Shown here: one piece after another, positions 1 through 64,000 of the stretch
Layout: every line of letters begins with the position of its first letter
How positions within the stretch are numbered: the stretch's first letter is position 1
Origin: a virus
Strand: one strand, 5' to 3'
Length of the DNA: 64,000 nucleotides
IMG/VR virus record: IMGVR_UViG_3300032116_000032
Span: 62,001 to 126,000 of that record
Notes under the pieces: generated by a model
Database searches by the model: none
Told to the model about the DNA's origin: nothing
The model's input: the letters and a program-made list of their open reading frames with translations, nothing else
Program-made: the position numbers and the translations under genes

Positions 1-1095
1 GTTTTAAAGAATTTTATTCAAGGGGGTAAATTTGATTTTGAACTTTTATTTAATGAGGTTAGAAAAGTTGTTAGATCACTTAATAAGGTAGTTGATATCA
101 ACAACTACTCAACTGAAAAAGGTAGAAAAGGTGGTTTGGAACAAAGAGCAATTGCAATTGGTACACAAGGTTTGGCTGATGTATTTTATTTAATGGATTA
201 TATCTTCACATCTAATGAAGCTAAGAAATTGAACAAGGACATTTTTGAAACAATCTATTATGCGGCAATCTATGAAAGTAATCAGTTGTGCATGAACGGT
301 AAGTATAAACCTTATTCATTCTTCAACGGATCACCAATGTCTCAAGGAGTATTCCAATTTGATATGTGGGGATTAGACGAAACTCAACTTTCAGGAATGT
401 GGGATTGGAACAAACTCAAGAATAGTGTTTCACAATATGGGGTTTGTAATTCATTATTCACGGCTCAAATGCCCGTGGCATCTTCAGCTAAAATTACAGG
501 TTCATATGAAATGACAGAACCAGCACACTCTGCAATCTTTAATAGACGAGTTGTTGGTGGTGAAATCATGATAGTTAACAAATATCTAATCAACGACTTT
601 GAAAAGATAGGTATTTGGTGTGAAGATTTAAAAAATGAAATCATTATAAATGAAGGATCAATTCAAAATATTAACTTTAATAACTATTTGGATTCTGAAG
701 ATAAAAACTACAATAAGAAAGTTAAACGAATTGAACATTTAATTCCTAAGTATAAAACTATTTGGGAGATCTCACAAAGAGAACTTATTGATATGGCTGC
801 AGATAGAGCTCCATTTATTGATCAATCACAGTCAATGAACATCTATATGGCAAACCCAACCCTATCTAAGATTACATCATCACATTTCCACTCTTGGGAA
901 AAAGGATTAAAAACTTTATGTTATTATGTAAGAACTAAGGCAATATCAACAGGAGCTAAACATTTGGCGTTAGATATGTCTAAACGTGAAAAACCTAAAG
1001 TAACTCCTGAACCACCAAAAGTTGACTATTCTCACCTAAACTTACCACCAAGACCTGAGAATTCTGATTTTGAATGTTTTGGATGTTCATCCTAA
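1..1095 (+). CDS. nrdA: Ribonucleotide reductase class I, large (alpha) subunit, C-terminal part
   Basis: Reduces ribonucleoside diphosphates to deoxyribonucleotides for phage DNA synthesis. The reading frame is open from base 1, so the gene starts upstream of the window; an internal TTG at 136 is not the start. The 364 visible residues match the C-terminal half of NrdA: an RAIAIGTQGLADVF segment, NSLFTAQMPVASSAKITG, a DQSQSMNIYMANP segment, and a tail ending in CFGC (C359 and C362 of the fragment), the mobile cysteine pair re-reduced by thioredoxin or glutaredoxin. Genes for both reductants lie at 57.5-58.1 kb. A UUCG-loop terminator follows directly. No break is visible. Confidence 0.95.
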   Translation, partial: VLKNFIQGGKFDFELLFNEVRKVVRSLNKVVDINNYSTEKGRKGGLEQRAIAIGTQGLADVFYLMDYIFTSNEAKKLNKDIFETIYYAAIYESNQLCMNGKYKPYSFFNGSPMSQGVFQFDMWGLDETQLSGMWDWNKLKNSVSQYGVCNSLFTAQMPVASSAKITGSYEMTEPAHSAIFNRRVVGGEIMIVNKYLINDFEKIGIWCEDLKNEIIINEGSIQNINFNNYLDSEDKNYNKKVKRIEHLIPKYKTIWEISQRELIDMAADRAPFIDQSQSMNIYMANPTLSKITSSHFHSWEKGLKTLCYYVRTKAISTGAKHLALDMSKREKPKVTPEPPKVDYSHLNLPPRPENSDFECFGCSS

Positions 1096-1102
1096 AATTA
1101 AG

Positions 1103-1132
1103 AATCACTACTTCGGTAGTGATTTTTTTTTT
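1103..1132 (+). terminator. Intrinsic terminator after ribonucleotide reductase
   Basis: A 9-bp stem AATCACTAC / GTAGTGATT closes a TTCG tetraloop and runs into a T tract. It separates the nucleotide-metabolism gene from the tail block. Confidence 0.9.
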
Positions 1133-1153
1133 ACTTAAAAATTCTATAACTTA

Positions 1154-1160
1154 TATTTAT
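1154..1160 (+). promoter_or_regulatory. Putative late promoter motif TATTTAT
   Basis: TATTTAT ends 7 nt before the start of the gp25-like gene, after a terminator, where a new transcript for the tail block would have to begin. No -35-like element is seen. Confidence 0.55.
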
Positions 1161-1167
1161 ATGTGAT

Positions 1168-1626
1168 ATGGCAAATGGTATTACATACGGTATAGGGTTT
1201 CCCTTCGTTGATTCGTTTACAGGTAGATATTTGGATGTTACTGAAACTACCGAAGCTGAAATTAGAGGTAATCTAGTTCACTTACTTTTAACAAGAAAAG
1301 GAAGTAGATATTTTTTACCTGATTTTGGGACAAGATTATATGAATATATATTCGAACCACTTGATGGTCCTACGTTTTCAGATATTGAGGCGGAGATAAG
1401 GGACACCATTAGAACATTTATGCCAAACTTACAAGTTACAAATATTGTTGTTGAACCAGCATCTGCAGGACTTGAAGATAAAGGTTATACGGTTAACCAA
1501 TATGGTGAACGAGAATTTAAAGTTACAAACATTGCCAATTTAGAACACACGGCAAGAATCAAAATTGATTATAAAATCACTGATTCGGCATTTGAATCAC
1601 AAGATTTTGTTATATTAAATATTTAA
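1168..1626 (+). CDS. 25: Baseplate wedge protein, T4 gp25-like
   Basis: Component of the baseplate wedge around the tail tube, from which sheath polymerisation is primed in contractile tails. The 152-residue protein carries the family hallmark: a hydrophobic LLLT (residues 39-42) followed by RKGSRYFLPDFG (PDFG at 51-54) and LYEYIFEP, then a helix with EIRDTIRTFMP. Length is close to T4 gp25. It is the first gene of a co-directional tail block and is followed after 6 nt by the gp6-like gene, an order also seen in T4-type phages. The start is preceded by TATTTAT and lacks a Shine-Dalgarno sequence. Confidence 0.9.
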   Translation: MANGITYGIGFPFVDSFTGRYLDVTETTEAEIRGNLVHLLLTRKGSRYFLPDFGTRLYEYIFEPLDGPTFSDIEAEIRDTIRTFMPNLQVTNIVVEPASAGLEDKGYTVNQYGEREFKVTNIANLEHTARIKIDYKITDSAFESQDFVILNI

Positions 1627-1632
1627 TGATAT

Positions 1633-3474
1633 ATGGCTGAAAAAAAGATATCCTATACGGTCCGAGATTTTCAAGGAGTAAGATCTGAGTTAATAAATTT
1701 CACAAGAACTTACTATCCTGATTTAGTTCAGAACTTTAATGATGCTGGGATTTTTTCAGTTATGTTGGATCTTAACGCCGCGGTAACTGATAACTTGAAT
1801 TATCAAATTGATAGAAGTATCCAAGAAACTGTATTACAATTTGCACAACAAAAGAATTCGGTTTATAATATTGCAAGAACTTATGGTCTTAAAGTACCTG
1901 GTCAAAGACCATCGGTTGCTTTAGTTGATTTCTCAATAACAGTTCCTGCTTTTGGTGATAGAGAAGACATAAGATATTGTGGAATCTTAAGAAGAGGATC
2001 TTTAGTTAATGGTGCTGGACAACCTTTTGAAACTGTCTATGACATTGATTTTGCATCACCAATTAATGCTGAAGGATCACCAAACAGATTAAAAATACCA
2101 AATTTTGATTCAAGTGGTAAATTGATAAATTACACCATTGTTAAAAGAGAAGTTGTTGTAAATGGAGTTACAAAAGTGTTCAAAAGAACAATTACCGCAA
2201 ATGATGTAAAACCATATTTAGAGTTATTTCTCCCTGAAAAAAATATATTAGGAATTACAAGTGTGTTGTTGAAACCAGGAACACAATATTCAACAGTACC
2301 AAATCCGCAAGATTTTTTAAGTTTGGGGCCTGAAAGATGGTTTGAGGTTGATGCATTAGTTCAAGATAGAGTTTTTGTTGAAGACCCAACTAAAGTTTCA
2401 GATCAACCAGGTATTAAAGTTGGAAGATACATCACAACCTCTAATAAATTTATTTCTGAATACACACCACAAGGTTTCTGTAAAATGACTTTTGGTGGTG
2501 GTAACATTTCGGCCGAAGAACAACTAAGAGAATTCGCTAGAGATGGTAAAGGATTTGATTTAAGTAGATATACTAACAATTACGCTATGGGTGCGGCTTT
2601 AACACCAAATACAACACTATTCGTTCAATACAGAATTGGGGGTGGATTAGCTAGTAATGTAGGTCTAAATACAATCAATCAAATTGGTACAGTTTCATTC
2701 GCAGTTAATGGACCTTCTGATTCTGTAAATAGAAGTGTTATTAATAGTCTTCAGTGTAATAACGTAACTGCCGCAATTGGTGGTGCTAATTTACCAACAA
2801 CAGAAGATGTTAGAAATATGGTTTCATTTAACTTCGCAGCTCAGAACAGAGCAGTAACTGTTAATGATTATAATTCATTAATAAGAACAATGCCGTCACA
2901 ATATGGCGCACCAGCAAAAGTTGCAATCACTGAAGAAAATAATAAAATTAGAATCAAAATGTTGTCATACGACACTAATGGTAGTTTATCTAATGTTGTT
3001 TCAAATACTTTAAAACAAAACATCGCAAATTATTTATCTAACTTCAGAATGATCAATGATTATATTTCCGTTGAAGCGGCAGAAACAATTGATTTGGCTG
3101 TTACTGTTGATGTTGTATTAGATAATAGTCAAAACCAAGGTGCAATTATTTCAAAAACAATTGAAATTGTTAGTAACTTCTTTAATCCATTAGTTATACA
3201 GTTAGGTCAAAATGTAAACATATCTGAACTTAGAAGACTAATACAAGCAGAAAACGGTATAGTTAGTATTTCTGACATTTCATTCTTTAATCAAGTTGGA
3301 GGTCAATACTCTTCGGCACAAACATCTATGCCTTATTCGGATCCTGTAACAAGACAAATACAACCAACGGCAGATACTTTGTTTGCAACTCCAACACAAA
3401 TCTATCAAATTCGATTCCCAAACAAAGATATTAATGTAAGAGTATTGAACTTGAAATCCGTTAATTTCTCATAG
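1633..3474 (+). CDS. 6: Baseplate wedge protein, T4 gp6 / baseplate J-like
   Basis: Major structural unit that forms the continuous ring of wedges in the contractile baseplate. The 613-residue protein follows the gp25-like gene, is close in size to T4 gp6 (about 660), and has the same plan: an N-terminal helical part (DLNAAVTDNLNYQIDRSIQE), a central beta-rich part, and a C-terminal region resembling the baseplate J family (NRAVTVNDYNSLIRTMPSQY, then KIRIKMLSYD and an NISELRRLIQAENGI segment). Family membership is inferred from motifs and gene order, not from alignment. A small AT-rich gap with a hairpin and a TATTTAT motif follows. Confidence 0.85.
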   Translation: MAEKKISYTVRDFQGVRSELINFTRTYYPDLVQNFNDAGIFSVMLDLNAAVTDNLNYQIDRSIQETVLQFAQQKNSVYNIARTYGLKVPGQRPSVALVDFSITVPAFGDREDIRYCGILRRGSLVNGAGQPFETVYDIDFASPINAEGSPNRLKIPNFDSSGKLINYTIVKREVVVNGVTKVFKRTITANDVKPYLELFLPEKNILGITSVLLKPGTQYSTVPNPQDFLSLGPERWFEVDALVQDRVFVEDPTKVSDQPGIKVGRYITTSNKFISEYTPQGFCKMTFGGGNISAEEQLREFARDGKGFDLSRYTNNYAMGAALTPNTTLFVQYRIGGGLASNVGLNTINQIGTVSFAVNGPSDSVNRSVINSLQCNNVTAAIGGANLPTTEDVRNMVSFNFAAQNRAVTVNDYNSLIRTMPSQYGAPAKVAITEENNKIRIKMLSYDTNGSLSNVVSNTLKQNIANYLSNFRMINDYISVEAAETIDLAVTVDVVLDNSQNQGAIISKTIEIVSNFFNPLVIQLGQNVNISELRRLIQAENGIVSISDISFFNQVGGQYSSAQTSMPYSDPVTRQIQPTADTLFATPTQIYQIRFPNKDINVRVLNLKSVNFS

Positions 3475-3527
3475 GGATTTATTTTTTTTCAAAAGGGACT
3501 ATTTTTCTATGAAAATAGGAAATAAAC

Positions 3528-3534
3528 TATTTAT
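3528..3534 (+). promoter_or_regulatory. Putative late promoter motif TATTTAT
   Basis: TATTTAT lies 18 nt before the start of the giant baseplate gene, in a 78-nt gap that also holds the hairpin CTATTTT-TCTATG-AAAATAG just upstream (about 3500-3519). Confidence 0.5.
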
Positions 3535-3552
3535 GAAAAAACGATTTTTTTA

Positions 3553-6500
3553 ATGCCAAAATCATACAGAATAAGAACCGAAGTTGGTGTTGACAAGTAC
3601 ATCAATGTAAATTTAGAACAAGATTGGGAGTCTTTAGAAGTACTCTCACTGAAAATACTTGCAAATGATGTTTATACAAGAATGTGTGCTGATTACGGAG
3701 TTGTGGTTGGTAGAGTTTTTGTGAATAATGGTTTTGGTTTACCAAATGCAAGGGTTTCTGTTTTTATTCCCCTTGATGATGCGGATGAACTAAATCCTGT
3801 AATTTCAGAATTATACCCATACAAAACTATCACAGATACTAATGAAGAAGGTTATAGATATAACTTACTTCCCAAGTTACCATCATACAGAGGTCACCAA
3901 TCTACAGGATCATTCCCAAATGTGTCTGATGTATTAATGGATGACTCATACATTGAAGTCTACGATAAGTATTATAGATTTACTGTTAAAACTAATGAGA
4001 GTGGTGACTTTATGATTTTTGGTGTTCCTGTTGGAAACCAAACTATTGTTATGGATGTTGATCTTTCCGATATTGGATGTTTTTCATTATCACCACAAGA
4101 TTTAATTCAACAAGGATTAGCAACAGAGTCTCAAGTGAATGGATCTACATTCAAATCCTCAACAAATCTAAGAGAGTTACCACAAATTAAAAATTTAGTT
4201 TTTGACGTTGACGTATCTCCTTTTTGGGGAGATCCTGATTTATGTCAAGTTGCGATAACACGAGTTGATTTTGATTTGACAAAATTAGCAAACATTAATA
4301 TACAACCGACCTCAATTTTCATGGGGTCAATTATATCTACAACAGATGATGATGCATTAAAAGTAAGTTGTAAACCAAAAAACAATACAGGAAATCTTTG
4401 TGAAATAGTTTCAGGACCTGGCGAAATTTTGGCAATTAGACACACAATCAATTCTGACGATCAAGGATTACCAATACTTGAACAATATCAAATAGAAGAG
4501 GAAGGAAAAGTTATCGATCAAGATGGAACATACCTATTGAATGTTCCTATGAATTTGGATTACGTTTTTACAAATGAATTTGGTCAACAAGTATTATCTG
4601 ACGACCCATCAAAAGGTATCCCAACAAAAGGTAGATATAGATTTAAATTTAAATGGCAAAACGAACAAGGATTACAAGGGAGTTTTTTACGAGCCAATTT
4701 TTTAGTCCCTAATGTTAAAGAATATGGATGGACAAATTATACTGTAGATCCATTAACAAATAACACACCCTCAACATACCCTTATAATTTAGGTGTTGGT
4801 GTTGTCACAGGATCTACAGTTGTTTTTGGGACGGCACAAGGATTGGCAGACCCAACAACAACCAATGTCCAATCTTATATAATATACATAAATGGACAAC
4901 CATATACAGGAACTCTAAACGCTATTGAAATAACACCAGGAGATCAACTTCAAATTGTTGCAAATCCTGTTGACCCCTCTCAACCACAAGTTATAACATT
5001 TAAACAATACCCACAAGCTCTATTTGATCTTTACAGATCATATGCCTTTAGTACCGATTGGGATGATTATGTTAACAAACAAGAAGCAATCAATTGTGAA
5101 GATACCTTTTACGAATTCCAATACAATAAAGTCTATACAACGGCAATGTTCCTTGATAGATATAAAAACGGAATTGGAAGGGCAAAACATTTAGGTATAA
5201 AAGAAATTGACAACAGAACTTGTAAATCAACTGTTAACACTTTTCCAGTAAATGATATAATAAGGAACTTTGATCCTATTTTTTTTGTTTTTAATGTACT
5301 TGTTAATATTTTGACATTCCCAATTTTGGTATTGTTATTTGTCGCCCACTTGATTGCGTTATTGTGGCCTGTATTGAAATACTTGTTATTATTCCTTGGA
5401 CCATATATTGTATATCAGGGTGTTTCTGCGGGAATAGATTTAGTTTATTATATTACTAGTCTTGGTGATTTTGCACCATTAGGAGGACCGGTAATTTCAA
5501 TTGGTACTATTTTACAAATTATTGCTCAAGGGCTCAAAGTTATAATTCAAGTCGCAGCTGGTTTGGCGTTTACATATTTTTATACAAAATTCTTTCTTGA
5601 TAATACCCAAAATGGTAAGATAGACAATTTCCCAAGAATTGGTCTACCTATGATTGCATATCCTGACTGTACAAGTTGTGATTGTGATTGTGGAACAGCA
5701 ACTTTGGATGATGACTTTGATGCAAATACTTTAGCACAAGAACAACAGGAAATTCAAAATAGTTTACAAGACCCCTCAAGCGGACTTGGGTTTGATGTAG
5801 TATTGACTCAAACAAATAGTGTAATTGCGCCTGTTAATTCTCCTGGATCATACGATGTTTCCCATCCTAATTTTGAAAACGATGATAATGGAGACGACCC
5901 ATTCCAATGTGGAAGTACGGGCGGATTCAAAAGTTTTGAGTCATTATTAGGACAAAACGATATTAGCACTGCGGTTGCTGTAAAGGCGGCCTTGGATTTC
6001 AAAAGAATAATTTCAGGTTATGATGTATTATCATCAACCGACCCAAATAAATTATATAGTAACGAACAATATTTGTTACATGCTCCTCAACCGTTTTTAT
6101 GGTCTGCAAACAAACAAGGGGCTGGTATTGCAGATGAAAGGTATTTTGCTTACCCAACAACGGCAACTTTTCCACAACAATTAAATCAATTCAATACAAG
6201 AGATAAATATTTTTCAGGTGTTAACCAAATCAAAACAACTGTAAACCCAATTTCAGGTTCAACACCATTTTTTGATCAAGTTGTTGTTGTTTTGATGAAT
6301 TCAGGAACCGCAGCGTCAATTACACCTGGTGGTATTTGTTCTTTCCAAGATCCAAACTATATGGATTCAGGTTCTCAGTTTAGAATGAGAAACCTTACGG
6401 GTGCAACACTGAATCAATTTGGTAACAATGCAATTACAGGTTTAACAACCACAGGTGTTACAACATATACTGTGAATTATGCAGACCCATCTAACTCAAA

Positions 6501-9144
6501 TGGAACATCAAGTTTACCGGCAATAATTTATATTGATCAACCACAAGTTAGTCAAGTTGCGGGAACTATAACACAAGAACAAAGTTTTTTACAATATCCG
6601 ACAGATATAGAATATTTCCAATTGTTAACTGGTTTAACTGTAACAGACTTTGTAAACACTTCTTTAGGAACATCAGGATATTACAAAAGTGCTTATTTAG
6701 AACACAATGTACAATTTAATTATCCAATATGTAATGGAAATAATGTGCCTATTTGTCCTTCTTTTGGTCCATACACAATCCAAGACGTTTTATACACTAT
6801 GCCGAATTGGCAAAATTTTGAAGTTTGTATTTTTGTTCGAGGTGTTGACCCTCACACCGCACCTCAAACAATTTCTTACGACGTGTCTAAAATATTTGGT
6901 CATACTTCGTTCAATGGAAGTGTAGTGATCAGTGGTAGTTATTATTTGAATGTACCAATACAAAGTTCTACGGTATCTCAAAAACCTCAAACACACAATA
7001 CAACAAATAACAATAATGTTAAATTGTATTTTCCATCTTATAATTTTACAATTACACCACCAAGTATCAACCCAAACAACTATAGCGGTTTTACATCAAA
7101 TTTACCTTATTTTTATTTAAGTACTGATGACACACCATCATATACACCAACACCTGGATGGTTAAATGTATCAACACAAACACAAGGTTCTCCTTTTGTT
7201 TATGTTGACTCGAGTTCACAATATACTTTACCAAGAAACCAAGCAAATCCAACGACATATGTTGGGGGTGGTGCGTTTTTAGGATGGGTTGGTAACAATC
7301 CGTTTTCATCAAACATGTTGACTGATACCGCAATATCTGACGATAATCAAAAGAAACAATATTATAACACTAATGCGGGATATTTTCAACAACAATCTTC
7401 ATGTGGAGGAAATGGTAATCTAAGTTCTTTATATTCTCCGGCATATTATAATCAATCTTTTTCACCTATAAATTTTGGAAATTCACTTCTTATAATCATG
7501 AGAAGTGATAGGTTACCAACCTCAACAAGAGTTGAAAATGGAGCAAGTCCTACAACAGGATATGCTTTACATCAGAACAACAATTTTGCGGTTTATACTG
7601 TTAGTGGTGAATTAGAACCACCAACAATAACTGCAGGTGCTGACTTACCATCAGGTGATAGTTTTGATGAAACTGGACCAACTTCAGCTTTGACCTCTAC
7701 TTTAACATGTGAAGGTATGGTTCCTTTAGAGTGTTATAGCGGTTCAGGAAATAATGTTGGTGTAATACCTGCAGGACAATGTTCTATACCTGAAAACAGG
7801 ATGATAAATGGATGTTACTGTCTTCTTAATAAAAAATATGTCAAAGAGTATGGTTCAGATGTGAGATTATTTTTAGAATGGAAAGTTAGATTTACCATGA
7901 ACTTTGCTGCGTGTAGAGGAGTTTTTGCTCAAGTATTCCAAAACAATTGGATCAACGGAGTTCTTTATATGTTTAATTTTAACAAAAGACAAACATTCGG
8001 TGTTAATCCATTGATACCAAATTATGATTATTGTACTGATGTTATTGTATTTGACGACATTAATAATAGTTTTTTCTACAGATCATCTCCTTGGAATAAA
8101 ACCATCCAACAATTTATTGGTAAGAATAAACCACAAATTAATCCATTAATACCACAAAGATTGGCAACATTCCCAGGTTTTGGGTATAATGATAGACAAA
8201 TCCAATTTCCAACTACACTTACAGATTTAGGACCAAGAGACTTTTTTATAAATGAGATCTGTTGTGGGGCTGGTGAAAACGGGTTTGGATCCTATTATGC
8301 TGACCAATTAAAATCTACCTCATATCAAGATAACTCAGACATTATACAACTTGGGTTTTTATCAAGAATATTGAATGAAGGTGTAAGACAAAGAATATTA
8401 CCAATAGGACAAGGTCAAAATAATACTGAGGGTAAAGGAATTGAACAATTCTTCAATAGCACAAGGGGAGGATACAGAATAGACGGAGATTGGGCACAAA
8501 TGTTATCAATCAACTCGGAATGGAAGGTTTTACCATTTATAAGTGAAAACCTTACAGGACCAAATGCTAATGATTTTATTTTCTTTGGTGATAATTATTA
8601 TCCTGCAACCCCTCCATCAGGGGCAAATGATATAAAACCTATTATGGGACTATTTTTCCAAACCCCTCTTGAAAATTTAAGATATAGAAAAATTGAATCA
8701 CCAGGTATTGAAACGTATAACTTCAACCCATTAATTCAAAATTACTTTGGATATGGTAAATCACAAGTGGTTCCACATTACAAGTGGAGTTTAAAACAAA
8801 GTAACCCAAGTCAAAACATATTTGGAACTGAAGACAATAATTGGTATACAAATGTTGTTGGACAAGGTTTCTTTAAGAAAAAATACCAAGATCTAGATTT
8901 TACAACTTTGGGTGAAAAGTATATTACAAGTACTACTAATTTAGGTTACATTTCAAACTATACATTAGCTGGTGTACCTGAACCACTTATACCGCCATCA
9001 GTTGTCAATCAGGGACAACCTATTGGTAGCGCTAATCAAGCAGTAGTTGTCGGAGCACCTTACCATTTCTACTTTGGTTTGAACAATGGTAAAACTGCTT
9101 TGAATAGATTCTATAAACTTTATGTAGCAACAACAGAAGAATGA
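3553..9144 (+). CDS. Giant baseplate/tail protein with internal membrane-like segment
   Basis: At 1,863 residues this is the largest gene of the window. It follows gp25- and gp6-like genes, where T4 has gp7, but I see no specific gp7 match. The N-terminal 150 residues contain an Ig-like, carboxypeptidase-regulatory-type pattern (VVVGRVFVNNGFGLPNARVS, then a YKTITDTNEEGYRY strand). Residues about 577-684 are strongly hydrophobic, enough for three or four membrane spans (IFFVFNVLVNILTFPILVLL, then YLLLFLGPYIVYQGVSAGI), which is unusual for a baseplate protein. A cysteine knot, CTSCDCDCG, follows near residues 706-714. The rest is Asn/Thr/Tyr-rich beta-type sequence typical of tail proteins. Likely a wedge or hub-peripheral component; function is inferred from position. 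Confidence 0.75.
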   Translation: MPKSYRIRTEVGVDKYINVNLEQDWESLEVLSLKILANDVYTRMCADYGVVVGRVFVNNGFGLPNARVSVFIPLDDADELNPVISELYPYKTITDTNEEGYRYNLLPKLPSYRGHQSTGSFPNVSDVLMDDSYIEVYDKYYRFTVKTNESGDFMIFGVPVGNQTIVMDVDLSDIGCFSLSPQDLIQQGLATESQVNGSTFKSSTNLRELPQIKNLVFDVDVSPFWGDPDLCQVAITRVDFDLTKLANINIQPTSIFMGSIISTTDDDALKVSCKPKNNTGNLCEIVSGPGEILAIRHTINSDDQGLPILEQYQIEEEGKVIDQDGTYLLNVPMNLDYVFTNEFGQQVLSDDPSKGIPTKGRYRFKFKWQNEQGLQGSFLRANFLVPNVKEYGWTNYTVDPLTNNTPSTYPYNLGVGVVTGSTVVFGTAQGLADPTTTNVQSYIIYINGQPYTGTLNAIEITPGDQLQIVANPVDPSQPQVITFKQYPQALFDLYRSYAFSTDWDDYVNKQEAINCEDTFYEFQYNKVYTTAMFLDRYKNGIGRAKHLGIKEIDNRTCKSTVNTFPVNDIIRNFDPIFFVFNVLVNILTFPILVLLFVAHLIALLWPVLKYLLLFLGPYIVYQGVSAGIDLVYYITSLGDFAPLGGPVISIGTILQIIAQGLKVIIQVAAGLAFTYFYTKFFLDNTQNGKIDNFPRIGLPMIAYPDCTSCDCDCGTATLDDDFDANTLAQEQQEIQNSLQDPSSGLGFDVVLTQTNSVIAPVNSPGSYDVSHPNFENDDNGDDPFQCGSTGGFKSFESLLGQNDISTAVAVKAALDFKRIISGYDVLSSTDPNKLYSNEQYLLHAPQPFLWSANKQGAGIADERYFAYPTTATFPQQLNQFNTRDKYFSGVNQIKTTVNPISGSTPFFDQVVVVLMNSGTAASITPGGICSFQDPNYMDSGSQFRMRNLTGATLNQFGNNAITGLTTTGVTTYTVNYADPSNSNGTSSLPAIIYIDQPQVSQVAGTITQEQSFLQYPTDIEYFQLLTGLTVTDFVNTSLGTSGYYKSAYLEHNVQFNYPICNGNNVPICPSFGPYTIQDVLYTMPNWQNFEVCIFVRGVDPHTAPQTISYDVSKIFGHTSFNGSVVISGSYYLNVPIQSSTVSQKPQTHNTTNNNNVKLYFPSYNFTITPPSINPNNYSGFTSNLPYFYLSTDDTPSYTPTPGWLNVSTQTQGSPFVYVDSSSQYTLPRNQANPTTYVGGGAFLGWVGNNPFSSNMLTDTAISDDNQKKQYYNTNAGYFQQQSSCGGNGNLSSLYSPAYYNQSFSPINFGNSLLIIMRSDRLPTSTRVENGASPTTGYALHQNNNFAVYTVSGELEPPTITAGADLPSGDSFDETGPTSALTSTLTCEGMVPLECYSGSGNNVGVIPAGQCSIPENRMINGCYCLLNKKYVKEYGSDVRLFLEWKVRFTMNFAACRGVFAQVFQNNWINGVLYMFNFNKRQTFGVNPLIPNYDYCTDVIVFDDINNSFFYRSSPWNKTIQQFIGKNKPQINPLIPQRLATFPGFGYNDRQIQFPTTLTDLGPRDFFINEICCGAGENGFGSYYADQLKSTSYQDNSDIIQLGFLSRILNEGVRQRILPIGQGQNNTEGKGIEQFFNSTRGGYRIDGDWAQMLSINSEWKVLPFISENLTGPNANDFIFFGDNYYPATPPSGANDIKPIMGLFFQTPLENLRYRKIESPGIETYNFNPLIQNYFGYGKSQVVPHYKWSLKQSNPSQNIFGTEDNNWYTNVVGQGFFKKKYQDLDFTTLGEKYITSTTNLGYISNYTLAGVPEPLIPPSVVNQGQPIGSANQAVVVGAPYHFYFGLNNGKTALNRFYKLYVATTEE

Positions 9145-10937
9145 TGACAGTAGATCCATCAACAAGAATAATAGAATCAACGCAGAGATATAAATCGGCA
9201 CCAAAAGTTGATCAATTTATAAATGTACCGTTCGCTCAAACTTCAAAAGACTTAATCGAATATGATAGAAGTGTTGATTTGAGTTTGGCAACTGTTTTTG
9301 ATGAAGAAAGACAAGCGTCCACAATATTCAGACCTGTTACCAAATTTACGGTTTTATTTGAAAACGCTTATACTGGGTCAACAAAATATGTTCCATATAG
9401 AGATAATCTATATTATACAAATGAACTAAATAACGCTATTCTATATTACCCATCAGGAAATTTTGGACCAAACCCATCAACAGTCCAAACAGTTCAGTGG
9501 ACAGGATTTCCACAATATTATGAATTCGATTTTATACGAACAGATAATGATGTAATTGGTTATACTCAACCACCAAATAATCATTTAGATTTTAAAAACG
9601 TAAGTGCAACAACTTACAATTGGAGTCACTATTTAAGTTATGCTTTTATAAATGATTATAATAAAAATTTATTTGCCGTTGAACCTAATTCTCAAATTAA
9701 TTGGTCTTGGGTTGCTTCAGATGGTTTACCATACTATATAATGGTGGGTAACGATTTGAATGGGTTGAATATTACATTTAAGTGTCCTGTAGAACATGGT
9801 TTACAAGTAGGAGAGTTTGTTTTATTATCAACAAACTATAACGGAACTGAAATGTTTCAGGTATCAAGTTTGGGGGACACTGGAGATGGATCGGACGCAT
9901 TTATTTTCAACATTAAAAATATTGGTTATACAGGAACAACATTCCAAACAAATTCACAAGGGACTTTCAAAAGAGTTATAAATGCCGCAAATTCGGGAGA
10001 TACTGTTAGTGAATATTATATAAGAAAACACAGAATATTAACAAATCAAGAATGTTCTGTCTTAGTAAATGCAGGGTTTGAAAGAAATATTTATGGAGAT
10101 AAAAGAAAATGTGAAATAAAAGTTTTAACACCAAATAACAAAGCTAGAGTGTCAACAAAAGAAGGTAATAGATCGTATACCCTTTCATTTAATTGTGATG
10201 TTGATATACAACCATTGAGAGATAACCAAGGAAGACCCTTAAGTGAATTATTTTTTACGTCAATTTGGAGAGGTTATTTTGGATGGACTAAAGATCTAAA
10301 ACAAGGGTGGTACTTTAACACCTTCTTAGAGAATAAAAAACCTCAATCATGGTGGGATGACAATAATGTTAACTCAAATGTTATTGTTAATCAAAATAGT
10401 TATGTTTCATTGTTAGGATCAGGACCTTTCTTTTATAATGATTTTTTACAGTCTGGTGACACTATAGATGGTGATTATTGTGAGTGGAATAATTACGAAC
10501 AATTAGAAAGAGTTATTTCTTTGTATCAACATAAAATAAAATATAACCCATTATGGTTCACACTTTATAATGATTTCTTACCCACAAATCAGCCAGGTTA
10601 TTTTTATCAACCACACAGTGCAATACAAATTGCGGCATTTTCAGATTACATTGAAGAGGGTGATTCATCAAATGTTGTTGGTATTCCTGATTATGCTTAT
10701 TACTCAACTATGGCGGCATTATTTAGATGGAGAGATAAATATCCTTATGGTTTTATTGATACTGACGGTATTGGTGTTGATTATCCGTTCTTAAATAATG
10801 CTCATTATCCTTATAAAAATACAATTTTTAGAATTACTCCTGAATTATATAATATACCAAATGATTATGCAATTTCAGGTTCGGTTCCATTGAACATAAC
10901 AACAATAGCAGAACCAACTACAGATGAATGCGAATAG
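9141..10937 (+). CDS. Baseplate/tail structural protein, unrecognised
   Basis: A 598-residue protein whose ATG overlaps the previous stop (ATGA), so translation is probably coupled; a second in-frame ATG follows at 9144. The sequence is aromatic-rich and beta-type. No domain is recognised. A central stretch is more basic and conserved-looking (NIYGDKRKCEIKVLTPNNKA), followed by a Trp-rich part (IWRGYFGWTKDLKQGWYF). Position inside the wedge block supports a virion role. The next gene starts 14 nt before its stop, in another frame. Confidence 0.7.
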   Translation: MMTVDPSTRIIESTQRYKSAPKVDQFINVPFAQTSKDLIEYDRSVDLSLATVFDEERQASTIFRPVTKFTVLFENAYTGSTKYVPYRDNLYYTNELNNAILYYPSGNFGPNPSTVQTVQWTGFPQYYEFDFIRTDNDVIGYTQPPNNHLDFKNVSATTYNWSHYLSYAFINDYNKNLFAVEPNSQINWSWVASDGLPYYIMVGNDLNGLNITFKCPVEHGLQVGEFVLLSTNYNGTEMFQVSSLGDTGDGSDAFIFNIKNIGYTGTTFQTNSQGTFKRVINAANSGDTVSEYYIRKHRILTNQECSVLVNAGFERNIYGDKRKCEIKVLTPNNKARVSTKEGNRSYTLSFNCDVDIQPLRDNQGRPLSELFFTSIWRGYFGWTKDLKQGWYFNTFLENKKPQSWWDDNNVNSNVIVNQNSYVSLLGSGPFFYNDFLQSGDTIDGDYCEWNNYEQLERVISLYQHKIKYNPLWFTLYNDFLPTNQPGYFYQPHSAIQIAAFSDYIEEGDSSNVVGIPDYAYYSTMAALFRWRDKYPYGFIDTDGIGVDYPFLNNAHYPYKNTIFRITPELYNIPNDYAISGSVPLNITTIAEPTTDECE

Positions 10938-11727
10938 AATAAAAATTTTAAAAACCGAACTTGAACAATTTGTTAATATACCAATTAACATGCAATGGGA
11001 TTTTATGGGTAAAGATGATGCGATTGATGAATACGAAGTGAGTGTACTTGATCAAGTTATAGGACCTGCGGCGGATTTTGAAATTGCAAGGTTTCCACAT
11101 AATATATTTCAGAATCAAGATACAGCAATTAATTATGAATTTTATTTTTATGATGATTCACAACCAATAACAGCAAACACTGTTGGTAACTGGAATATTT
11201 CATATTTAAATAACGGATTCACCGCGGAAGAAATTTACTACTATTCAAAACCGTTTACTAAATCGTTTTTTAAGTTGGATTTTTATGATACTGCAGATGA
11301 AAGAGATCAACAAATCTATCTATCTGTAATTTTACCTGTTCAACAAGGATTAACACAAACAGTTGTTATATCTCCTTTAGTCCCACCAGTTGAAATTAAA
11401 AAACCAAAAATGGTTTTAGATTATTTAGGTGATAAAGAAGGATTTTTTATTTATTGGTTAAGAAGTAGAGATTTTATAGATGTCGATACTTTTTATGTGA
11501 CTGCAAAATTTTTTGATGCTAGGTTAGGTTTTTTTAAACAAATGACCAATACAAGACAAGATTTAATAACACCAACCAAATTTACTTTTAATAATGCAGA
11601 CTATTTCTATTATAGATATAGTTTGAATTACGCAACTAAAACTTACGAGGTATTCTCCACTTCAACAAACTTAAGAGTTGGGGACGGATTATCACCGATA
11701 AAATGGTATGAATATGTTAATCCATAA
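10924..11727 (+). CDS. Baseplate/tail structural protein, unrecognised
   Basis: A 267-residue protein beginning MNANRIKILKTELEQFVNIP. The sequence is rich in Phe, Tyr and Asp without signal peptide or membrane span. Several segments (PPVEIKKPKMVLDYLGDKEG, then FYVTAKFFDARLGFFKQMTN) suggest a beta-sandwich fold, but no family is recognised. It overlaps the preceding gene by 14 nt and shares one base with the next start (TAATG), so it belongs to the same translationally coupled block. Confidence 0.7.
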   Translation: MNANRIKILKTELEQFVNIPINMQWDFMGKDDAIDEYEVSVLDQVIGPAADFEIARFPHNIFQNQDTAINYEFYFYDDSQPITANTVGNWNISYLNNGFTAEEIYYYSKPFTKSFFKLDFYDTADERDQQIYLSVILPVQQGLTQTVVISPLVPPVEIKKPKMVLDYLGDKEGFFIYWLRSRDFIDVDTFYVTAKFFDARLGFFKQMTNTRQDLITPTKFTFNNADYFYYRYSLNYATKTYEVFSTSTNLRVGDGLSPIKWYEYVNP

Positions 11728-12902
11728 TGGAATTACAACAATATAATTTCATAATTTCTCCTGAAAACATCAAGAGTGATTTAGTATTTGTTCCTTATAC
11801 AGGGGAGACAGATATAACGACAATCATAGACCCTTGTTGTTTAACAGCATTTACATTTAGTGCAGTAACAACAGGGACAACAGGTGTTTATTTACCAATG
11901 GAATATGTGTTATCAGGAAATACAGGTGGTACATCATTTTTAACGGGATTAACGGTTAATTTAATGTTTACAGAATCTACTGTGGACATTGGGTATTACA
12001 CGCCAACGGACGGTTTAATTTTACAACTTGACGTTTTAAATAATTTTATTGTAACAGCAAATACAATAAATCCTTACACTTTCACATTTTATAATACTTC
12101 AGATTTAGAGTTAATAAAATTCTTACAATTAGTTACTTATACTTTAGATTGGGGTGATGGATCAGCACCACAAGCAGTCTTAGGTATTTCACCAATAACA
12201 CATACATATCCTGTTAGTCAAACATCTTATACAATAACACTTACGGCAAACTCACCATGGGGTATTTCAAAAGTTCAAAAAGATATTATTGTACCTTACA
12301 CAAATGCAACAATACCAAATCCAAACGGATCAATAACGTTTTATCCTGCGGGAGGTAGTTGGTCGGCAACACCTATAAGTTATGATTATATTTTTACAGG
12401 TGACTCAAACACAAACATAATTGATTATTATTCCTACAATTATACATCAGTTCCATTTCCAATAACAGGTTTAACCTTATCTTCTGTTAACGACTTAGCA
12501 CAATTTGGACCTAAAACAAATTTATATGATGGTAAATTTAAATTAGGAGTTCAGGTTACAGGAACAACAGGGGCTATTGGAACATTTTGGGGACCTGATC
12601 CGAGTAATTCTTATACAGCATATACCATAAATGGTATGACTTATTTGGACTACGAAGATTATACCATTTATGTTACAGATTCTTATGGTTTAGTTCCTGG
12701 TGATATTGTTTTAACGGCATTAACAAAAAATGAGGCTTTATTAAATGTTATAGATCAACCTGAAATCATTACTAATGTTTTTGTTGAGAGAGGTAAATAC
12801 ACACCATTGGAAAATATACAAAGAATTGGGGAAGTTGATAATGTAGGAGACTTAGAAAAATACGGATACAAATATTTCAACATTGAAAAAGTATCAACAT
12901 AA
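11727..12902 (+). CDS. Tail protein with a PKD-like domain
   Basis: A 391-residue protein with a central PKD-type Ig-like domain: the strand YTLDWGDGSAPQAV (the WGDGS signature, near residues 135-148) followed by THTYPVSQTSYTITLTANSP. PKD domains are common in Bacteroidota surface proteins and in phage tails, where they act as spacers or glycan contacts. The rest is Thr/Tyr-rich beta sequence. Start overlaps the previous stop by one base. A TATTTAT motif directly follows the stop, which marks the end of this coupled group. Confidence 0.7.
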   Translation: MELQQYNFIISPENIKSDLVFVPYTGETDITTIIDPCCLTAFTFSAVTTGTTGVYLPMEYVLSGNTGGTSFLTGLTVNLMFTESTVDIGYYTPTDGLILQLDVLNNFIVTANTINPYTFTFYNTSDLELIKFLQLVTYTLDWGDGSAPQAVLGISPITHTYPVSQTSYTITLTANSPWGISKVQKDIIVPYTNATIPNPNGSITFYPAGGSWSATPISYDYIFTGDSNTNIIDYYSYNYTSVPFPITGLTLSSVNDLAQFGPKTNLYDGKFKLGVQVTGTTGAIGTFWGPDPSNSYTAYTINGMTYLDYEDYTIYVTDSYGLVPGDIVLTALTKNEALLNVIDQPEIITNVFVERGKYTPLENIQRIGEVDNVGDLEKYGYKYFNIEKVST

Positions 12903-12903
12903 C

Positions 12904-12910
12904 TATTTAT
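12904..12910 (+). promoter_or_regulatory. Putative late promoter motif TATTTAT
   Basis: TATTTAT begins right after a stop codon and lies 19 nt before the next ATG, with a purely A/G-rich spacer. Confidence 0.5.
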
Positions 12911-12929
12911 AAAAAAAAAGAAAAAACAA

Positions 12930-13835
12930 ATGGCTACAGGTAATTACGGAACTATTAGACCAGCGGATGTCAGTCCTGAAGACGTGGAAATCGTTATGGT
13001 TTATACACCATCAAGAGATGACACACAAAACTTCATTTTAACAACATTAAATGCTCAAGATGTCTTAAGACCATACTTCAATAATAATGCAACAGGAGGA
13101 AATACTGTTGAAGTTTTAGGTGGGTTGTATAGTTTAAAACTACCTGCCGATCAGTTCACAAGTTTGGGAATTTATACTTTAATGATTAGACCCGCACAAA
13201 TTAGAACGACTATCACAGATTGTGGTGTTTTATCTGCTCTACCAAATGTTAAAGGAATAGTAATTGATTTGAATAATGTACCAACAGAATATAGAAATAA
13301 ATTTGTTAATCAAGGACTTGTAGGATTTAGAGTGGAATATTTGAATCCCGATGGAACAAAAATTCCTAACTTCTTTAGAATAATAACATCTTCATTCTAC
13401 TGTGAACCAGTCATTCAAAACTTAACTAACACAATTCAAAAATCTATTAGATATAGATATGTTGAAGGTGCAACAAATCTTTTATTTTGTACACTTTCAC
13501 CATCTTCATCACCAACAAACAAACCAAGTGCAACTCCGTATATCGGACAACCTAACCAAAGTATTATAATAAGTAATACTTACTTCAATCCAATATCAAC
13601 AGAGATTGAAATAGTAGATCAAGATATTTCAACTTTAGCGATAGCACTTTACGGTAACCAAACTAAATCTATTGAGGACGGTATTTACACTATTTACGAC
13701 GCTGACAATAACATCTACCAACAATACAACTTGTATGAAATTAAAGATCAGTTTAATACTCTTCTTTATGAAGTTAGACAAAATCGTAATGAAAATATCG
13801 ATTTCTCTAAAGCTTTTAATAATATTGTTGCTTAA
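12930..13835 (+). CDS. Tail/baseplate structural protein, unrecognised
   Basis: A 301-residue protein starting MATGNYGTIRPADVSPEDVE. The first 190 residues look like a compact beta domain (VEIVMVYTPSRDDTQNFILT, VLGGLYSLKLPADQFTSLGI), followed by a Ser/Pro linker (CTLSPSSSPTNKPSATPYIG) and an acidic C-terminal part with DADNNIYQQYNLYEIKDQFN. No family is recognised. The stop shares one base with the next start (TAATG). Likely a connector between wedge and fibre modules, from position only. Confidence 0.7.
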   Translation: MATGNYGTIRPADVSPEDVEIVMVYTPSRDDTQNFILTTLNAQDVLRPYFNNNATGGNTVEVLGGLYSLKLPADQFTSLGIYTLMIRPAQIRTTITDCGVLSALPNVKGIVIDLNNVPTEYRNKFVNQGLVGFRVEYLNPDGTKIPNFFRIITSSFYCEPVIQNLTNTIQKSIRYRYVEGATNLLFCTLSPSSSPTNKPSATPYIGQPNQSIIISNTYFNPISTEIEIVDQDISTLAIALYGNQTKSIEDGIYTIYDADNNIYQQYNLYEIKDQFNTLLYEVRQNRNENIDFSKAFNNIVA

Positions 13836-16822
13836 TGGCCACACAGAAGTTTACTTGTCCACCTCAAAGTAGTGCCGCCAATGAATTCTCAAATAATTTG
13901 GTTGGAGTTCAGTTAGTCACTGGAGGAGGGTTAACGCAAGCAAATTTTAACTTCACAACAAACATATCCGAAAAACAGAATAGAACGTTTAATATTGGTA
14001 CGTTTTCAGATCCAATAAATCTTGAGAGTATAAATATTGATAATAATATTGAAGCCGCTGAGATTTTAGCTAACAACTATAGAGTTTACCCAAATTATGA
14101 TTTATCTCAAGTAACAAACTTTACCCAATATGGTTCTTTAGTAAAAAGATTTTCAGTTTCAATAACTAAGATAATCAACTTTTATCCTGCAGGATTAGAG
14201 GTTTCACCAAATACAAATAAGTTTATAACTCAAGAAACGGCATTTAATATAACTTACGATGCGGTAGAGGACGACACAACTTTCGAAGTTTCAGTATCAT
14301 CTATTAGAAATCCATTTGACATAGATTACACCGTTAATGCTGAAACTAATATGTTGTTTAATGAGATGGAAGTTTCACCTCTGAGGAATATGAAATTGGA
14401 GTATAAAAAATACGCCTTAGTTGTCAACGGCAATGAATATCCTGTAAATTATTTGTACCCTACGACAAGTAATTCATCTACATTAAAATTAATTGTTGAT
14501 GGAAACCCATTCAACGGGAATTCAATATCTTACGATTATATTGTTATAAGACCAAATAACTATGAAGTTAATAAAGTATTTAATCTGAAGTTTGATCCTG
14601 TTGAGAATTTTTTATTAAATAGAAATATTAATCCTCCATATACCGCAACTTTTACAGTACCAAGAGAACAAGAAGATGGAACATTTAAGATAACAACAGA
14701 ACTTGCCACATTCCCAAAATCAGGACTTTGGAACTTAGATATTGAATCACAAACATTTGATAACTACCTAACACAAATTAACGATTTTGCAATAAATCTT
14801 GATTCATATAACACGAATTTAGTTTCAAGATTTTTAACGACAGGTGCTCTGAAAGAGTTTGATACACCTGATCATAAATTTGAAAAACTTTTACAGATTT
14901 ATGGTAGAAGTTTTGACGAAACTAAAGCATTCATTTCGGCGTTAGGTAATATTAATAGTGTTCACTATACTGTTAAAAATGATATACCGTCACAACTTTT
15001 GAAAAATTTGGCACAAACATTAGGTTGGGTAACAAACTTTTCACCTATATCGAATGAAGAATTGTTACAGGCAGTTTTTACAACACAACCAAATACTTTT
15101 CCTGGTTTACAAATAGGACCAACGCCTGAGGAAATTAATTATCAATTTTACAGAAACTTAATTATAAATTCTGCGTGGTTATTTAAATCAAAAGGAACAA
15201 GAAAATCTATTGAGTGTCTCTTGAGGATGGTTGGAGCTCCTGAGGCTTTAATTGATTTTAACGAACACATTTATGTTGCTGATCAAAGAATTAACATGAG
15301 TGAGTTTAATAAACAGTACTTACAATTATCGGGAGGAACTTTCCTACAAGAATATCCTGTATTAGAAACTAACAACACATACTCAATACAAGGTATTCAG
15401 TACACTGGTTTTACAACAACATTTGCAAATGCAACAGTTTTAACTACAAGAGAAGATTATCCTGTTGATGAATTTGGATGTCCTAAAATGCCAACACCAA
15501 CGGAGGAATACTTTTTTCAAATTGGAGGAGGATGGTTCGAATCAACACCTCAACACAGGATGCCAGAATTTGTAATCCCAACAAATCAAGTATTCATAGG
15601 CGATAATCCTAATTTCCAAACTCAACTTTTACCTTTCAACTATGGAGAGGAATATCTACAACTGTACAGACATTTCCCATATATGAATTTGGGGTATAAG
15701 ATTAGAAAAGTCCAAGATAATAAGAAAAGTTGGAGTGATACCTCACCAACACAACGAGTAAGTTCAGATGGTGGATTTAATGCTTATTATGAAGTCGGTG
15801 AAGAATGTTTAACATTGAATGTAAAAAATGTTGACATTATGATGAATCCCGCACAAGGTTTGGTTTATGATGTTTGGACAATGTCTAGACAATATAATTA
15901 CCCAATACCTGAACAAGGTTTATTCTACACTCCTGACACACCTTGTAGTGTACCAAATCCTTACCCAAGATATGGTGGAATAGATTGGACAACAATTATC
16001 CCAAAACCAAAACAAAAAACTTTCTTTGAATTTGCTCAAACATTTTGGAGAAATATGGTTAACACTAGAAACCGACAATTTATTACCGATGGTAAAACTG
16101 GAGGTTACCCAACACTACAATCAATATATTGGAAATACTTAGAATCTCAGACACAAGCAGGAATACCAAATGATAATTTTACATACCAAACTATGATAGA
16201 TTATATTAATGGTATGGGTGACTATTGGATTAGAATGGTTGAACAAATGGTCCCTGCAACTACAATATGGAACACAGGAGTTAGATTAGAAAATTCAATA
16301 TTTCATAGACAAAAATTTGTATGGAGAAGACAAGAAGGCTGTAAAATCGTTCCTGTTCCTTGTAAACCTTGTTCTTTGGCAACACAATTATTTGTATACG
16401 ATTGCCCTGTACAACAAGTGGTTTGTGGACTTTATCCTTGGAATAGTGACCCTACAATAACATCTATGGGTGCAGTCTTGAATGATACTTTAGATACTTT
16501 TTATAGCCAAAATTCATTAAACCCAACCGATTGTTTACAGAATTCAATTGTAACAACTTGGAATGTAGATTTGAGGGTAAATGGATTTGTATTGGTAATA
16601 TCACCTTTCTACACAGGTATTGGACCATTCAATATCCCAACTAATTCAGAATGGGTTGACGCTTTGAGTAGTACATTAAATAATTTACTAACCTCAGGGT
16701 ATAGTTATAATATTGATGAGGATAACGAACAAATAACAGTCTTTAACAATAATTGTCAACCTAATTTTGATGACTTTCAAATAAACATAGGACTTGAGTT
16801 CGAAATATATTGTAACGAATAA
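13835..16822 (+). CDS. Large tail/baseplate protein with P2 gpI-like motif
   Basis: A 995-residue protein. Its middle contains a pattern typical of phage tail protein I (P2 gpI family): LLKNLAQTLGWVTNF, then a segment with LFKSKGTRKSIECLLRMVGA (residues about 449-468), matching the family's 'H/KGTxxAI...LG' helix. Proteins of that family join the baseplate wedge to fibre attachment. The C-terminal 150 residues are cysteine-rich (KIVPVPCKPCSLA, DCPVQQVVCG). It is coupled to its neighbours by one-base stop/start overlaps on both sides. The gpI relation is inferred from motif only; alternatives are a gp10-like fibre socket or an unrelated structural protein. Confidence 0.65.
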   Translation: MATQKFTCPPQSSAANEFSNNLVGVQLVTGGGLTQANFNFTTNISEKQNRTFNIGTFSDPINLESINIDNNIEAAEILANNYRVYPNYDLSQVTNFTQYGSLVKRFSVSITKIINFYPAGLEVSPNTNKFITQETAFNITYDAVEDDTTFEVSVSSIRNPFDIDYTVNAETNMLFNEMEVSPLRNMKLEYKKYALVVNGNEYPVNYLYPTTSNSSTLKLIVDGNPFNGNSISYDYIVIRPNNYEVNKVFNLKFDPVENFLLNRNINPPYTATFTVPREQEDGTFKITTELATFPKSGLWNLDIESQTFDNYLTQINDFAINLDSYNTNLVSRFLTTGALKEFDTPDHKFEKLLQIYGRSFDETKAFISALGNINSVHYTVKNDIPSQLLKNLAQTLGWVTNFSPISNEELLQAVFTTQPNTFPGLQIGPTPEEINYQFYRNLIINSAWLFKSKGTRKSIECLLRMVGAPEALIDFNEHIYVADQRINMSEFNKQYLQLSGGTFLQEYPVLETNNTYSIQGIQYTGFTTTFANATVLTTREDYPVDEFGCPKMPTPTEEYFFQIGGGWFESTPQHRMPEFVIPTNQVFIGDNPNFQTQLLPFNYGEEYLQLYRHFPYMNLGYKIRKVQDNKKSWSDTSPTQRVSSDGGFNAYYEVGEECLTLNVKNVDIMMNPAQGLVYDVWTMSRQYNYPIPEQGLFYTPDTPCSVPNPYPRYGGIDWTTIIPKPKQKTFFEFAQTFWRNMVNTRNRQFITDGKTGGYPTLQSIYWKYLESQTQAGIPNDNFTYQTMIDYINGMGDYWIRMVEQMVPATTIWNTGVRLENSIFHRQKFVWRRQEGCKIVPVPCKPCSLATQLFVYDCPVQQVVCGLYPWNSDPTITSMGAVLNDTLDTFYSQNSLNPTDCLQNSIVTTWNVDLRVNGFVLVISPFYTGIGPFNIPTNSEWVDALSSTLNNLLTSGYSYNIDEDNEQITVFNNNCQPNFDDFQINIGLEFEIYCNE

Positions 16823-19020
16823 TGAGTATTTTAATTTATAATTATAGTGTAACGGGGGATTGTAGTAATACAGGTAGCGGTGCGGTTTCGTTTGATATAA
16901 CTGGAAGTACACCAACAGTATCTCCTTTTAGTATTTCAGATGCAACAGGTCAAGGATTATTACCACTTTCTGCAGCAACAAATACATACTCAGTAACTGG
17001 CCTTACAGGAGGCACATATTATGCTCAACTTACAGATTCTAGTACAGAAAAAGAAGTTTTAAACATTTATATTTCAACAGGCACTACAGCAACTATTGAT
17101 TCGTCCAATACCACTTGTGGACAGAATAATGGAACCATAACAGGTTTCACGTCTGGCGTCTATGGACTTGTTTCTTTTAATTTATATGATATAAGTAATA
17201 ATTTAATTTCAGGTGTAACAACATCTAATTCTTATTATGAATTCACATCTCTTTCGGCCGGTACATATTACATTGTTGCAAACGATGGTGGTGGATGTAC
17301 AGGAATAACCGCATCTGTAATATTAAATCCTTCATCAGGTTTAACATATGGTGCATATGTTGTTGATGATGCTAGTTGTTTAGGTTCAGGTAGTGGTAAA
17401 ATTTTCTTAACAGGGTTAACACCACCATTGTCGGCATACACAATAACTTGGAGTCCTAACGCTTTAGGGCAAACAGGATCAACAATAACAGGACTAACAT
17501 CTGGATCTTATGTTGCTACTGTTACTAATTCAGTAGGATGTACGTTAAGTCAGTCATTTACTGTAAACACTATTCCGCCATTAACATCAGGTGGTTTTAT
17601 TGTGGTATCACAACCTTCTTGTTTTGCCAATGATGGTGAAGTGGAGTTTATTGTTGTTGGTGGTACTGCACCATATTTTTTTAGTGGATCATCAGGTCAA
17701 GTTGAAATAACATTTGATACTTCCGTAACTTTTACGGGACTATCTTCAGGATTATACTCATTTTTTGTGACAGATTCAGGTTTATGTACAATTTATGATT
17801 CTGTAAGTTTAATAACACCAAACTCTTTTAGTACTGTTGCAGTAACAACAACTAACTCAACTTGTTCTGTAAATGATGGTAGTATTAATGTTTTAGTTGA
17901 TGGAGGACTTAGTACTGCAACCAACTTACAAATTTCGGTATCTGGAACAACAGGTATAAGTCAAATAGGATTGTTTGGTAGTTCTAATGAAACATTTAAT
18001 GGTCTCGGAAGTGGAACATATATAGTAACAGTTGTATCTGCAGGTTGTACCTATACCGCATCAACAGTAATAAATTCTGTTAGTTTATATAGTGCAACTA
18101 CTGAAGTAACCGGAACTACATGTGGATTGAATAATGGGATTCTTGTTGTAAGTGCGTCAACAGGAGGAACTTTCCCATACACATATTCATTAACAGGACC
18201 AAGTTACAACCCAAACACTACTACAAGCCAGTTCAACACGTTTACTAATTTAGCTAACGGAAATTACGTGTTAACAATACAAGATACCTCATCACCACCT
18301 TGTATACAAACATATGCGGTTAATATACCATATAGTCAAAGTGTAAACTTTAATCTATATCCAAACCAACCTGTAAATGGTAATGACGGATCTATAACTG
18401 CGTTTATCACAAGTGGTGAACCACCTTTCACTTTAACTTGGAGTGGAGGAACTATAGGACTTCAAACAGGAAGTACTGTTACAGGTCTTACTTCAGGTCC
18501 TTACAGTCTAACTGTAACTGATGCTAGTGGTTGTACACTAACAAAATACGCAACATTAACAGGTACTAAAAAATACACTAATTATTTATACTATAATGTT
18601 TGTGATAATACATTTACAGATAGTGGGTTAGTAACTAAAAGAACTATACGAGCAATGTATTTAGAAGGGTTCAATGACTTAACTAGTGGTGATACAAACT
18701 GTATTATAAATTCTGCAACTTTTACGATTGGTGCTGAAGTTGGTGGACAATCAGCAGAAACTATATTTTATACATCTTCTGGTTCTACAGATTACCCAAA
18801 TGATATACTATGGGCAGACGCAATATCGACAATACTTAACGACTTTGTTGGAATATCAGATGTTACTATAGACCTACCTTCAAATAGAATTATCATAAAA
18901 ACAAACTGCGAAGAAATCACTAAAAACTGTGGTCCACAAACAATAAATCCATTACAAGATACTGAAATAAAAGTCAACTTATTGATTGACTATGACATAT
19001 CTTGTGTAAGTTGTAGTTAA
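16822..19020 (+). CDS. Adhesin-like tail protein with SprB-type repeats
   Basis: A 732-residue protein with about six repeats of the SprB kind known from Bacteroidota gliding adhesins. Each starts with a short Cys strand and an N(D)G turn (TTCGQNNGTITGF, PSCFANDGEVEFIVVGG, STCSVNDGSINVLVDGG, TTCGLNNGILVVSA) and ends with 'LssGTYxxxVTDxxGCT' (LTSGPYSLTVTDASGCT). A different beta domain forms the last 140 residues. No signal peptide is present, so it is not a secreted adhesin of its own but a virion part. The repeats were probably acquired from Bacteroidota and likely form an elongated, host-contacting spike. Confidence 0.8.
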   Translation: MSILIYNYSVTGDCSNTGSGAVSFDITGSTPTVSPFSISDATGQGLLPLSAATNTYSVTGLTGGTYYAQLTDSSTEKEVLNIYISTGTTATIDSSNTTCGQNNGTITGFTSGVYGLVSFNLYDISNNLISGVTTSNSYYEFTSLSAGTYYIVANDGGGCTGITASVILNPSSGLTYGAYVVDDASCLGSGSGKIFLTGLTPPLSAYTITWSPNALGQTGSTITGLTSGSYVATVTNSVGCTLSQSFTVNTIPPLTSGGFIVVSQPSCFANDGEVEFIVVGGTAPYFFSGSSGQVEITFDTSVTFTGLSSGLYSFFVTDSGLCTIYDSVSLITPNSFSTVAVTTTNSTCSVNDGSINVLVDGGLSTATNLQISVSGTTGISQIGLFGSSNETFNGLGSGTYIVTVVSAGCTYTASTVINSVSLYSATTEVTGTTCGLNNGILVVSASTGGTFPYTYSLTGPSYNPNTTTSQFNTFTNLANGNYVLTIQDTSSPPCIQTYAVNIPYSQSVNFNLYPNQPVNGNDGSITAFITSGEPPFTLTWSGGTIGLQTGSTVTGLTSGPYSLTVTDASGCTLTKYATLTGTKKYTNYLYYNVCDNTFTDSGLVTKRTIRAMYLEGFNDLTSGDTNCIINSATFTIGAEVGGQSAETIFYTSSGSTDYPNDILWADAISTILNDFVGISDVTIDLPSNRIIIKTNCEEITKNCGPQTINPLQDTEIKVNLLIDYDISCVSCS

Positions 19021-19317
19021 ATGCCCTCACAAGTTACAATAGTATCGGCAATAGGTATTACACCACCATTTAGTGGAACCGCTTGTGATGTCTATGGAAA
19101 TCAATGTTCATATATAGGAAGTGGAACAACTTTTCCAATAACATTTACATTACCATCACAATTCAATACGGCTCCATCATTACAATTAACATTACAAGAT
19201 TCAATTGGATGTTTAGTGTCTGAAATAATTTATTGTTCAACCGAAGGATTACCAAAACAATTCCAAAATTTACAATATTACTTTTTTATGGATGGAACTC
19301 AGTTTAATTTTCAGTAA
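19021..19317 (+). CDS. Small tail-associated protein, paralogue of the gene at 29929-30150
   Basis: A 98-residue protein starting MPSQVTIVSAIGITPPFSGT immediately after the previous stop. It resembles the 73-residue leftward product near 30 kb: both begin MP-S/T-Q-V/I-TI, then a PPF or SPF turn, a Cys-Asp pair, a CSYIG or CIYID strand, an IPxxFxLP segment and a late Cys. Function unknown; the pairing of each copy with an adhesin-like gene suggests a small cap, adaptor or chaperone for those proteins (inference). Confidence 0.65.
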   Translation: MPSQVTIVSAIGITPPFSGTACDVYGNQCSYIGSGTTFPITFTLPSQFNTAPSLQLTLQDSIGCLVSEIIYCSTEGLPKQFQNLQYYFFMDGTQFNFQ

Positions 19318-19323
19318 CCAAAA

Positions 19324-19330
19324 TATTTAT
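19324..19330 (+). promoter_or_regulatory. Putative late promoter motif TATTTAT
   Basis: TATTTAT ends 8 nt before the start codon of the collagen-like fibre gene. Confidence 0.55.
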
Positions 19331-19338
19331 TATACGAT

Positions 19339-22290
19339 ATGGCATTATTAACGGATCAAATACAAGCTACTGGAGTTTCTCTAACAGACTTAATTCACAT
19401 AGTAATAACTGGTGATACTTCTCAAAATCCTGCGGGATCATCTTTTAAAGCATCAATTTCTCAACTTGTTAGTTTAATTAGTGGTTCTACAGGAACAAAC
19501 GGTACATCAGGAACTAATGGAAGTAGTGGTACAAATGGAACTAACGGTACATCAGGAACTAATGGGTCTAGCGGTACTAATGGGTCTAGCGGTACTAATG
19601 GAACAAACGGTACTTCAGGAACAAATGGATCTAGCGGTACTAATGGAACAAACGGTACTTCAGGAACAAATGGATCTAGCGGTACTAATGGAACAAACGG
19701 TACTTCAGGAACAAATGGATCTAGCGGTACTAATGGAACAAACGGTACTTCAGGAACAAATGGATCTAGCGGTACAAATGGAACAAATGGATCTAGCGGT
19801 ACAAATGGAACTAATGGTACAAGCGGTCTAAGTGGTATTGGGTTATTTTTACCATTATCAGGGGGCACGGTTACGGGTAATACAATATTTAATGCCGGTT
19901 TAAGTGCGATAACAATATCGGCAACAACCTATCAAAACTTACCAAGTGATGTGATAATTATTGACTCAACACAGATTCAATCAGGATTTACAGGTGGAGT
20001 CTTGTTCCAAAGTTCAGCAAGTACGGTAAGTCAAACTACTGGATTTACTTGGGATAATGTAAATAAAAGGTTGGGAATTGGGACTAACACCCCTCTCTAT
20101 GACTTAGACGTTTATGGGTCTATCTATCAAAAAACCGGAGAATTATTAATTACATCCACAAGTGGTGTTAATAAAGAAGGTCCATTTATAGCATCAGACG
20201 GCGGAACTAACAGAACCATTCAATTAGGAATTTCAGACAATTCAACTGTACCTGTCGGCATTGATATGTTTGTAACTAACAATACATTCCCGCCAAGTTA
20301 CATGAACTTTAGAGTAAACGATGCTGATCTAGTTAGGATGTCTGGTAGTTCTGTTATAATTAGCGGTCTTACATATACAAGTGGTATAACCTCTACATCT
20401 AAAATAACATTTCCACAGCTGACAATTAATAGTTCATACACCATGACTGATAATGATTTTATGATTGATGTTACAGGAGGAACATTCAACGTACAATTAC
20501 TATCTGCCGTAGGAAGACAAGGAAGAATAGTTGTTATTAAAAATAATGGTGGAGGTGCAGTTACGGTAGTCCCTTATGGTAGTGAAACTATAGATCTAGC
20601 ACCATTTGTTATTTTAGGTGAAACAAACTCATTACAATTAGTAAGTAATGGTAGTTTTTGGGTTGCAATGTCTTATAATATCTCAACAGTAAACTCATCA
20701 ACAGGTGTTTTTGAATTTAGTGGTTTGACAAAGGCAAGTAATACCACATTTAATGTTGCCCCTGTTAAAGGTTGGATAGTTGATGATACAACTAATCCGT
20801 TGAGTCCCCAACTTTTATTTGTTTATTTTACTGGAGGAACGTATACTGATAGTTTTGTAACAACGGCTTTTGAGACATTTGTTTATTTAACAAGTGGTGC
20901 AACAATTGGACAACAATCAACACCACTAACTGAACAACAAAGAAGACAAAATATATTTTTAGGTAAAATAGGACACCCTGAAAAAGTTTCAATTAACTTA
21001 GTGTTTTCACAACCTGATTTTGTTTTATCACCATTATCTCAACTTCGTGATATGTTTGTACCTATTAATTTAATTAATGGGGGTGTATATCCATCAGCCA
21101 ACGGAGCAAACTTAAAATTCAACACAAGTGCCGGGTTTATATATGGATTAGGTATTAATTTTGCATCGAATACATTGAACCCAAATGCATTATCGATATC
21201 AGGAACAAGCCCTTGTACATTCCAATATAGAACACAAACAGGAGGAACGGTTACAAATGTTACAGATATTGACCCACTTAACTATGATGTTGGGGGTGTT
21301 ATAACTCCAATCACAGGTACTAAAGCCACAAACCAAAGAATTTACCTATTGCAAAATGGACAATTTAGAATTCAATATGGTCAAACCGAATATAACACTT
21401 TAGTACAGGCGATAGAAGCATTACAAACAGAAACATTCACAATATTCCCCAATTTTGTAAATAATGCCGTTCTTATTGGTATATTAACGGTGTTAAGTAC
21501 CGCAACGGATTTGACCGATACAACTAAAGCAAGATTCTTTTTTGCGTCTAAGTTTGGTGAAACTGTAGGTGCTACGGGGGGTGTGTCAACAACAAACCTA
21601 CAACAAGCTTATAATAACTCAGTACAACCTGAAATAACAACCAACTCAACTTTAGGTGCGTTCTCAATCAAAAATGGTACGGGTAATCCTGATGCCACCA
21701 CAAATTTATTTGAAGGAATTAATTCTGCAAATACTTTAACATCGGTAATCACTGCAAGAGGTACTATCACAGGGTCTAGTATTACTACAAATGGTGCTGT
21801 GACGGGAGCTACCGTAATTGGTGATGTTATATCGGGTAACACAGTGTCGGCCTCAACACTTAACCTTGCAGGATCACAAATAAATACTGCTTGGACATCT
21901 TATGTACCTGTTTTGACCGCAAGTGTAACTAATCCTGTAATTGGTAATGGAACCGTAGAAGGTTGGTATAAAATAGTTGGTAAAACATGTTTTGTGAGAG
22001 GAAATATTGTAATGGGATCAACAACAACATTTGGTGCAGGAGAATGGTATGTGTCAGTACCATTTACCGCGGCTCATGCTGATGCAATATTATTAAATGC
22101 TGACATATTAGATAATGGGACCGCTTGGTATAATGCATTTATAGCGGGTGCAAGAGCAGGATTTAATACCAAAGCGGCAATACAATATCAAAATACAGGA
22201 GGAACTACAGATAGTGTTTCACCAAGTACCCCATTTACTTGGACAACTGGTGATAGATTTTTATGGAATGGAAGTTATGAAATCGCATAG
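19339..22290 (+). CDS. Tail fibre protein with collagen-like repeats
   Basis: A 983-residue fibre. A 45-residue head domain (MALLTDQIQATGVSLTDLIH) leads into about 115 residues of Gly-X-Y triplets (residues 50-164), mostly GTN, GTS and GSS, which should form a trimeric collagen-type rod. Beyond it are fibre-shaft patterns (FTWDNVNKRLGIGTNTPLYD, LDVYGSI), a beta-rich middle, and a C-terminal domain ending TTGDRFLWNGSYEIA that is the likely receptor- or glycan-contacting tip. The triplets are encoded by near-identical DNA repeats, so copy number may vary between strains. It follows its own TATTTAT motif. Confidence 0.85.
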   Translation: MALLTDQIQATGVSLTDLIHIVITGDTSQNPAGSSFKASISQLVSLISGSTGTNGTSGTNGSSGTNGTNGTSGTNGSSGTNGSSGTNGTNGTSGTNGSSGTNGTNGTSGTNGSSGTNGTNGTSGTNGSSGTNGTNGTSGTNGSSGTNGTNGSSGTNGTNGTSGLSGIGLFLPLSGGTVTGNTIFNAGLSAITISATTYQNLPSDVIIIDSTQIQSGFTGGVLFQSSASTVSQTTGFTWDNVNKRLGIGTNTPLYDLDVYGSIYQKTGELLITSTSGVNKEGPFIASDGGTNRTIQLGISDNSTVPVGIDMFVTNNTFPPSYMNFRVNDADLVRMSGSSVIISGLTYTSGITSTSKITFPQLTINSSYTMTDNDFMIDVTGGTFNVQLLSAVGRQGRIVVIKNNGGGAVTVVPYGSETIDLAPFVILGETNSLQLVSNGSFWVAMSYNISTVNSSTGVFEFSGLTKASNTTFNVAPVKGWIVDDTTNPLSPQLLFVYFTGGTYTDSFVTTAFETFVYLTSGATIGQQSTPLTEQQRRQNIFLGKIGHPEKVSINLVFSQPDFVLSPLSQLRDMFVPINLINGGVYPSANGANLKFNTSAGFIYGLGINFASNTLNPNALSISGTSPCTFQYRTQTGGTVTNVTDIDPLNYDVGGVITPITGTKATNQRIYLLQNGQFRIQYGQTEYNTLVQAIEALQTETFTIFPNFVNNAVLIGILTVLSTATDLTDTTKARFFFASKFGETVGATGGVSTTNLQQAYNNSVQPEITTNSTLGAFSIKNGTGNPDATTNLFEGINSANTLTSVITARGTITGSSITTNGAVTGATVIGDVISGNTVSASTLNLAGSQINTAWTSYVPVLTASVTNPVIGNGTVEGWYKIVGKTCFVRGNIVMGSTTTFGAGEWYVSVPFTAAHADAILLNADILDNGTAWYNAFIAGARAGFNTKAAIQYQNTGGTTDSVSPSTPFTWTTGDRFLWNGSYEIA
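19591..19770 (+). repeat. Four exact tandem copies of a 45-bp coding repeat
   Basis: Copies start at 19591, 19636, 19681 and 19726. Each encodes GTNGTNGTSGTNGSS in the collagen-like fibre. Shorter degenerate pieces of the same unit flank the array (about 19485-19590 and 19771-19830). The exact DNA identity suggests recent expansion by slippage or unequal recombination. Confidence 0.95.
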
Positions 22291-22344
22291 ACTTTAAAAT
22301 TCAAAATTAATTCACTTTACCTTATTTTAATTTAATTTTCCTAT

Positions 22345-23325
22345 ATGGAAAATATGTTATTTGTTTCAGCACAACCCGATGTCCCCTACTTTATATGGCA
22401 AATAAAATTGTATGTTCATAATTTTATTGAAAAAGGAATCAACCCAAATCAAATACATGTTGTTTTAGGGTTAGTCAATAATGTAAACACACCATCTAAA
22501 GAATCAGAACAACTTAAAGAGTTAGGGGTTAATGTGCATTACTTTGTTGATCAAAGATCTAAAAAACATTATATACCAAGTATTAAACCATACCTCATCT
22601 CAAAGTGGATACAGTCAAATCCTGATTATGGAAAATTATTTTTCCTTCATGATGCTGACATTATTTTTAAAGAATTACCGAGTTTTGATCGGTTGTTAAA
22701 AGATGAGGTTAGTTATTTATCTGATACAATAGGATACATTGGATATAACTATATTATGGATTGTTGTGAAAGATATGAACAACAACACCCCAATTCAGAT
22801 AAAGGACAACTTATAAGTGAAATGGCAGATGTAATTGGTGTTGACGTTGAGACAATCAAAATTAATCAAGAAAATTCTGGTGGAGGACAATACCTAATCA
22901 AAAATACAAATTGTGAGTTATGGGATAAAATCTATAGAGACTCAACTACTATGTATGACAAGATGTTGGATTATCAAAAAAGATTCCCGATAAATCCAGG
23001 TCAAATACAATTTTGGACTGCTGAGATGTGGTCATTATTATGGAATTTATGGTTGTATAATATTGAAACTAAAGTTACAGAAGATCTTGATTTTTCTTGG
23101 GCAACGGATACCATAGAAACTTATGAAAAAAAACCAATACTTCATATGGCTGGTGTGACTGATAACCTAAGAGCTACAAAATTCTACAAAGGTGATTACA
23201 TTAATATAAACCCAATTTCTAAGTTGAGAGAAAACCCTAATCATTTTGATTACATAGATAAAGATAGTTCGACAATAAAATATATCGATAATATGAAATC
23301 TTATATTCAAAAATACAACATATGA
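22345..23325 (+). CDS. Putative glycosyltransferase (GT-A-like) within the fibre locus
   Basis: A 326-residue enzyme-like protein among fibre genes. It starts with a typical nucleotide-sugar-fold strand (MENMLFVSAQPDVPYFIWQI), has a DxD-type metal site in KLFFLHDADIIF (H-D-A-D near residue 110), a later NQENSGGGQYLIKNTNCELW segment and KPILHMAGV near residue 265, an arrangement common in GT-A glycosyltransferases. Family number cannot be assigned by eye. It could glycosylate fibre or Thr-rich tail proteins, or modify host surface glycans. No TATTTAT motif precedes it; the gap upstream is only AT-rich. Confidence 0.65.
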   Translation: MENMLFVSAQPDVPYFIWQIKLYVHNFIEKGINPNQIHVVLGLVNNVNTPSKESEQLKELGVNVHYFVDQRSKKHYIPSIKPYLISKWIQSNPDYGKLFFLHDADIIFKELPSFDRLLKDEVSYLSDTIGYIGYNYIMDCCERYEQQHPNSDKGQLISEMADVIGVDVETIKINQENSGGGQYLIKNTNCELWDKIYRDSTTMYDKMLDYQKRFPINPGQIQFWTAEMWSLLWNLWLYNIETKVTEDLDFSWATDTIETYEKKPILHMAGVTDNLRATKFYKGDYININPISKLRENPNHFDYIDKDSSTIKYIDNMKSYIQKYNI

Positions 23326-23326
23326 T

Positions 23327-23333
23327 TATTTAT
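23327..23333 (+). promoter_or_regulatory. Putative late promoter motif TATTTAT
   Basis: TATTTATTGTTAATAG ends at the ATG of the next adhesin-like gene (9-nt gap). The same TATTTATTGTTGAT context precedes the leftward gene at 30150, on the other strand. Confidence 0.6.
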
Positions 23334-23342
23334 TGTTAATAG

Positions 23343-25421
23343 ATGGTAGAAAATTGTTATATATTATATTCTTGCGACGGAAGTTACGAACCGATCATTT
23401 CAAACTTTAGTGGGTTGAGCGCTTATTCGGCATCATACATCTCTGTAAATTCGATAGATTCAGTAACAATAGAGGAGACTTGTTTTTATGTGTTAAGTTT
23501 AGGTGTGATAGACTGTACCATAACAAACGAAATAACAATTTCAACAGGGATAACATGCAATTGTCAATGTTATTGTTATTTTATAAGATCTGTGGTTCAA
23601 ACAACTGATGTTACATATGTTAATTGTAATGATGAAATTATTGTCGATACTATCCAAGAAGGATTAACTTATAATATTTGTAGTAAAGTTTATCCACAGT
23701 TTGATAATCAAGTACAAATCCCAATTAAATTAACTGACATTTGTGTTGATAACCAATGTCCACCAACAATCCCAACTGTAAAACCAACAAACGAATGTGA
23801 TGTTATTACTATATTCCCTATGGGAGTTACTTGTATAACACAACAACCTTCATCAGAAAGAAATTTTGACGGGGCGGTTGAATTAGTTGTAACAGGAGGA
23901 ACGCCACCTTATACTATATTTTGGGAAGTTGGAAGTTTTGCGCCAGCACTTACTAATCTTGGTGTTGGAGAATACTCAGCATCTGTTACGGATTATTATG
24001 GTGATTTCTCAGCATTTACAACTTGTGTTTTAACTGCTGAAACTATAAATTATTCAGGTATGTGTTTTGTATTAACAGGTGTAGTAGAGGATCAGTTAGT
24101 ATACATTAATTCAGAAGTAAAAGGGTTTAAAAATACCAAACCATACTTTGAAATACAATATGGTGTAAATCTTTTGGGTTACGTTTTTTGGGACCCAAGT
24201 TCGTCGAATAAATGGTTTTTTTGTCAAACATTAGATTGTCAATTATCACCATATAATACACTTATATTACCTGATGGATTATATCCTACAGGAACAACAG
24301 GTGATTGGCAAGTTGTTTCAGACACACCGTATTTAATTGTTGAATCAACAATTGGTAATTGTTCGCCACCAACAATACCTAAAGAACAGTTTCCTCTTTG
24401 TGCAACAATAGTTTTAAGATCGACAAAACCTGGTTCTGCAACAATCACATCACAGGTCCAACTTGACCCAAGTGTCGAAATAAATGGAGAACCTAGTTGG
24501 TCATCATCAACAGATCAATATGTTGTATATTGGAATAGCGGATCAACACCTGCTCAGTGGGTTATGACAGGGTTTACTAACCCATCAACATTGGTTTCAA
24601 ATAATGATCCTTCATATCCGCCTGTAAGTAATTGGCAGGTTTATGGTTCACCTGAAGTTTATAGTGTTGATATTACACAAGGTGAATGTTCAGAATCATA
24701 CATTGTATTAGCGTCTGCAATTGTAAATGATGCTCTATGTGGAGACAATGGTAATATTACCGTAAGTGCTTCGGGAGGAGATGCACCATATCAATATTCA
24801 ATAGACGGAGGAATATCATATCAACCATCACCAATATTTAGTAATGTTTTACCAGGAACTTACAGTGTATTTGTAAAAGACGTAAACACAACAATAGGTT
24901 CGTTTGGACCAGTGGTAGTTAATAACATACCAACCACCATTTATAATGTAACAATGAATGTAAATTACAATAATAATACTTTTACGTTAACCGCACCATC
25001 GTTACCTGTTGGAGCTACCTTAACAGTGGACGTGGTTATGTCATCAGTATTCAATTATTACCCACAAAGTTTAAGTCCAATACCTACATATAATAATTTT
25101 ACAACTATTAATGGTGTAGGTCTTATGACAAACATTAATACGACAGCTAATACATATCCTTTAGGTGGACCTTGTAGTGTTCCTGGACCATTGAATAATA
25201 CTCAAATTAGTAATACGTATTTAAACACAATAACATTAACAAGCGGTCAAGTTGTTACAGGTAGTACTACAAATAGTATTATTAATGCTCCTGTTACATC
25301 TTGCTCAAATGCTTTAGGGTATTATACACTATCCATAGCTAATGCAATGATAAACAACTGTCAATGTTGTGATGCGAATCTAATTAATACGGTTCCACCA
25401 GCACCACAATCAGTTTTATAA
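23343..25421 (+). CDS. Cys-rich adhesin-like tail protein with SprB-type and small Trp-containing domains
   Basis: A 692-residue modular protein. The N-terminal 130 residues are rich in cysteine (TCNCQCYCYF). Two SprB-like units follow (ELVVTGGTPPYTIFWEV..., and later NITVSASGGDAPYQYSIDGG with LPGTYSVFVKD). Between them are two copies of a small domain with a conserved F/Y-x-x-x-W core (KGFKNTKPYFEI... WDPSSSNKWFFC, and NGEPSWSSSTDQYVVYWNSG), which also occurs in the leftward gene at 28674-29927. Likely part of the host-contact apparatus; which ligand it binds is unknown. Confidence 0.7.
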   Translation: MVENCYILYSCDGSYEPIISNFSGLSAYSASYISVNSIDSVTIEETCFYVLSLGVIDCTITNEITISTGITCNCQCYCYFIRSVVQTTDVTYVNCNDEIIVDTIQEGLTYNICSKVYPQFDNQVQIPIKLTDICVDNQCPPTIPTVKPTNECDVITIFPMGVTCITQQPSSERNFDGAVELVVTGGTPPYTIFWEVGSFAPALTNLGVGEYSASVTDYYGDFSAFTTCVLTAETINYSGMCFVLTGVVEDQLVYINSEVKGFKNTKPYFEIQYGVNLLGYVFWDPSSSNKWFFCQTLDCQLSPYNTLILPDGLYPTGTTGDWQVVSDTPYLIVESTIGNCSPPTIPKEQFPLCATIVLRSTKPGSATITSQVQLDPSVEINGEPSWSSSTDQYVVYWNSGSTPAQWVMTGFTNPSTLVSNNDPSYPPVSNWQVYGSPEVYSVDITQGECSESYIVLASAIVNDALCGDNGNITVSASGGDAPYQYSIDGGISYQPSPIFSNVLPGTYSVFVKDVNTTIGSFGPVVVNNIPTTIYNVTMNVNYNNNTFTLTAPSLPVGATLTVDVVMSSVFNYYPQSLSPIPTYNNFTTINGVGLMTNINTTANTYPLGGPCSVPGPLNNTQISNTYLNTITLTSGQVVTGSTTNSIINAPVTSCSNALGYYTLSIANAMINNCQCCDANLINTVPPAPQSVL

Positions 25422-25435
25422 ATTGAATATAAGAA

Positions 25436-25442
25436 TATTTAC
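25436..25442 (+). promoter_or_regulatory. Variant late promoter motif TATTTAC
   Basis: TATTTAC ends 5 nt before the ATG. It differs in the last base from the motif seen elsewhere, so confidence is lower. Confidence 0.35.
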
Positions 25443-25447
25443 AATAA

Positions 25448-27952
25448 ATGGCTTACATAATTAAAAATACATCTGGTTTAGTTAACACTCGTGTAACGGA
25501 TACAGGTAGACAAAAAATGTCTGAAGGTAATTTTAATATCTTGTACTTTGCAGTAGGGGATAGTGAAGTTTCATACAATGAATTACCATCAACATACAAT
25601 CAGGCTAATACTGTTGTATTAGAGCCACAGTTCAATGCGCAGAATAGTTCAGGTGTTCCTGAGTCAAATAGACAGTACATCAAATATCCATATTTAGTTG
25701 ATGAGGGACAAACAAACATATATGGTATTCCTTTTATGGATTCAGGTATTGAATCTGTTTATAATAGAGCAGCCATGAGAGGATTTTTCACAGGAAATAC
25801 AACAGCGTCTACTATAGATTGGAAAGCATTAGTTAACAACACATATGTTATCACACCAAATTATGTAGTTAATATGTCTACGTTGAACGGAACAAATCAA
25901 ATAAGTGTACAAAGAATGGACTGTAACGTTCAAAATAATAATACACCTAATGTTGGAGATTTTATAACAATATATTACGATGGAAGGGCAGAAACTGATT
26001 GTTCTTGTACTAATTTCCCTACACCAACACCTACACCTTCATTGTATAGTACACCAACACCTACACCAACACCAACAGGTACAAATTCAATACCATGTGC
26101 TTCACCAACACCAACACCTTCACCAACGCATACACCATGTTTAACACCAACACCAAGTGCTCAATGTCCCGTACCACCACCACCTGATTGTTTGAAAGAT
26201 GTGGTAAGTTGTTTTTCAATTTTAACTTATAGAATTGTTGAAGTTTGTGGTGATGTTTTAACGTTAGATAGAGAGACACCTGATTTTACAAATTTATCTA
26301 TTGATTGTTGGGCGAGAACATTAATTTATCCACCACAGATGGTTCCTTTGTATGATAGTTTTACACCTGAACCACATTGGAGTAAAAGTGTGATTGACTT
26401 CGAATCGGTTTGTGATACTGATCAGTTTGATGTTAAAATATGGAATATGAACATTCCTTGGACTGAGAGTCCTGCTGGTTTAGCGTCGGCTCAATTTCAA
26501 GACTATACAAAATTTGGTTCTATTAATTATATAGGACAAAAAGAATATTTTGGATACACTTCATCTGATGGTCAAACATCTACGGACGATGTGTATTACT
26601 ACAATTCTTTTGGTGAAAAAATTGTAGTTACACCTGAAGAACAAAAAACTATAGCAATTATACACTATACTAACCAAACCATTGATTTCTTCTATGGTGA
26701 AAAATTTGCATTAGAACCATACGACACTCAAAACCCTGAGAACACCCAAGGTCAAGCAAGAAATTTCAAGTTACATATGCCAACAATAATGTGGCATAAA
26801 AATCCTGAATGTTGTTTTGGACAAACGTTTTGGGTTGATCCTCCTGGATTTGACAATCAAAATTTATTTCAAGTTCAATATACTAAATCTAAGATTTCAC
26901 AACAAATGAATCAACCTGGACTTAGGTATTATAATCTTTGGGATACATTTGCACAACCTAATGGTCAACCAAGTAGAGTAGGTAAAGTTTACCCCGATTC
27001 AAAACTAATTGTTATTGACGACGAAGAATTGGTGGCCGCTCTATCATATAAATCAAATAGAAACTGGACATTACCGGCACCACAAGTGTCTTTAATAACA
27101 CCAAACACGTGTGGAACTTCAAATACTACAGGTGTTTTGACAGGAGGAGGAGAAACACTTTGGGTGACTTATAGATTATCAAATTCAAACACATTTACAA
27201 ATTCATTACATAGTAATTACTACACAAGTGTCGTTGGAACTGAAAATGTCTGTTCACCTGAAACACCAAAGAATGTTGCAATTAGATTTGGTGGAGATTT
27301 CCCATGTTTAGTACAACCTGGATTCTCACCAACAACTACAACCACAACATTTAATCCTGTAACCACATCAACAACTACAATTAATCCACCATATACAACA
27401 ACTACAACAACTCAGTGTCCTGTATGTACTGTTCCTGCTGGATTCTACGCACAACAGTTCCAAGTATTGGCTCAAAAAACATTATCGGGAGTAAGACCTG
27501 ATCCGGCACAATGGAGGTTAATTGATTTTACAAGTCAAATTGAACAATACTTCATTAATGGTTATGTAACGCAAGAATCTTTAACTGCAACTACTTTTGT
27601 TGTGACTGCAGAAAATTATGGAAGTGCACCTATATACAATCTAAACAATTACATAAGTTTAGTTCCTAATGGTGCTACAGGACAACAATTAAATTTTGGT
27701 GATGAATACTATTTCTACGGTAATTTAGAAACCGACATTCAAGCAACATTGTATGAGATGAAATATAAAATTAACTTAAGTGATAATGAATTCTTACTCT
27801 CTCAAAACCCAACTTGGACCCAAGGAACACCATCTTATGTTACAGAAATCGCTCTTTTAGATGAAAATAAAGATGTTTTAGTTATGTCTAAAATGCAATC
27901 ACCTATCTTAAGACAAGGAATTCAACAGTACGTTATCAAATTAGATTTCTAA
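25448..27952 (+). CDS. Tail protein with Pro/Thr- and Thr-rich linkers
   Basis: An 834-residue protein. The N-terminal 185 residues (MAYIIKNTSGLVNTRVTDTG, then NILYFAVGDSEVSYNELP) resemble the start of phage baseplate/tail proteins. A linker of repeated PTPTP with cysteines follows (about residues 198-245), then a 380-residue domain, a second Thr-only linker (TTTTTTFNPVTTSTTTI) and a C-terminal domain that includes PVCTVPAGFYAQQFQV. Such linkers resemble cellulosome-type spacers and are possible O-glycosylation sites. This is the last gene of the rightward tail block. Function by context: tail or fibre attachment. Confidence 0.7.
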   Translation: MAYIIKNTSGLVNTRVTDTGRQKMSEGNFNILYFAVGDSEVSYNELPSTYNQANTVVLEPQFNAQNSSGVPESNRQYIKYPYLVDEGQTNIYGIPFMDSGIESVYNRAAMRGFFTGNTTASTIDWKALVNNTYVITPNYVVNMSTLNGTNQISVQRMDCNVQNNNTPNVGDFITIYYDGRAETDCSCTNFPTPTPTPSLYSTPTPTPTPTGTNSIPCASPTPTPSPTHTPCLTPTPSAQCPVPPPPDCLKDVVSCFSILTYRIVEVCGDVLTLDRETPDFTNLSIDCWARTLIYPPQMVPLYDSFTPEPHWSKSVIDFESVCDTDQFDVKIWNMNIPWTESPAGLASAQFQDYTKFGSINYIGQKEYFGYTSSDGQTSTDDVYYYNSFGEKIVVTPEEQKTIAIIHYTNQTIDFFYGEKFALEPYDTQNPENTQGQARNFKLHMPTIMWHKNPECCFGQTFWVDPPGFDNQNLFQVQYTKSKISQQMNQPGLRYYNLWDTFAQPNGQPSRVGKVYPDSKLIVIDDEELVAALSYKSNRNWTLPAPQVSLITPNTCGTSNTTGVLTGGGETLWVTYRLSNSNTFTNSLHSNYYTSVVGTENVCSPETPKNVAIRFGGDFPCLVQPGFSPTTTTTTFNPVTTSTTTINPPYTTTTTTQCPVCTVPAGFYAQQFQVLAQKTLSGVRPDPAQWRLIDFTSQIEQYFINGYVTQESLTATTFVVTAENYGSAPIYNLNNYISLVPNGATGQQLNFGDEYYFYGNLETDIQATLYEMKYKINLSDNEFLLSQNPTWTQGTPSYVTEIALLDENKDVLVMSKMQSPILRQGIQQYVIKLDF

Positions 27953-28006
27953 TAAAACTACAATTTTTATCTTCATAGTTTATAATATAAATAAAATAAT
28001 AGTTTT

Positions 28007-28615
28007 ATGGCAAAAAATTTAAAAAACTCCCCCAAAGTTTTGGGTCTTGATATTTCCACAAAAACCATAGGGTGGGCATTGTTTGATATTAAAACACAAG
28101 AATTACTTGAATTAACTCACATCTCACCAAGACCAAAAATGGAAAAAGATGAGGATGATAAATTAAAAGAATTATTGTTGAAATCAGAAATATTTGCCGA
28201 AAAACTTAAACAATATAAAGATTTAGGAATTGTTAGAATTATCATAGAAGAACCACTTTTGAATTCTAATAACATTTATACAATACAAACACTATTAAGA
28301 TTTAATAGTTTTGTGTTTAAAGAAATCTATAATATAATGGGAATTGTTCCTGAATTTATTTCAACTTACAACTCAAGAAAATTTGCATTCCCAGATTTAG
28401 TTCAAGAAAACGATAAGAAAAAATTTGTATTATTTGGTGGATTACCAAAAGACGTGGATAAGAAAATGATCATTTGGGAAAAAGTTGCAAAAAGAGAACC
28501 CCAAATTACATGGCATTATACAAAAAACAATACATTAAAGAAAGAAAATTTTGATCAAACAGACGCCTATACTTGTGTTTTAGGATTTATGAGATCAAAA
28601 GAAATTTGGAAATAA
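28007..28615 (+). CDS. RuvC-like Holliday junction resolvase
   Basis: RNase H-fold nuclease expected to resolve branched DNA before packaging or during recombination. In 202 residues it has all four acidic positions of RuvC: D15 in LGLDISTKTIGWAL, E81/E82 in RIIIEEP, and D183 and D186 in DQTDAYTCVLGF (the D-x-x-D of the last helix). The N-terminus is Lys/Asn-rich. It stands between the tail block and two leftward genes, and a strong terminator follows. The upstream spacer has TATAAATA at 27986-27993 rather than the TATTTAT motif. Confidence 0.85.
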   Translation: MAKNLKNSPKVLGLDISTKTIGWALFDIKTQELLELTHISPRPKMEKDEDDKLKELLLKSEIFAEKLKQYKDLGIVRIIIEEPLLNSNNIYTIQTLLRFNSFVFKEIYNIMGIVPEFISTYNSRKFAFPDLVQENDKKKFVLFGGLPKDVDKKMIIWEKVAKREPQITWHYTKNNTLKKENFDQTDAYTCVLGFMRSKEIWK

Positions 28616-28641
28616 TATCTTTTATATAACCGATAATTTGA

Positions 28642-28672
28642 AATATCGTCTTTTTAGACGATATTTTTTTTT
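28642..28672 (+). terminator. Intrinsic terminator after the RuvC-like gene
   Basis: Stem AATATCGTC / GACGATATT with a TTTTTA loop, followed by a T tract that runs to the stop of the opposing gene. It ends rightward transcription at a convergent junction. Confidence 0.85.
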
Positions 28673-28673
28673 A

Positions 28674-29927
28674 TTAACAAATTGCGCCTGTATCTGTAGC
28701 GGTAAAGTTAGGTGAAGTTGACGTTGGAATTGTAATTGAACAAACGTAAACGGATGTATAACCGTTTAATCCACCTGTAGATACTGTTCCATCACACTCG
28801 TAGTAGTCATATTTAACAAAACTTGGACTATTATTCTCAACGTACCATCTTGTAAGGATACAAGGAGGTAAAGTTGTAGTTGTGGTTGTAGTACTTGTTG
28901 ATGTTGTGGTCGTAGTTGGTTGTATATTAGAAAAACAAGCTAAACAAGAACCATCAACTCTTGAACCTATTTCAGTTAATAATACAACTGTGTCAACCCC
29001 ACTTATGTTTTCAAACAAACCTTCAAATGTAACACAAGTTTGTTGACCGTTAATTTCTGCAAAATATACGTAATTTTCTAAAGGAGTATTTCCTGAAATT
29101 AAAACTAAATCTGAAGTATAATAATCTACACCATTGAAACAATCACTAAATCTTTTACTATTAGCACATTGAATTACTTCAGTAAACGTATTGAATATAA
29201 CTTCGCCTGAAAAATTACAAGGATAGTTAATAGTTGTTGTGGTAGTCGTTGTTGGTGCTATTGTGGTTGTAGTTGTGGTATATGTGACCGCAATAGCCGT
29301 AATTGACTTTCCACTACAAGGATTAGGAAGTACTGTTGTCGTAGTAGTCGTTGTGGGGGCTGCTGTAGTTGTTGTAGTTGTTGTAGGAACTAAACAATCA
29401 AAAATGGCGCTAAAATCAAATGTAGCACATGGATCCACAGTTGTGGTTGTTGTTACACAAATTCCGGTATACGCTACCGTGTCGTCAAAATCAGGACAAT
29501 CTGATGTGCTTCCAAAAGGACCAAACTGATCACATGGGTCACCTAAGTTTTGTGCTAAACACCATCTTGTTTCACCTGTTGAATAAAACATGAAATATCC
29601 GGTGGTTTGACCTGTAAAATAAGATTCACCATCGTAAATTCCTGCTAACTGATAAGTGTCATCATAATTAGTGTCGTTTTCAACACAAAAAAACTGAGGA
29701 CAAGTACAACCTGAACTACCAATAATTGTACCTGAACCATCTATATCATATACATCTATACCATCTGAATAGTATGATAGTAATGCTGGACTACTACATA
29801 TTGAGTCTAAATAAACAATGTCACCTACAGTTAAACCACTACCATAAAGAGTAAAACTCAAAGTAGATCCACAGGAACTGTTAGGGTCTGAGGCGGATGA
29901 AAATAAACCTAAATTATTACAAGACAT
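28674..29927 (-). CDS. Cys-rich modular adhesin-like protein with poly-Thr linkers
   Basis: A 417-residue leftward gene. Small cysteine-containing beta domains are separated by runs of threonine (for example TTTTTTTAAPTTTTTTT and STSTTTTTTTLPPC). The module with GESYFTGQTTGYFMFYSTGE and RWCLAQNLG resembles the small Trp-containing domains of the 23343-25421 product. The C-terminal domain (LTRWYVENNSPSFVKYDYYE) is of the same size. There is no signal peptide, which fits a virion protein. It follows the small gene at 29929-30150 with a one-base gap, so the two form a leftward operon behind one TATTTAT motif. Confidence 0.7.
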   Translation of the reverse strand: MSCNNLGLFSSASDPNSSCGSTLSFTLYGSGLTVGDIVYLDSICSSPALLSYYSDGIDVYDIDGSGTIIGSSGCTCPQFFCVENDTNYDDTYQLAGIYDGESYFTGQTTGYFMFYSTGETRWCLAQNLGDPCDQFGPFGSTSDCPDFDDTVAYTGICVTTTTTVDPCATFDFSAIFDCLVPTTTTTTTAAPTTTTTTTVLPNPCSGKSITAIAVTYTTTTTTIAPTTTTTTTINYPCNFSGEVIFNTFTEVIQCANSKRFSDCFNGVDYYTSDLVLISGNTPLENYVYFAEINGQQTCVTFEGLFENISGVDTVVLLTEIGSRVDGSCLACFSNIQPTTTTTSTSTTTTTTTLPPCILTRWYVENNSPSFVKYDYYECDGTVSTGGLNGYTSVYVCSITIPTSTSPNFTATDTGAIC

Positions 29928-29928
29928 A

Positions 29929-30150
29929 TTATATCAACAAATTTTCTTCAACCAAACAATTATTACTATCAACTGATTTTACACCTACCGAACCCATACC
30001 TTCTAAAATATACGGAAGATCAAAAACATATGGGATTTGACCCGATGTTATTGTATCTATGTAAATACAAGTTGTGTAACCTGTATCACATGTGTAAATG
30101 TCAAAAGGTGAAGAACCGCTTAAACCAGTAATTGTAATTTGTGTTGGCAT
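29929..30150 (-). CDS. Small tail-associated protein, paralogue of the gene at 19021-19317
   Basis: A 73-residue protein starting MPTQITITGLSGSSPFDIYT with cysteines before a CIYIDTITSG strand and an IPYVFDLPYILEG segment. The order of these elements matches the 98-residue rightward product at 19.0 kb. It is the first gene of the leftward pair. Function unknown. Confidence 0.65.
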   Translation of the reverse strand: MPTQITITGLSGSSPFDIYTCDTGYTTCIYIDTITSGQIPYVFDLPYILEGMGSVGVKSVDSNNCLVEENLLI

Positions 30151-30157
30151 ATCAACA

Positions 30158-30164
30158 ATAAATA
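30158..30164 (-). promoter_or_regulatory. Putative late promoter motif TATTTAT, leftward
   Basis: On the minus strand TATTTATTGTTGAT leads into the ATG with a 7-nt gap. That the motif turns with the gene is good evidence it is directional. Confidence 0.6.
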
Positions 30165-30225
30165 TAAAAGAACATGAAAGTTTGTGTAGTTGATGTATTG
30201 AAAGTTTATGATTATATTATAGGAG

Positions 30226-31125
30226 ATGGAAGAAAATGAAGCGTTAGTTGAGTTATTGGAGGAAGTTCTTGGTGATCACGGACTTCATTACCCCAATCGG
30301 GGACAAATTTCCTTCAACTGCCCCGTATGTGATGACGGTAGAAATAAACATAATATGGAGGTCAATTACATAGATAATGTCTATAAGTGTTGGTCCTGCG
30401 GTGATAGTGAGGGTACGCACGGAGCATTAGGTAGAATTTTTGATAAATACGGAAATAAAAAACAAAAAAAACTTTATAATGTTCTAAAACCTGAAACCGT
30501 TGTAAAGAGAGAAAAAAAGAAAAAAACGATGAAACTCCCTGAGGGTTTTACGTTGTTCAAAGACTCAAGTCCGGTATATCCTGTGAGAAGACAAGCCATG
30601 AATTATCTTAAAAATCGTGGGATCACAGACGAGATGATAGAAAAGTTTGGTATTGGATTTTGTGATAAAGGGGATCATGCTGGTCGAATTGTAATCCCAT
30701 CATACAATACAAAAGGTGAGTTGAATTATTATATTGCGAGAAGTTGGAACCCAATGTCTCGTGCTAAATATAAAAATCCTGAAGCCGAAAAAGACAAAAT
30801 TATATTTTGGGAAAATCTAATTGATTGGAACAAAGACATTTATTTGGTGGAAGGTGCGTTCGATGGGTTATTCGTAGATAACCCAATTCCAATGTTAGGT
30901 AAACACATGTCAGAACTTTTGTTTGAGACGATATACAAAAAGGCAAAGGCTGATATAATTATTTGTTTAGATGCTGATGCTTGGGAAAACGCAGTTAAAC
31001 TATACCACGAATTACATGGTGGTGAATTATGGGGTAGAATTAAAATAATAAAACTACCTGACGATAAAGATATTGCCGACCTACGAGGTGAAATAAAAGA
31101 AGAATACTATCATATTATAAGATAA
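30226..31125 (+). CDS. DNA primase (DnaG-type: zinc finger plus TOPRIM)
   Basis: Makes RNA primers for lagging-strand synthesis. The 299-residue protein has an N-terminal CHC2-type zinc site (C32, C35, C55, C58 in CPVC and CWSC) and a C-terminal TOPRIM domain with the conserved Glu in IYLVEGAFDGLF (E209) and the D-x-D in IICLDADAW (D249, D251). It is shorter than bacterial DnaG and lacks a helicase-binding domain. No helicase gene is seen nearby. The AGGAG that touches the ATG is too close to act as a Shine-Dalgarno sequence. It shares one base with the next gene. Confidence 0.9.
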   Translation: MEENEALVELLEEVLGDHGLHYPNRGQISFNCPVCDDGRNKHNMEVNYIDNVYKCWSCGDSEGTHGALGRIFDKYGNKKQKKLYNVLKPETVVKREKKKKTMKLPEGFTLFKDSSPVYPVRRQAMNYLKNRGITDEMIEKFGIGFCDKGDHAGRIVIPSYNTKGELNYYIARSWNPMSRAKYKNPEAEKDKIIFWENLIDWNKDIYLVEGAFDGLFVDNPIPMLGKHMSELLFETIYKKAKADIIICLDADAWENAVKLYHELHGGELWGRIKIIKLPDDKDIADLRGEIKEEYYHIIR

Positions 31126-31988
31126 TGGATTTAAAAAAAATTGCACAAGAAATTAGGGACATCATTTCTGAAAGACAAAAAGAGTTCCAACTTACCTTTG
31201 AAGAGGAAAGTCACAAATATACAATGTTGGATAAAGATGGAAATTTAAAATCAGATTTTCCATCGGTATCTAAAGTTATGAAAATATTTTATGACGACTT
31301 TCCAACGGAACAAGCGGCGTATAACAAAGCCGGTGGTGATCCTGATGAGGCCGAAAGATTAATGGAAGAGTGGGCGGAAGCCGGTAGAAAATCAACAAAC
31401 TTGGGATCTCGTTGTCACTTCTTTTTGGAAGAACATACACTAAAAGAATTTGGAGTTGAGAAAATTGTACGACAACCAATATTTGATTGTGATGCAGAAC
31501 AGATCATTAAGAGTGATACTATGATTATGGCTGGTAAGCATTACATAGAACTTCTTAAAGAAAGAGGATGTATATTAATTGATACAGAAATGGTTTTAGG
31601 TCATCCTGACTTAGGTTATACAGGACAACCCGATAAGGTGTGGTTAGTCATTGGAACAAACGGGAATCTTGGTATTTTAATAACGGATTGGAAATCTAAC
31701 AAACCAAAGAATTTTGCGGTTACCCGTTATACTAAAAAAATGAAACAACCATTTGAAGACTTACCTGATAATGCTTTAGGTCACTACAATACCCAGTTAC
31801 CTTTTTATGGTAAGTTACTTTTGAAAATGTTAGAAGGAACTAAATATGAAAACATACAACTATTAGGTTGTATTATCGTTTTGATTACTGAAGAAAGAGA
31901 GTACCATGAGTACCGAGTATCCAAAAAAACGATGAATACTATTTTAGAAATGGACATGAAACAATATTTGACTAAAATTAATAAATAA
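31125..31988 (+). CDS. PD-(D/E)XK family nuclease
   Basis: A 287-residue protein with a RecB/exonuclease-type PD-(D/E)XK core: an upstream Glu in IDTEMVLGHPDLGY, GQPDKVWL (D170) and ITDWKSNKP (D188, K190), followed by a Gln-containing helix (HYNTQLPFYGKLLLKM), the QxxxY motif of this superfamily. The N-terminal part has the PSVSKVM segment often seen in phage and Cas4-like nucleases of this class. Coupled to the primase by TAATG, so a role in replication or recombination of phage DNA is likely. Confidence 0.8.
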   Translation: MDLKKIAQEIRDIISERQKEFQLTFEEESHKYTMLDKDGNLKSDFPSVSKVMKIFYDDFPTEQAAYNKAGGDPDEAERLMEEWAEAGRKSTNLGSRCHFFLEEHTLKEFGVEKIVRQPIFDCDAEQIIKSDTMIMAGKHYIELLKERGCILIDTEMVLGHPDLGYTGQPDKVWLVIGTNGNLGILITDWKSNKPKNFAVTRYTKKMKQPFEDLPDNALGHYNTQLPFYGKLLLKMLEGTKYENIQLLGCIIVLITEEREYHEYRVSKKTMNTILEMDMKQYLTKINK

Positions 31989-32001
31989 ACTATTATTGAG
32001 T

Positions 32002-32094
32002 ATGACACTAACAATAACACCTACTTGGGTAACAACAACTAGTTGGGACCAATTATTACCTATTAAAGTAAAAATAAACTATATTATAAAATAA
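32002..32094 (+). CDS. Possible 30-residue peptide
   Basis: A short ORF (MTLTITPTWVTTTSWDQLLP...) in the gap before the zinc-ribbon gene. It begins 13 nt after the previous stop and ends just before the next start. The spacing fits the tightly packed operon, but there is no homology or repeat support. Confidence 0.3.
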   Translation: MTLTITPTWVTTTSWDQLLPIKVKINYIIK

Positions 32095-32096
32095 AA

Positions 32097-32312
32097 ATGG
32101 ACGATATTATTAAACCAAAGATTGATCTTAGACAACAACAGACAATCAAATGTGAAAAATGCGAGTCAAAGTTCTTCAAAGAAGTAACAATGCTTAAGAA
32201 AGTACCTAAATTATTAACAGGAAGTCACGAAGACACAATTGTACCATTCCCAACTTATATGTGTAATGAGTGTGGTCACGTAAACGAAGACTTTGAATTA
32301 TTCATAGACTAA
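32097..32312 (+). CDS. Small zinc-ribbon protein
   Basis: A 71-residue protein with two CxxC knuckles (C19/C22 in KCEKCESKF and C56/C59 in MCNECGHV), about 33 residues apart, the layout of a zinc ribbon. Such proteins in replication operons often bind nucleic acid or other proteins; the specific role is unknown. Its stop overlaps the next start by one base. Confidence 0.7.
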   Translation: MDDIIKPKIDLRQQQTIKCEKCESKFFKEVTMLKKVPKLLTGSHEDTIVPFPTYMCNECGHVNEDFELFID

Positions 32313-32458
32313 TGGAAATAGGTAAAATGACTATCAGTGAAGCAGAACCATACTTAGAAAGTATTGCAATGCTTTATGGATTAAACTTGGGTAAAGTTAA
32401 ACACTTCAAATTTGCAAGAATGATTTTGGCAACCCTTTATTGTAGAGAAAACGCATGA
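32312..32458 (+). CDS. Small conserved-position protein, 48 residues
   Basis: Read directly: MEIGKMTISEAEPYLESIAM and on to ...LYCRENA. It fills the gap exactly, with a TAATG overlap to the gene before and an ATGA overlap to the gene after, which is strong support for a real gene. Mostly helical, no recognised family. Confidence 0.65.
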   Translation: MEIGKMTISEAEPYLESIAMLYGLNLGKVKHFKFARMILATLYCRENA

Positions 32459-32697
32459 CATACAAAGAATTTTACTATTGGTTAGATGGTTATTTGACCA
32501 ATAAGCTTGAAAGTGAAAAACTAAATATCGCACCTATAATTGAAAAGATGGGTCAAGTAAAAGAGGAAAGAACTAAAAGCGATTTATTACCTTTCCAACA
32601 CATACCAGTACCGATTAATCCATTCCCCGTCCAAGATGATCCCTACAGACCACCATACGAAGTATATTGCGGAGACAAAACACAATTGAATGATTAA
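32455..32697 (+). CDS. Hypothetical protein, 80 residues
   Basis: Begins MTYKEFYYWLDGYLTNKLES, a helical pattern often seen in small phage proteins, and ends in a Pro-rich tail (HIPVPINPFPVQDDPYRPPY). ATGA overlap upstream; its last codons overlap the gp47-like start. Function unknown. Confidence 0.6.
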   Translation: MTYKEFYYWLDGYLTNKLESEKLNIAPIIEKMGQVKEERTKSDLLPFQHIPVPINPFPVQDDPYRPPYEVYCGDKTQLND

Positions 32698-33469
32698 GAA
32701 ACTTATACACTTTTCAGACTTACATATCCGTCTTTTTAAAGACCACGATTTGTATAAATCAATTTTGGAAACTGCCATTGAACAATGGAAAGAGTTGAAG
32801 CCAGAACGCATCGTGTTCACGGGTGATTTAGTTCATTCTAAAAACCAAATGACACCTGAACTTATTGAGATGGTTAGATGGTTATTAACAGAATGTTCTT
32901 CTGTTGCTAAAACAATTATTATTCCAGGTAACCACGACTTCTTGGTTAATAACACAGAAAGATTGGATGCTCTTTCACCTATCATTAATTCACTGAATAG
33001 TGAAAACATCGTCTATTACAAAGACAGAGGAGTTTATGAAGACGAAAACATCAGTTGGTGTGTGTATTCACAATATCAAGGTAATATTCCGCCTGAAATT
33101 ACTGAAGCGAAAGGTAAAAGAATTGGATTATTTCACGGACCAATTCAGGGAATGAAAACAGATCTTGGGTTTGACTTTGGTGAGGAGGCATATGACGTTG
33201 AAAAGTTCGATGGGTTAGAAACCGTGTTATGTGGAGACATTCACAAAAGACAAGAATTCAAATTCAAAACCGGTAAAGGTTATATGATTGGGAGTCCAAT
33301 CCAACAAAATATTGGTGAGAGTATTGGACGACACGGTTATGGGATCTACAATGTTGAAAGTCAAGAATATTCTTATGTAGATCTACCAAACCCAAAACCA
33401 TTTCTAAAGTTCTCCATAAAATCATTTGAAGATATTGAAAATGGAACCGAAAAACTCCAAAATATTTAG
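32690..33469 (+). CDS. 47: Recombination nuclease subunit, T4 gp47 / Mre11-SbcD-like
   Basis: Calcineurin-type phosphoesterase that with gp46 processes DNA ends for recombination-dependent replication. Metal-binding motifs are intact: D10 and H12 in FSDLHIR, D46 in FTGDLVHS, N81-H82-D83 in PGNHD, then GLFHGPI and CGDIHKRQ. The 259-residue length is shorter than T4 gp47 (about 340), with little beyond the catalytic core. The gp46-like partner lies 1.4 kb downstream in the same operon, separated by three small genes. Confidence 0.9.
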   Translation: MIKKLIHFSDLHIRLFKDHDLYKSILETAIEQWKELKPERIVFTGDLVHSKNQMTPELIEMVRWLLTECSSVAKTIIIPGNHDFLVNNTERLDALSPIINSLNSENIVYYKDRGVYEDENISWCVYSQYQGNIPPEITEAKGKRIGLFHGPIQGMKTDLGFDFGEEAYDVEKFDGLETVLCGDIHKRQEFKFKTGKGYMIGSPIQQNIGESIGRHGYGIYNVESQEYSYVDLPNPKPFLKFSIKSFEDIENGTEKLQNI

Positions 33470-34160
33470 TAAGGAAATGATGCAGGCGGTGTCTGCATTT
33501 TGTGAATCCAAAGAAATTAAGGATGTGGATAATTTCATTTACCTTTGTTTTAAACAAGGATTTGATATCAGAAAATATGGTCTTTTGGAAAAAACACTTA
33601 ATGAAGGTGAAAAAGACTTAAAAACGGGTGAAGTTCAGGAAAAACGAGTGGAAATAGAGGTAATAAAAGAAATACGGGTGGAAGTTCCTGTCGAAGTTAT
33701 TAAAGAAGTTGAGGTTATTAAAGAGGTTGAAAAGATTGTTGAAATACCTATTGAGGTAATCAAGGAAGTTGAGAAAATAATCCACACCTCTGATGATACT
33801 CAAGTAAATGAACTGTTGTCAAAAATAGAACAGTTAAACGGAGAAATTTCGATTAAAACTACCGAAATTGGCAGAATTAGAGAAGAATTTTCCATTAAAA
33901 CGGAAGAAATGGAAAATATTTTCCAAAATAAAATGTCTGAAAAGGATGAAGATTTAGACGAACTTAGACAAAAGTTAGACATTCTCGTAACAAATGATAA
34001 GACAAAAATGTTACAAGAAACACTCCAAAACTTAAGAAGTGAGTTACAACAAAAGAACGAACAAATAAGAGAATTGGAAAAAATAAACCGAGAACTTCTT
34101 AACGGTAATCAAAATCAAGCTTACCTTTTGAGGGGATCAAATTTAAATAGACGAGTATGA
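33441..34160 (+). CDS. Coiled-coil protein with VPVEVIKEVE repeats
   Basis: About 239 residues from MEPKNSKIFSKEMMQAV; an in-frame ATG at 33426 would add five residues and deepen the overlap with the gp47-like gene, so I prefer the later start. The middle is a run of heptad-like units (EVPVEVIKEVE, KIVEIPIEVIKEVEK), followed by a long coiled coil. Similar VPVE repeats occur in the membrane protein at 38811-40034, so the two may be related or interact. Sits between gp47 and gp46; no known counterpart in T4 is implied. Confidence 0.65.
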   Translation: MEPKNSKIFSKEMMQAVSAFCESKEIKDVDNFIYLCFKQGFDIRKYGLLEKTLNEGEKDLKTGEVQEKRVEIEVIKEIRVEVPVEVIKEVEVIKEVEKIVEIPIEVIKEVEKIIHTSDDTQVNELLSKIEQLNGEISIKTTEIGRIREEFSIKTEEMENIFQNKMSEKDEDLDELRQKLDILVTNDKTKMLQETLQNLRSELQQKNEQIRELEKINRELLNGNQNQAYLLRGSNLNRRV

Positions 34161-34513
34161 TAATTTTAATGTGGATGATTGCGGCCTATGGGATGACCAA
34201 TATTTTGGTTTACGGATCAATCTTCAACGGATTAAGAAATTGGATCCATAATAACGCACAACCTAATGTTGGATTGACTATTTTTAGACCAGTATTTGAA
34301 TTCATTTCAAACTTAATAAAATGTGTACTTTGCACATCAACATGGGTAGGATTCTTTTTATCGTTAACATTGTTTGCACCTTGGCATGAAATAATTGGAC
34401 TTAATAAATATATTTCTATATTTTTTGATGGAATGTTATCGGCAGGTGCCGTATGGGCGATTAATAGTGTAATCGAATGGTTTGAAGAAAATAGACCAAA
34501 TAATAATAATTAA
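34157..34513 (+). CDS. Small membrane protein with a CxxC-x3-W motif
   Basis: A 118-residue protein with at least three hydrophobic segments: MIILMWMIAAYGMTNILVYG, a middle helix with KCVLCTSTWVGFFLSLTLFA, and a C-terminal FFDGMLSAGAVWAINSVIEW. The CVLC...W pattern recalls DUF1360-type membrane proteins, but I am not certain. ATGA-type overlap with the coiled-coil gene. Function unknown. Confidence 0.6.
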   Translation: MIILMWMIAAYGMTNILVYGSIFNGLRNWIHNNAQPNVGLTIFRPVFEFISNLIKCVLCTSTWVGFFLSLTLFAPWHEIIGLNKYISIFFDGMLSAGAVWAINSVIEWFEENRPNNNN

Positions 34514-34525
34514 CTAAAAGTAAAA

Positions 34526-34843
34526 ATGGGAAAAGCGGCAAAAGAACACAGAAAGAAAGTTGCAAAACGAAATGCAAAAATTAAACAAGAAAAGGCTGGC
34601 ATGCAAAAAGCTTTTGATATGTTACTACAACAACAATTGGAAAAATTGAAAAATGATGAAATGACTGCAATGGTGGGAGATCAAGAAGTTAAAATGGAAT
34701 TAGTTGAAGATAAAATAGTTGACCATGCATTCAAGTTCACTCCTAATGAAGAGGAGTCTGCAAAAATCAACAAAGAATTTGAACCTGAATATGATAGTGC
34801 GGGATATACAATCGAAGATAGAGAGTTACCAACAGAAGAATAA
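34526..34843 (+). CDS. Hypothetical protein with basic N-terminus
   Basis: A 105-residue protein. The first 25 residues are strongly basic (MGKAAKEHRKKVAKRNAKIK), the rest acidic with EEESAKINKEFEPEYDSA. Such charge separation fits a DNA- or protein-binding accessory factor. It immediately precedes the gp46-like gene. No recognised family. Confidence 0.6.
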   Translation: MGKAAKEHRKKVAKRNAKIKQEKAGMQKAFDMLLQQQLEKLKNDEMTAMVGDQEVKMELVEDKIVDHAFKFTPNEEESAKINKEFEPEYDSAGYTIEDRELPTEE

Positions 34844-34845
34844 AA

Positions 34846-37218
34846 ATGGATCTTTTTAATCCGCCAAAATTATTTAACTACAATATTATGATAAAAGACT
34901 TGGACTTTTCTACGTTTGAAAACCCAATTATACAAGTTGTTTGGGAAGATTTACCAGAAAACTTCACACAGGATAAACTCAAAAGTGTAAAACATTACTT
35001 CTCAAAAAAGTATAACACAACGAATGTAAATGTGTTAACAAAGGCAAAAAACGTTGAAACCGAAACGATGCAAAGTATTGATGTTTCGGTAAATATTAAC
35101 GATGCTCAGTACCAACTTGAACTAATCACAAACTATCTAAAGTCAAAAGGGCACGAAGATAAAAGTGAGGATATATTAGCTATTAATAGAATGGTTGAGA
35201 ATAGAATGTCTGGGGACGAAGAAAACCAAGCTCAATTTAAAAAGTGGTATATTCGAAACATTGAGTTCTCAAACTTTTTATCATATGGAGAAAATCAAAG
35301 ATTAGACTTTGATAAGTTAAATGGGATTGTGGTGGTTGAGTCTGATCCACCAAACTTTGGGGGGAAAACGGTTCTTACCGTTGACCTCCTAATGTTTTTA
35401 TTCTTTAATGAAACGACAAAAACAACCAAAGCCGAGGAGATCTTCAACCGATTTTCAAATAAAGACAAAGTTCACGTTAAAGGTGAAATTACAATTGATG
35501 GTGAAGATTATGTTATTATAAGAAACATTGAAAGAAAGTTATCTAAGAAAGGTGATTGGAACGTTAAAACAGAATTGGACTTCTTCAAAAAATTATCGGA
35601 CGGTACCTTATTAAATTTTACTGGTGAACAAAGAAGAGAAACAGAAGCCTTCATTAAGAATTCAATTGGAACCAAAGAGGACTTCTTAATGACAATTCTA
35701 ACAACAGGATCAAATCTTGAAGAGTTGTTAGAGTCAAAACCAACGGCAAGAGGCCAGGTTTTGTCACGTTTTATGGGACTTGAGTTTTTGAAAAGAAAAG
35801 AAGAAGTTGCAAAAGAAATCTACTCCGAGTTTTCAAAACAAAAAATTTCCAACATTTATTCATCAGAGCAATTAAAGACTGATATTGAAACGTATCAAAA
35901 CTCAATTTCTGAATTACAAAATCAAATTAAGGAAAGTAAATTAAAATTGGTTGAGACTGATGAAGCGATAACAAAAGGTAAAACATATCGTGATGATATG
36001 TTAAAGAAAAAACACACAAACATTGATCAAGAATTGAGTTTGTTAAACCCTGAAAAAACCAAAGATGAAATTAAAGAAATTGAACGTGAGAAATCGGGAT
36101 ATCTTGCAAAAATATCCGAAATCAAAGTTGTTGAACCTTCTAAATTCTATGAAGAAGAAATCCATGACAAGGTTAAAGAAGAGATCAACATTCTTTACAA
36201 AGAGATCGTTAAAGTTGATACAGAAATTGCGTCAATTAACAAATTAAAATCTTCAGTTGAAGGTGGAATCAAATGTGAACACTGTGGAATTGAGTTGATG
36301 AATGCTGCTATTACAAATGCCAAAATTGCCGAATTAGATGGATTTATCGTGCAAAAAACCACAAAAACAACACTTATGACGGATTTATCCGACAAAGAAA
36401 AAAGTTTTGTACAACTCAAAAAAGAGTTTGACGAATATGAAAAAAACAAGTTGGTTAAAGAAAAGTATGAGATTTCTGTTGAAAGTTGTGACCTTAAGAT
36501 TGGGTCGTTAAGTGATAAGATCAAAAGATGGGAGGAAATTCAAGATAAAATCCAAGAAAATCAAAAAATCGAAGCTCAGTTAATAAAGGCCGACGTGAGA
36601 TTAGATGAGTTGGAAAATCAAAGAAGAACGATTAATAATTCAATCACAACAAACGAGGGATCAATTAAATCTATTGAGGAAAAGATTGATATTAACCAAA
36701 AGAAAATTGTTACAATTAAAGAGGAAGAAGAAAAAGAAAAGATATATAAGATCTACTTGGAACTTTATGGTAAGAACGGTATATCAAAAATAATTATGAA
36801 AACAATGATGCCATTAATCAATTCTGAATTACAAAGATTGATGGAAGACTCATGTTATTTCAAATTGGAAATTCGTATTAATGAAAAGAATGAGGTTGAA
36901 TTTATTATGACTGATAATGCAACTGGTGTTGAGAAATTAATGACTTCAGGTTCAGGTTTTGAAAAAACAATTTCTTCATTAGCTTTGAGATCAGTTCTTA
37001 CTAAGATTGCAAGTTTACCCAAACCAAATCTTGTTGTTCTTGATGAGGTGTTTGGAAAAATTGCTAATGACAACTTAGAGATGGTTTATGAATTCTTCAC
37101 AAAAATTAAAGATTATTTTGAAAAGATCTTTGTAATAAGTCACAACTCAATAGTATCAACTTGGGGTGATCATGTTGTAAAAATTAAGAAAGAAAACAAT
37201 TTGTCAAAAGTTTTATAG
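34846..37218 (+). CDS. 46: Recombination nuclease subunit, T4 gp46 / Rad50-SbcC-like
   Basis: SMC-type ATPase partner of the gp47-like nuclease. The 790-residue protein is longer than T4 gp46 (560) because of a roughly 125-residue N-terminal extension. After FSNFLSYGENQRLDFDKLNG comes the P-loop region ESDPPNFGGKTVL (K174, T175), which lacks the first Gly of the usual GxxxxGKT. Two coiled-coil arms flank a CxxC zinc hook (C477, C480 in KCEHCG). The C-terminal lobe has a signature-like TSGSGFEKTISSL, Walker B LVVLDEVFG (D733, E734) and the H-loop VISHNS (H766). Confidence 0.9.
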   Translation: MDLFNPPKLFNYNIMIKDLDFSTFENPIIQVVWEDLPENFTQDKLKSVKHYFSKKYNTTNVNVLTKAKNVETETMQSIDVSVNINDAQYQLELITNYLKSKGHEDKSEDILAINRMVENRMSGDEENQAQFKKWYIRNIEFSNFLSYGENQRLDFDKLNGIVVVESDPPNFGGKTVLTVDLLMFLFFNETTKTTKAEEIFNRFSNKDKVHVKGEITIDGEDYVIIRNIERKLSKKGDWNVKTELDFFKKLSDGTLLNFTGEQRRETEAFIKNSIGTKEDFLMTILTTGSNLEELLESKPTARGQVLSRFMGLEFLKRKEEVAKEIYSEFSKQKISNIYSSEQLKTDIETYQNSISELQNQIKESKLKLVETDEAITKGKTYRDDMLKKKHTNIDQELSLLNPEKTKDEIKEIEREKSGYLAKISEIKVVEPSKFYEEEIHDKVKEEINILYKEIVKVDTEIASINKLKSSVEGGIKCEHCGIELMNAAITNAKIAELDGFIVQKTTKTTLMTDLSDKEKSFVQLKKEFDEYEKNKLVKEKYEISVESCDLKIGSLSDKIKRWEEIQDKIQENQKIEAQLIKADVRLDELENQRRTINNSITTNEGSIKSIEEKIDINQKKIVTIKEEEEKEKIYKIYLELYGKNGISKIIMKTMMPLINSELQRLMEDSCYFKLEIRINEKNEVEFIMTDNATGVEKLMTSGSGFEKTISSLALRSVLTKIASLPKPNLVVLDEVFGKIANDNLEMVYEFFTKIKDYFEKIFVISHNSIVSTWGDHVVKIKKENNLSKVL

Positions 37219-37248
37219 AATTTTTAAAACTAATTAGAATTTTATCAG

Positions 37249-37256
37249 TATATTTG
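37249..37256 (+). promoter_or_regulatory. Bacteroidota-type -7 element TATATTTG
   Basis: TATATTTG matches TAnnTTTG and lies 21 nt before an ATG, after the end of the gp46-like gene. No clear TTG is found at -33, so it is weaker than the other two. Confidence 0.4.
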
Positions 37257-37277
37257 TAGAACAATTAAAACACACAA

Positions 37278-37802
37278 ATGAACTACTTACTTTTTGTATA
37301 TTATAATTCTGAAGTAGAAAATTCAGAAGAAAAAACACAAGAAATCGGAACACAACTTGCAGAACATATGACTAGTGGTCAGGTTAAATTTATGTATGGA
37401 GATCGACATGCAATCTTCCATTTTGGATGTAAAAGTGATTTTAAAGATGTTGCTGATGTAGTATTCTTTATTTCCGAAGAAATACCGGGATTTGAATATC
37501 TTTTAACAAAAAAAGGTAGAGACCACAGTTCAAACTTTGATGAAGACAACCTTGAGCACTTAATGTCGTTAAAGAACACCACACCGAAGAAACATAAACC
37601 AGCGGCACCAAAATTAAGAACAAAAAATCTTGGTGATGGTGAAACGTTTTTGGATATTGCAGATCTTATTTTAAATCTAAAAAGAAAAGAAGTTTGTAAT
37701 ATGACTTTGGACGAACTATTAGATAAAATTAGTACTCAAGGTATGAATTCATTATCTGAAGTTGAAAAACAAAAGTTAGACGAATACTCAAAATCACTTT
37801 AA
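37278..37802 (+). CDS. Hypothetical protein with DUF6576-like C-terminal tail
   Basis: A 174-residue protein starting MNYLLFVYYNSEVENSEEKT. The first 100 residues look like a small alpha/beta domain. After a basic linker (TTPKKHKPAAPKLRTKN) the last 30 residues, MTLDELLDKIS..GMNSLSEVEKQKLDEYSK, resemble the short helical tail found on many Bacteroidota proteins (DUF6576). This supports the host assignment. It is the first gene after a TAnnTTTG element and immediately precedes the sigma factor, possibly as a partner or regulator of it (inference). Confidence 0.6.
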   Translation: MNYLLFVYYNSEVENSEEKTQEIGTQLAEHMTSGQVKFMYGDRHAIFHFGCKSDFKDVADVVFFISEEIPGFEYLLTKKGRDHSSNFDEDNLEHLMSLKNTTPKKHKPAAPKLRTKNLGDGETFLDIADLILNLKRKEVCNMTLDELLDKISTQGMNSLSEVEKQKLDEYSKSL

Positions 37803-37811
37803 CAAACATAT

Positions 37812-38612
37812 ATGAAAGACAAAAACACAGGGGCACCTATCAATCAGGATGAGATTTATCACTACCTTAAAGATATTAGAAAAATTAAGGTAATGACTGC
37901 AGAACGCGAACGTCATTTAGCCACACGAATGAAGTCGAATGATCTTACCTTGATTGAAAAACAACAAATTGAGGAAGAACTTTTAACAGGAAACCTACGT
38001 TTTGTAATAACAGTTGCAAAACAATATCAAAATCAAGGTTTAGATTTGTCAGATCTTATTGCAGAAGGTAATTTTGGTTTGATGAAAGCAATCAAGAACT
38101 TTGATTGGAATAAAGACTTACGTTTTATATCTTATGCTGTTTGGTGGGTTAAACAATCCATAATCCAATCTTTGAACGATAATTCGAGAACGATCCGTCT
38201 ACCGGTAAACGTTGTCCAAGACTTACAAAAGGCTAAAAAGGAATTAGAGCAAACAGGAAAAAAACTTGACGACAAGTTCCAAACTTTACCATCTATCATA
38301 GATTTGGATATGAATATCAATGAAGACGGTGATACTTTGATTGATATGATTGAGAATAAAGACGCTGTAGCACCTGACGCTAGTTTTCACACAAAAGACA
38401 TATTAAAAGATAAGTTAATGAGACTTTTAGATGTTTTGGATGAAAGAGAAAAAGTCATTGTAGGTGATTACTTTGGTTTAACAGGAACACCAAGAACATT
38501 GGAAGATATTGGATCTGACTTTGGTTTAACAAAAGAACGTGTTCGTCAAATTAAAGAAAAAGCTCTTCGTAGACTTAGAAATGATTCTTCCGAATTATTT
38601 GATTATTTATAG
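37812..38612 (+). CDS. Sigma-70 family RNA polymerase sigma factor, Bacteroidota RpoD-like
   Basis: A 266-residue primary-type sigma factor without region 1.1. Region 2 is complete (GNLRFVITVAKQYQNQGLDL, SDLIAEGNFGLMKAIKNFDW, RFISYAVWWVKQSIIQSL), the NSRTIRLPVNVV segment opens region 3, and region 4.2 has the helix-turn-helix LEDIGSDFGLTKERVRQIKE. This is the layout of Bacteroidota RpoD, suggesting capture from a host. It probably redirects host polymerase, and the TATTTAT elements before late genes are plausible targets. A structured RNA and a strong terminator follow. Confidence 0.92.
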   Translation: MKDKNTGAPINQDEIYHYLKDIRKIKVMTAERERHLATRMKSNDLTLIEKQQIEEELLTGNLRFVITVAKQYQNQGLDLSDLIAEGNFGLMKAIKNFDWNKDLRFISYAVWWVKQSIIQSLNDNSRTIRLPVNVVQDLQKAKKELEQTGKKLDDKFQTLPSIIDLDMNINEDGDTLIDMIENKDAVAPDASFHTKDILKDKLMRLLDVLDEREKVIVGDYFGLTGTPRTLEDIGSDFGLTKERVRQIKEKALRRLRNDSSELFDYL

Positions 38613-38704
38613 AATGGGTTGAACCGAGATTACCCATACAACTCGGCAGAAGGTGCCTGAAGTCACCAGGGTGAAACTCCCCAATTCTATCTATACGGTA
38701 GAAT
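38609..38704 (+). ncRNA. Candidate structured RNA after the sigma-factor gene, with H-type pseudoknot
   Basis: The sequence between the sigma stop and a terminator folds on paper in several interlocking ways. ATGGGT (38614-38619) pairs with ACCCAT (38632-38637) and CCGAG (38624-38628) with CTCGG (38642-38646), giving an H-type pseudoknot. GGTG (38652-38655) pairs with CACC (38664-38667). ATTCTAT (38684-38690) can pair either with ATAGAAT at the sigma stop (38609-38615) or with GGTAGAAT (38697-38704). Mutually exclusive helices ahead of a terminator are typical of regulatory RNAs. No known class is recognised. Confidence 0.5.
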
Positions 38705-38715
38705 GAAATTACACT

Positions 38716-38746
38716 CCCCCACTGGTACCGGTGGGGGTTTTATTGT
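38716..38746 (+). terminator. Strong intrinsic terminator of the sigma-factor transcript
   Basis: A G/C-rich stem CCCCCAC / GTGGGGG (38716-38722 with 38731-38737), extendable through the inner GGTACC, followed by TTTTATTGTTTT. One of the most G/C-rich spots of the window. Confidence 0.9.
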
Positions 38747-38786
38747 TTTATAGGGTTTATAATTATCAATCATTTGATTATTTTGA

Positions 38787-38793
38787 TATTTAT
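38787..38793 (+). promoter_or_regulatory. Putative late promoter motif TATTTAT
   Basis: TATTTAT lies 17 nt before the ATG of the membrane protein and after the strong terminator, so a new start is required here. Confidence 0.55.
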
Positions 38794-38810
38794 CAAATAA
38801 AACAAATTAA

Positions 38811-40034
38811 ATGAATAAAAAATTTTTACCCTGGTTTTTATTGTTTTGTGCTTTAGGATTGTCAGGGACTGCCGCTTATTATAGTGTTATAGGTTTATCA
38901 ATAATTTTCTCAGCTGTTGCAATTCCTGTTATTATAATGGGATCGTTTTTAGAAATATCTAAACTTGCAATTGCAACCTATCTACACGACAAATGGAAAG
39001 AAACTTACGGAGTTTTGAAGATCTATCTTACAATGGCCCTTGTAGTTCTTTCAATTCTAACTTCTGTTGGTATCTACGGGTTACTTTCAACAGGATTCCA
39101 AAAAAATATTGCGGGTCTTGAAATTAACAATAAAGTAATTGAAAATATTGAAGTTAAAAAAACTCGATTCGAAGAAATCAAAACTGACTATCAAAAAGAG
39201 AAAAGTGTTTTGGACAAAGATATCACCAATTTAAGAAACGCCCTCTCAACTAACACAACTACCCAATCAATAGATAGAACGACGGGACAGGTCATTACAA
39301 GAGCAAATGGAGGTAATAGAAAGGCTTTTGAGACTCAGTTAAAAGTTGCTCAAGAGAATAGAGATGGAATATCAAAGAAAATTGAATCCCTTAATGATAG
39401 TATTACTAGATTAGATTTAGAAATATTAGATCTTGCTTCCACAGAAATTGAATCAGGTGAGTTAGGTGCAATCAAGTATTTAAGTGAGATTACAGGTTGG
39501 GATGTTAAAAAAACTGCTAACTTTTTTATTCTAACTCTGATATTTGTGTTTGATCCTTTAGCAATTGCTTTAGTTATTTCTACAAACCAAGCATTTAAAA
39601 TTTATAGAAGAAAAGATGAGGAAGAAGATAAAGTTGAAGATGAGTATCCTTTTTATGATGAGGTAGAAATACCTGAAAGTTATTTTGCAAATCATACCCC
39701 CCAAGTCACCCCCCAAGTCACCCCCCAAGTCGAACCTGAAATTGTTGAAAGAATTGTTGAAGTTCCTGTTGAAATTATTAAGGAAGTTGAAAAAATTGTT
39801 GAGGTTCCTGTGGAAGTTGTAAGAGAGGTTCCTGTTGATAGATTGGTTGAGGTTGTAAGAGAAGTTCCTGTTGAAGTGGTAAAAGAAATTGAGGTTCCTG
39901 TCGAGGTCCCCTTCAAATATTACGTAAACGATAATGGTCAAATATTTGATGATCAGGGAAATGAAGTTGAAGAAAGATTGTTTAATAAAAAGTTAGAAGA
40001 GATTGAGAAGAGGGTTTTAAAATATCAAAAATAA
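38811..40034 (+). CDS. Membrane protein with coiled coil and VPVE repeats
   Basis: A 407-residue protein. Three hydrophobic segments lie in the first 100 residues (FLPWFLLFCALGLSGTAAYY; IIFSAVAIPVIIMGSFLEIS; IYLTMALVVLSILTSVGIYG), then a coiled coil (about 105-215) and a fourth span (FFILTLIFVFDPLAIALVIS). The cytoplasmic-type tail begins with three TPQV units, continues with VPVE / VVREVP repeats like those of the 33441-34160 product, and ends in a short FKYYVNDNGQIFDDQGNEVE domain. It heads the operon with the lysis genes, so a role at the host membrane (lysis timing or superinfection control) is possible but unproven. Confidence 0.7.
   Translation: MNKKFLPWFLLFCALGLSGTAAYYSVIGLSIIFSAVAIPVIIMGSFLEISKLAIATYLHDKWKETYGVLKIYLTMALVVLSILTSVGIYGLLSTGFQKNIAGLEINNKVIENIEVKKTRFEEIKTDYQKEKSVLDKDITNLRNALSTNTTTQSIDRTTGQVITRANGGNRKAFETQLKVAQENRDGISKKIESLNDSITRLDLEILDLASTEIESGELGAIKYLSEITGWDVKKTANFFILTLIFVFDPLAIALVISTNQAFKIYRRKDEEEDKVEDEYPFYDEVEIPESYFANHTPQVTPQVTPQVEPEIVERIVEVPVEIIKEVEKIVEVPVEVVREVPVDRLVEVVREVPVEVVKEIEVPVEVPFKYYVNDNGQIFDDQGNEVEERLFNKKLEEIEKRVLKYQK
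39696..39731 (+). repeat. Three tandem 12-bp repeats in the membrane-protein gene
   Basis: ACCCCCCAAGTC is repeated exactly three times and encodes TPQV x3 in a linker. The C-run stands out in this AT-rich genome and may slip. Confidence 0.9.
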
Positions 40035-40037
40035 TAT

Positions 40038-40631
40038 ATGGAAATAATTGAAAATTTAATCCAAACAAACTTTAAAAAAGAAGACAAAAAAAATCAAATA
40101 GTTCTTTGTCACACATCAAGAACACTTTTTGATTATATGGTCTCAATAAAATTTAGATTTGGTGGAAAACCTATCAGATTACCTCATTACATTATTAGTA
40201 GAGACGGTAGGATTTTGCAGTTATTAGATGAAGAATTAAATGGTTATTTTACTAATAATGATCGAATAAATTCCAAATCAATTGTGGTTTGTTTGGAAAA
40301 CTTAGGATGGTTAGAAAAAGAACCTTTAAAACACCATCACATTAATTGGATTGGTAATATTTATAAAGAGAAAGTTTTTGATCGTAAGTGGAGAGATTAT
40401 TTTTTTTGGCACCCATACACCGACATACAAGTTGAAAAAACTGCAGAGTTGTGTTTAGAGTTGACAAAAAAACATAAAATTGAAAAAAACTTTATTGGAC
40501 ACAACACAAAGGTAAAAGGTGTTGAGTCTTTTATGGGTATCATTACGAGATCAAACTTTGATGAATTTGCAACGGATCTAAGTCCGGCATTTGATTTTGA
40601 AAAATTTAATAAATTGTTGAATGATGAGTAA
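40038..40631 (+). CDS. N-acetylmuramoyl-L-alanine amidase (Amidase_2-like endolysin)
   Basis: Cuts the amide bond between MurNAc and the stem peptide to lyse the cell. The 197-residue single-domain protein matches the Amidase_2 plan: VLCHTS with the first zinc His (H25), LPHYIISRDGRILQLLDEE, a SIVVCLENLGW strand, FIGHNTKVKG (H155), and ATDLSPAFDFEKF (D180) in place of the usual K-x-DPG-x-xFDW end. No signal peptide, so release needs a holin; none was clearly recognised. The next two membrane-type genes look like spanins. Confidence 0.8.
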   Translation: MEIIENLIQTNFKKEDKKNQIVLCHTSRTLFDYMVSIKFRFGGKPIRLPHYIISRDGRILQLLDEELNGYFTNNDRINSKSIVVCLENLGWLEKEPLKHHHINWIGNIYKEKVFDRKWRDYFFWHPYTDIQVEKTAELCLELTKKHKIEKNFIGHNTKVKGVESFMGIITRSNFDEFATDLSPAFDFEKFNKLLNDE

Positions 40632-41214
40632 CTACGATGAAATAAAAAATTTGATTAGAGCATCAAGAAATGCCTTTAATACAAATTTAAATGAAGATGC
40701 CCAACGTATTAAAAAACAGTATGGGTTATTAACAGAACAACCTGTTGAGAAGGAAGAAGAAGTTGTTAAAGATGAAAACCAATCTTTCCAAAAAGAAAAA
40801 AAGGATTCTGATGAAATCGGAACTCAAAGAGATAAACAAAAGGCTTTTAGAATATTGGCCAATATTATCGTTCTTCATGGAAAAACTAAGGCCGATCTAC
40901 AATTGACTACAGATGAAAAAAACGCATTTACCTCAAGTGTTGATGAGTTTAGAACTGATGTTGCCGAATTAGTTGAATTTGGCAGACTTAATGTTTTCCC
41001 AAGTAACGTTGAATGGTCGGGTAAAATTTTAGAAAATGATATTGAATTTTTCTATACAATAAACGAACCAAATGGTATCTACATTAATGGTCAAATGATA
41101 AAAATAGATCAAGATTATTTGGAAACAATTAATAAGTTACAAGCTTATTATGAGAAATTTAAAAATAAATGGAGTAAAATTGTCGCAACAAGACAAGAAG
41201 ATGTTGAAAAATGA
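40621..41214 (+). CDS. Hypothetical protein with an LTE processing-like site
   Basis: A 197-residue protein that overlaps the amidase end. The first 40 residues form an amphipathic helical segment ending KKQYGLLTEQ, in which LTE (37-39) fits the L/I-x-E rule for T4-type prohead protease cleavage. After an acidic linker, residues 65-190 look like a compact domain (KAFRILANIIVLHGKTKADL, then EWSGKILENDIEFFYTIN). No family recognised. It interrupts the lysis genes, so it may instead be a lysis accessory. Confidence 0.55.
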   Translation: MMSNYDEIKNLIRASRNAFNTNLNEDAQRIKKQYGLLTEQPVEKEEEVVKDENQSFQKEKKDSDEIGTQRDKQKAFRILANIIVLHGKTKADLQLTTDEKNAFTSSVDEFRTDVAELVEFGRLNVFPSNVEWSGKILENDIEFFYTINEPNGIYINGQMIKIDQDYLETINKLQAYYEKFKNKWSKIVATRQEDVEK

Positions 41215-41564
41215 AAGAGTTCTTAATTAAAAATTGGAAAAATATTGTTCTTGGTTTATTGGGGGTGATTTTTGTTTATTTGTTGGTTCGAGTTTTTACA
41301 CCAACTCCTGATATGTCAGAACTTAACAAATATAAGTTAGAACAAATAGACAAACACATCAACGAGATGAAAAACCTCCAAAAAAGTTTGAGTGACTCAA
41401 TACAATCTTACCAACACAAAATTGATGAGATTGACGATAAAATTTCACATATAAAAATTGAGAAAAAAGAGGTAAATAATTTTTACACTCAAAAAAGAGA
41501 AGAGATAAAAAACGCAGACAAGAAACAAATTGATAGTCTGTTAAGAAGTAGATATAATTTTTAA
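41211..41564 (+). CDS. Inner-membrane spanin-like protein
   Basis: A 117-residue protein with one N-terminal membrane span (WKNIVLGLLGVIFVYLLVRV) and a long periplasmic-type coiled coil (residues 35-110), the architecture of an inner-membrane spanin (Rz-like). It follows the amidase region and overlaps the previous stop (ATGA). Assignment is by architecture and position only; a holin-regulator role is the main alternative. Confidence 0.55.
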   Translation: MKEFLIKNWKNIVLGLLGVIFVYLLVRVFTPTPDMSELNKYKLEQIDKHINEMKNLQKSLSDSIQSYQHKIDEIDDKISHIKIEKKEVNNFYTQKREEIKNADKKQIDSLLRSRYNF

Positions 41565-41565
41565 C

Positions 41566-41982
41566 ATGAAAAAACTAATATTTTTAATTTCATTTGTGTT
41601 TGTTAGTTTCATATCCGAAGCACAAGTAAAAAAACCTGTCGACACAACCCAAATGTGTATTCCTTACGATGTAGCACAAAAAATGTTATTAGAACTTAAT
41701 GATTACGACAGATTGAAAGAATTATCAAAACTAGATAAAAAAGAAATCACCGAACTTAATAATAAAATAAATCTTTTAGAAAAAACAAATAATACTTGGC
41801 AAGTTAAAGATTCTTTAAGTGGTCAGATAATTTTACAAACAGAAGAAAAGGTAAAAATTTATAAAGAAGAAAATGAGAATTTAAACAAAGAATTGAAGAG
41901 ACTTAAAACAAAAAATACACTATTTAATATTATATCAGGAGCTATTATTGCTCCATTAACATATATCGCAGTTTTTAAATAA
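41566..41982 (+). CDS. Secreted/membrane coiled-coil protein, possible spanin or holin partner
   Basis: A 138-residue protein starting with a clear signal peptide (MKKLIFLISFVFVSFISEAQ) that ends in the A-Q form common in Bacteroidota. It has a coiled coil (LDKKEITELNNKINLLEKTN, later ENENLNKELKRLKTK) and a C-terminal hydrophobic helix (LFNIISGAIIAPLTYIAVF). Adjacent to the inner-membrane spanin-like gene. No lipobox cysteine, so it is not a classic outer-membrane lipoprotein spanin. Confidence 0.6.
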   Translation: MKKLIFLISFVFVSFISEAQVKKPVDTTQMCIPYDVAQKMLLELNDYDRLKELSKLDKKEITELNNKINLLEKTNNTWQVKDSLSGQIILQTEEKVKIYKEENENLNKELKRLKTKNTLFNIISGAIIAPLTYIAVFK

Positions 41983-42227
41983 TGGCCCTTACATCCTCAG
42001 ATAAAAAAGAAATTGAAGTAATGATTAGAAAAGAGATCAAAGATTTCTTCAATTCTAACACTGCTAAACAATTTGAGGATAAGTTGATTGATAAAATCTC
42101 CAAAGAAATGCAAAAAGGAGGTCTTAAAAAAGACGTTAAAGAAATCGTCATAAAATCATTCCAAGAATACTTTCAGACCATGTATCAGCAAAGATATTAT
42201 TGGGAGTCAAAATTTAGAAGTGTGTGA
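41982..42227 (+). CDS. Hypothetical helical protein, 81 residues
   Basis: Starts at the last base of the previous stop (TAATG). Highly charged and helical (MALTSSDKKEIEVMIRKEIK), ending in an aromatic patch FQTMYQQRYYWESKF. No family recognised; the same operon continues on both sides. Confidence 0.6.
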   Translation: MALTSSDKKEIEVMIRKEIKDFFNSNTAKQFEDKLIDKISKEMQKGGLKKDVKEIVIKSFQEYFQTMYQQRYYWESKFRSV

Positions 42228-42997
42228 TGGAAGATATTTTTAACAAAATAAAGGAAAAGGTTAGTTATGGATTGGCAGATAATGCTGATGCAAAATATGA
42301 TACATTGAAAGCATTAAACAAAGCTTCATCAGAATTATCTGAAGAAAAACATTTTACCGATTTTTTGAAAGATAAAGAAGACTTGATGAAAGTTTATTTG
42401 TTGGTTAAAAACAAAAAATTGTCAAACAATCAAATAAAGAAAAAAATAAAAGAATATTTGAAAGATCCTGAGGAAATAACAAAATTCCTTGAATCGGTTT
42501 TAAATTCCAACAAGTCAAAAAAGAAAGAAGAATCTAAAGAGGCGATGGGAGCGGCATCCGCTGGTGGATACTCAATGCCATTATTCTCAACGACTAAAGG
42601 TGATATAGTTAAAGGTGTTAAGACTGTCAGAGAACAAGCCGAATATGACTTAAGTATTGAGGATGGTGATGGAGAAGTAACGAAAGCCGAAACAAAAGAA
42701 GCAACAAGTGTATCATCAAGTGGACAATATAATCAACCCTCAATTTGGGCAAAATCCATGAAGAAAAAAGATTTCAGAGGATATTCTAAGTCACAAATTC
42801 CTGGAGGAAAGTTTGTCCAAGTTAAGAAAAAATGTAAAAAATTCCCTTATTGTAATCAGGGGGATATAAAGGCATTGAAAATATTCGAAAACGAATCAGT
42901 GCAGAACGCAATAGACAGTGTCTCGAGTAGCTACGGGATTGATAAAAACTATATTTCAGAAATTGTCTTTCAGGAAATCAGACAAAGACAAAAGTAA
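42227..42997 (+). CDS. Hypothetical protein with SGQYNQPSIWAKS-type motif
   Basis: About 256 residues from ATG 42227; the GTG at 42224 would lie inside the previous gene. An N-terminal helical half carries charged repeats. The centre has two Gly/Ser-aromatic motifs, SAGGYSMPLFSTTK and SSGQYNQPSIWAKSM, which look like repeats of one short element. The C-terminal part is basic and Cys-containing (VQVKKKCKKFPYCNQGDIKA) followed by a helical end. No family recognised. Packed between lysis genes and late cargo-like genes; a virion role is possible. Confidence 0.55.
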   Translation: MEDIFNKIKEKVSYGLADNADAKYDTLKALNKASSELSEEKHFTDFLKDKEDLMKVYLLVKNKKLSNNQIKKKIKEYLKDPEEITKFLESVLNSNKSKKKEESKEAMGAASAGGYSMPLFSTTKGDIVKGVKTVREQAEYDLSIEDGDGEVTKAETKEATSVSSSGQYNQPSIWAKSMKKKDFRGYSKSQIPGGKFVQVKKKCKKFPYCNQGDIKALKIFENESVQNAIDSVSSSYGIDKNYISEIVFQEIRQRQK

Positions 42998-43000
42998 AGA

Positions 43001-43007
43001 TATTTAT
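43001..43007 (+). promoter_or_regulatory. Putative late promoter motif TATTTAT
   Basis: TATTTAT starts four bases after a stop codon and is 14 nt before the next ATG. Confidence 0.55.
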
Positions 43008-43021
43008 AAAGAAAAATAATT

Positions 43022-44581
43022 ATGAACACAAGACAATATATTAACTCAAGATTTGAAAAAATTATATCAGAAAACATTAATGAGAAAGCAGATGCTATCT
43101 TACAAAGATTGAATTATGATGAGGAGGCACCATTCAATCCTGCTGGTAAATCATTTGACTATGTACAAGAAGGTATGAAAGAAACTTGTGAACAATGTGG
43201 GTCTGAAATGAATGAAGGTGAATGTTCAGAATGTGGTTACCAAAATGAAGAGATTATGGAACTTGGCGGCATGGATGACGGACACCCGAAATATGGAAAG
43301 ATGAATTTTTCAAAACTTTCAAGAAAAGAAATTGAAAAAATTATGAAAGATATGGACAATATGGAAGATGACGATGAAGAAGAATTCGTAGATTATGATG
43401 ATATAGATTATGGTGATATGGATGATGATGAAGAAGAATATTATCCTGAACTGAGAATACCTCATGACATGCCATCATACAAAACTAAATATAGACATAG
43501 TGATGATGAAGACGATGAATGGGAAGAAGTAGATTTAGACACAGAAACTGATTGGGATCAATTAGAAGAAGATGAATGTACTGAGTGTGGTGATATGTAT
43601 GAAATTGAACTTGATGAAAAATTATATGGAAACCAAACAAAACTTGACAAAAACAAAAACGGTAGAATAGATAGAGAGGATTTCAAAATGTTAAGAAAAC
43701 AACAAGATGAGGAAGAAACTCTTTACGAAGTTGAATTTGAAAAAGATGAGTTTAAAGAAGAAAGTAAACCTGACTTTTTAGATTTAGACAAAGATGGTAA
43801 TAAAAAAGAATCTATGAAGTCTGCAGCTAAAAGTAAAAAAATGAAAGGAAAGGTTACTGAGTCTTTAATTTTTACTGAAAATGAGTTGATTTCACTTATT
43901 GAAAAAACAGTAAATGAAGAAAAAAAATTCAAAATGAGCGAGCCTAAAGGTTATCAAGAGTACGAAAAAGCACACAGAAAAGATAAGAAAGAAAATGAAG
44001 ATTATTTAAAGATGGTTGCTAAAAAAATGACTGATTACTTGAAAGGTATGTCTGACAAAGAGTCTAAATACGAAATGAAAGAAACACAAAAATTCCCAAC
44101 TGAAAATGGTGGTAAAAGAAAAAAATATACTCCATCTGAAGCTGTTGATGAATACATTGATGCATTCTCTTATCCTGGACAAACTAATTTAGTTTATGAT
44201 GAGATCAAACCTAATGATGAAAGAATTGAAAAATATCTGAAAGGTGACAGTACTACAGGAAATGCACAAGTTGATAAAGACGGAAAGGCTTTAGGTAATG
44301 TTGTACCAAGTGAAGTTGGTGAGAAATTCTTCAAAAACTATAAAGATAATCTTTATGGTCAAGAACAACAACAGGCTTCTTATAAGAGACAAACCCAACC
44401 TGTTGATCAGGCTGGTGAGGTAACTGAAAGAGGTTCTTTAAAATCTAAGAAAGGTAAAAAAACCGCACAAAGTGTTTTGAATAAAGTTGAGGAATCTGTT
44501 AATCAAAAAGAAAAACAAAAATTAACAGAAGAATTCCAAAGAATTCAAAATCTAATGGGCTATAACCAAAAGACTCAATAA
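43022..44581 (+). CDS. Acidic putative internal virion protein with zinc-ribbon and EF-hand-like loops
   Basis: A 519-residue protein. The N-terminus MNTRQYINSRFEKIISENIN carries ISE (15-17) and INE (19-21), possible prohead-protease sites. A zinc ribbon follows (C56, C59, C68, C71). Residues 116-162 are a very acidic tract duplicated almost exactly in the gene at 54154. A calcium-loop-like DKNKNGRIDREDF (209-221) and a second DLDKDGNKKE come next. SLIFTENELISLIEKTVNEE near residue 280 looks like an internal copy of the tag type, and the end has EEFQRIQNLMGYN. It follows its own TATTTAT motif. Proposed late, internal-head or scaffold-like protein; no family match. Confidence 0.6.
   Translation: MNTRQYINSRFEKIISENINEKADAILQRLNYDEEAPFNPAGKSFDYVQEGMKETCEQCGSEMNEGECSECGYQNEEIMELGGMDDGHPKYGKMNFSKLSRKEIEKIMKDMDNMEDDDEEEFVDYDDIDYGDMDDDEEEYYPELRIPHDMPSYKTKYRHSDDEDDEWEEVDLDTETDWDQLEEDECTECGDMYEIELDEKLYGNQTKLDKNKNGRIDREDFKMLRKQQDEEETLYEVEFEKDEFKEESKPDFLDLDKDGNKKESMKSAAKSKKMKGKVTESLIFTENELISLIEKTVNEEKKFKMSEPKGYQEYEKAHRKDKKENEDYLKMVAKKMTDYLKGMSDKESKYEMKETQKFPTENGGKRKKYTPSEAVDEYIDAFSYPGQTNLVYDEIKPNDERIEKYLKGDSTTGNAQVDKDGKALGNVVPSEVGEKFFKNYKDNLYGQEQQQASYKRQTQPVDQAGEVTERGSLKSKKGKKTAQSVLNKVEESVNQKEKQKLTEEFQRIQNLMGYNQKTQ
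43369..43509 (+). repeat. Duplicated acidic coding segment, copy A
   Basis: These 141 bases recur at 54243-54395, 10.9 kb away, with no difference except a 12-bp insertion in the second copy. Both copies are in the same reading frame and encode EEEFVDYDDIDYGDMDDD...YPELRIPHDMPSYKTKYRH. Confidence 0.95.
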
Positions 44582-44614
44582 TTTACATTACTTAGTCTTA
44601 TCCTATAATTTTTT

Positions 44615-44631
44615 CATAGTTTTTTACTATG
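44615..44631 (+). promoter_or_regulatory. Hairpin enclosing a start codon
   Basis: CATAGT (44615-44620), a five-T loop, and ACTATG (44626-44631) form a perfect 6-bp inverted repeat. The ATG of the next gene is the end of the right arm, so the hairpin could limit access to the start codon. Confidence 0.4.
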
Positions 44632-45096
44632 GATAATTTTCTAAATTACATTACAAAAAATCTTGACCCTGAAGAGGTGGACATCTGGTTCAGGGTCAAT
44701 AATATAATTCCTGAAAAAATGGAATTGTATTATGACCTGTCTTATAGTCTATTCTTGTTAATCAAAAATACATATCTTGGAGATGAATCTGATAATGGTG
44801 AAACCACAGTAAAGATGAATGACACCGACAACAAAAAACACTTCAACTGGTGTTGGAAAAAAATCATAGATAACTTTGAAAGAGAAAGTATTTCATTTGA
44901 CATGGAAGGAGATCACTACGAGTATTTTTTTACACTATTCAATGAGATATATTACAGACAAAGCAAAGAAGCAATTAGAAATTCAATAGATGTATTTTTC
45001 AATGATCTTTTCAATAGAGAAAAGGCATTCACACAAGTCGATCTTGATTTAATCTTTAATATATACAAAACACTAGATAAAAATCTTAAGGTTTAA
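44629..45096 (+). CDS. Hypothetical protein, 155 residues
   Basis: Begins MDNFLNYITKNLDPEEVDIW. Helical, acidic and rich in aromatic residues, without membrane span or signal peptide. No family recognised. No TATTTAT motif precedes it; its start codon lies in a small hairpin. The following gene is the H1-like protein. Confidence 0.6.
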   Translation: MDNFLNYITKNLDPEEVDIWFRVNNIIPEKMELYYDLSYSLFLLIKNTYLGDESDNGETTVKMNDTDNKKHFNWCWKKIIDNFERESISFDMEGDHYEYFFTLFNEIYYRQSKEAIRNSIDVFFNDLFNREKAFTQVDLDLIFNIYKTLDKNLKV

Positions 45097-45159
45097 ACTT
45101 TACAATAGTTTATTTAGAACCTAATTTATGTGTAATAAACAATAATTTTTTAATTTCAA

Positions 45160-45330
45160 ATGGAAACTTTAGAAAAAATTAAAGAGCTTACTGAGCAACT
45201 AAGTGTTGACGTTAACAAATTCTTTAGCGGAAACAAAAGTGCTGGTACAAGAGCTAGAAAAACCTCACAAGATTTAAAGGCACTTTTACAACAATTAAGA
45301 GGTGAAATTTTAGAGGAGAAAAAAAAGTAA
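45160..45330 (+). CDS. Histone H1-like DNA-binding protein of the Bacteroidota type
   Basis: Read directly as a 56-residue protein: METLEKIKELTEQLSVDVNK, FFSGNKSAGTRARKTSQDLK, ALLQQLRGEILEEKKK. It matches the small H1-like proteins common in Bacteroidota, whose core is K-F-x-x-GN-x-x-AGTR-x-RK-x-x-Q-x-L-K-x-L-x-Q-x-I/L-R-x-E. In hosts these bind and compact DNA. A phage copy could organise phage DNA, shut down host genes or enter the head with the genome. The next gene starts two bases after its stop. Confidence 0.8.
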   Translation: METLEKIKELTEQLSVDVNKFFSGNKSAGTRARKTSQDLKALLQQLRGEILEEKKK

Positions 45331-45331
45331 T

Positions 45332-45526
45332 ATGAGGGAATTGGATATTTTGTGTCTTTTTATTTTTGTATTATCAATAATATTTGTTACTAATCAAATA
45401 TTTAAGATTTCTGCTGAAATATTAAGTGAAAATCCTCAGAAGATAATTTATCGAGGATTTGAAAAAATATCCAATTACTTCTTTGTATCCTACTTAATAA
45501 CTTATATTTTAATCAAATTTTTTTAA
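45332..45526 (+). CDS. Small membrane protein, two spans
   Basis: A 64-residue protein with hydrophobic segments at both ends (ILCLFIFVLSIIFVTNQIF and YFFVSYLITYILIKFF) and a short basic loop between. Coupled to the H1-like gene. Two-span topology would suit a holin-type or host-membrane-modifying protein; nothing specific supports either. Confidence 0.55.
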   Translation: MRELDILCLFIFVLSIIFVTNQIFKISAEILSENPQKIIYRGFEKISNYFFVSYLITYILIKFF

Positions 45527-45530
45527 AAAA

Positions 45531-45959
45531 ATGTATAACGAATTAAAAGACATATTTCAATTTTTAGTGTCAGTTAGAAAATTGAAAACATACTTGACAA
45601 TAGATATTGAATTTCCTGCTAATTGGAAAATACCTAAAAAATATGTGATAGAAGATAAGATTGTTGAGAACGAAAAATTAAATGATAATTTTAGATTTTT
45701 TTCATTTGTTACTGAATTTAACGAAGTAGAAATGAACCAAACAGTTTCTAATATAAAGAAAATAATTTCTTACAATAAAGAAATCGAAATGAAAGAGAAA
45801 TTGTTGAAACAAAAAATAGACGAATTAAAACGAATTTTTGAAAAAGAAAACTTAGACAATTTACAGTCATTAAAATTTGATATTTTAGAAGAAAAATTAG
45901 ATGATGGAGAAGAAATCGTTGACACGAGAGGAACAAATGGTGGATTGGTTGAACAGTGA
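45531..45959 (+). CDS. Hypothetical protein, 142 residues
   Basis: Starts MYNELKDIFQFLVSVRKLKT. An N-terminal alpha/beta-like part (TYLTIDIEFPANWKIPKKYV) is followed by a coiled coil (EMKEKLLKQKIDELKRIFEK). The next small gene begins inside its 3' end in another frame. Function unknown. Confidence 0.55.
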   Translation: MYNELKDIFQFLVSVRKLKTYLTIDIEFPANWKIPKKYVIEDKIVENEKLNDNFRFFSFVTEFNEVEMNQTVSNIKKIISYNKEIEMKEKLLKQKIDELKRIFEKENLDNLQSLKFDILEEKLDDGEEIVDTRGTNGGLVEQ

Positions 45960-46104
45960 AATTGAAAAAGATAAAATCGAATTAGATAAAGAAAAAAAAG
46001 ATCTAATAAATTCATTAAAATCAATAAAAAAAGAAGAAGTTTTACCAAAACAAGAAAAACTTAGTTTATGGAAGAAAATAAAGAAAGTGTTATTGGGGTC
46101 TTAG
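45901..46104 (+). CDS. Small helical protein with basic C-terminal motif
   Basis: A 67-residue protein (in-frame starts at 45901, 45904 and 45937; the last gives MVDWLNSEIEKDKIELDKEK and the least overlap). It ends KLSLWKKIKKVLLGS, an amphipathic basic helix. The next product ends in the similar QSWIRKVLSSFKSS. A membrane or DNA contact by these tails is possible. Confidence 0.5.
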   Translation: MMEKKSLTREEQMVDWLNSEIEKDKIELDKEKKDLINSLKSIKKEEVLPKQEKLSLWKKIKKVLLGS

Positions 46105-46385
46105 AAAAACTGGCATTAGTCACTGATGGATTGCAAAATATTTTTCCTGATGGTAAAGTCATTTGTGTTTATGAATTAAATGACGAGGACTTCAAACAAG
46201 TACAAGAAAATTTTCGAAAAATAGATCACTCACACAAAAGATTTTCTATTGATATTTCAGGAATTGAACACGTATTTATTCACGAAAATTTTGAAAGATC
46301 TGAAATTAAAGAAGAAGTCAAAATAGAAGAACCAAAAAAACAAAGTTGGATTAGAAAAGTACTATCTAGTTTTAAAAGTAGTTGA
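46068..46385 (+). CDS. Hypothetical protein, 105 residues
   Basis: Overlaps the previous gene by 37 nt and begins MEENKESVIGVLEKLALVTD. It has a small alpha/beta domain (GKVICVYELNDEDFKQVQEN), an acidic linker, and the basic amphipathic end QSWIRKVLSSFKSS. Its last codons overlap the end of the convergent gene by 24 nt. Confidence 0.55.
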   Translation: MEENKESVIGVLEKLALVTDGLQNIFPDGKVICVYELNDEDFKQVQENFRKIDHSHKRFSIDISGIEHVFIHENFERSEIKEEVKIEEPKKQSWIRKVLSSFKSS

Positions 46386-47000
46386 TCTCCTATATAGGGA
46401 TTGTTTACTAATCCCTTTTTCAGATAAAATATCATACAAGTATTTTTTTTGTGCTTTGGAGGATTCAGAAACTATAATACAATCAATTCTTTGTTGAGAA
46501 ATTAAAAATTCATTAAGGTTATCTAAAAATCTTTTTGATTCGTTTTCATCCTTCAATGAAAACAATTTAACATCATCATCATTTTGTAAAACAACCTTAT
46601 TATTCAATCTTGAAATTAACTTTATTGAATTTTTTGGTAAGTAGTTTTTGATAAAAACATCCATAGTTATTTTTGTCTTTTTATCAACGTCGTAAATCTT
46701 TTCAGGTATTTTATATTTTACAACTTTAAGTATCTTATAGTCAGGATCATCCAAATCTACCAAAACCTGCCTACCCATCTCATCCCTAACAAACATCTTA
46801 TCAAAGTTATTATCCTTCTTTTCAAGAATAGACAATTCATAATCACAAGGTTTTGCATTTTCAACCTTAGTTTCAAAAATGACAGATTGATTTTCCTCAA
46901 TTAATTTATCGAAGAAAAGATTAGCCCTTTCTTTAGTTTTAAATTTGTTGATTATTTTTTTTCTTTCTTTATTTTTAAAGACAACAACTAAGTAGTTCAT
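46362..47000 (-). CDS. Hypothetical protein, leftward, 212 residues
   Basis: Begins MNYLVVVFKNKERKKIINKF, with a compact N-terminal alpha/beta domain and a central DEMGRQVLVDLDDPDYKILK. The C-terminus is basic (QSLYRRSTTFKTR). It stands alone on the minus strand with only AT-rich sequence before the start. No family recognised. Confidence 0.6.
   Translation of the reverse strand: MNYLVVVFKNKERKKIINKFKTKERANLFFDKLIEENQSVIFETKVENAKPCDYELSILEKKDNNFDKMFVRDEMGRQVLVDLDDPDYKILKVVKYKIPEKIYDVDKKTKITMDVFIKNYLPKNSIKLISRLNNKVVLQNDDDVKLFSLKDENESKRFLDNLNEFLISQQRIDCIIVSESSKAQKKYLYDILSEKGISKQSLYRRSTTFKTR
46396..46420 (+). terminator. Terminator of the rightward small-gene operon
   Basis: Stem AGGGATT / AATCCCT with a GTTTACT loop and five Ts, lying inside the 3' end of the opposing gene. 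Confidence 0.7.
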
Positions 47001-47029
47001 AAATTAATAATAATATTTTCTTTTTATAA

Positions 47030-47947
47030 ATGAATAATGAAAATTTTTACCAAGTTTTGGGGGTCCAAGAAAATGCGACTCAAGATGAAATAAAGAAGGC
47101 ATACCGTAATTTGGCGAAAGAGAATCACCCTGATACAGGTGGTGATGAAGATAAGTTTAAAAAGATTTCGGTTGCTTACGATGTTTTAAGTGATGAATCT
47201 AAAAGAAGAGAATACGATACCAAAAGAAAAAATCCATTTGGTAATTATGATAACTATGAAGATATGTTCTCTAATATGTTTGGTGGTAGAAAACCAAGAC
47301 AAACCGTACACACTACAAACATTACAGTGAATGTTGGTGTTTTAGATTCATATAGGGCAAATAAACATTCTCTTTCATATAGAAGACAAACAATGTGCGA
47401 ACCATGTTCAGGCACTGGCGGCGATAAAAAAACTTGTGGGACTTGTAACGGTTCAGGTGTTGTAGTTAGACAAGTTGGATCAGGATTTTTTGTTCAAGTA
47501 GTACAGATGGCTTGTGATGGATGTGGAGGAATTGGAAGTATAACCATTAACCCATGTTTTATGTGTAGTGGAAGTGGATCAAAACCTGAAATAAAAAACT
47601 TGGACATATCTCTACCTCATGGAATAGATAATGGTCAGTTTTTAAGATTACAAGGAATGGGAGATTTTAAAAATGGAAACTATGGAGATCTTGTTGTTAG
47701 AGTTGATTTGAAACCACAGGATGGATTTGATAAGGTGGGTAATCATTTGGTATATAATGTTTTTATGACACTTGATGAACTTAAACAAGGAAGTTTTAAT
47801 GTCCCACATCCCGATGGTATGATGAATGTTAAGATGCCCAAAAAAGTTGATACATCACTACCATTGAGAGTCAAAGCAAAAGGATTTAGATTAGATACTG
47901 TTGGTGATTTGATGATCAACCAATATGTGAGATTTGATAGGGATTAA
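47030..47947 (+). CDS. dnaJ: DnaJ-type co-chaperone
   Basis: Hsp40 that would recruit and stimulate host DnaK. The 305-residue protein has a J domain with intact HPD (33-35), a short Gly/Phe-poor linker, and a full zinc domain with four CxxCxGxG motifs (CEPCSGTG from C123, [24 protein letters not shown]), then the substrate-binding C-terminal domain ([20 protein letters not shown]). It is shorter than bacterial DnaJ (about 375) because the linker and C-terminal end are trimmed. Its stop overlaps the stop of a small leftward gene. A role in virion assembly or replication-complex remodelling is plausible. Confidence 0.95.
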
Positions 47948-48105
47948 AATAAAGATATAACATCTTTGACAAACGATACGATACCGTATATACCAAAAAA
48001 GAAAAATATCCCACCACCAATTAGAACAAATCTTTGAGTGTTCTGTACTTGTTTACTTTCTTCACAAGTTCTACATTTTACTTCTGTTGCTTTTTTCTCT
48101 TCCAT
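47944..48105 (-). CDS. Small membrane protein with a CxxC motif, 53 residues
   Basis: Read directly on the minus strand: [20 protein letters not shown], then a hydrophobic span ([20 protein letters not shown]) and a short tail. It starts 7 nt after the stop of the leftward gene at 48113-48619, so the two form one operon. The cysteine pair just before the span might bind metal. Function unknown. Confidence 0.65.
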
Positions 48106-48112
48106 AAATTAA

Positions 48113-48619
48113 TTATAACACAATGGTTTTAATATGAAAATAGTTTTCCAACATTACTTTCTTTTGTTGGGGTTTGTTTTTGTTGAAGAATCTAAGATAA
48201 TTACCATCAAATGAATAAGTACTTGTTGGAATGACATAAACCCTGTCAGTAGACTTTTCAATTATAAATTCTAAATAATCAAAAACTTCTTCATCTTCAT
48301 TGTCCTCATCTCTATAAACAAACTTTAACCTATCACCCAATGAATGATCAGCAAATGATCTAATAATTTTTGGATATTTTAATTCTATAACTTGTGATAA
48401 AATGTCGTTAGGGACCGCAACTCTTTCGTGTGTTGAAGTATCAGAGTCAATAGAATCTAAAATTGATTGTCTTATGAAATCAAAATCTTTATTACCCTTT
48501 CTATCTATTGATTGATGACTTGAAGCATAGAATGAATTACCTCTTGGACTGATATATAATAAATCTTCCCTGTCGGCTTGCTCGGCAATAATTGATCTTA
48601 GAGTTTGAAGCATTTTCAT
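48113..48619 (-). CDS. Putative internal virion protein with IAE-tagged N-terminus
   Basis: The open frame reaches 48826, but a TATTTAT motif lies 6 nt before the ATG at 48619 and the upstream part would overlap the divergent methylase gene, so I start at 48619 (168 residues). The N-terminus MKMLQTLRSIIAEQADRED closely resembles the T4 capsid-targeting peptide MKTYQEFIAE, with IAE at 11-13. The remaining domain (LLYISPRGNSFYASSHQSID, later DRVYVIPTSTYSFDGNYLRF) is unrecognised. Confidence 0.6.
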   Translation of the reverse strand: MKMLQTLRSIIAEQADREDLLYISPRGNSFYASSHQSIDRKGNKDFDFIRQSILDSIDSDTSTHERVAVPNDILSQVIELKYPKIIRSFADHSLGDRLKFVYRDEDNEDEEVFDYLEFIIEKSTDRVYVIPTSTYSFDGNYLRFFNKNKPQQKKVMLENYFHIKTIVL

Positions 48620-48625
48620 ACTAGA

Positions 48626-48632
48626 ATAAATA
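48626..48632 (-). promoter_or_regulatory. Putative late promoter motif TATTTAT, leftward
   Basis: On the minus strand the motif ends 6 nt before the ATG at 48619. It decides the start codon of that gene. Confidence 0.6.
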
Positions 48633-48687
48633 TTTGAAAAATAAAAATACAATTGATTAGTCATCTTGTTTTTACTATCTTTATTAC

Positions 48688-49527
48688 ATGTTAAGTTATA
48701 TCGGAGGTAAGAGTAAAATTGGTAAATGGATTGTTCCATTCTACGACAAAAACATGGAGGTCTATTTAGAGACTTTCGGAGGAATGTTTTGGTGTTTCTA
48801 TAATATGGATCTAAAACAATTCCCAAATCTAAATAAAGTTGTTTATAACGACTTTAACCCACTAAATTATAATCTATTCAAATGCGTCCAAAACCCAAAC
48901 GAGTTGTTAAGGGCGATAAATTCAATTGATTGTCAAAAACAAGGCGTGGATCTTACACCTGAAATATACAAACAACAATTTATCAGCTTTCAGGCTGAAG
49001 TTTTTAATGAAGGTTTCAGCGTAGAACCTGGCGATTATGAAGTTGCCGCTAAGTATGTCTATATTCTAACACAAGTTTTTAGTGGATCAAAACCTGAGAC
49101 ATCTAACTTCATTGACCTTAAAGGGAAATACAAATCAAAATATCTTACATTTAGAGATAAGTTATCTAAACCTGATTGGTTGGATCACTTTTTAAAAATT
49201 ACTGATGTTGAAAACATGGATTTCGCAGATGTAATCAATAAGTATGACTCACCATCAACTTACATTTATTTGGACCCACCGTATTGGAAAACGGAAAATT
49301 ACTACTCCAACCACGACTTTGATCGTCAAGATCATGAACGTTTGGCTAATGTTTTACACGGGGTTCAAGGTAAGTTTTCTTTATCTTACTATGACTTTGA
49401 ATTACTTCACGAATGGTTTCCCGAAGACCAATACACTTGGGTTAAAAAAGAGTTTGCTAAAGCTGCGGCTGCTAAGAAAGGTGAGAAACAAAATATGGGG
49501 GAAGAATTATTGATAATGAATTATTAA
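48688..49527 (+). CDS. dam: DNA adenine-N6 methyltransferase, Dam/D12 class
   Basis: Methylates adenine in DNA, probably to protect phage DNA from host restriction or to mark it. The 279-residue protein has the D12 features in order: SYIGGKSKIGKWI (SAM site), EVYLETFGGMF, VVYNDFNPLNYNLF, and the catalytic DPPY at 196-199 (YIYLDPPYWKTENYYS), with a long helical insert between. The target sequence cannot be told. It is divergent from the leftward IAE-tagged gene. No cognate restriction enzyme is visible. Confidence 0.88.
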   Translation: MLSYIGGKSKIGKWIVPFYDKNMEVYLETFGGMFWCFYNMDLKQFPNLNKVVYNDFNPLNYNLFKCVQNPNELLRAINSIDCQKQGVDLTPEIYKQQFISFQAEVFNEGFSVEPGDYEVAAKYVYILTQVFSGSKPETSNFIDLKGKYKSKYLTFRDKLSKPDWLDHFLKITDVENMDFADVINKYDSPSTYIYLDPPYWKTENYYSNHDFDRQDHERLANVLHGVQGKFSLSYYDFELLHEWFPEDQYTWVKKEFAKAAAAKKGEKQNMGEELLIMNY

Positions 49528-49545
49528 TTTTTTACTGTTTACAAA

Positions 49546-49552
49546 TATTTAT
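49546..49552 (+). promoter_or_regulatory. Putative late promoter motif TATTTAT
   Basis: TATTTAT ends 15 nt before the ATG of the leucine-rich-repeat gene. Confidence 0.55.
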
Positions 49553-49567
49553 TAAATAAAAAATATT

Positions 49568-50950
49568 ATGTCACTTAGGTTCACCAATCTATTAAGAGAT
49601 CTTATTGTTGAAAGTTCAAGATTTCAAGTATTATTCGATAAGTTCGTAAAACCAAAAGAAAGAGGTCAAAGAGGTATTATGCCTTTTGAAACTTTATTTG
49701 CACTTATCGCCGCTGACCCAACTACAAAGGTCCCTGACGGTATGGATATCGATAATGTTAAACCTGAACAGATGGAGAAGGTTAAAATTGGGAAATACGC
49801 TCAATGGTTACTAAAAAACTTTGTCACTCCTAAATTACCTGCTGATCACCCTTTAATGGTTTCAGATCCACAATCAGGTCAATATAAAGCGGCTTTAAAG
49901 GCATTCCAAGATCTTTTTATGGAAGACTTATATAAGGTTACAACAAACCTCCAAAAGTTTGAAAGATTTAAAAATAGATTACCTCAAGAGTATAGAGATA
50001 TTAACAAACTAACTCCTGAGACTTTATTTGATCAAGTTAAAGATTTCAGTTTAGAAAAAACCAAAGCGACTGCCGCTGAGAAAAAAGAAGCATCAACAAC
50101 ATATGCTCACCCTGGTGCTGACATCGTTTATAGAGGTCAAGATTGGACAGTTGCTAAAATATCAGACAAAGGTCCATTAGGTAAAGAAGCCGCATGTTTC
50201 TATGGTGGATCTCATAATGAAGGTAGAAGAGGAGAAACTACTTGGTGTACATCTTCACCTGGACTTTCTTGGTTTGATCGTTATATTGGTAAAGGACCAT
50301 TGTATGTTGTAATTCCAAACAAACCAACATCATTTAAATCTTACGGTAAAGAAGTTGGAGATGTTTCAGGTTTACCGGCAAACAGATACCAATTCCACTT
50401 CCCTGATAATCAGTATATGGATGCGGATGACAGACCAATCAATTTGATTGAATTCTTAAACACAAATGAAGAAGGACTAAAACAATTCTTCAAACCTGAG
50501 TTCATGAAGTCATTAGCCGGAGATAAAGGTGAAAAAGTTGTGATTGATTATCCAGGTGATTCGGCATCAAAATTCATTGCACTTTATGGTTTTGACGAAT
50601 TCTTTGCCACTCTTCCTCAGTCATTGAAAAGACTTACATTCAAAAACACATCAAGAGACAAAATTTCATTGAATATTCCAAACGACATTGGAAGGTTCAA
50701 ACAGTTGAACGCAATCAACTTTGTTGGATGTGTTGCAACTATACCTGAAGCAATTTGTCAATTACAAAATTTACAATATTTATCTTTAGTTAATAACCCA
50801 GACCTTCAAAAATTACCTGAATGTGTTGGGGATATGCAAAACCTTATGGTACTAAACCTTGGAGGATCCGATCCTAAGAAAGTTCTACCTGAATCTGTAT
50901 TCAGAAGAGCTGAAACAGACGAAGACTTCAACTTATTTACACACTCTTAA
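49568..50950 (+). CDS. Leucine-rich-repeat protein with IVE-tagged N-terminus
   Basis: A 460-residue protein. The N-terminus MSLRFTNLLRDLIVESSRF has IVE at 13-15, a possible prohead-protease site. A helical region follows, then a compact domain with WTVAKISDKGPLGKEAACF and ETTWCTSSPGLSWFDRYI plus GKGPLYVVI, a pattern I have the impression recurs in environmental phages but cannot name. Residues about 345-450 are leucine-rich repeats (LPQSLKRLTFKN; LQNLQYLSLVNNPDLQKLPE; MQNLMVLNLGG). LRRs bind proteins, so this could be an injected effector or head component. Confidence 0.65.
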   Translation: MSLRFTNLLRDLIVESSRFQVLFDKFVKPKERGQRGIMPFETLFALIAADPTTKVPDGMDIDNVKPEQMEKVKIGKYAQWLLKNFVTPKLPADHPLMVSDPQSGQYKAALKAFQDLFMEDLYKVTTNLQKFERFKNRLPQEYRDINKLTPETLFDQVKDFSLEKTKATAAEKKEASTTYAHPGADIVYRGQDWTVAKISDKGPLGKEAACFYGGSHNEGRRGETTWCTSSPGLSWFDRYIGKGPLYVVIPNKPTSFKSYGKEVGDVSGLPANRYQFHFPDNQYMDADDRPINLIEFLNTNEEGLKQFFKPEFMKSLAGDKGEKVVIDYPGDSASKFIALYGFDEFFATLPQSLKRLTFKNTSRDKISLNIPNDIGRFKQLNAINFVGCVATIPEAICQLQNLQYLSLVNNPDLQKLPECVGDMQNLMVLNLGGSDPKKVLPESVFRRAETDEDFNLFTHS

Positions 50951-50952
50951 AA

Positions 50953-51642
50953 ATGAATAGAAGATTAATAATTAATGAAGAAGAAAAAAGAAGAATTTTA
51001 AATCTTCATGAAAGTAGAAGATCTAAAGAATTAGGTTTTTTATTTGAAGACGATAATGCAAACAATGAAGTACTGCTTCAAGGTACGGATAAGGATTATG
51101 ATTATAAAAAAGTGGGAGATAAATATTATTTCAAGTTAAAGGATAACCCTACAAGTGTCGCGGCTAAAGGATACAAAACACAAGGAAAATTTGTAGATTG
51201 GACAGAAGCGACTAATCAAAAAGCTATAGATAAAATTTCACAACTACCTACATTATCAACAGTAGCACAATTTCAGGGACCTGGTGAAGTTGACGGAAGT
51301 GATGAGACATTTGACGCACCACAAACCGCATCTACAACGGCGCAAACACCTACAGTGGCGTCAACAACATCTACAACCGCAGCAACACCCACAAACGCAA
51401 CTACAACTACAAACGCAACAACACCAGCACCTACGTCAAAAAACCCTGATGTTTTAGCAGACTTAAAAACTGCATCACAAATCAGACAAGAATTTAGACA
51501 AGGTAATAGAGATAAAAACAAAGCGATGAGACAATACAATCAAATGGTTAATAAATATAACAAATTAAAAAGTAAAATGAGTCCACAAGATAATTCGGCT
51601 TATCTACAAGCAATTGGCCAATTGAAACAACAAATAGGATAA
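50953..51642 (+). CDS. Putative internal protein with INE/LHE-tagged N-terminus and Thr/Ala linker
   Basis: A 229-residue protein beginning MNRRLIINEEEKRRILNLHE, in which INE (7-9) and LHE (18-20) fit the L/I-x-E rule. A small domain (KDYDYKKVGDKYYFKLKDNP) is followed by a low-complexity Thr/Ala/Pro stretch (residues about 120-165) and a basic helical C-terminus (EFRQGNRDKNKAMRQYNQMV). It starts three bases after the previous stop, so it shares that gene's promoter. A terminator follows. Confidence 0.6.
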   Translation: MNRRLIINEEEKRRILNLHESRRSKELGFLFEDDNANNEVLLQGTDKDYDYKKVGDKYYFKLKDNPTSVAAKGYKTQGKFVDWTEATNQKAIDKISQLPTLSTVAQFQGPGEVDGSDETFDAPQTASTTAQTPTVASTTSTTAATPTNATTTTNATTPAPTSKNPDVLADLKTASQIRQEFRQGNRDKNKAMRQYNQMVNKYNKLKSKMSPQDNSAYLQAIGQLKQQIG

Positions 51643-51662
51643 TAAATAAATTACATTCTTTT

Positions 51663-51695
51663 AAAACCCCCCCTTCTTTTGATCGGGGGTTTTTT
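51663..51695 (+). terminator. Strong intrinsic terminator
   Basis: Stem AAAACCCCC (51663-51671) / GGGGGTTTT (51685-51693), 13-base loop, then more Ts. It separates the LRR operon from the MKIIITE-tag cluster. Confidence 0.9.
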
Positions 51696-51706
51696 ATTTA
51701 ACAAAG

Positions 51707-51713
51707 TATTTAT
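51707..51713 (+). promoter_or_regulatory. Putative late promoter motif TATTTAT
   Basis: Placed between the terminator and the first MKIIITE-tag gene, ending 5 nt before its ATG. Confidence 0.6.
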
Positions 51714-51718
51714 CTTAT

Positions 51719-52093
51719 ATGAAAATCATCATAACAGAAGAACAGTATAATCTAATCAACGAAACCTATAGAAGAGATCGTTTTGATGCTGAGTACGCTG
51801 ATGAATATCCAAAGTATAAGAAGTTGTTTTTAAAGACAATATCTAAAGATGTCAAAGGTTGGGGTGAATGGCCAGGATCAATTTATCTGATGACTGAAAA
51901 CGGAGACCCTTTATTTGTATATAGAATACCATCAAAAACCGTATATTATGATTATTCAATAGATAAAGAGATGGAAGAATATATTCCTTATCACATTGTT
52001 TCGAGACACTTGAAAAACGCAGTTTACGATTACTTCAAAGGACTTTTTCCTGATGTTGAAATAAAAGAGGTAAGTGGGGCTAATATTGTATAG
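51719..52093 (+). CDS. MKIIITE-tagged protein 1
   Basis: A 124-residue protein beginning MKIIITEEQYNLINETYRRD. The tag (MKIII-T/S-x-x-Q-Y/K-x-x-L/I-x-E) is shared by four consecutive genes whose remaining sequences differ; here ITE (5-7) and INE (13-15) are possible protease sites. The body has SIYLMTENGDPLFVYRIP, and a helical end with VSRHLKNAVYDYFKGLFPDV. No family recognised. First of four genes behind one TATTTAT motif. Confidence 0.65.
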   Translation: MKIIITEEQYNLINETYRRDRFDAEYADEYPKYKKLFLKTISKDVKGWGEWPGSIYLMTENGDPLFVYRIPSKTVYYDYSIDKEMEEYIPYHIVSRHLKNAVYDYFKGLFPDVEIKEVSGANIV

Positions 52094-52095
52094 TT

Positions 52096-52653
52096 ATGAA
52101 AATAATAATATCTAATAATCAATATAGTCTTTTGAAGGAAGTGCATGTTGCTATTAAAAACATTGAGGGTCTTAAAAAGTATTGGAGAAACCAACAAAAA
52201 AAAGGTCAACAAATTAGATTTAATAAAGAAGATTTAGATTTTTGGGGTATTACAACTAGACAGGAAAAATATTATGCTCAAACAGCATTTCAAGAATTAG
52301 TTGGAGATGAGGTTTTTACTGAAAAAGTTATTAAAAAGTTAATCGGAAAAACATTTTCAACGAAAGACTTTGATGATAGAATCACTGGTGGATATGATTT
52401 CGAGTGGGTGATTGATAATATGGAATATAGAGATTATGATTTTTATTTATATGGAAAAACATTACCGGGAGGAACTGTTACTCTTATGGATGGTAGACAC
52501 ATATCTTTAAGTGAAGGAATAAATCATGAAGATTTAGGTTGGGAAATACAAGAAGAAATTAAAGATGTTGTCCAAGACTGTATGGATGAAATAATTTTAC
52601 CTGTCACAGGATATGAAGTGATAGTACCATATTTAATTATATCTGAAGAATGA
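52096..52653 (+). CDS. MKIIITE-tagged protein 2
   Basis: A 185-residue protein beginning MKIIISNNQYSLLKEVHVAI; LKE at 13-15 is the possible cleavage site. The body includes FWGITTRQEKYYAQTAFQEL and an acidic segment with VTLMDGRHISLSEGINHEDL. Starts two bases after the previous stop, and its own stop overlaps the next ATG (ATGA). Function unknown. Confidence 0.65.
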   Translation: MKIIISNNQYSLLKEVHVAIKNIEGLKKYWRNQQKKGQQIRFNKEDLDFWGITTRQEKYYAQTAFQELVGDEVFTEKVIKKLIGKTFSTKDFDDRITGGYDFEWVIDNMEYRDYDFYLYGKTLPGGTVTLMDGRHISLSEGINHEDLGWEIQEEIKDVVQDCMDEIILPVTGYEVIVPYLIISEE

Positions 52654-52976
52654 AAATAATAATTACAGAATCACAGAAAGAAAAACTAATGAATGATTTT
52701 ATGAAATCACTCGTAGATGATACCTTAGATGAAAACAAACCTTCTTATGTTGATTATTATATTGTTATTTGGGATAAAACTGCTGTTTGGAACATTGATA
52801 ACGAGCCGTTTATTGAATATGATAAATCTGATGGTAGATTGTGGATATCAAAAAAATATTTAAACAACTTAGAATCTTGGTTCCCAATCAAAAAAGAAAA
52901 AGTGTTAGATATGATTAAAAACTCTTTTGAAAATAAATTTAATGTTGATGTAAAATATATCAAAGCGGAGTCATGA
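52650..52976 (+). CDS. MKIIITE-tagged protein 3
   Basis: A 108-residue protein beginning MKIIITESQKEKLMNDFMKS; ITE (5-7) is present but the second site is lost. The body (YYIVIWDKTAVWNIDNEPFI, then WFPIKKEKVLDMIKNSF) has the same size and strand-strand-helix feel as tagged protein 1, so they may be distant relatives. ATGA overlaps on both sides. Confidence 0.65.
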   Translation: MKIIITESQKEKLMNDFMKSLVDDTLDENKPSYVDYYIVIWDKTAVWNIDNEPFIEYDKSDGRLWISKKYLNNLESWFPIKKEKVLDMIKNSFENKFNVDVKYIKAES

Positions 52977-53560
52977 AAATAATAATTACAGAAAAACAAT
53001 ATAATAAGTTAACTGAAGATAAACTTCAGAAACTTTGTTATACAGTATGGAACCAACAAAAAAAGAGAGGTGAAGAACCTTATATTGATGATATAATATA
53101 CGACATTACAGATATTAGAAAAAACACAAATGAAGACTTTCAAATCATTAGACCCATTTGGTATAGATACAACGGTGGATTTAATAACTTATTTGAAAAA
53201 CTTAAAAATGAAATTGACGAAAAAATATTTGACCTTACAAGTGATTGGGGTAATCTTGATACAAGAGTAGAAGTTATTGAAGTAAGTCAGTTTGGTAGAT
53301 TAGGTGAAGATTTTGGAGTAGATATATTTGTAAATGTAGATCCAAATGGAACCATGGATTTCCAAATGTATGAAGAAGGAACCGATAACGAAATTCAAGT
53401 TAACGATACGATTGAGGCGGCTTATTTTGAAGCTCAATCCAATTATGAAGGAAGTGATCTTCTTGGTTATTTAAGAGGGGAAGTTTATGACCTTTTTTAT
53501 AAAAAGTTAGAAAAATACGGAATTCCAATTGACGTGGATGTTGATCTAAAAGAATTTTAA
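52973..53560 (+). CDS. MKIIITE-tagged protein 4
   Basis: A 195-residue protein beginning MKIIITEKQYNKLTEDKLQK; ITE (5-7) and LTE (13-15) fit the L/I-x-E rule. A basic helical part (CYTVWNQQKKRGEEPYIDDI) is followed by an acidic alpha/beta domain (TRVEVIEVSQFGRLGEDFGV, VDIFVNVDPNGTMDFQMYEE). Last gene of the tag cluster. Function unknown. Confidence 0.65.
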   Translation: MKIIITEKQYNKLTEDKLQKLCYTVWNQQKKRGEEPYIDDIIYDITDIRKNTNEDFQIIRPIWYRYNGGFNNLFEKLKNEIDEKIFDLTSDWGNLDTRVEVIEVSQFGRLGEDFGVDIFVNVDPNGTMDFQMYEEGTDNEIQVNDTIEAAYFEAQSNYEGSDLLGYLRGEVYDLFYKKLEKYGIPIDVDVDLKEF

Positions 53561-53565
53561 ATATA

Positions 53566-53572
53566 TATTTAT
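53566..53572 (+). promoter_or_regulatory. Putative late promoter motif TATTTAT
   Basis: Begins five bases after the stop of the tag cluster and ends 7 nt before the next ATG. Confidence 0.55.
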
Positions 53573-53579
53573 TATCACT

Positions 53580-53816
53580 ATGGGACCAATCGAAAAAAAA
53601 ATCTTAGAATTATCTAAAACAGAAGGACTTTCTGAAGAAACAAAACTTGCTTTGACTATAATTAAAAATCAAGTTAAAGAAGATGAAAAACGAATTGTTA
53701 ATGAAGCATATCAAAAAGGTTACCACGATAAAGAAATGAGCCGTAGACCCACTTGGAACTACTTTGAAAGTAAGTACAAATCATTCTTTACAAATTTCAG
53801 AGTTGGTGAATTGTAA
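53580..53816 (+). CDS. Hypothetical helical protein, 78 residues
   Basis: Begins MGPIEKKILELSKTEGLSEE and continues with a charged helix (ALTIIKNQVKEDEKRIVNEA) and an aromatic end. No family recognised. It has its own TATTTAT motif, so it may be a late gene. Confidence 0.55.
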   Translation: MGPIEKKILELSKTEGLSEETKLALTIIKNQVKEDEKRIVNEAYQKGYHDKEMSRRPTWNYFESKYKSFFTNFRVGEL

Positions 53817-53825
53817 AATTTTTCG

Positions 53826-53833
53826 TATCTTTG
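53826..53833 (+). promoter_or_regulatory. Bacteroidota-type promoter: TTG -N20- TATCTTTG
   Basis: TATCTTTG matches TAnnTTTG, with TTG 20 nt upstream inside the end of the previous gene. Only 4 nt separate it from the ATG, so a transcript from it would have almost no leader. Confidence 0.55.
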
Positions 53834-53837
53834 TGGT

Positions 53838-54122
53838 ATGGAAGACTTAAACAAACTCGAATTACCCGAAATCAAAACTCTTTGTAAACAATACGGAATC
53901 GGGACCGTAGGTGATAAAAAAACCCTAATTAAAAAACTCAAATATTTCTTGGACCCTATTGAGGATGTGTTAAATACACACCCTGGTAGAAAACTACCAA
54001 AAGATAAAAAAATTGTTGGTGCTAAAGTAACCAAACAAGAAGAAATTAATAATGTGTTAAAAAAGAAGGGTCAATTTTTATATTATTCTTTGGGTTATCA
54101 TTATTATATGGTGACAGAATAA
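53838..54122 (+). CDS. SAP-domain protein (putative DNA-binding)
   Basis: A 94-residue protein. Residues 4-38 (LNKLELPEIKTLCKQYGIGT, then VGDKKTLIKKLKYFL) match the SAP helix-turn-helix: two helices joined by a G-x-x-x-x-GxKxxLI turn, which usually binds AT-rich DNA. The remaining half is Lys-rich with FLYYSLGYHYYMVTE at the end. It is the gene nearest a host-type TATCTTTG element, suggesting earlier expression than its neighbours. Confidence 0.7.
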   Translation: MEDLNKLELPEIKTLCKQYGIGTVGDKKTLIKKLKYFLDPIEDVLNTHPGRKLPKDKKIVGAKVTKQEEINNVLKKKGQFLYYSLGYHYYMVTE

Positions 54123-54132
54123 AAAAACTAGA

Positions 54133-54139
54133 TATTTAT
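54133..54139 (+). promoter_or_regulatory. Putative late promoter motif TATTTAT
   Basis: GATATTTATTAAATAAAATT precedes the ATG with a 14-nt gap; nearly the same string (ATATTTATTAAATAAAA) precedes the gene at 49568. Confidence 0.6.
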
Positions 54140-54153
54140 TAAATAAAATTGGT

Positions 54154-54612
54154 ATGAAAAAACAAATACTTGAAGAGCTTAATGATATTAAGTATCTTTT
54201 TAATTACAATAGAGGTAAAATTATTTCAGAACAGGAACAATTTGACGATGAAGAAGAATTCGTAGATTATGATGATATAGATTATGGTGATATGGATGAT
54301 GATATGGATGATGATGAAGAAGAATATTATCCTGAACTGAGAATACCTCATGACATGCCATCATACAAAACTAAATATAGACATAGTGATGATGATATGG
54401 AATTGGACGAAGAAATGGATCTTCCTGTAATGTTACCAGGTACAAAAGAAAAAGAAAGAACTAAGGTAACACCTGGAACTAAACCGAGAACAAAACCTAA
54501 TACTCCATATAGCCCAAAACCAGGACCAAAACCGGATCCTAAGGCTAGAAATAGAAAAGATGAGATGCCTGATTGGTTAACCTTTGATGAACTTGGAATT
54601 GATTTTGAATAA
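54154..54612 (+). CDS. Acidic tagged protein sharing a duplicated segment with the 43022 product
   Basis: A 152-residue protein. The N-terminus MKKQILEELNDIKYLFNYNR continues GKIISEQEQ, giving ISE at 24-26. Residues about 30-80 are the acidic tract copied from (or into) the gene at 43022, with an extra DMDD unit. The rest is Pro/Lys-rich (PGTKPRTKPNTPYSPKPGPK) and ends DEMPDWLTFDELGIDFE. So tag and body seem to be assembled from modules. One base separates it from the next gene. Function unknown; possibly a head-internal protein. Confidence 0.6.
   Translation: MKKQILEELNDIKYLFNYNRGKIISEQEQFDDEEEFVDYDDIDYGDMDDDMDDDEEEYYPELRIPHDMPSYKTKYRHSDDDMELDEEMDLPVMLPGTKEKERTKVTPGTKPRTKPNTPYSPKPGPKPDPKARNRKDEMPDWLTFDELGIDFE
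54243..54395 (+). repeat. Duplicated acidic coding segment, copy B
   Basis: Second copy of the 43369-43509 segment, identical except for a 12-bp insertion that itself repeats neighbouring bases (GATGATATGGAT). Reading frame is kept. Confidence 0.95.
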
Positions 54613-54613
54613 T

Positions 54614-55849
54614 ATGAAAAATTTAAGAAAAAAATTATACACTGAAGGTTTACCAAAATCTGAATTTGTTAGACTATTGGAAGCCCCAATTGACTATGAA
54701 GGTCCTGAAAGAATGGCTGGAGATGTTGAGGGAAAAATCACCGGTAAAAAAACCCCCTACCATAATTTTCCTGCTATCCCTAATATGGATAAAGACTTTG
54801 TTGAATTAATATCTTCCAAGAGATTCAAAGACTCAGTTGACAAAGTTAGAATGGCTATGGGTGATACAAGAATTATACAAGGTCAAAATGCTTTAATGCA
54901 GTTAATGGGAACTGTTGGTCAAGCGATGCAAAGACTTGTTATGATTCAGTCACAAAACAAAAAACAACTTGAAGATTTGGCTATTGAACTTGTAAAAAAA
55001 GAAATGGGTATTCCTGAAGGGGCAATGCAGTTCAAGGCTGAACTAATGACACAACCTATGGGTGCCGCAGAAGGGATGAAAGATGAAGCCGAAATGCCAA
55101 GTGAAGAAGAAATTGAAGAGTTTATGGGTGACGTTGAAAACTTCAACTTAGAAAGAGCTAAAAGAAGATTTATTAACTCATTAATTCAAGGAGCGGCTTT
55201 CAAAGGAGGTCACATGTATAATCTTGTAAGAAATGAAATCAATGATATCAACCCACAATTAATGAACCTTTATGCTGTTACCCAATCTTTGATGGAACAT
55301 GCTTATTGGATCTTTCCTGATATGGAAGGAATGGCAGGTGGTGGCGGTGGTCAAATGGGTCAGTCAGAATATGATGATGAGACAGATCCACCAACAGTAA
55401 AAGCTAGAGCTGTTACATTCCCACTTCTTGTACACGAGTTAGTTAAAGGTGTTTATGAGGTATTTGGAACTCATGGTTTACCTGATGACCCAAAACAAAG
55501 AGAAATGGTATTAAATGCTGAAGATTCACTTCCTGCTGAGATTTGGGACTCTCGTTTAGGACCAATTTTTTGGGAGAAGTTCGTTTCAACTTACCCTATG
55601 GAATTGTTCGATGATGATATGAAACATATCCAACATTATTTATTCATGCGTTTTTCAGCTTTAAACGCAGAAGAATTTATGAGTTTAGCTAAAAAGATCC
55701 TAAGTGGGGATCCAAAAGGACAACAAATAATTCAAAGAATGGTTGATGATATCGTTAAAGATTTAAAAGACAGAGAATATAAAGATGCCATGGGTGATGA
55801 TGATGACGAAGACTACGGCGATGTTGATCTAAGTGATTTGGGACTTTAA
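54614..55849 (+). CDS. Large putative virion-associated protein
   Basis: About 411 residues from ATG 54614; the frame is open from 54584 but that start lies inside the previous gene. The N-terminus MKNLRKKLYTEGLPKSEFVR is followed by LLE (21-23), a possible protease site. The body is helical with Met-rich parts (NALMQLMGTVGQAMQRLVMI), a Gly-rich turn and a C-terminal part with LPAEIWDSRLGPIFWEKFVS, ending in a run of Asp. No family recognised. Its stop is in the loop of a terminator. Confidence 0.6.
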   Translation: MKNLRKKLYTEGLPKSEFVRLLEAPIDYEGPERMAGDVEGKITGKKTPYHNFPAIPNMDKDFVELISSKRFKDSVDKVRMAMGDTRIIQGQNALMQLMGTVGQAMQRLVMIQSQNKKQLEDLAIELVKKEMGIPEGAMQFKAELMTQPMGAAEGMKDEAEMPSEEEIEEFMGDVENFNLERAKRRFINSLIQGAAFKGGHMYNLVRNEINDINPQLMNLYAVTQSLMEHAYWIFPDMEGMAGGGGGQMGQSEYDDETDPPTVKARAVTFPLLVHELVKGVYEVFGTHGLPDDPKQREMVLNAEDSLPAEIWDSRLGPIFWEKFVSTYPMELFDDDMKHIQHYLFMRFSALNAEEFMSLAKKILSGDPKGQQIIQRMVDDIVKDLKDREYKDAMGDDDDEDYGDVDLSDLGL

Positions 55850-55868
55850 TAAGTCCCATTTCTTTTTT
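55840..55868 (+). terminator. Terminator overlapping the end of the large putative virion gene
   Basis: Stem GGGACTT / AAGTCCC around a TAAT loop that contains the stop codon, followed by TTTCTTTTTT. Confidence 0.75.
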
Positions 55869-55899
55869 ATAAGGAATTTTTTTCCTATAATTATTAAAA

Positions 55900-56205
55900 A
55901 TGTTAGGTATGAAAAATATTGATTGTGAGATATACATTAAACAACTAATTTCCTTTTTTGAAAATAATCCTGGTGACTTAATGCAACTTATAGGAAACGT
56001 TCAAAAAGAAGACTTTTATTTGAAATTAAGAGAAAAATCAGAAAACAATGTTGATGAAGGATTAGATCATGTTTTATCTAGACAACAAATGATTGACATT
56101 GTCTTGGAATTAAAGATTCCTGAACTATTTGAAAAACCAAACCCTAAGGCTGTTGTTGAAGGGTATGTCCAAAAAACAAAGTGGGGAAAAATTATTTTAA
56201 ATTAA
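55900..56205 (+). CDS. Hypothetical protein, 101 residues
   Basis: Begins MLGMKNIDCEIYIKQLISFF (a second ATG at 55909 is also possible). Helical, with FYLKLREKSENNVDEGLDHV and a Pro-rich turn near the end. No family recognised. It stands between a terminator and a host-type promoter. Confidence 0.55.
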   Translation: MLGMKNIDCEIYIKQLISFFENNPGDLMQLIGNVQKEDFYLKLREKSENNVDEGLDHVLSRQQMIDIVLELKIPELFEKPNPKAVVEGYVQKTKWGKIILN

Positions 56206-56211
56206 AGTTGG

Positions 56212-56218
56212 TATTTAT
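56212..56218 (+). promoter_or_regulatory. Possible TATTTAT motif upstream of a host-type promoter
   Basis: TATTTAT lies 42 nt before the next ATG and overlaps the spacer of the TTG/TATCTTTG promoter, so it may be chance, or give both early and late expression. Confidence 0.25.
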
Positions 56219-56229
56219 TAAAAAATTAT

Positions 56230-56237
56230 TATCTTTG
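56230..56237 (+). promoter_or_regulatory. Bacteroidota-type promoter: TTG -N19- TATCTTTG
   Basis: TATCTTTG preceded by TTG with a 19-nt spacer, the published Bacteroides -33/-7 arrangement. It would drive the small basic gene at 56261 and the DUF932 gene. Confidence 0.65.
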
Positions 56238-56260
56238 TAGAGTGATAAACGAGAAACAAA

Positions 56261-56377
56261 ATGAAAACTATAGAAGTAACGATACAAGAAATCTGGCAGG
56301 CAACTAGACCTATCGTGCAAAAAAGTAAGAAATCATATACTCGTAAAGTCAAACACAAAAACAAAGAAAATAATTAA
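56261..56377 (+). CDS. Small basic protein, 38 residues
   Basis: Read directly: MKTIEVTIQEIWQATRPIVQ then KSKKSYTRKVKHKNKENN. The N-terminal half is a likely strand-helix, the end is strongly basic and could bind nucleic acid. It follows a good host-type promoter and ends two bases before the DUF932 start. Confidence 0.55.
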   Translation: MKTIEVTIQEIWQATRPIVQKSKKSYTRKVKHKNKENN

Positions 56378-56379
56378 CT

Positions 56380-57138
56380 ATGATATACACACCAGAACTA
56401 ATCAAATCAATTGCACCGGCAGTATTCGCCACATCACCATCTTCTAAAATGACGAACAAGTATGAGTTCGTACCAACTAATGAAGTAATGGAGATTTTTG
56501 ACCGAGAAGGTTGGAAACTGTCATCTGTAAAACAAACAGGTAGAGGTATCCATTCAATGCACGAATTAAAATACAGAAACAGTGAATTACCAAAAGTTGG
56601 TGACACAGTTGTTGAAGCAATCGTTAGAAACTCTCACGATGGAACTGCAACATTCTCTATGGGAGCAGGACTTTTCCGATTGGTATGTTCAAATGGACTT
56701 ACAGTTCCTACGTCAGTAGCGGAGAAATTCTCAATTCGACACAATCACTTTTCATTCGACGATGTTCGAGGTTTAGCTGAGGACTTCTCTAAGAAACTCC
56801 CAAGAATCGAAGAGTCAGTTACTCGAATGATGGAAAAGGAGTTAACTGAAAAAGAAAAACTCCGTTTAATCAAAGAAGCGGTTAAGATCCGTTGGGCGGT
56901 TGGAAATGGACCTGAATCTATTGACATTACAGACATCCTAACACCGTTTCGACCTGAGGATGAGGGAAGTGATCTTTGGACAGTATTTAATGTGATACAA
57001 GAGAAAATGACTCGAGGTGGATTCACTTACAAAAGTCCAAGAGGAAGACAAACAACACTTCGTGGAATCAAAAGCATCCAAGCCACGAATCGTTTAAACA
57101 CTAAACTTTGGGAAGCCGCTGAACTATTATTAGTATAA
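56380..57138 (+). CDS. DUF932-family protein
   Basis: A 252-residue protein with the DUF932 core: WKLSSVKQTGRGIHSMHELK, a central RNSHDGTATFSMGAGLFRLV with CSNGLTVP, then a helical C-terminus (DILTPFRPEDEGSDLWTVFN, GRQTTLRGIKSIQATNRLNT). Members are common on plasmids and phages but their biochemical role is not settled. Driven by the TATCTTTG promoter upstream, so probably expressed before the late genes. Confidence 0.8.
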   Translation: MIYTPELIKSIAPAVFATSPSSKMTNKYEFVPTNEVMEIFDREGWKLSSVKQTGRGIHSMHELKYRNSELPKVGDTVVEAIVRNSHDGTATFSMGAGLFRLVCSNGLTVPTSVAEKFSIRHNHFSFDDVRGLAEDFSKKLPRIEESVTRMMEKELTEKEKLRLIKEAVKIRWAVGNGPESIDITDILTPFRPEDEGSDLWTVFNVIQEKMTRGGFTYKSPRGRQTTLRGIKSIQATNRLNTKLWEAAELLLV

Positions 57139-57148
57139 AAAAAGAAAA

Positions 57149-57170
57149 GGGGGTCAGTGACCCCCATTTT
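57149..57170 (+). terminator. Possible terminator after DUF932
   Basis: Stem GGGGGT / ACCCCC with a CAGTG loop, followed by a short ATTTTG. The T tract is weak, so readthrough into the next gene is likely. Confidence 0.55.
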
Positions 57171-57175
57171 GTATT

Positions 57176-57520
57176 ATGGAAAAATTCAAACACGAAAAAA
57201 GACTTTTAGATTTCCTCATAGAGGAAAATAAAATATTGTATTCAACAATCCAACTAACGGGTTTTATTGAACTAACACCTGAAAGTTTACTTGAAAAACC
57301 AAGATTTGAGAATTATTTATTGGACGGTATGCAATATACTGATGGGGTTTCATATTCTGATGGAATATTTATTTATGATAACAATATTTACATATATTTA
57401 TCTAAAACTGACCCATTAGTCTCTTCATTTTCTTGTAAGATATATTATCCTATAAATAGAAAAAAAGACGTTGAGTTCTTTATATTAAACCTAAAAAAAT
57501 TAAAAAAAGATGGAAATTAG
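57176..57520 (+). CDS. Hypothetical protein, 114 residues
   Basis: Begins MEKFKHEKRLLDFLIEENKI. Mixed alpha/beta sequence with YDNNIYIYLSKTDPLVSSF and a Lys-rich end. Its last codons overlap the thioredoxin start. No family recognised. Confidence 0.55.
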   Translation: MEKFKHEKRLLDFLIEENKILYSTIQLTGFIELTPESLLEKPRFENYLLDGMQYTDGVSYSDGIFIYDNNIYIYLSKTDPLVSSFSCKIYYPINRKKDVEFFILNLKKLKKDGN

Positions 57521-57824
57521 TAGTGTTGAATTACAACAAAAAATAAATGCTGGTGAAAAACTTGTGGTTGAGTTTTGGGCTGAGTGGTGTGGACCATGTA
57601 AAATGATGAAACCAATTTTTGAAAGAGTTGCATCTTCAAACGAAAGTGAAGTCCAAATGTATACACTTAATATTGATAATAACAGAGAAGTCGCTTTAAG
57701 CCTTGGTATCAGAAGTATACCAACTGTAAAGATGTTTAATTCTGGTGAAGTGGTTGAGACAAAAGTGGGTATGATGAATGAAGGACAGATAAAAGAAATG
57801 GTAAGTGAATTGATCAATGGATAA
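57510..57824 (+). CDS. trxA: Thioredoxin
   Basis: Dithiol reductant. The 104-residue protein has the classic active site WAEWCGPCKMMKP and the cis-Pro loop GIRSIPTVKMF. In phages thioredoxin can re-reduce ribonucleotide reductase, whose C-terminal cysteine pair is intact in this genome, or act as a polymerase processivity factor. It overlaps the next, glutaredoxin-like, gene by 8 nt, so both reductants are co-expressed. Confidence 0.93.
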   Translation: MEISSVELQQKINAGEKLVVEFWAEWCGPCKMMKPIFERVASSNESEVQMYTLNIDNNREVALSLGIRSIPTVKMFNSGEVVETKVGMMNEGQIKEMVSELING

Positions 57825-58104
57825 AATTGCAGTTGTGTTCACAATGAAGAGTTGTCCTCATTGTCACACATTTAAAAAAATGTTAGAAGAGGCTGACATT
57901 GACTTTATCGATAGAGATATTGATGAATATGAAGAAGAATACGATATGTTTGTTGAAGTTACAGGAAATGATTTTGTACCGGCATTCATGTTAATTGAGA
58001 ATCCCGAAAGTGAAACTCCTACATCAAATTTATATGCTCCTGATCGAGATTTTGAGGATATAGATGAAGGACTAAAAATAATTAAAGAATTTTACGAAAG
58101 ATAA
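57817..58104 (+). CDS. Glutaredoxin-like protein
   Basis: A 95-residue protein with the CPHC active site in FTMKSCPHCHTFKKMLEEAD, a FIDRDIDEYEEEYDMFVEVT segment and VPAFML around the cis-Pro. It is more acidic than bacterial glutaredoxins and lacks a clear GSH-binding GG pair, so it may take electrons from thioredoxin or act on NrdA directly. Ends at a bidirectional terminator. Confidence 0.8.
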   Translation: MDKIAVVFTMKSCPHCHTFKKMLEEADIDFIDRDIDEYEEEYDMFVEVTGNDFVPAFMLIENPESETPTSNLYAPDRDFEDIDEGLKIIKEFYER

Positions 58105-58105
58105 A

Positions 58106-58129
58106 AAAACCCCTCAATCGAGGGGTTTT
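58106..58129. terminator. Bidirectional terminator between convergent genes
   Basis: Symmetric stem AAAACCCCTC / GAGGGGTTTT with an AATC loop works in both directions, ending the glutaredoxin operon and the leftward gene at 58133. Confidence 0.9.
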
Positions 58130-58132
58130 CTT

Positions 58133-58828
58133 TTATATCAATATTATGTCTTTTAGTCTATCTTGAATCAAGTATGGTTTGTCCAATGTCTGATCAGTGA
58201 TATCTTTTGTAAAGTCGTAGTTAGACAGCCTTTCTTTGAATTCAGTAAGATCCATATCAAAACAATCTAAAACAAGACTTTCAATAGTTTTCTTTGGTAT
58301 TTGAGAATCACAAATCACTTTAATTCTATAATCTTCATCTTCATTTAAATCACTTGAGTAATGAAAATATAATTTATCAATACCCAACAAAGAATACATT
58401 TGATTGAAGATATAATGTGAGTAATATAATATTCCTCTACCACAACCTAAACTATGCCCATAAGGAAACTCTGATGAAATGTTTATTTCTGAAATGGGGT
58501 CTAATTCCTTAACGTACAAAGATTTATTAACTGTGATCCATGCTCTTGGAAAATCTGTGATTTCTTGTTCGTACTTAATGATATCAATAATGTTAAGACT
58601 TTCTTTATTGAGTGATTTAAATAATTCCTTGTTTGATTCTATAAATTCTATTTTAAGTTCGTTAAGGTTTAGAACATTACTACTTATAGTTTGACCGTTA
58701 ACAACCACAAAGTTTTCACAATCTGTTACTTGAATTATTGTATTTTCTGATTTGTTGAATTTTGACAGGATGTAGTCTGCAAATAGATTTACAAAATACC
58801 GTCTTGTGTTTTTTTCTAATTTTCTCAT
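58133..58828 (-). CDS. Hypothetical protein, leftward, 231 residues
   Basis: Begins MRKLEKNTRRYFVNLFADYI. Mixed alpha/beta sequence with NFVVVNGQTISSNVLNLNEL and a middle part EFPYGHSLGCGRGILYYSHY. No family recognised. The ATG lies in the right arm of an 11-bp inverted repeat. Probably transcribed with the leftward gene before it, 50 nt upstream. Confidence 0.6.
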   Translation of the reverse strand: MRKLEKNTRRYFVNLFADYILSKFNKSENTIIQVTDCENFVVVNGQTISSNVLNLNELKIEFIESNKELFKSLNKESLNIIDIIKYEQEITDFPRAWITVNKSLYVKELDPISEINISSEFPYGHSLGCGRGILYYSHYIFNQMYSLLGIDKLYFHYSSDLNEDEDYRIKVICDSQIPKKTIESLVLDCFDMDLTEFKERLSNYDFTKDITDQTLDKPYLIQDRLKDIILI

Positions 58829-58858
58829 ATTCTTGGTTTTGTATAATGAATATGAGAA
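58822..58858 (-). promoter_or_regulatory. Inverted repeat enclosing a start codon
   Basis: TTCTCATATTC (58822-58832) and GAATATGAGAA (58848-58858) are perfect inverted repeats around a 15-nt loop. On the minus-strand RNA the ATG is in the second arm, so the hairpin could hold translation back. The repeat might instead be a protein-binding operator. Confidence 0.45.
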
Positions 58859-58878
58859 TTAAATGAAACTATAAAGAG

Positions 58879-59994
58879 TTAAATATAATCTAAAAACATT
58901 TCGTTTATGTTTCTTCTTGTTCTGTCCCAATCAGGATATTCAGGGATTCTAATATCAATACATTCTACATCATCATTAGAAATCATATTATTTATAAGTT
59001 CCGTATATCCACCAAAATATTCTAAAAATGAATCACTCCAAGTTCCGCCTTTATTATTTTCTAAAAATGTTGTTATATTTCCAATAAAGTCTCTGATTTT
59101 AATATATTGGTCGTATTTAGTTTTTTCACCGACCTTTCTTGGAATCTCATCAATACGACCCTCGAAGTATTCATTAAGACCATTATAAACAGCTTCATAA
59201 ACTTCATCTTCATATGCTGTATTTTCAGAGCTGTAATAAACACTTCTCAATTCTTGACCAATTTCTTGTAAATCTTTTTTGAAAAGTTCGTTTGATGCGT
59301 CACTATCTTTTAATAGGTCGTTTAAATCTTCAGGTCTTATTCTAAAATATCCTTCTGTCCCTTGTATTTCAGATAAATGTTCAAAAAAGTCTGAATCATA
59401 ATCTTCTAATGAAAGTTCTTGATTTCCAATTTTTTTATAAATAACATCTTTAAGATGTGCTAAATTAGAATCATCTAAAACATCTACTGTATCGTGTGGT
59501 GACATACTAGAATCATAATACCAATCGTGACCTAAACCTTCTTCACTTAAAATTAGTTTTGCAACATATCTAGGGCCACTATCACTTCTTCTACTACCAC
59601 TACAAAAATATTCACTTAACTCTTCACTATCTCTTAATTTTAGATAAAAACCACCATTTCTAATTTCAACATCAGTTATTAGATTGTTAATTATAAAATA
59701 AACTGTGTCTTCGTAGTTGTCTTCTAAACCTTTTAAAAGTAATATATTTTTTAATTCTTCGGGTGCGTCTTCATAACTAAGATTACCTAAAACACCATTT
59801 TCATCTAAAAAATTAATTAGTTCACTGTCCCAATTACGATAACCTACTTGACCTAAATCTAATTCATCTAAAAGACCGTATTTTTTAACAAACTTAAAGA
59901 ATGTTATTAAGTCATTAAAATACGGCTCAATGTCGTCATCAAAATCACCATAATTAAATGAATTAACTAATTGTCTTGCTCTATCTAAACTCAT
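58879..59994 (-). CDS. Acidic hypothetical protein, leftward, 371 residues
   Basis: Begins MSLDRARQLVNSFNYGDFDD. Very acidic and helical, with repeated D/E/L/Y patterns and no membrane span. The segment IPEYPDWDRTRRNINEMFLD closes the protein. Its N-terminus does not have a clear L/I-x-E site. Two TATTTAT motifs lie upstream, 5 and 16 nt from the ATG, which suggests strong late expression. No family recognised. Confidence 0.6.
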   Translation of the reverse strand: MSLDRARQLVNSFNYGDFDDDIEPYFNDLITFFKFVKKYGLLDELDLGQVGYRNWDSELINFLDENGVLGNLSYEDAPEELKNILLLKGLEDNYEDTVYFIINNLITDVEIRNGGFYLKLRDSEELSEYFCSGSRRSDSGPRYVAKLILSEEGLGHDWYYDSSMSPHDTVDVLDDSNLAHLKDVIYKKIGNQELSLEDYDSDFFEHLSEIQGTEGYFRIRPEDLNDLLKDSDASNELFKKDLQEIGQELRSVYYSSENTAYEDEVYEAVYNGLNEYFEGRIDEIPRKVGEKTKYDQYIKIRDFIGNITTFLENNKGGTWSDSFLEYFGGYTELINNMISNDDVECIDIRIPEYPDWDRTRRNINEMFLDYI

Positions 59995-59999
59995 ATGGT

Positions 60000-60006
60000 A
60001 TAAATA
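60000..60006 (-). promoter_or_regulatory. Putative late promoter motif TATTTAT, leftward, proximal copy
   Basis: Ends 5 nt before the ATG of the leftward 371-residue gene. Confidence 0.55.
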
Positions 60007-60010
60007 TCTT

Positions 60011-60017
60011 ATAAATA
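60011..60017 (-). promoter_or_regulatory. Putative late promoter motif TATTTAT, leftward, distal copy
   Basis: Second copy 16 nt before the same ATG, overlapping the T tract of a terminator. Confidence 0.5.
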
Positions 60018-60044
60018 AAAAAGGTGTCCCAATCGGAACACCTT
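60012..60044 (-). terminator. Leftward terminator after the small MGCGC gene
   Basis: On the minus strand AAGGTGT (60044-60038) pairs with ACACCTT (60027-60021), extended by GG/CC pairs, then TTTTTATT. Confidence 0.75.
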
Positions 60045-60064
60045 ATCTTGATGATACGCAAATA

Positions 60065-60202
60065 TTATTTTCTGTAATATTTGTTAATGATTTTTTTTAC
60101 TGACTCTTGAACATTAGTTTTATTTTGAGTCGTATTTGCACCTTGTTGTGTTTGTGTTTGAGGTTGTTGTGCCTGTTGTTTGTTTTTACATCCGCAGCCC
60201 AT
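60065..60202 (-). CDS. Small Cys- and Gln-rich protein, 45 residues
   Basis: Read directly on the minus strand: MGCGCKNKQQAQQPQTQTQQ, then GANTTQNKTNVQESVKKIIN KYYRK. The MGCGC start could bind metal or be membrane-anchored, but there is no signal peptide. The middle is a Gln/Thr linker, the end a short helix. A leftward terminator follows, and TATTTAG at 60205-60211 lies just before the ATG. Function unknown. Confidence 0.55.
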   Translation of the reverse strand: MGCGCKNKQQAQQPQTQTQQGANTTQNKTNVQESVKKIINKYYRK

Positions 60203-60296
60203 AACTAAATATTTTTATCGGTTTATTTATCTATAAATAGTATCTAAAACAAGTTTAATTCAGAATAATTAAAAATCAATTATTTTTATTTTGTTA

Positions 60297-60303
60297 TATT
60301 TAT
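60297..60303 (+). promoter_or_regulatory. Putative late promoter motif TATTTAT
   Basis: Ends 5 nt before the ATG at 60309 and rules out the earlier in-frame TTG at 60291 as the start, because that start would place the promoter inside the gene. Confidence 0.6.
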
Positions 60304-60308
60304 CAAGT

Positions 60309-61514
60309 ATGAGAGACTTCATTAAAAATTTCTTATTAGAACAAGATGAGAATCTTGTTACACTAACTCCTGATCAATATATCGAAACATTAGAAGATGT
60401 TGGTGGAATTGCGGCGAGAGTTTCAAATCTAAAACCTTATCGTGGTAAAGGTATTGTTATTAACGGTGATTTAGATCTTAGAAAATTTAAAACTGTTGGA
60501 CCACTTACAGGAATTGTGAGAGTAATGGGTAGGTTAGATATATCCAATACGAATGTTCCAAATCTTGATGGTGTTACCGTAGATAGATATGTTAGTAATT
60601 GGGGATCAACAATGCATACAATTAAATTAAAACAAGAAAGAAATAAAAAACTTTCAGAATTGGCCGATTATAGAGAAAATGATGAGTGGAATACAGAAAA
60701 CAAAGACGATGATTCTGAAAGAACTGAAGCTTTATATGAATTTTTGGTTGAAGAAGGTATACCTACTTTATATGAAGACGACAATGGTGAAGAAGTAGAA
60801 GAAGACAAATATTTTATTTATCCTAATAGCACTGGAACTTACGGTATTGGAAAACAATACGAATGGTTAGGTAGTGATACTTTACAACCTGATACATATG
60901 ATGTTTATACTCAAGATGAGTTAGATATTGCCGCTAGAAGATATGTTGAAAATGCTATTGATGACATGGGTTATGAGGCATTTACAAGTTGGGTTTGGGA
61001 TCAAGCACTTGATAGAGGACAGTGGGAAAGTTGGTTAGAAGATTTTTATGAAGATATAATTAGAGATGATCCTGAAAACTATGATATAGGACTTGAATTA
61101 TCTACAAATCAACAACATCAAGTTAATCAATTAAAAAAAACTATAGAAAATCTAAATAATAAATTAAAAAGTGAGGAATTGTCTGACGAAGAATACGAAA
61201 ACATCGAAAGAAAAATTGAAGGTTTAGAAGAGACGATAGAAGAAATTATAGAAGATCCACAAGGTGGTTATGATGAAAGTTCCATACAGAATGAAATCAA
61301 TGATAGAGTTAATGAATATGTTGATGATATTGATGATTTTATTAAACACTACGGATATGAAAAAAGTTTTATAATGGATTTTGTTGATTTAGATGAGGTT
61401 ACGGATATTGTCGTAAATAGTGATGGATATGGTAATCTATTAAACTCTTATGATGGAGAAATGTTTGAAACACAGGTAAACGGTGACTGGTATTTTGTAA
61501 TGAGGGCTAGTTAG
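60309..61514 (+). CDS. Putative internal virion protein with LLE-tagged N-terminus
   Basis: About 401 residues from ATG 60309. The N-terminus MRDFIKNFLLEQDENLVTLT has LLE at 9-11, the same length and form as T4 capsid-targeting peptides. A repeat-like domain follows (VINGDLDLRKFKTVGPLTGI, VRVMGRLDISNTNVPNLDGV), then a charged part and a long coiled coil (VNQLKKTIENLNNKLKSEEL). The C-terminus is acidic and Tyr-rich (YGNLLNSYDGEMFETQVNGD). No family recognised by name. Confidence 0.6.
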   Translation: MRDFIKNFLLEQDENLVTLTPDQYIETLEDVGGIAARVSNLKPYRGKGIVINGDLDLRKFKTVGPLTGIVRVMGRLDISNTNVPNLDGVTVDRYVSNWGSTMHTIKLKQERNKKLSELADYRENDEWNTENKDDDSERTEALYEFLVEEGIPTLYEDDNGEEVEEDKYFIYPNSTGTYGIGKQYEWLGSDTLQPDTYDVYTQDELDIAARRYVENAIDDMGYEAFTSWVWDQALDRGQWESWLEDFYEDIIRDDPENYDIGLELSTNQQHQVNQLKKTIENLNNKLKSEELSDEEYENIERKIEGLEETIEEIIEDPQGGYDESSIQNEINDRVNEYVDDIDDFIKHYGYEKSFIMDFVDLDEVTDIVVNSDGYGNLLNSYDGEMFETQVNGDWYFVMRAS

Positions 61515-61554
61515 GTCTTTATTTGTTGAACAATATATCATATTTTTATTATGA

Positions 61555-62322
61555 ATGGCACGAAGAAAAAAAATAGAATTTTTAATGAACACCGATTGGA
61601 TGTTCGAAAAACCTATTGATAGAGAATACAAAGAATACAAACTACTTTCTTATTTCCAAAAGATGGGAGATAAACTCGATAAATTAGAGTTATATCCAGG
61701 ATTTATTGAATTATCATTACACTTAATGAATATACAAGCTCTTATGAGAGATAAGAAAATTGTCTACACGGATAAAAAATTAAATACTGTAGACGATGAG
61801 ATTATGGTGAAGGATCTAAAAGTTAAGGACGCCCCAACCATGTCCGATGAAGAAAATGAAGAATTTAGAAAAATCTTATCTTATTCAGCACCAAGAATTA
61901 TGGAATACTTTAATGTTGCAAAGTCTGTTTGGACAATAGTATTTGATTCTTTGGATATGAAAATCAAAAGAAATAAAAAAAATATTTTACACCCGAAAGG
62001 GTATTTCTACTATACTCAAACCGAAAGTAAAAAAACTTATGTTTGGGAGTATGTAATCAAGAAAGAAACAAAAACCAACCCACAAAGAATGGCGAATATA
62101 AATTTAATTTATTTCGATGAGATCGGAGATTTGACCATTCCAAAAATAATATCTACATTTTCTACATACGAACCAAAAGACAAGAGAATGGGACCAGTAT
62201 TTCAAATGTCATCAAACGGAATTTTTCCTGTTAATGAAACATTATTACCCCTATTCAAAAGAAGAATTGCGGGACTTATCTCACAAACAAAAAACCTAGA
62301 AGAAAAGCAAGAAACAGAATAA
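61555..62322 (+). CDS. Hypothetical protein, 255 residues
   Basis: Begins MARRKKIEFLMNTDWMFEKP; an out-of-frame ATG lies at 61551. Contains ELYPGFIELSLHLMNIQALM and a C-terminal beta-like part (NLIYFDEIGDLTIPKIISTF). The upstream spacer has TATTTTTATT, one insertion away from the late motif. It leads an operon with a small gene and glutamine synthetase. No family recognised. Confidence 0.6.
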   Translation: MARRKKIEFLMNTDWMFEKPIDREYKEYKLLSYFQKMGDKLDKLELYPGFIELSLHLMNIQALMRDKKIVYTDKKLNTVDDEIMVKDLKVKDAPTMSDEENEEFRKILSYSAPRIMEYFNVAKSVWTIVFDSLDMKIKRNKKNILHPKGYFYYTQTESKKTYVWEYVIKKETKTNPQRMANINLIYFDEIGDLTIPKIISTFSTYEPKDKRMGPVFQMSSNGIFPVNETLLPLFKRRIAGLISQTKNLEEKQETE

Positions 62323-62324
62323 TC

Positions 62325-62507
62325 ATGGGATTTAATAAGAGAATATTAAAGAAAGAAAACATTTTAAATAACCTCCCAAATCTTATGACCTATTTAGATG
62401 CCGATGCAATTATTTGCACCGACAATTTTTCACGCGAGGTATATGGGTTATTTCGTATAGGATCATCAAAAGAAGAAATAATAAATCTAATAAATAAAAT
62501 AAAATGA
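62325..62507 (+). CDS. Hypothetical protein, 60 residues
   Basis: Begins MGFNKRILKKENILNNLPNL. A small alpha/beta-like sequence with MTYLDADAIICTDNFSREVY. It begins two bases after the previous stop and overlaps the glutamine synthetase start by ATGA. It may be a partner of that enzyme, but nothing specific shows this. Confidence 0.55.
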   Translation: MGFNKRILKKENILNNLPNLMTYLDADAIICTDNFSREVYGLFRIGSSKEEIINLINKIK

Positions 62508-63637
62508 AAATTAAATTGGAATATGTTTGGTTAGACGGATATAAACCTGAACCTAACCTAAGAAGTAAAGTTAAGATTGTTGATTACGAATCTGTTAAGA
62601 ACGCATTTCTTGATGGTAATTTTCCTATGTGGAATTTTGATGGGTCATCAACAAATCAAGCTGACACGGGAAACTCTGATCGTTTGTTAAAACCTGTGAG
62701 ACATTACGCTCCGACTAATTTTTTAAAAAATAATAATCCTGTGTATGTTTTGTGTGAGGTATTAAATCCTGATGGAACACCACACCAATCCAATAAAAGA
62801 TCTGAAATTGGAGAAAATTTTGAAGATCTTTGGTTTGGTTTTGAGCAAGAATACTTCATTCGTGAAGAAGTGAATGGTAATATTTTGGGACACAAAAGAA
62901 ATATCCTTAAAGGTCAAGGTGAGTACTACTGTGGTGTAGGTCATAATGTTGTTGGTCGTCCATTTGTTGAAGAACATTTAAATATGTGTCTTGAATATGG
63001 TATTGATATTACTGGGACAAATGCTGAGGTTGCTTTGGGTCAATGGGAATACCAAGTATTCTCAAAAGGAAAATTAAAAGGTGGAGATGATCTTTGGATG
63101 TCTAGATACTTCCTATTCAAGATTGCTGAGAACTATGGTTATCACATTGAACTTCACCCAAAACCAATCACACACGGAGAGTGGAATGGTTCAGGACTTC
63201 ACACAAATTTCTCAACCGACCAAATGAGATTTGATGGAAACGAAGAATACTTCATGGCATTATTCAATGCATTTGAGTCAAGACATGAAGACCATATCAA
63301 AGCATACGGATCAAACAATCATTTACGATTAACAGGTGAATATGAAACACAAGCAATTGATAAGTTCAGTTGGGGTGTATCTGATCGTGGAGCATCAATT
63401 AGAGTTCCTCAGGACACCGCAAAAGAATGGAAAGGATATGTTGAAGATCGTAGACCTGGATCAAATGCGGACCCATACAAAATCATTCGTGAGATTGTTA
63501 ACTCATTATATGTTGCACAACTTCTTTATGACACAAAAACTATGATTAATAAAGACGTTGATTTGAATGGTCTTAGTGAGAAGTATGGAACAATGTCTAA
63601 CGAGGAGTTATTAAAAGAATATAGAGAAGAAGAATAA
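62504..63637 (+). CDS. glnA: Glutamine synthetase, type II (GSII, eukaryote-like class)
   Basis: Makes glutamine from glutamate, ammonia and ATP. The 377-residue protein has the GSII hallmarks in order: KLEYVWLDGY, PMWNFDGSSTNQADTGNSD, LWFGFEQEYFI, GEYYCGVGHNVVGRPFVEEH, NAEVALGQWEYQVF, HPKPITHGEWNGSGLHTNFS, NHLRLTGEYETQAIDKFSWG with VSDRGASIRVP, and EDRRPGSNADPY. All metal and substrate residues I can recognise are kept. It fits GSII rather than the longer bacterial GSI. As a phage metabolic gene it could raise glutamine for nucleotide synthesis. Confidence 0.95.
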   Translation: MKIKLEYVWLDGYKPEPNLRSKVKIVDYESVKNAFLDGNFPMWNFDGSSTNQADTGNSDRLLKPVRHYAPTNFLKNNNPVYVLCEVLNPDGTPHQSNKRSEIGENFEDLWFGFEQEYFIREEVNGNILGHKRNILKGQGEYYCGVGHNVVGRPFVEEHLNMCLEYGIDITGTNAEVALGQWEYQVFSKGKLKGGDDLWMSRYFLFKIAENYGYHIELHPKPITHGEWNGSGLHTNFSTDQMRFDGNEEYFMALFNAFESRHEDHIKAYGSNNHLRLTGEYETQAIDKFSWGVSDRGASIRVPQDTAKEWKGYVEDRRPGSNADPYKIIREIVNSLYVAQLLYDTKTMINKDVDLNGLSEKYGTMSNEELLKEYREEE

Positions 63638-63906
63638 TGGATAAACAATGTGTTTGTGGTGGAACAGGTCCTTGTCAATGCCCACCACCAAAAGTAGAAC
63701 AAGTTAATCACCCACAACATTATGGAGGTGAAAATAATCCTTACGAAGCTATCAAAGTTATTGATGCTTGGGATTTAGGATTTAGTTTAGGAAATACAGT
63801 AAAATATATATCACGTGCAGGAAAAAAAGGAAAAGATAAAGAACTTGAGGACCTCAGAAAAGCACTCTGGTACCTCCAACACCACATCGAAACACTCGAA
63901 AAGTAA
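63637..63906 (+). CDS. DUF3310 (SaV-like) protein with Cys-rich N-terminus
   Basis: An 89-residue protein. Residues 23-88 match the DUF3310 family often found beside phage nucleotide-metabolism genes (VNHPQHYGGENNPYEAIKVI, NTVKYISRAGKKGKDKELED, LRKALWYLQHHIE). An N-terminal CVCGGTGPCQCPPP may bind metal. Shares one base with the glutamine synthetase stop. Confidence 0.82.
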   Translation: MDKQCVCGGTGPCQCPPPKVEQVNHPQHYGGENNPYEAIKVIDAWDLGFSLGNTVKYISRAGKKGKDKELEDLRKALWYLQHHIETLEK

Positions 63907-64000
63907 AACAGGTTTTGATAAAGAGATCAGTGTTTGGGACGCTCTTACAACACCAAACGAGTTATTAAGAGAAACCCTAATTAACTTTATGTGGGGGTTT
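63845..64000 (+). CDS. Possible start of a further gene, cut by the window end
   Basis: An open frame different from that of the DUF3310 gene runs to the window edge and reads ...KTGFDKEISVWDALTTPNEL and LRETLINFMWGF after the DUF3310 stop, which looks like coding sequence. No ATG is available; TTG at 63845 or GTG at 63815 would be the start. Function unknown. Confidence 0.35.
   Translation, partial: MRTSEKHSGTSNTTSKHSKSKTGFDKEISVWDALTTPNELLRETLINFMWGF

Follow-up and report, generated by a model that had tools for sequence, protein, structure and literature searches.

Interchangeable N-terminal labels ending in L/I-x-E as probable T4-like capsid-targeting propeptides in a group of jumbo phages

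Introduction

Two described systems come closest to the arrangement reported here. The T4 internal proteins Ip1-3 and Alt carry capsid-targeting sequences that are cut by gp21 after L/I-x-E (PMC9026906, PMC12373910), and phages phiKZ and SPN3US have inner-body and ejection proteins that are cut after Glu by a distant gp21 homologue (PMC5694885, PMC9026906).

The window analysed here is a 64,000-nucleotide stretch of viral DNA (positions 62,001 to 126,000 of IMG/VR record IMGVR_UViG_3300032116_000032). The record is a 136-kb fragment, and its nearest long relative, G001, is 272 kb in length with 105/140 genes in common. The annotated relatives used were Flavobacterium phage immuto (NC_055915) and Microcystis phage Mel-JY01 (PP395634). 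An earlier note, made from the sequence of the window alone, had proposed that many late genes at 43-62 kb encode proteins with T4-like capsid-targeting N-termini. There is indeed a short N-terminal leader ending in L/I-x-E, and it is common to proteins with unrelated mature parts. This tag system is confirmed and reaches well past the 43-62 kb region, with further tags outside the window at positions 127772, 129607, 130622, 132021, 53440 and 35991 of the same record. Judged from sequence, these short labels, which end in a protease cut motif, very probably steer unrelated proteins into the head and are then removed. In that case, a whole protein cargo could accompany the viral DNA into the bacterium.

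Results

Tagged genes of the window

Every N-terminus named in the earlier note is present in the sequence, and the listed L/I-x-E tags are real: in seven of the 11 genes on that list the cut-site Glu never varies among homologues, and in the other four it is largely kept. The list missed one gene, at 52650. All of the genes described below lie on the plus strand except where indicated.

The first (40621..41214) has an N-terminal region ending in LTE at residues 37-39 (nt 40621-40737), which had been offered with a "perhaps", and E39 is present in 21/21 homologues with a hydrophobic P3 residue in 20/21. This gene is a member of a late cluster and is located downstream of an amidase gene. An acidic protein of 519 amino acids (43022..44581) carries the tag MNTRQYINSRFEKIISE at residues 1-17 (nt 43022-43072), and homologues down to 33% identity keep E17 (18/18) despite different tag sequences. 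Its zinc-ribbon/EF-hand matches in Pfam are weak and below the cut-off. The leftward gene (48113..48622, minus strand) has the tag MMKMLQTLRSIIAE (nt 48622-48581; E14 in 5/5), and its product matched no Pfam family.

The LRR protein (49568..50950) bears MSLRFTNLLRDLIVE at residues 1-15 (nt 49568-49612), with E15 present in 27/27. In its structure model, the N-terminal segment with pLDDT under 50 is exactly residues 1-15. The C-terminal LRR is indicated by Pfam LRR_14, below the cut-off, and by a Foldseek match to 4tzh (E 1.4e-5). The next gene (50953..51642) has a MNRRLIINEEEKRRILNLHE-type tag that is likely cut at LFE-32 (E32 in 7/8) or LHE-20 (E20 in 6/8), and similar tag heads are found at 129607 of the record and at 20008 and 216669 of G001.

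There follow four genes with tag A. These are 51719..52093 (MKIIITEEQYNLINE, nt 51719-51763), where E15 is found in 21/21 and the Glu of an earlier ITE (E7) in only 13/21; 52096..52653 (MKIIISNNQYSLLKE, nt 52096-52140), with E15 in 18/22 and a hydrophobic P3 in 22/22; the overlooked gene 52650..52976, whose tag A head MKIIITESQ is extended to LDE at residues 26-28 (nt 52650-52733; E28 in 7/7); and 52973..53560 (MKIIITEKQYNKLTE, nt 52973-53017), with E15 in 25/30 and a hydrophobic P3 in 29/30.

An acidic protein (54154..54612) has the tag MKKQILEELNDIKYLFNYNRGKIISE (nt 54154-54231; E26 in 22/22). The helical protein encoded next (54614..55849) begins MKNLRKKLYTEGLPKSEFVRLLE/APIDY, the slash marking the predicted cut (tag, nt 54614-54682; E23 in 13/18), and in a tag swap L079 carries MGNLTEKELDRIVNKIINE/APIDYDGPERM. 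The structure model of the 54614 protein has pLDDT values of 51-59 over the first 30 residues and 84-90 over residues 31-80, and a fold search gave no match. Finally, the gene 60309..61514 has the tag MRDFIKNFLLE (nt 60309-60341) before a body starting QDENLVTLTPDQY. E11 is kept in 15/15 although homologues bear other tags, such as MNLKNIIRRVLNE/QDEEWVDVSPEYY in L108. The DHH body of L108 has only a weak Pfam match and none in the PDB.

Tag families and their exchange between bodies

The labels are about 11-39 residues long and fall into at least five sequence families. Tag A (MKIIITExQY) was found on 71 body families. Tag B (MKKIIRLTESDLxRIVKRVIxE) was found on 97 unrelated bodies by a scan of IMG/VR, after a first version of the scan pattern had been discarded for having too few fixed bases. 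All 148 matches lie within the first residues of an open reading frame, and [LIV]xE stands at the tag end in 97/97 bodies versus 5/97 in a control window. Families A-D were picked without using the cut motif and then scored for it at the tag end against a control. The motif is present in 56/71 bodies for A (control 16/71), 25/28 for B (2/27), 25/34 for C (7/34) and 12/12 for D (2/12).

Homologous bodies exchange tags, and in several cases homology begins right after the Glu (LLE/APIDY, IINE/APIDY). Swaps with the junction at Glu were seen for the DHH body, the 54614-type and 60309-type proteins, L027/L046 and L161/L162. The comparison of tag and body conservation that the earlier note had suggested shows the Glu kept while tags swap on conserved bodies. 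Codons within a tag differ synonymously between copies. It counts against a propeptide that about one-fifth of the tag-A body families (15/71) lack L/I-x-E at the tag end and that the ATA codon is commoner in tags than in the background.

The predicted cargo bodies in the window are the LRR protein and unknowns. Elsewhere in the clade they also include a lysozyme, an ECF sigma factor, HD, M78/IrrE-type peptidase and DHH-like proteins. For immuto, the predicted cut sites include MENFDLKKFLVENKLTTNSKILKE/N and, in a deoxyribonucleotidase, the position after LLLE. L022 was considered as an ADP-ribosyltransferase and dropped, as neither Pfam nor the PDB supported it.

Head genes and protease

The earlier note had called for a gp21-type protease in the genome and an L/I-x-E site in the capsid protein. 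The window's own record yielded no gp21-type protease, portal or MCP; because this record is a 136-kb fragment, we infer the protease from relatives. The Pfam S78 and S77 models were also negative against this record, but the S77 result is uninformative because that model matched no control genome either.

In the 272-kb relative G001, the protease is present as part of a T4-type head module of portal, gp21-type protease, scaffold and gp23. A search of 41 records from relatives found gp21 in 23 and gp23 in 24, and the sole mismatch is G003, whose gp23 is at the extreme contig end. The relatives' gp21 is related to T4 gp21 (PDB 5jbl, E 3.2e-24). The cut site of G001 gp23, LINE/A, is equivalent to that of T4, and an MCP cut site aligned with T4 SFLTE/AEIGG was found in 48/49. 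The expected site is thus present at the T4 position in the gp23-type capsid proteins of relatives, and none was found in the incomplete record of the window.

In relatives, tags are also found on genes inside the portal-protease-scaffold-MCP cassette, and in immuto-like phages tags D and E adjoin gp21 and sit behind the portal. This location between portal and MCP is what would be expected if the labels served head assembly alone and marked just structural or core proteins, such as scaffold or inner-head parts of a very large prohead, with few if any of the tagged proteins injected or acting on the host. The all-helical 54614 protein, which has no fold match and whose homologues in several relatives are encoded close to the head module, points the same way, as do several acidic, low-complexity tagged proteins that resemble T4 gp67. 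We nevertheless regard this explanation as unlikely, since the sigma factor, HD, M78 peptidase, lysozyme and DHH-like bodies have no known structural head role, and the 71 and 97 body clusters of the two main tag families are unlike a set of core components.

It is more doubtful still that the tags guide proteins elsewhere, for example to a replication compartment, the membrane or a late-protein complex, with the final L/I-x-E being part of a binding helix and no cut site. The tag-A families lacking the motif and the predicted status of the cleavage would suit such a destination. Against it, the Glu is kept when all around it changes, homology breaks exactly behind it in several swaps, and the capsid protein's own propeptide ends in the same motif.

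Motif counts, shared N-termini and TATTTAT

The recurrence of L/I-x-E, on which the earlier note had relied, is too weak as proof by itself, being close to chance at 43-62 kb. A bare [LI]xE ending at residues 9-32 is found in 15/28 genes there, versus 11.5 ± 2.3 in shuffles (p = 0.095) and 8.9 ± 1.9 in internal windows (p = 0.002).

Stronger tests, namely Glu conservation among homologues and the sharing of N-termini, are decisive. Shared N-termini were counted as pairs of non-homologous genes with residues 2-25 similar at a score of at least 35, with internal windows as the control. There are 88 such pairs among 54 genes in G001 (4-5 pairs in internal windows), 17 among 22 genes in immuto (1-2) and seven among eight genes in the window's own record (1-3). 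The control genomes gave two pairs for crAss001 (0-1) and one for a T4 segment (0-1). At N-terminal homology breaks, the motif coincides in 8/75 body families (best pair per family; null mean 2.25, maximum 8 in 500), which is only modestly above the null. This statistic is weak because structural genes, whose starts vary, dilute it.

Chance, whereby Leu/Ile/Glu-rich N-termini yield the motif and shared tags reflect recent duplications of 5' gene ends, would suit the shuffle result, but it is already refuted for the tag set by the tag-B count, the Glu conservation, the synonymous differences between copies and the lack of such excess in crAss001, and is hardly credible, even if single genes could still be accidental.

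The note's claim that TATTTAT precedes most of the tagged genes or their operons is right. In the window's record the motif precedes 36 genes, versus 2.9 expected, mostly 10-40 nucleotides before the start, including 43022, 51719, 54154 and 60309. In a comparison of tagged with untagged genes, TATTTAT was the more frequent before tagged ones (20/30 versus 71/307; p = 2e-6). However, it is also found before terminase, portal, gp21 and scaffold, and so precedes late and structural genes generally rather than tagged genes only.

Discussion

Tag exchange, junctions at Glu, poorly ordered tags in the models and tags within the head cassette fit capsid targeting with gp21-type removal, and the presence of gp21 and gp23 in relatives also supports the T4-like interpretation first proposed. 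We consider it highly probable that the tags, as in T4, are propeptides that target proteins to the capsid and are then removed, and in our best reading jumbo phages like immuto have extended their use to dozens of proteins in each genome.

The sequences show that late-type genes bear labels from a few recurring families that end in a conserved [L/I/V]-x-E and are exchangeable between unrelated bodies, and that the relatives with tagged cassette genes have a gp21-type protease and a gp23 with the same motif at its maturation site. In the proposed mechanism, the label would bind the scaffold core as the prohead forms, gp21 would cut after the Glu, and the mature protein would stay inside the head alongside the DNA and enter the host on infection. 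We infer this cleavage, packaging and injection, and the cargo, on the model of T4 Ip1-3 and Alt, may act within minutes of the start of infection.

A broader proposal, which we put forward tentatively, is a general address-label system. In this scenario, a large and widespread jumbo-phage group would make almost any gene into head cargo via a few interchangeable, self-removing N-terminal labels, and dozens of proteins, among them a sigma factor, nucleotide hydrolases, peptidases and cell-wall enzymes, would reach the host with every virion and seize control of the cell ahead of all phage gene expression.

Should the labels function as they do in T4, sequence alone would reveal which proteins are injected by a huge and largely uncultured phage group, and any protein with such an N-terminus would be a candidate early effector. 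Hundreds of candidate proteins could then be tested for roles in anti-defence and host take-over, and the labels would offer new short tags with which to load foreign proteins into phage heads. A non-exhaustive literature search found no virion proteomics or N-terminal sequencing for these phages, including immuto and Mel-JY01. Within this incomplete coverage, the tag strings tried were in no paper searched, and no description of such a tag system in these phages turned up.

Comparison with known systems

Both immuto and Mel-JY01 have a gp21-type protease, gp23 and similar tags, which are unmentioned in their records. Both are no more than distant relatives of the window's phage, and immuto has mainly tag types D and E.

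As with phiKZ and SPN3US, these are jumbo phages with many packed head proteins cut after Glu, cleavage and packaging being predicted here from sequence. However, the phiKZ motif is S/A-x-E and its propeptides are mostly long, whereas the tags described here are short and P3 is L/I/V in both the tags and the MCP site.

The closest likeness is to T4, which likewise has short N-terminal propeptides ending in L/I-x-E on unrelated mature bodies, and whose protease and gp23 cut site have equivalents in the relatives. The tags resemble those of T4 only at their end. In contrast to T4, there are dozens of tagged genes per genome rather than a handful, the tags measure about 11-39 residues rather than 10-19 and form at least five families, recognisable enzymes and a sigma factor are among the cargo, and the phages, whose records reach about 350 kb, are relatives of a Flavobacterium phage.

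Shared N-terminal tags

The window's late accessory proteins were originally singled out by N-terminal L/I-x-E tags. The L/I-x-E motif alone is not above chance (15 of 28 genes versus 11.5 in shuffles), but the N-terminal tags are. There are 88 pairs of non-homologous genes, involving 54 genes, that are alike at residues 2-25 in G001, an IMG/VR relative of the window's phage, versus 4-5 pairs in internal windows. The corresponding counts are 17 versus 1-2 in Flavobacterium phage immuto (NC_055915) and 7 versus 1-3 in the window's own record. No excess at these residues was found in crAss001, a Bacteroides phage whose head type differs, and only one such pair occurs in a 50-kb stretch of T4 that includes the ip genes.

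The tags form recurring families. An IMG/VR pattern scan found type A (MKIIITExQY..LxE) in at least 119 stretches and at least 134 proteins, whose bodies (the protein after the tag) form at least 45 clusters. In a pooled set of at least 71 body clusters, [LI]xE lies at residues 10-26 in 56/71 among the matches listed, versus 16/71 for the same test further inside the proteins, and the cut motif is absent from 15/71 families. Copies of tag A differ in synonymous codons, and therefore selection acts on the peptide. Type B (MKKIIRLTESDLxRIVKRVIxE) has at least 148 matches in IMG/VR, each within the first residues of the ORF, and at least 97 body clusters; among the matches listed, [LIV]xE ends the tag in 97/97 versus 5/97 in the control window. 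The motif likewise ends type C (MKELIRHILKEE, MNLQEQIRRILKEE) in 25/34 versus 7/34 and type D (MENFDLKKFLVENKLTxNSKLLxE) in 12/12 versus 2/12. When 104 tagged proteins are aligned jointly, the tag is essentially all of the consensus.

Small proteins at IMG/VR loci L087, L100, L104 and L105 have the head MKIIITExQY and no L/I-x-E at the tag end, and in several of them Arg-rich residues follow the head. A tag-like extension, MKKVMGNLADLLLE, precedes the enzyme body of an annotated deoxyribonucleotidase of immuto (109856-110455; L008).

The predicted cut site

Comparing tag and body conservation across relatives, as the earlier note proposed, supports its predicted cut sites: among homologs of window genes the Glu is constant while preceding residues vary. 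It is kept in 27/27 homologs of gene 49568 (named, like the others, by start position), 22/22 of 54154, 21/21 of 40621, 21/21 of 51719 (versus 13/21 for its earlier ITE), 18/18 of 43022 and 15/15 of 60309, and less strictly for 52973 (25/30), 52096 (18/22) and 54614 (13/18).

Bodies that have swapped tags show where the tag ends (slash, predicted cut): LLE/APIDYEGPERM (window 54614) versus IINE/APIDYDGPERM (locus L079); LILE/SGIRGIK versus LINE/SGIRDIN in a DHH-like protein; LINE/ETDGIT versus LILE/ATEGLD; IILE/SDETQLG versus ILKE/SDENQLG, in the gene directly after gp21 in immuto-like phages; and FLLE/QDENLV (window 60309) versus VLNE/QDEEWV. Across all 75 families with N-terminal breaks, the break falls at the motif in 8 versus 2.25, a blunt statistic that is modest because many of these families are structural genes without tags. 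In structure models, the low-confidence N-terminal segment of the LRR protein is exactly residues 1-15, up to the predicted cut, and residues 1-30 of 54614 are poorly defined while those after them are well defined.

Proposed cargo and neighbouring genes

Tagged proteins in the window comprise one LRR protein, acidic proteins and unknowns. Across the group, tagged bodies include phage lysozyme, an ECF sigma factor, an HD domain, a cell-wall hydrolase, an M78 (IrrE-type) peptidase matched at the cut-off score and a weakly matched DHH body. The ECF-type factor with a tag-A N-terminus (L097:2357-2932 and L063) is a candidate virion-packaged sigma factor. T4 Ip1-3 have only the leader in common, and they block distinct type IV restriction enzymes (PMC12373910); the tagged proteins could have functions of this kind.

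By eye, DnaJ-like (zinc-finger repeats), thioredoxin- and glutaredoxin-like genes (47030-47947, 57510-57824, 57817-58104) adjoin tagged genes and are themselves untagged. A 377-aa protein at 62504-63637 resembles glutamine synthetase by eye, in a phage genome. In Microcystis phage Mel-JY01 (PP395634), long runs of 140-200-aa unknowns without these tags (111-128 kb and 136-143 kb; L012) look like another accessory array.

Probable late expression

TATTTAT lies mostly 10-40 nt before start codons in the window's record (36 genes versus 2.9 expected) and precedes 96 gene starts in G001 (12.4 expected). Its reported association with tagged genes holds (20/30 family-tagged genes versus 71/307 others; p 2e-6), and is shared with terminase, portal, protease, scaffold, sheath and tube genes. 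The motif, frequently as TATTTATA, seems to be this phage group's late promoter, ahead of head, tail and tagged genes. Because it precedes both head and tagged genes, the latter appear to be late genes like those of the head. The protein encoded at 37812-38612 (conserved in G001 at 48930-49730) resembles, by eye, a sigma-70 family factor and is a candidate reader of these promoters.

Head machinery

The record holding the window, which spans its bases 62001-126000, is linear (136,112 bases) and has a T4-like core of DNA polymerase, helicases, sheath, tube, baseplate, ssb and UvsX. Its nearest annotated relatives are immuto, Mel-JY01 and an uncultured 484-kb phage; a Bacteroidota host is inferred solely from relatives. 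The gp21-type protease expected by the earlier note was not found in this record, but it is present in G001 and immuto. Because terminase, portal, scaffold and major capsid protein were also not found there, the record most likely represents only part of a genome. G001 (272,576 bases) has 105/140 genes in common with it, in mostly kept but reversed order, including a 91% identical LRR gene. Its head module at 180-192 kb holds terminase, portal, gp21-type protease, scaffold and gp23, and the unassembled part of the window's phage probably holds the same module.

Among 26 records found via tag A or the LRR gene, gp21 occurs in 11 and gp23 in 12, the mismatch lying at a contig end; among 15 tag-B records both occur together in the same 12. 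Portal is also missing from the gp21-less records tested for it (8 in the tag-A/LRR set, 3 with tag B). Most such records are plausibly fragments, though one is 274 kb long.

The immuto protease resembles T4 gp21 (PDB 5jbl, E 3.2e-24), and its capsid protein matches gp23. A predicted capsid cleavage site, of the sort that the earlier note proposed to look for, is found in relatives: [LIVMF]xE follows a conserved ENQ motif in 48/49 capsid proteins of the group, and FLINE/ASSDG (G001), QIVSE/ANVTG (immuto) and QLISE/ANRTG (Mel-JY01) align with the known T4 site, SFLTE/AEIGG. In T4, gp21 cuts after L/I-x-E, and leaders of 10-19 residues direct internal proteins to the core (PMC9026906). Just as T4 has gp21 and a gp23 with an L/I-x-E cut site, G001 and immuto have a gp21-type protease and a gp23 with a predicted equivalent site.

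Follow-up and report, generated by a model that had tools for sequence, protein, structure and literature searches.

Exchangeable N-terminal tags ending in [LIV]xE on unrelated proteins of large T4-related phages: probable capsid-targeting propeptides

Introduction

In a stretch of viral DNA of 64,000 nucleotides (the window; bases 62001–126000 of a linear virus record of 136,112 bases), four consecutive genes encode proteins that begin alike and then diverge. Are these genes ordinary paralogues, of which the N-terminus is simply the best-kept part, or is the N-terminus a separate element placed on unrelated proteins and, if so, what would it do? The first-pass annotation of the window had favoured an address label on variable bodies, pointing to a common destination.

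The window contig, at 136 kb, represents part of the genome of a T4-related phage, and close relatives of it are present in IMG/VR. Two larger relatives, G001 (272,576 bases) and G003 (304,365 bases), were read whole, and the window contig is collinear, in reversed orientation, with approximately 18–138 kb of G001. The phages are large, come from aquatic samples and probably have hosts among the Bacteroidota. Among 50,697 phage records, no match was found for the window region, for proteins 1 and 4, or for one of the tags described below (LTESDL, as a 22-amino-acid query), and searches of PHROGs and Pfam were uninformative for proteins 1–4.

Results

Four genes with one N-terminus and different bodies

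The features of the locus are as follows (here and below, the arrow marks the junction between tag and body).

51665–51699, + strand: terminator-like hairpin and T run, CCCCCCTTCTTTTGATCGGGGGTTTTTT, read from the sequence directly
51707–51713, + strand: TATTTAT element, 5 nt upstream of the ATG of protein 1
51719–52093, + strand: protein 1, 124 amino acids; tag MKIIITEEQYNLINE↓ and a 109-residue body with a predicted alpha/beta fold
52096–52653, + strand: protein 2, 185 amino acids; tag MKIIISNNQYSLLKE↓ and a body distantly related to that of protein 4
52650–52976, + strand: protein 3, 108 amino acids; tag MKIIITESQKEKLMN, without [LIVM]xE at residues 13–15
52973–53560, + strand: protein 4, 195 amino acids; tag MKIIITEKQYNKLTE↓ and a body modelled with pLDDT 89

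The open reading frames read from the window sequence confirm the four genes, all starting MKIII[TS]xxQ, and the presence of [IL]xE at residues 13–15 in three of them (proteins 1, 2 and 4; not protein 3). The hairpin lies between this four-gene operon and the preceding gene. The earlier description of one TATTTAT motif followed by stop/start overlaps stands for the single upstream element and for gene pairs 2–3 and 3–4, each with a 4-nt overlap (ATGA), and falls for genes 1 and 2, which are separated by a 2-nt gap.

The bodies had been described as showing little or only faint similarity, and comparison of the tagless families by hhalign agrees: a distant relationship links bodies 2 and 4 (P = 6e-5, probability 64%), bodies 1 and 3 are marginal (0.013, over 35 columns), and the remaining pairs gave nothing. 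The counter-proposal of the first-pass annotation, an ordinary family of full-length paralogues, was examined and is rejected for lack of full-length homology. The kinship of bodies 2 and 4 is what speaks for it; bodies 1, 2/4 and 3 are without significant relation, and the same N-termini are found on dozens of other bodies and swapped between orthologues, which leaves next to no chance that the N-terminus is merely the best-preserved part of such a family. In the predicted structures, confidence is approximately 50–58 over residues 1–30 of protein 1 and 51 over residues 1–10 of protein 4, and near 90 over both bodies. Neither body 1 nor body 4 had a significant Foldseek match in the PDB; body 4 is similar to one uncharacterised viral protein.

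The tags recur on many unrelated bodies

In a screen of 830 proteins from three genomes, pairs without homology between their bodies were scored over residues 2–24 and, as a control, over residues 41–63. At thresholds of 40, 45 and 50, the N-terminal segment yielded 619, 468 and 363 pairs, against 16, 7 and 2 for the control segment. The same screen recovered lipoprotein signal peptides as a separate cluster (n = 7, with a lipobox-like cysteine), which serves as a positive control, and when applied to 18 kb of T4 it ranked first the pair ipII/ipIII, whose products have the T4 targeting sequence in common (score 54; the next pair scored 28). Clustering by N-terminus gave one continuum of 81 proteins, comprising the KIIITExQ, LTESDL and ITEEEK types, and a second cluster of 21 with the MKELIRHILKE and MNLQExIRRILRE types; the tag classes are accordingly KIIITExQ, KKVIRLTESDLxRIVKRVINE, MKELIRHILKE, MNLQExIRRILRE and ITEEEKxRIL. 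With one small group added and one doubtful member dropped, these clusters make a set of 105 tagged proteins. The consensus of an alignment of all 105 is MKxxIxxTExxxxxxxxxxIxE, with almost no conservation beyond it.

The first-pass annotation had asked how many body types carry the tag: the bodies of the 105 proteins form about 86 clusters (69 with a single member), and an IMG/VR sample gave about 120 clusters, in part overlapping these. Tagged genes number 9 in the window contig, at least 43 in G001 and at least 53 in G003, and they cluster in a small number of variable arrays that lie apart from the head module. The KIIITExQ and MKELIR patterns occurred in none of 2214 ORFs from randomly picked phage loci, and a literature search found no paper printing these tag sequences, which is weak evidence of novelty. 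Nor did it turn up a virion proteome for any phage that bears them. A secretion or lipoprotein signal peptide was rejected by eye, as the tags are charged and have no hydrophobic stretch, lipobox or signal-peptidase site.

Besides the four genes above, the window holds the following tagged genes or candidates.

40624–41214, + strand: possible tagged gene, by eye, MSNYDEIKNLIRASRNAFNTNLNE↓; counterparts MNNYDEIKKLIEASRKVLNANINE↓ in G001 and MNNYEELKKLLESSRRLLGGDLLNE↓ in G003
43022–44581, + strand: possible tagged gene, by eye, MNTRQYINSRFEKIISE↓N; counterparts MNKEQYIVSRFKKILQE↓ in G001 and MKSNTYYDNLFRKVLTE↓ in G003
49568–50950, + strand: likely tagged gene, tag by eye, MSLRFTNLLRDLIVE↓S; leucine-rich-repeat body (match below cut-off)
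50953–51642, + strand: tagged gene of the ITEEEK type, MNRRLIINEEEKRRILNLHESRRSKELGFLFE↓, a member of the 81-protein cluster
54154–54612, + strand: tagged gene, MKKQILEELNDIKYLFNYNRGKIISE↓, in an N-terminal cluster of 4
54614–55849, + strand: tagged gene, MKNLRKKLYTEGLPKSEFVRLLE↓APIDYEGPERM
60309–61514, + strand: likely tagged gene, MRDFIKNFLLE↓QDENLV, with a different tag in its G003 homologue

A nearly identical acidic stretch, EEFVDYDDIDYGDMDDD..EEEYYPELRIPHDMPSYKTKYRHSDD, occurs in genes 43022–44581 and 54154–54612, which suggests that this segment was duplicated within genes that otherwise differ.

The majority of the 105 bodies have no recognised domain. Those recognised include phage lysozyme, ferritin-like (ferritin/Dps-like), OmpA and peptidoglycan-binding domains, and a DHH match below cut-off. 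In G001, the product of the gene at 256758–257675 (L077:8758–9675) has a KVLITEDQ tag in front of a phage lysozyme domain (E = 1e-18) and is thereby a candidate head-borne wall enzyme, as opposed to one produced for lysis.

Tags end in [LIV]xE, at a fixed position in the LTESDL class

The T4 prohead protease gp21 cuts after L/I-x-E (PMC9026906). Within residues 10–30, [LIVM]xE is present in 98 of the 105 tagged proteins and absent from the other 7; the controls gave 29–38% for internal windows, 41% for other proteins and 61 ± 4.5 in shuffles. Hydrophobic-to-glutamate spacings of 2 and 5 are, however, about as frequent as a spacing of 1 (127 and 120 against 129), and because any amphipathic helix also enriches these spacings, the motif count alone is weak evidence. 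A count of [LIV]xE by position over the whole proteome showed weak enrichment at N-termini, most genes being untagged.

The fixed position of the glutamate, together with the tag exchange described below, is stronger evidence than the count. Glu22 is present in all 20 LTESDL-class proteins of the three genomes, and conservation collapses at residue 23. In out-of-sample sets collected from IMG/VR by residues 1–12 only, 70 LTESDL-class proteins have [ILVM] at residue 20 in 69 cases and glutamate at residue 22 in 68, and conservation, which stood at 0.97, is 0.43 at residue 23 and at most 0.24 beyond it. The four window genes belong to the KIIITExQ class, which is less fixed than LTESDL, with the motif in 80% of 111 IMG/VR proteins against 25–35% internally. 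Within families, [LIVM]xE is kept in 25 of 26 members for protein 1, in all 14 with an intact start for protein 2, and in 22 of 22 for protein 4. The family of protein 3 has no motif at residues 13–15 in any of 7 orthologues, all of which have LDE at residues 26–28. In T4, a substitution at the cleavage site can prevent processing while leaving targeting intact (PMC9026906), so the missing motif does not by itself exclude protein 3 from being targeted. The residue after the junction (P1′) is mostly E, D, Q, N, S or T, whereas the capsid site described below has alanine.

Orthologues exchange tags at the junction

Orthologous bodies carry different tags, and their homology begins at the residue after [LIV]xE. 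In a DHH-like family, the starts read MKNLIRRIIKEETTKLLNE↓SGIRGI, MVMRKNLILE↓SGLRDI, MKKLLKE↓TGIRNI, MKKIISE↓GGIRNI and MKIIITESQYKMLINE↓SGIRDI; in a second family, MRSIIITENQFRFITE↓ALGVP, MRELIRQVLRE↓ALGVP and MKKNLIITENQLEIIVNNLLLNE↓AVGVP. The proteins of the window behave likewise. Protein 1, MKIIITEEQYNLINE↓TYRRDRFDAEYADEYPKYKKL, has an orthologue in locus L054 that reads MKNLIRKILKE↓ETFSRDWMDAEYADEYPKYKKL, its body starting with E, and another in L057 that starts MKNIIRKILLQE. A distant homologue of protein 4, at 71527–72093 of G003, starts MREIIRKVLLE↓. The product of window gene 54614–55849 (..FVRLLE↓) and its homologue in the G003 head module, MVDKDLERLIRKIIKE↓APIDYGDYPERM (..IRKIIKE↓), align by BLASTP (E = 9e-29) from the junction, at residues 23 and 16, respectively, to the end. 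The G003 homologue of window gene 60309–61514 starts MKKVIRLTESDLIKIIKTKLNE↓, and two related bodies within G003 (48611 and 72090) bear LTESDL and LITESQ tags. In all, 78 pairs with different tags were listed, 62 with an aligned junction; since the list includes artefacts of wrong start assignment, only swaps checked by eye are cited here.

We also note a tagged two-domain protein of G003 (68103–68780; L082:11103–11780): its C-terminal domain is a homologue of window protein 1, and a second [LIV]xE (NVISE↓LDRNW) precedes that domain.

A prohead protease and a capsid cut motif accompany the tags

An S77 (gp21-type) prohead protease is encoded by both G001 and G003 (E about 1e-23), as is gp23 (E about 1e-64). 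In the capsid protein of both, ..ENQASFLINE↓ASS.. aligns with the cut site of T4 gp23 (..SFLTE↓A) and has the same LINE as tag 1. The proteases themselves have LVE or LIE near their own start, and a comparable motif has been noted near the start of T4 gp21 (PMC9026906). Neither a prohead protease nor a capsid gene was found in the window's own contig, because the head module of G001 (approximately 180–195 kb) lies outside the collinear stretch.

Of 22 large tag-bearing contigs, 18 have an S77 gene; of 11 large contigs picked by an arbitrary 15-mer, 2 do (Fisher p = 7e-4, with the proviso that the lineages are related and the contigs thus not independent). One contig, G014 (that of L155; 268,739 bases), has two S77 genes, at 31291–31773 and 233494–233940, either as two proteases or as the product of a chimeric or mixed assembly.

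A cultured distant relative, Flavobacterium phage vB_FspM_immuto, likewise has a gp23/gp21/gp20 head module with small neighbouring genes of this kind: the products encoded around its terminase, portal, protease and capsid genes begin with short stretches that end in [LIV]xE↓A/S/N, among them MKKSQLRQIIKE↓A, MRLLELLRE↓A and MKKLIRIVE↓A. The immuto tags differ in sequence, and no KIIITExQ or LTESDL class was noticed in the region read.

Discussion

The tags are modular, end in [LIV]xE, are exchanged between orthologues, and co-occur with a gp21-type protease and with the same motif in the capsid protein. Because unrelated bodies are joined to these tags, the junction is kept when tags are swapped, and the protease and capsid motif are at hand, the common destination first suggested for the four genes, here taken as the capsid interior together with a shared protease, is the reading that the sequences best support. 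We therefore propose, with a probability of roughly 0.78, that the tags are exchangeable capsid-targeting propeptides resembling those of the T4 internal proteins, cut by the prohead protease, and that the cargo is delivered to the host. The steps of core binding, cleavage, packaging and ejection are those we infer. The tag, as a short amphipathic N-terminal helix, would bind the prohead core or scaffold and draw the attached protein into the prohead, where the gp21-type protease would cut after the terminal [LIV]xE and free the mature body; this would stay alongside the DNA inside the head and enter the host on infection. Somewhat better than even, in our judgement, is the broader proposal of modular delivery, in which a few interchangeable, protease-removed labels are recombined onto a large pool of proteins (40–60 or more per genome), so that virions carry a broad, fast-evolving injected set that can be read from sequence.

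T-even internal proteins are diverse and have only the targeting sequence in common (PMC3012670). T4 IPI, IPII, IPIII and Alt (targeting sequence MKTYQEFIAE↓) likewise combine a short tag starting MK and ending [LI]xE with unrelated bodies; the T4 internal proteins are also small and variable, and a gp21-type protease is encoded in the same phages. In sequence, the tags do not resemble the one of T4 (ungapped BLOSUM62 scores of 7–12), which leaves descent from it unproven. T4 has one tag on about four genes, whereas here several classes are found on at least 43–53 genes per genome, presumably as cargo, and tag swapping between orthologues is a feature of these phages that differs from T4. The giant phages SPN3US and phiKZ, in which a prohead protease removes N-terminal propeptides from head proteins, resemble them in having many head and ejected proteins, an E-terminated motif and that protease. 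In SPN3US the motif is AXE, most propeptides are 111–254 residues long and only eight substrates have N-terminal propeptides (PMC10052503); the tags here, of about 7–25 residues and ending [LIV]xE, are shorter and far more numerous. The bS21-encoding freshwater Bacteroidetes phages (PMC9723584), possibly of the same broad group as the window phage, resemble it in habitat, in the size of their genomes, in their host group and in the gp21/gp23 head region; the passages of that paper covered here make no mention of N-terminal tags. A handful of proteins are known to carry the T4 targeting sequence; if our proposal is true, this group packages approximately ten times more cargo types, and the N-terminal rule (a tag ending [LIV]xE↓) predicts head-loaded, host-delivered genes among many unknowns, including candidates for host takeover and counter-defence, and adds several new natural packing labels.

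The tagged proteins might instead go to the prohead core and be cut there, acting in assembly only, as a scaffold-like core or in the neck or tail lumen, with no delivery to the host. The T4 core proteins gp22, gp67 and gp68 are indeed cut by gp21 (PMC9026906), and some tagged bodies match tape-measure-like PHROGs, although these matches may reflect low-complexity helices only. Assembly parts would be conserved, whereas the bodies are extremely diverse, replaceable and found in variable arrays far from the head module, and enzyme-like domains (lysozyme, ferritin/Dps-like, DHH-like) are among them; we consider a purely structural role unlikely. Still more doubtful is an address elsewhere, such as the host membrane, a phage compartment or, as a degron, a phage-encoded Clp-type protease, with [LIV]xE as the end of an amphipathic helix. 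The enrichment of neighbouring spacings would suit it, as would an AAA+ Clp-like gene, assigned by eye, that lies close to the head genes in both G001 and G003. A helix end alone, however, predicts neither the sharp end of conservation after the glutamate nor the resumption of swapped orthologues directly there, and the capsid protein bears the same motif at the end of its propeptide.

A start conserved as a feature of DNA or mRNA (a strong initiation region, say, or a hot spot of recombination) and not as a peptide signal would fit the swapping of tags by recombination and the TATTTAT element close upstream of 56% of the tag genes (25% of others). Residues are kept, however, while synonymous sites diverge: pN/pS of the tags is 0.25–0.47 at pS of 0.51–0.68, and the window pair 1 and 4 has pS 0.92 and pN 0.05. 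This pattern indicates selection on amino acids; conservation at the mRNA level is largely excluded by the codon divergence, and the explanation as a whole is very improbable.

TATTTAT is possibly a late promoter that gives near-leaderless mRNAs for the tag genes. In G000, G001 and G003 it stands upstream of 231 of 824 genes (23 expected), including gp21 and gp22, and its median start is −14 ahead of tag genes and −21 ahead of the rest. A sigma-70-like factor, recognised by eye, is encoded at 37812–38612 of the window and is a possible reader of the element. Near the tail genes, window positions 19339–22290 encode a long protein with a collagen-like GTSGTNGSSGTNG repeat, also identified by eye.
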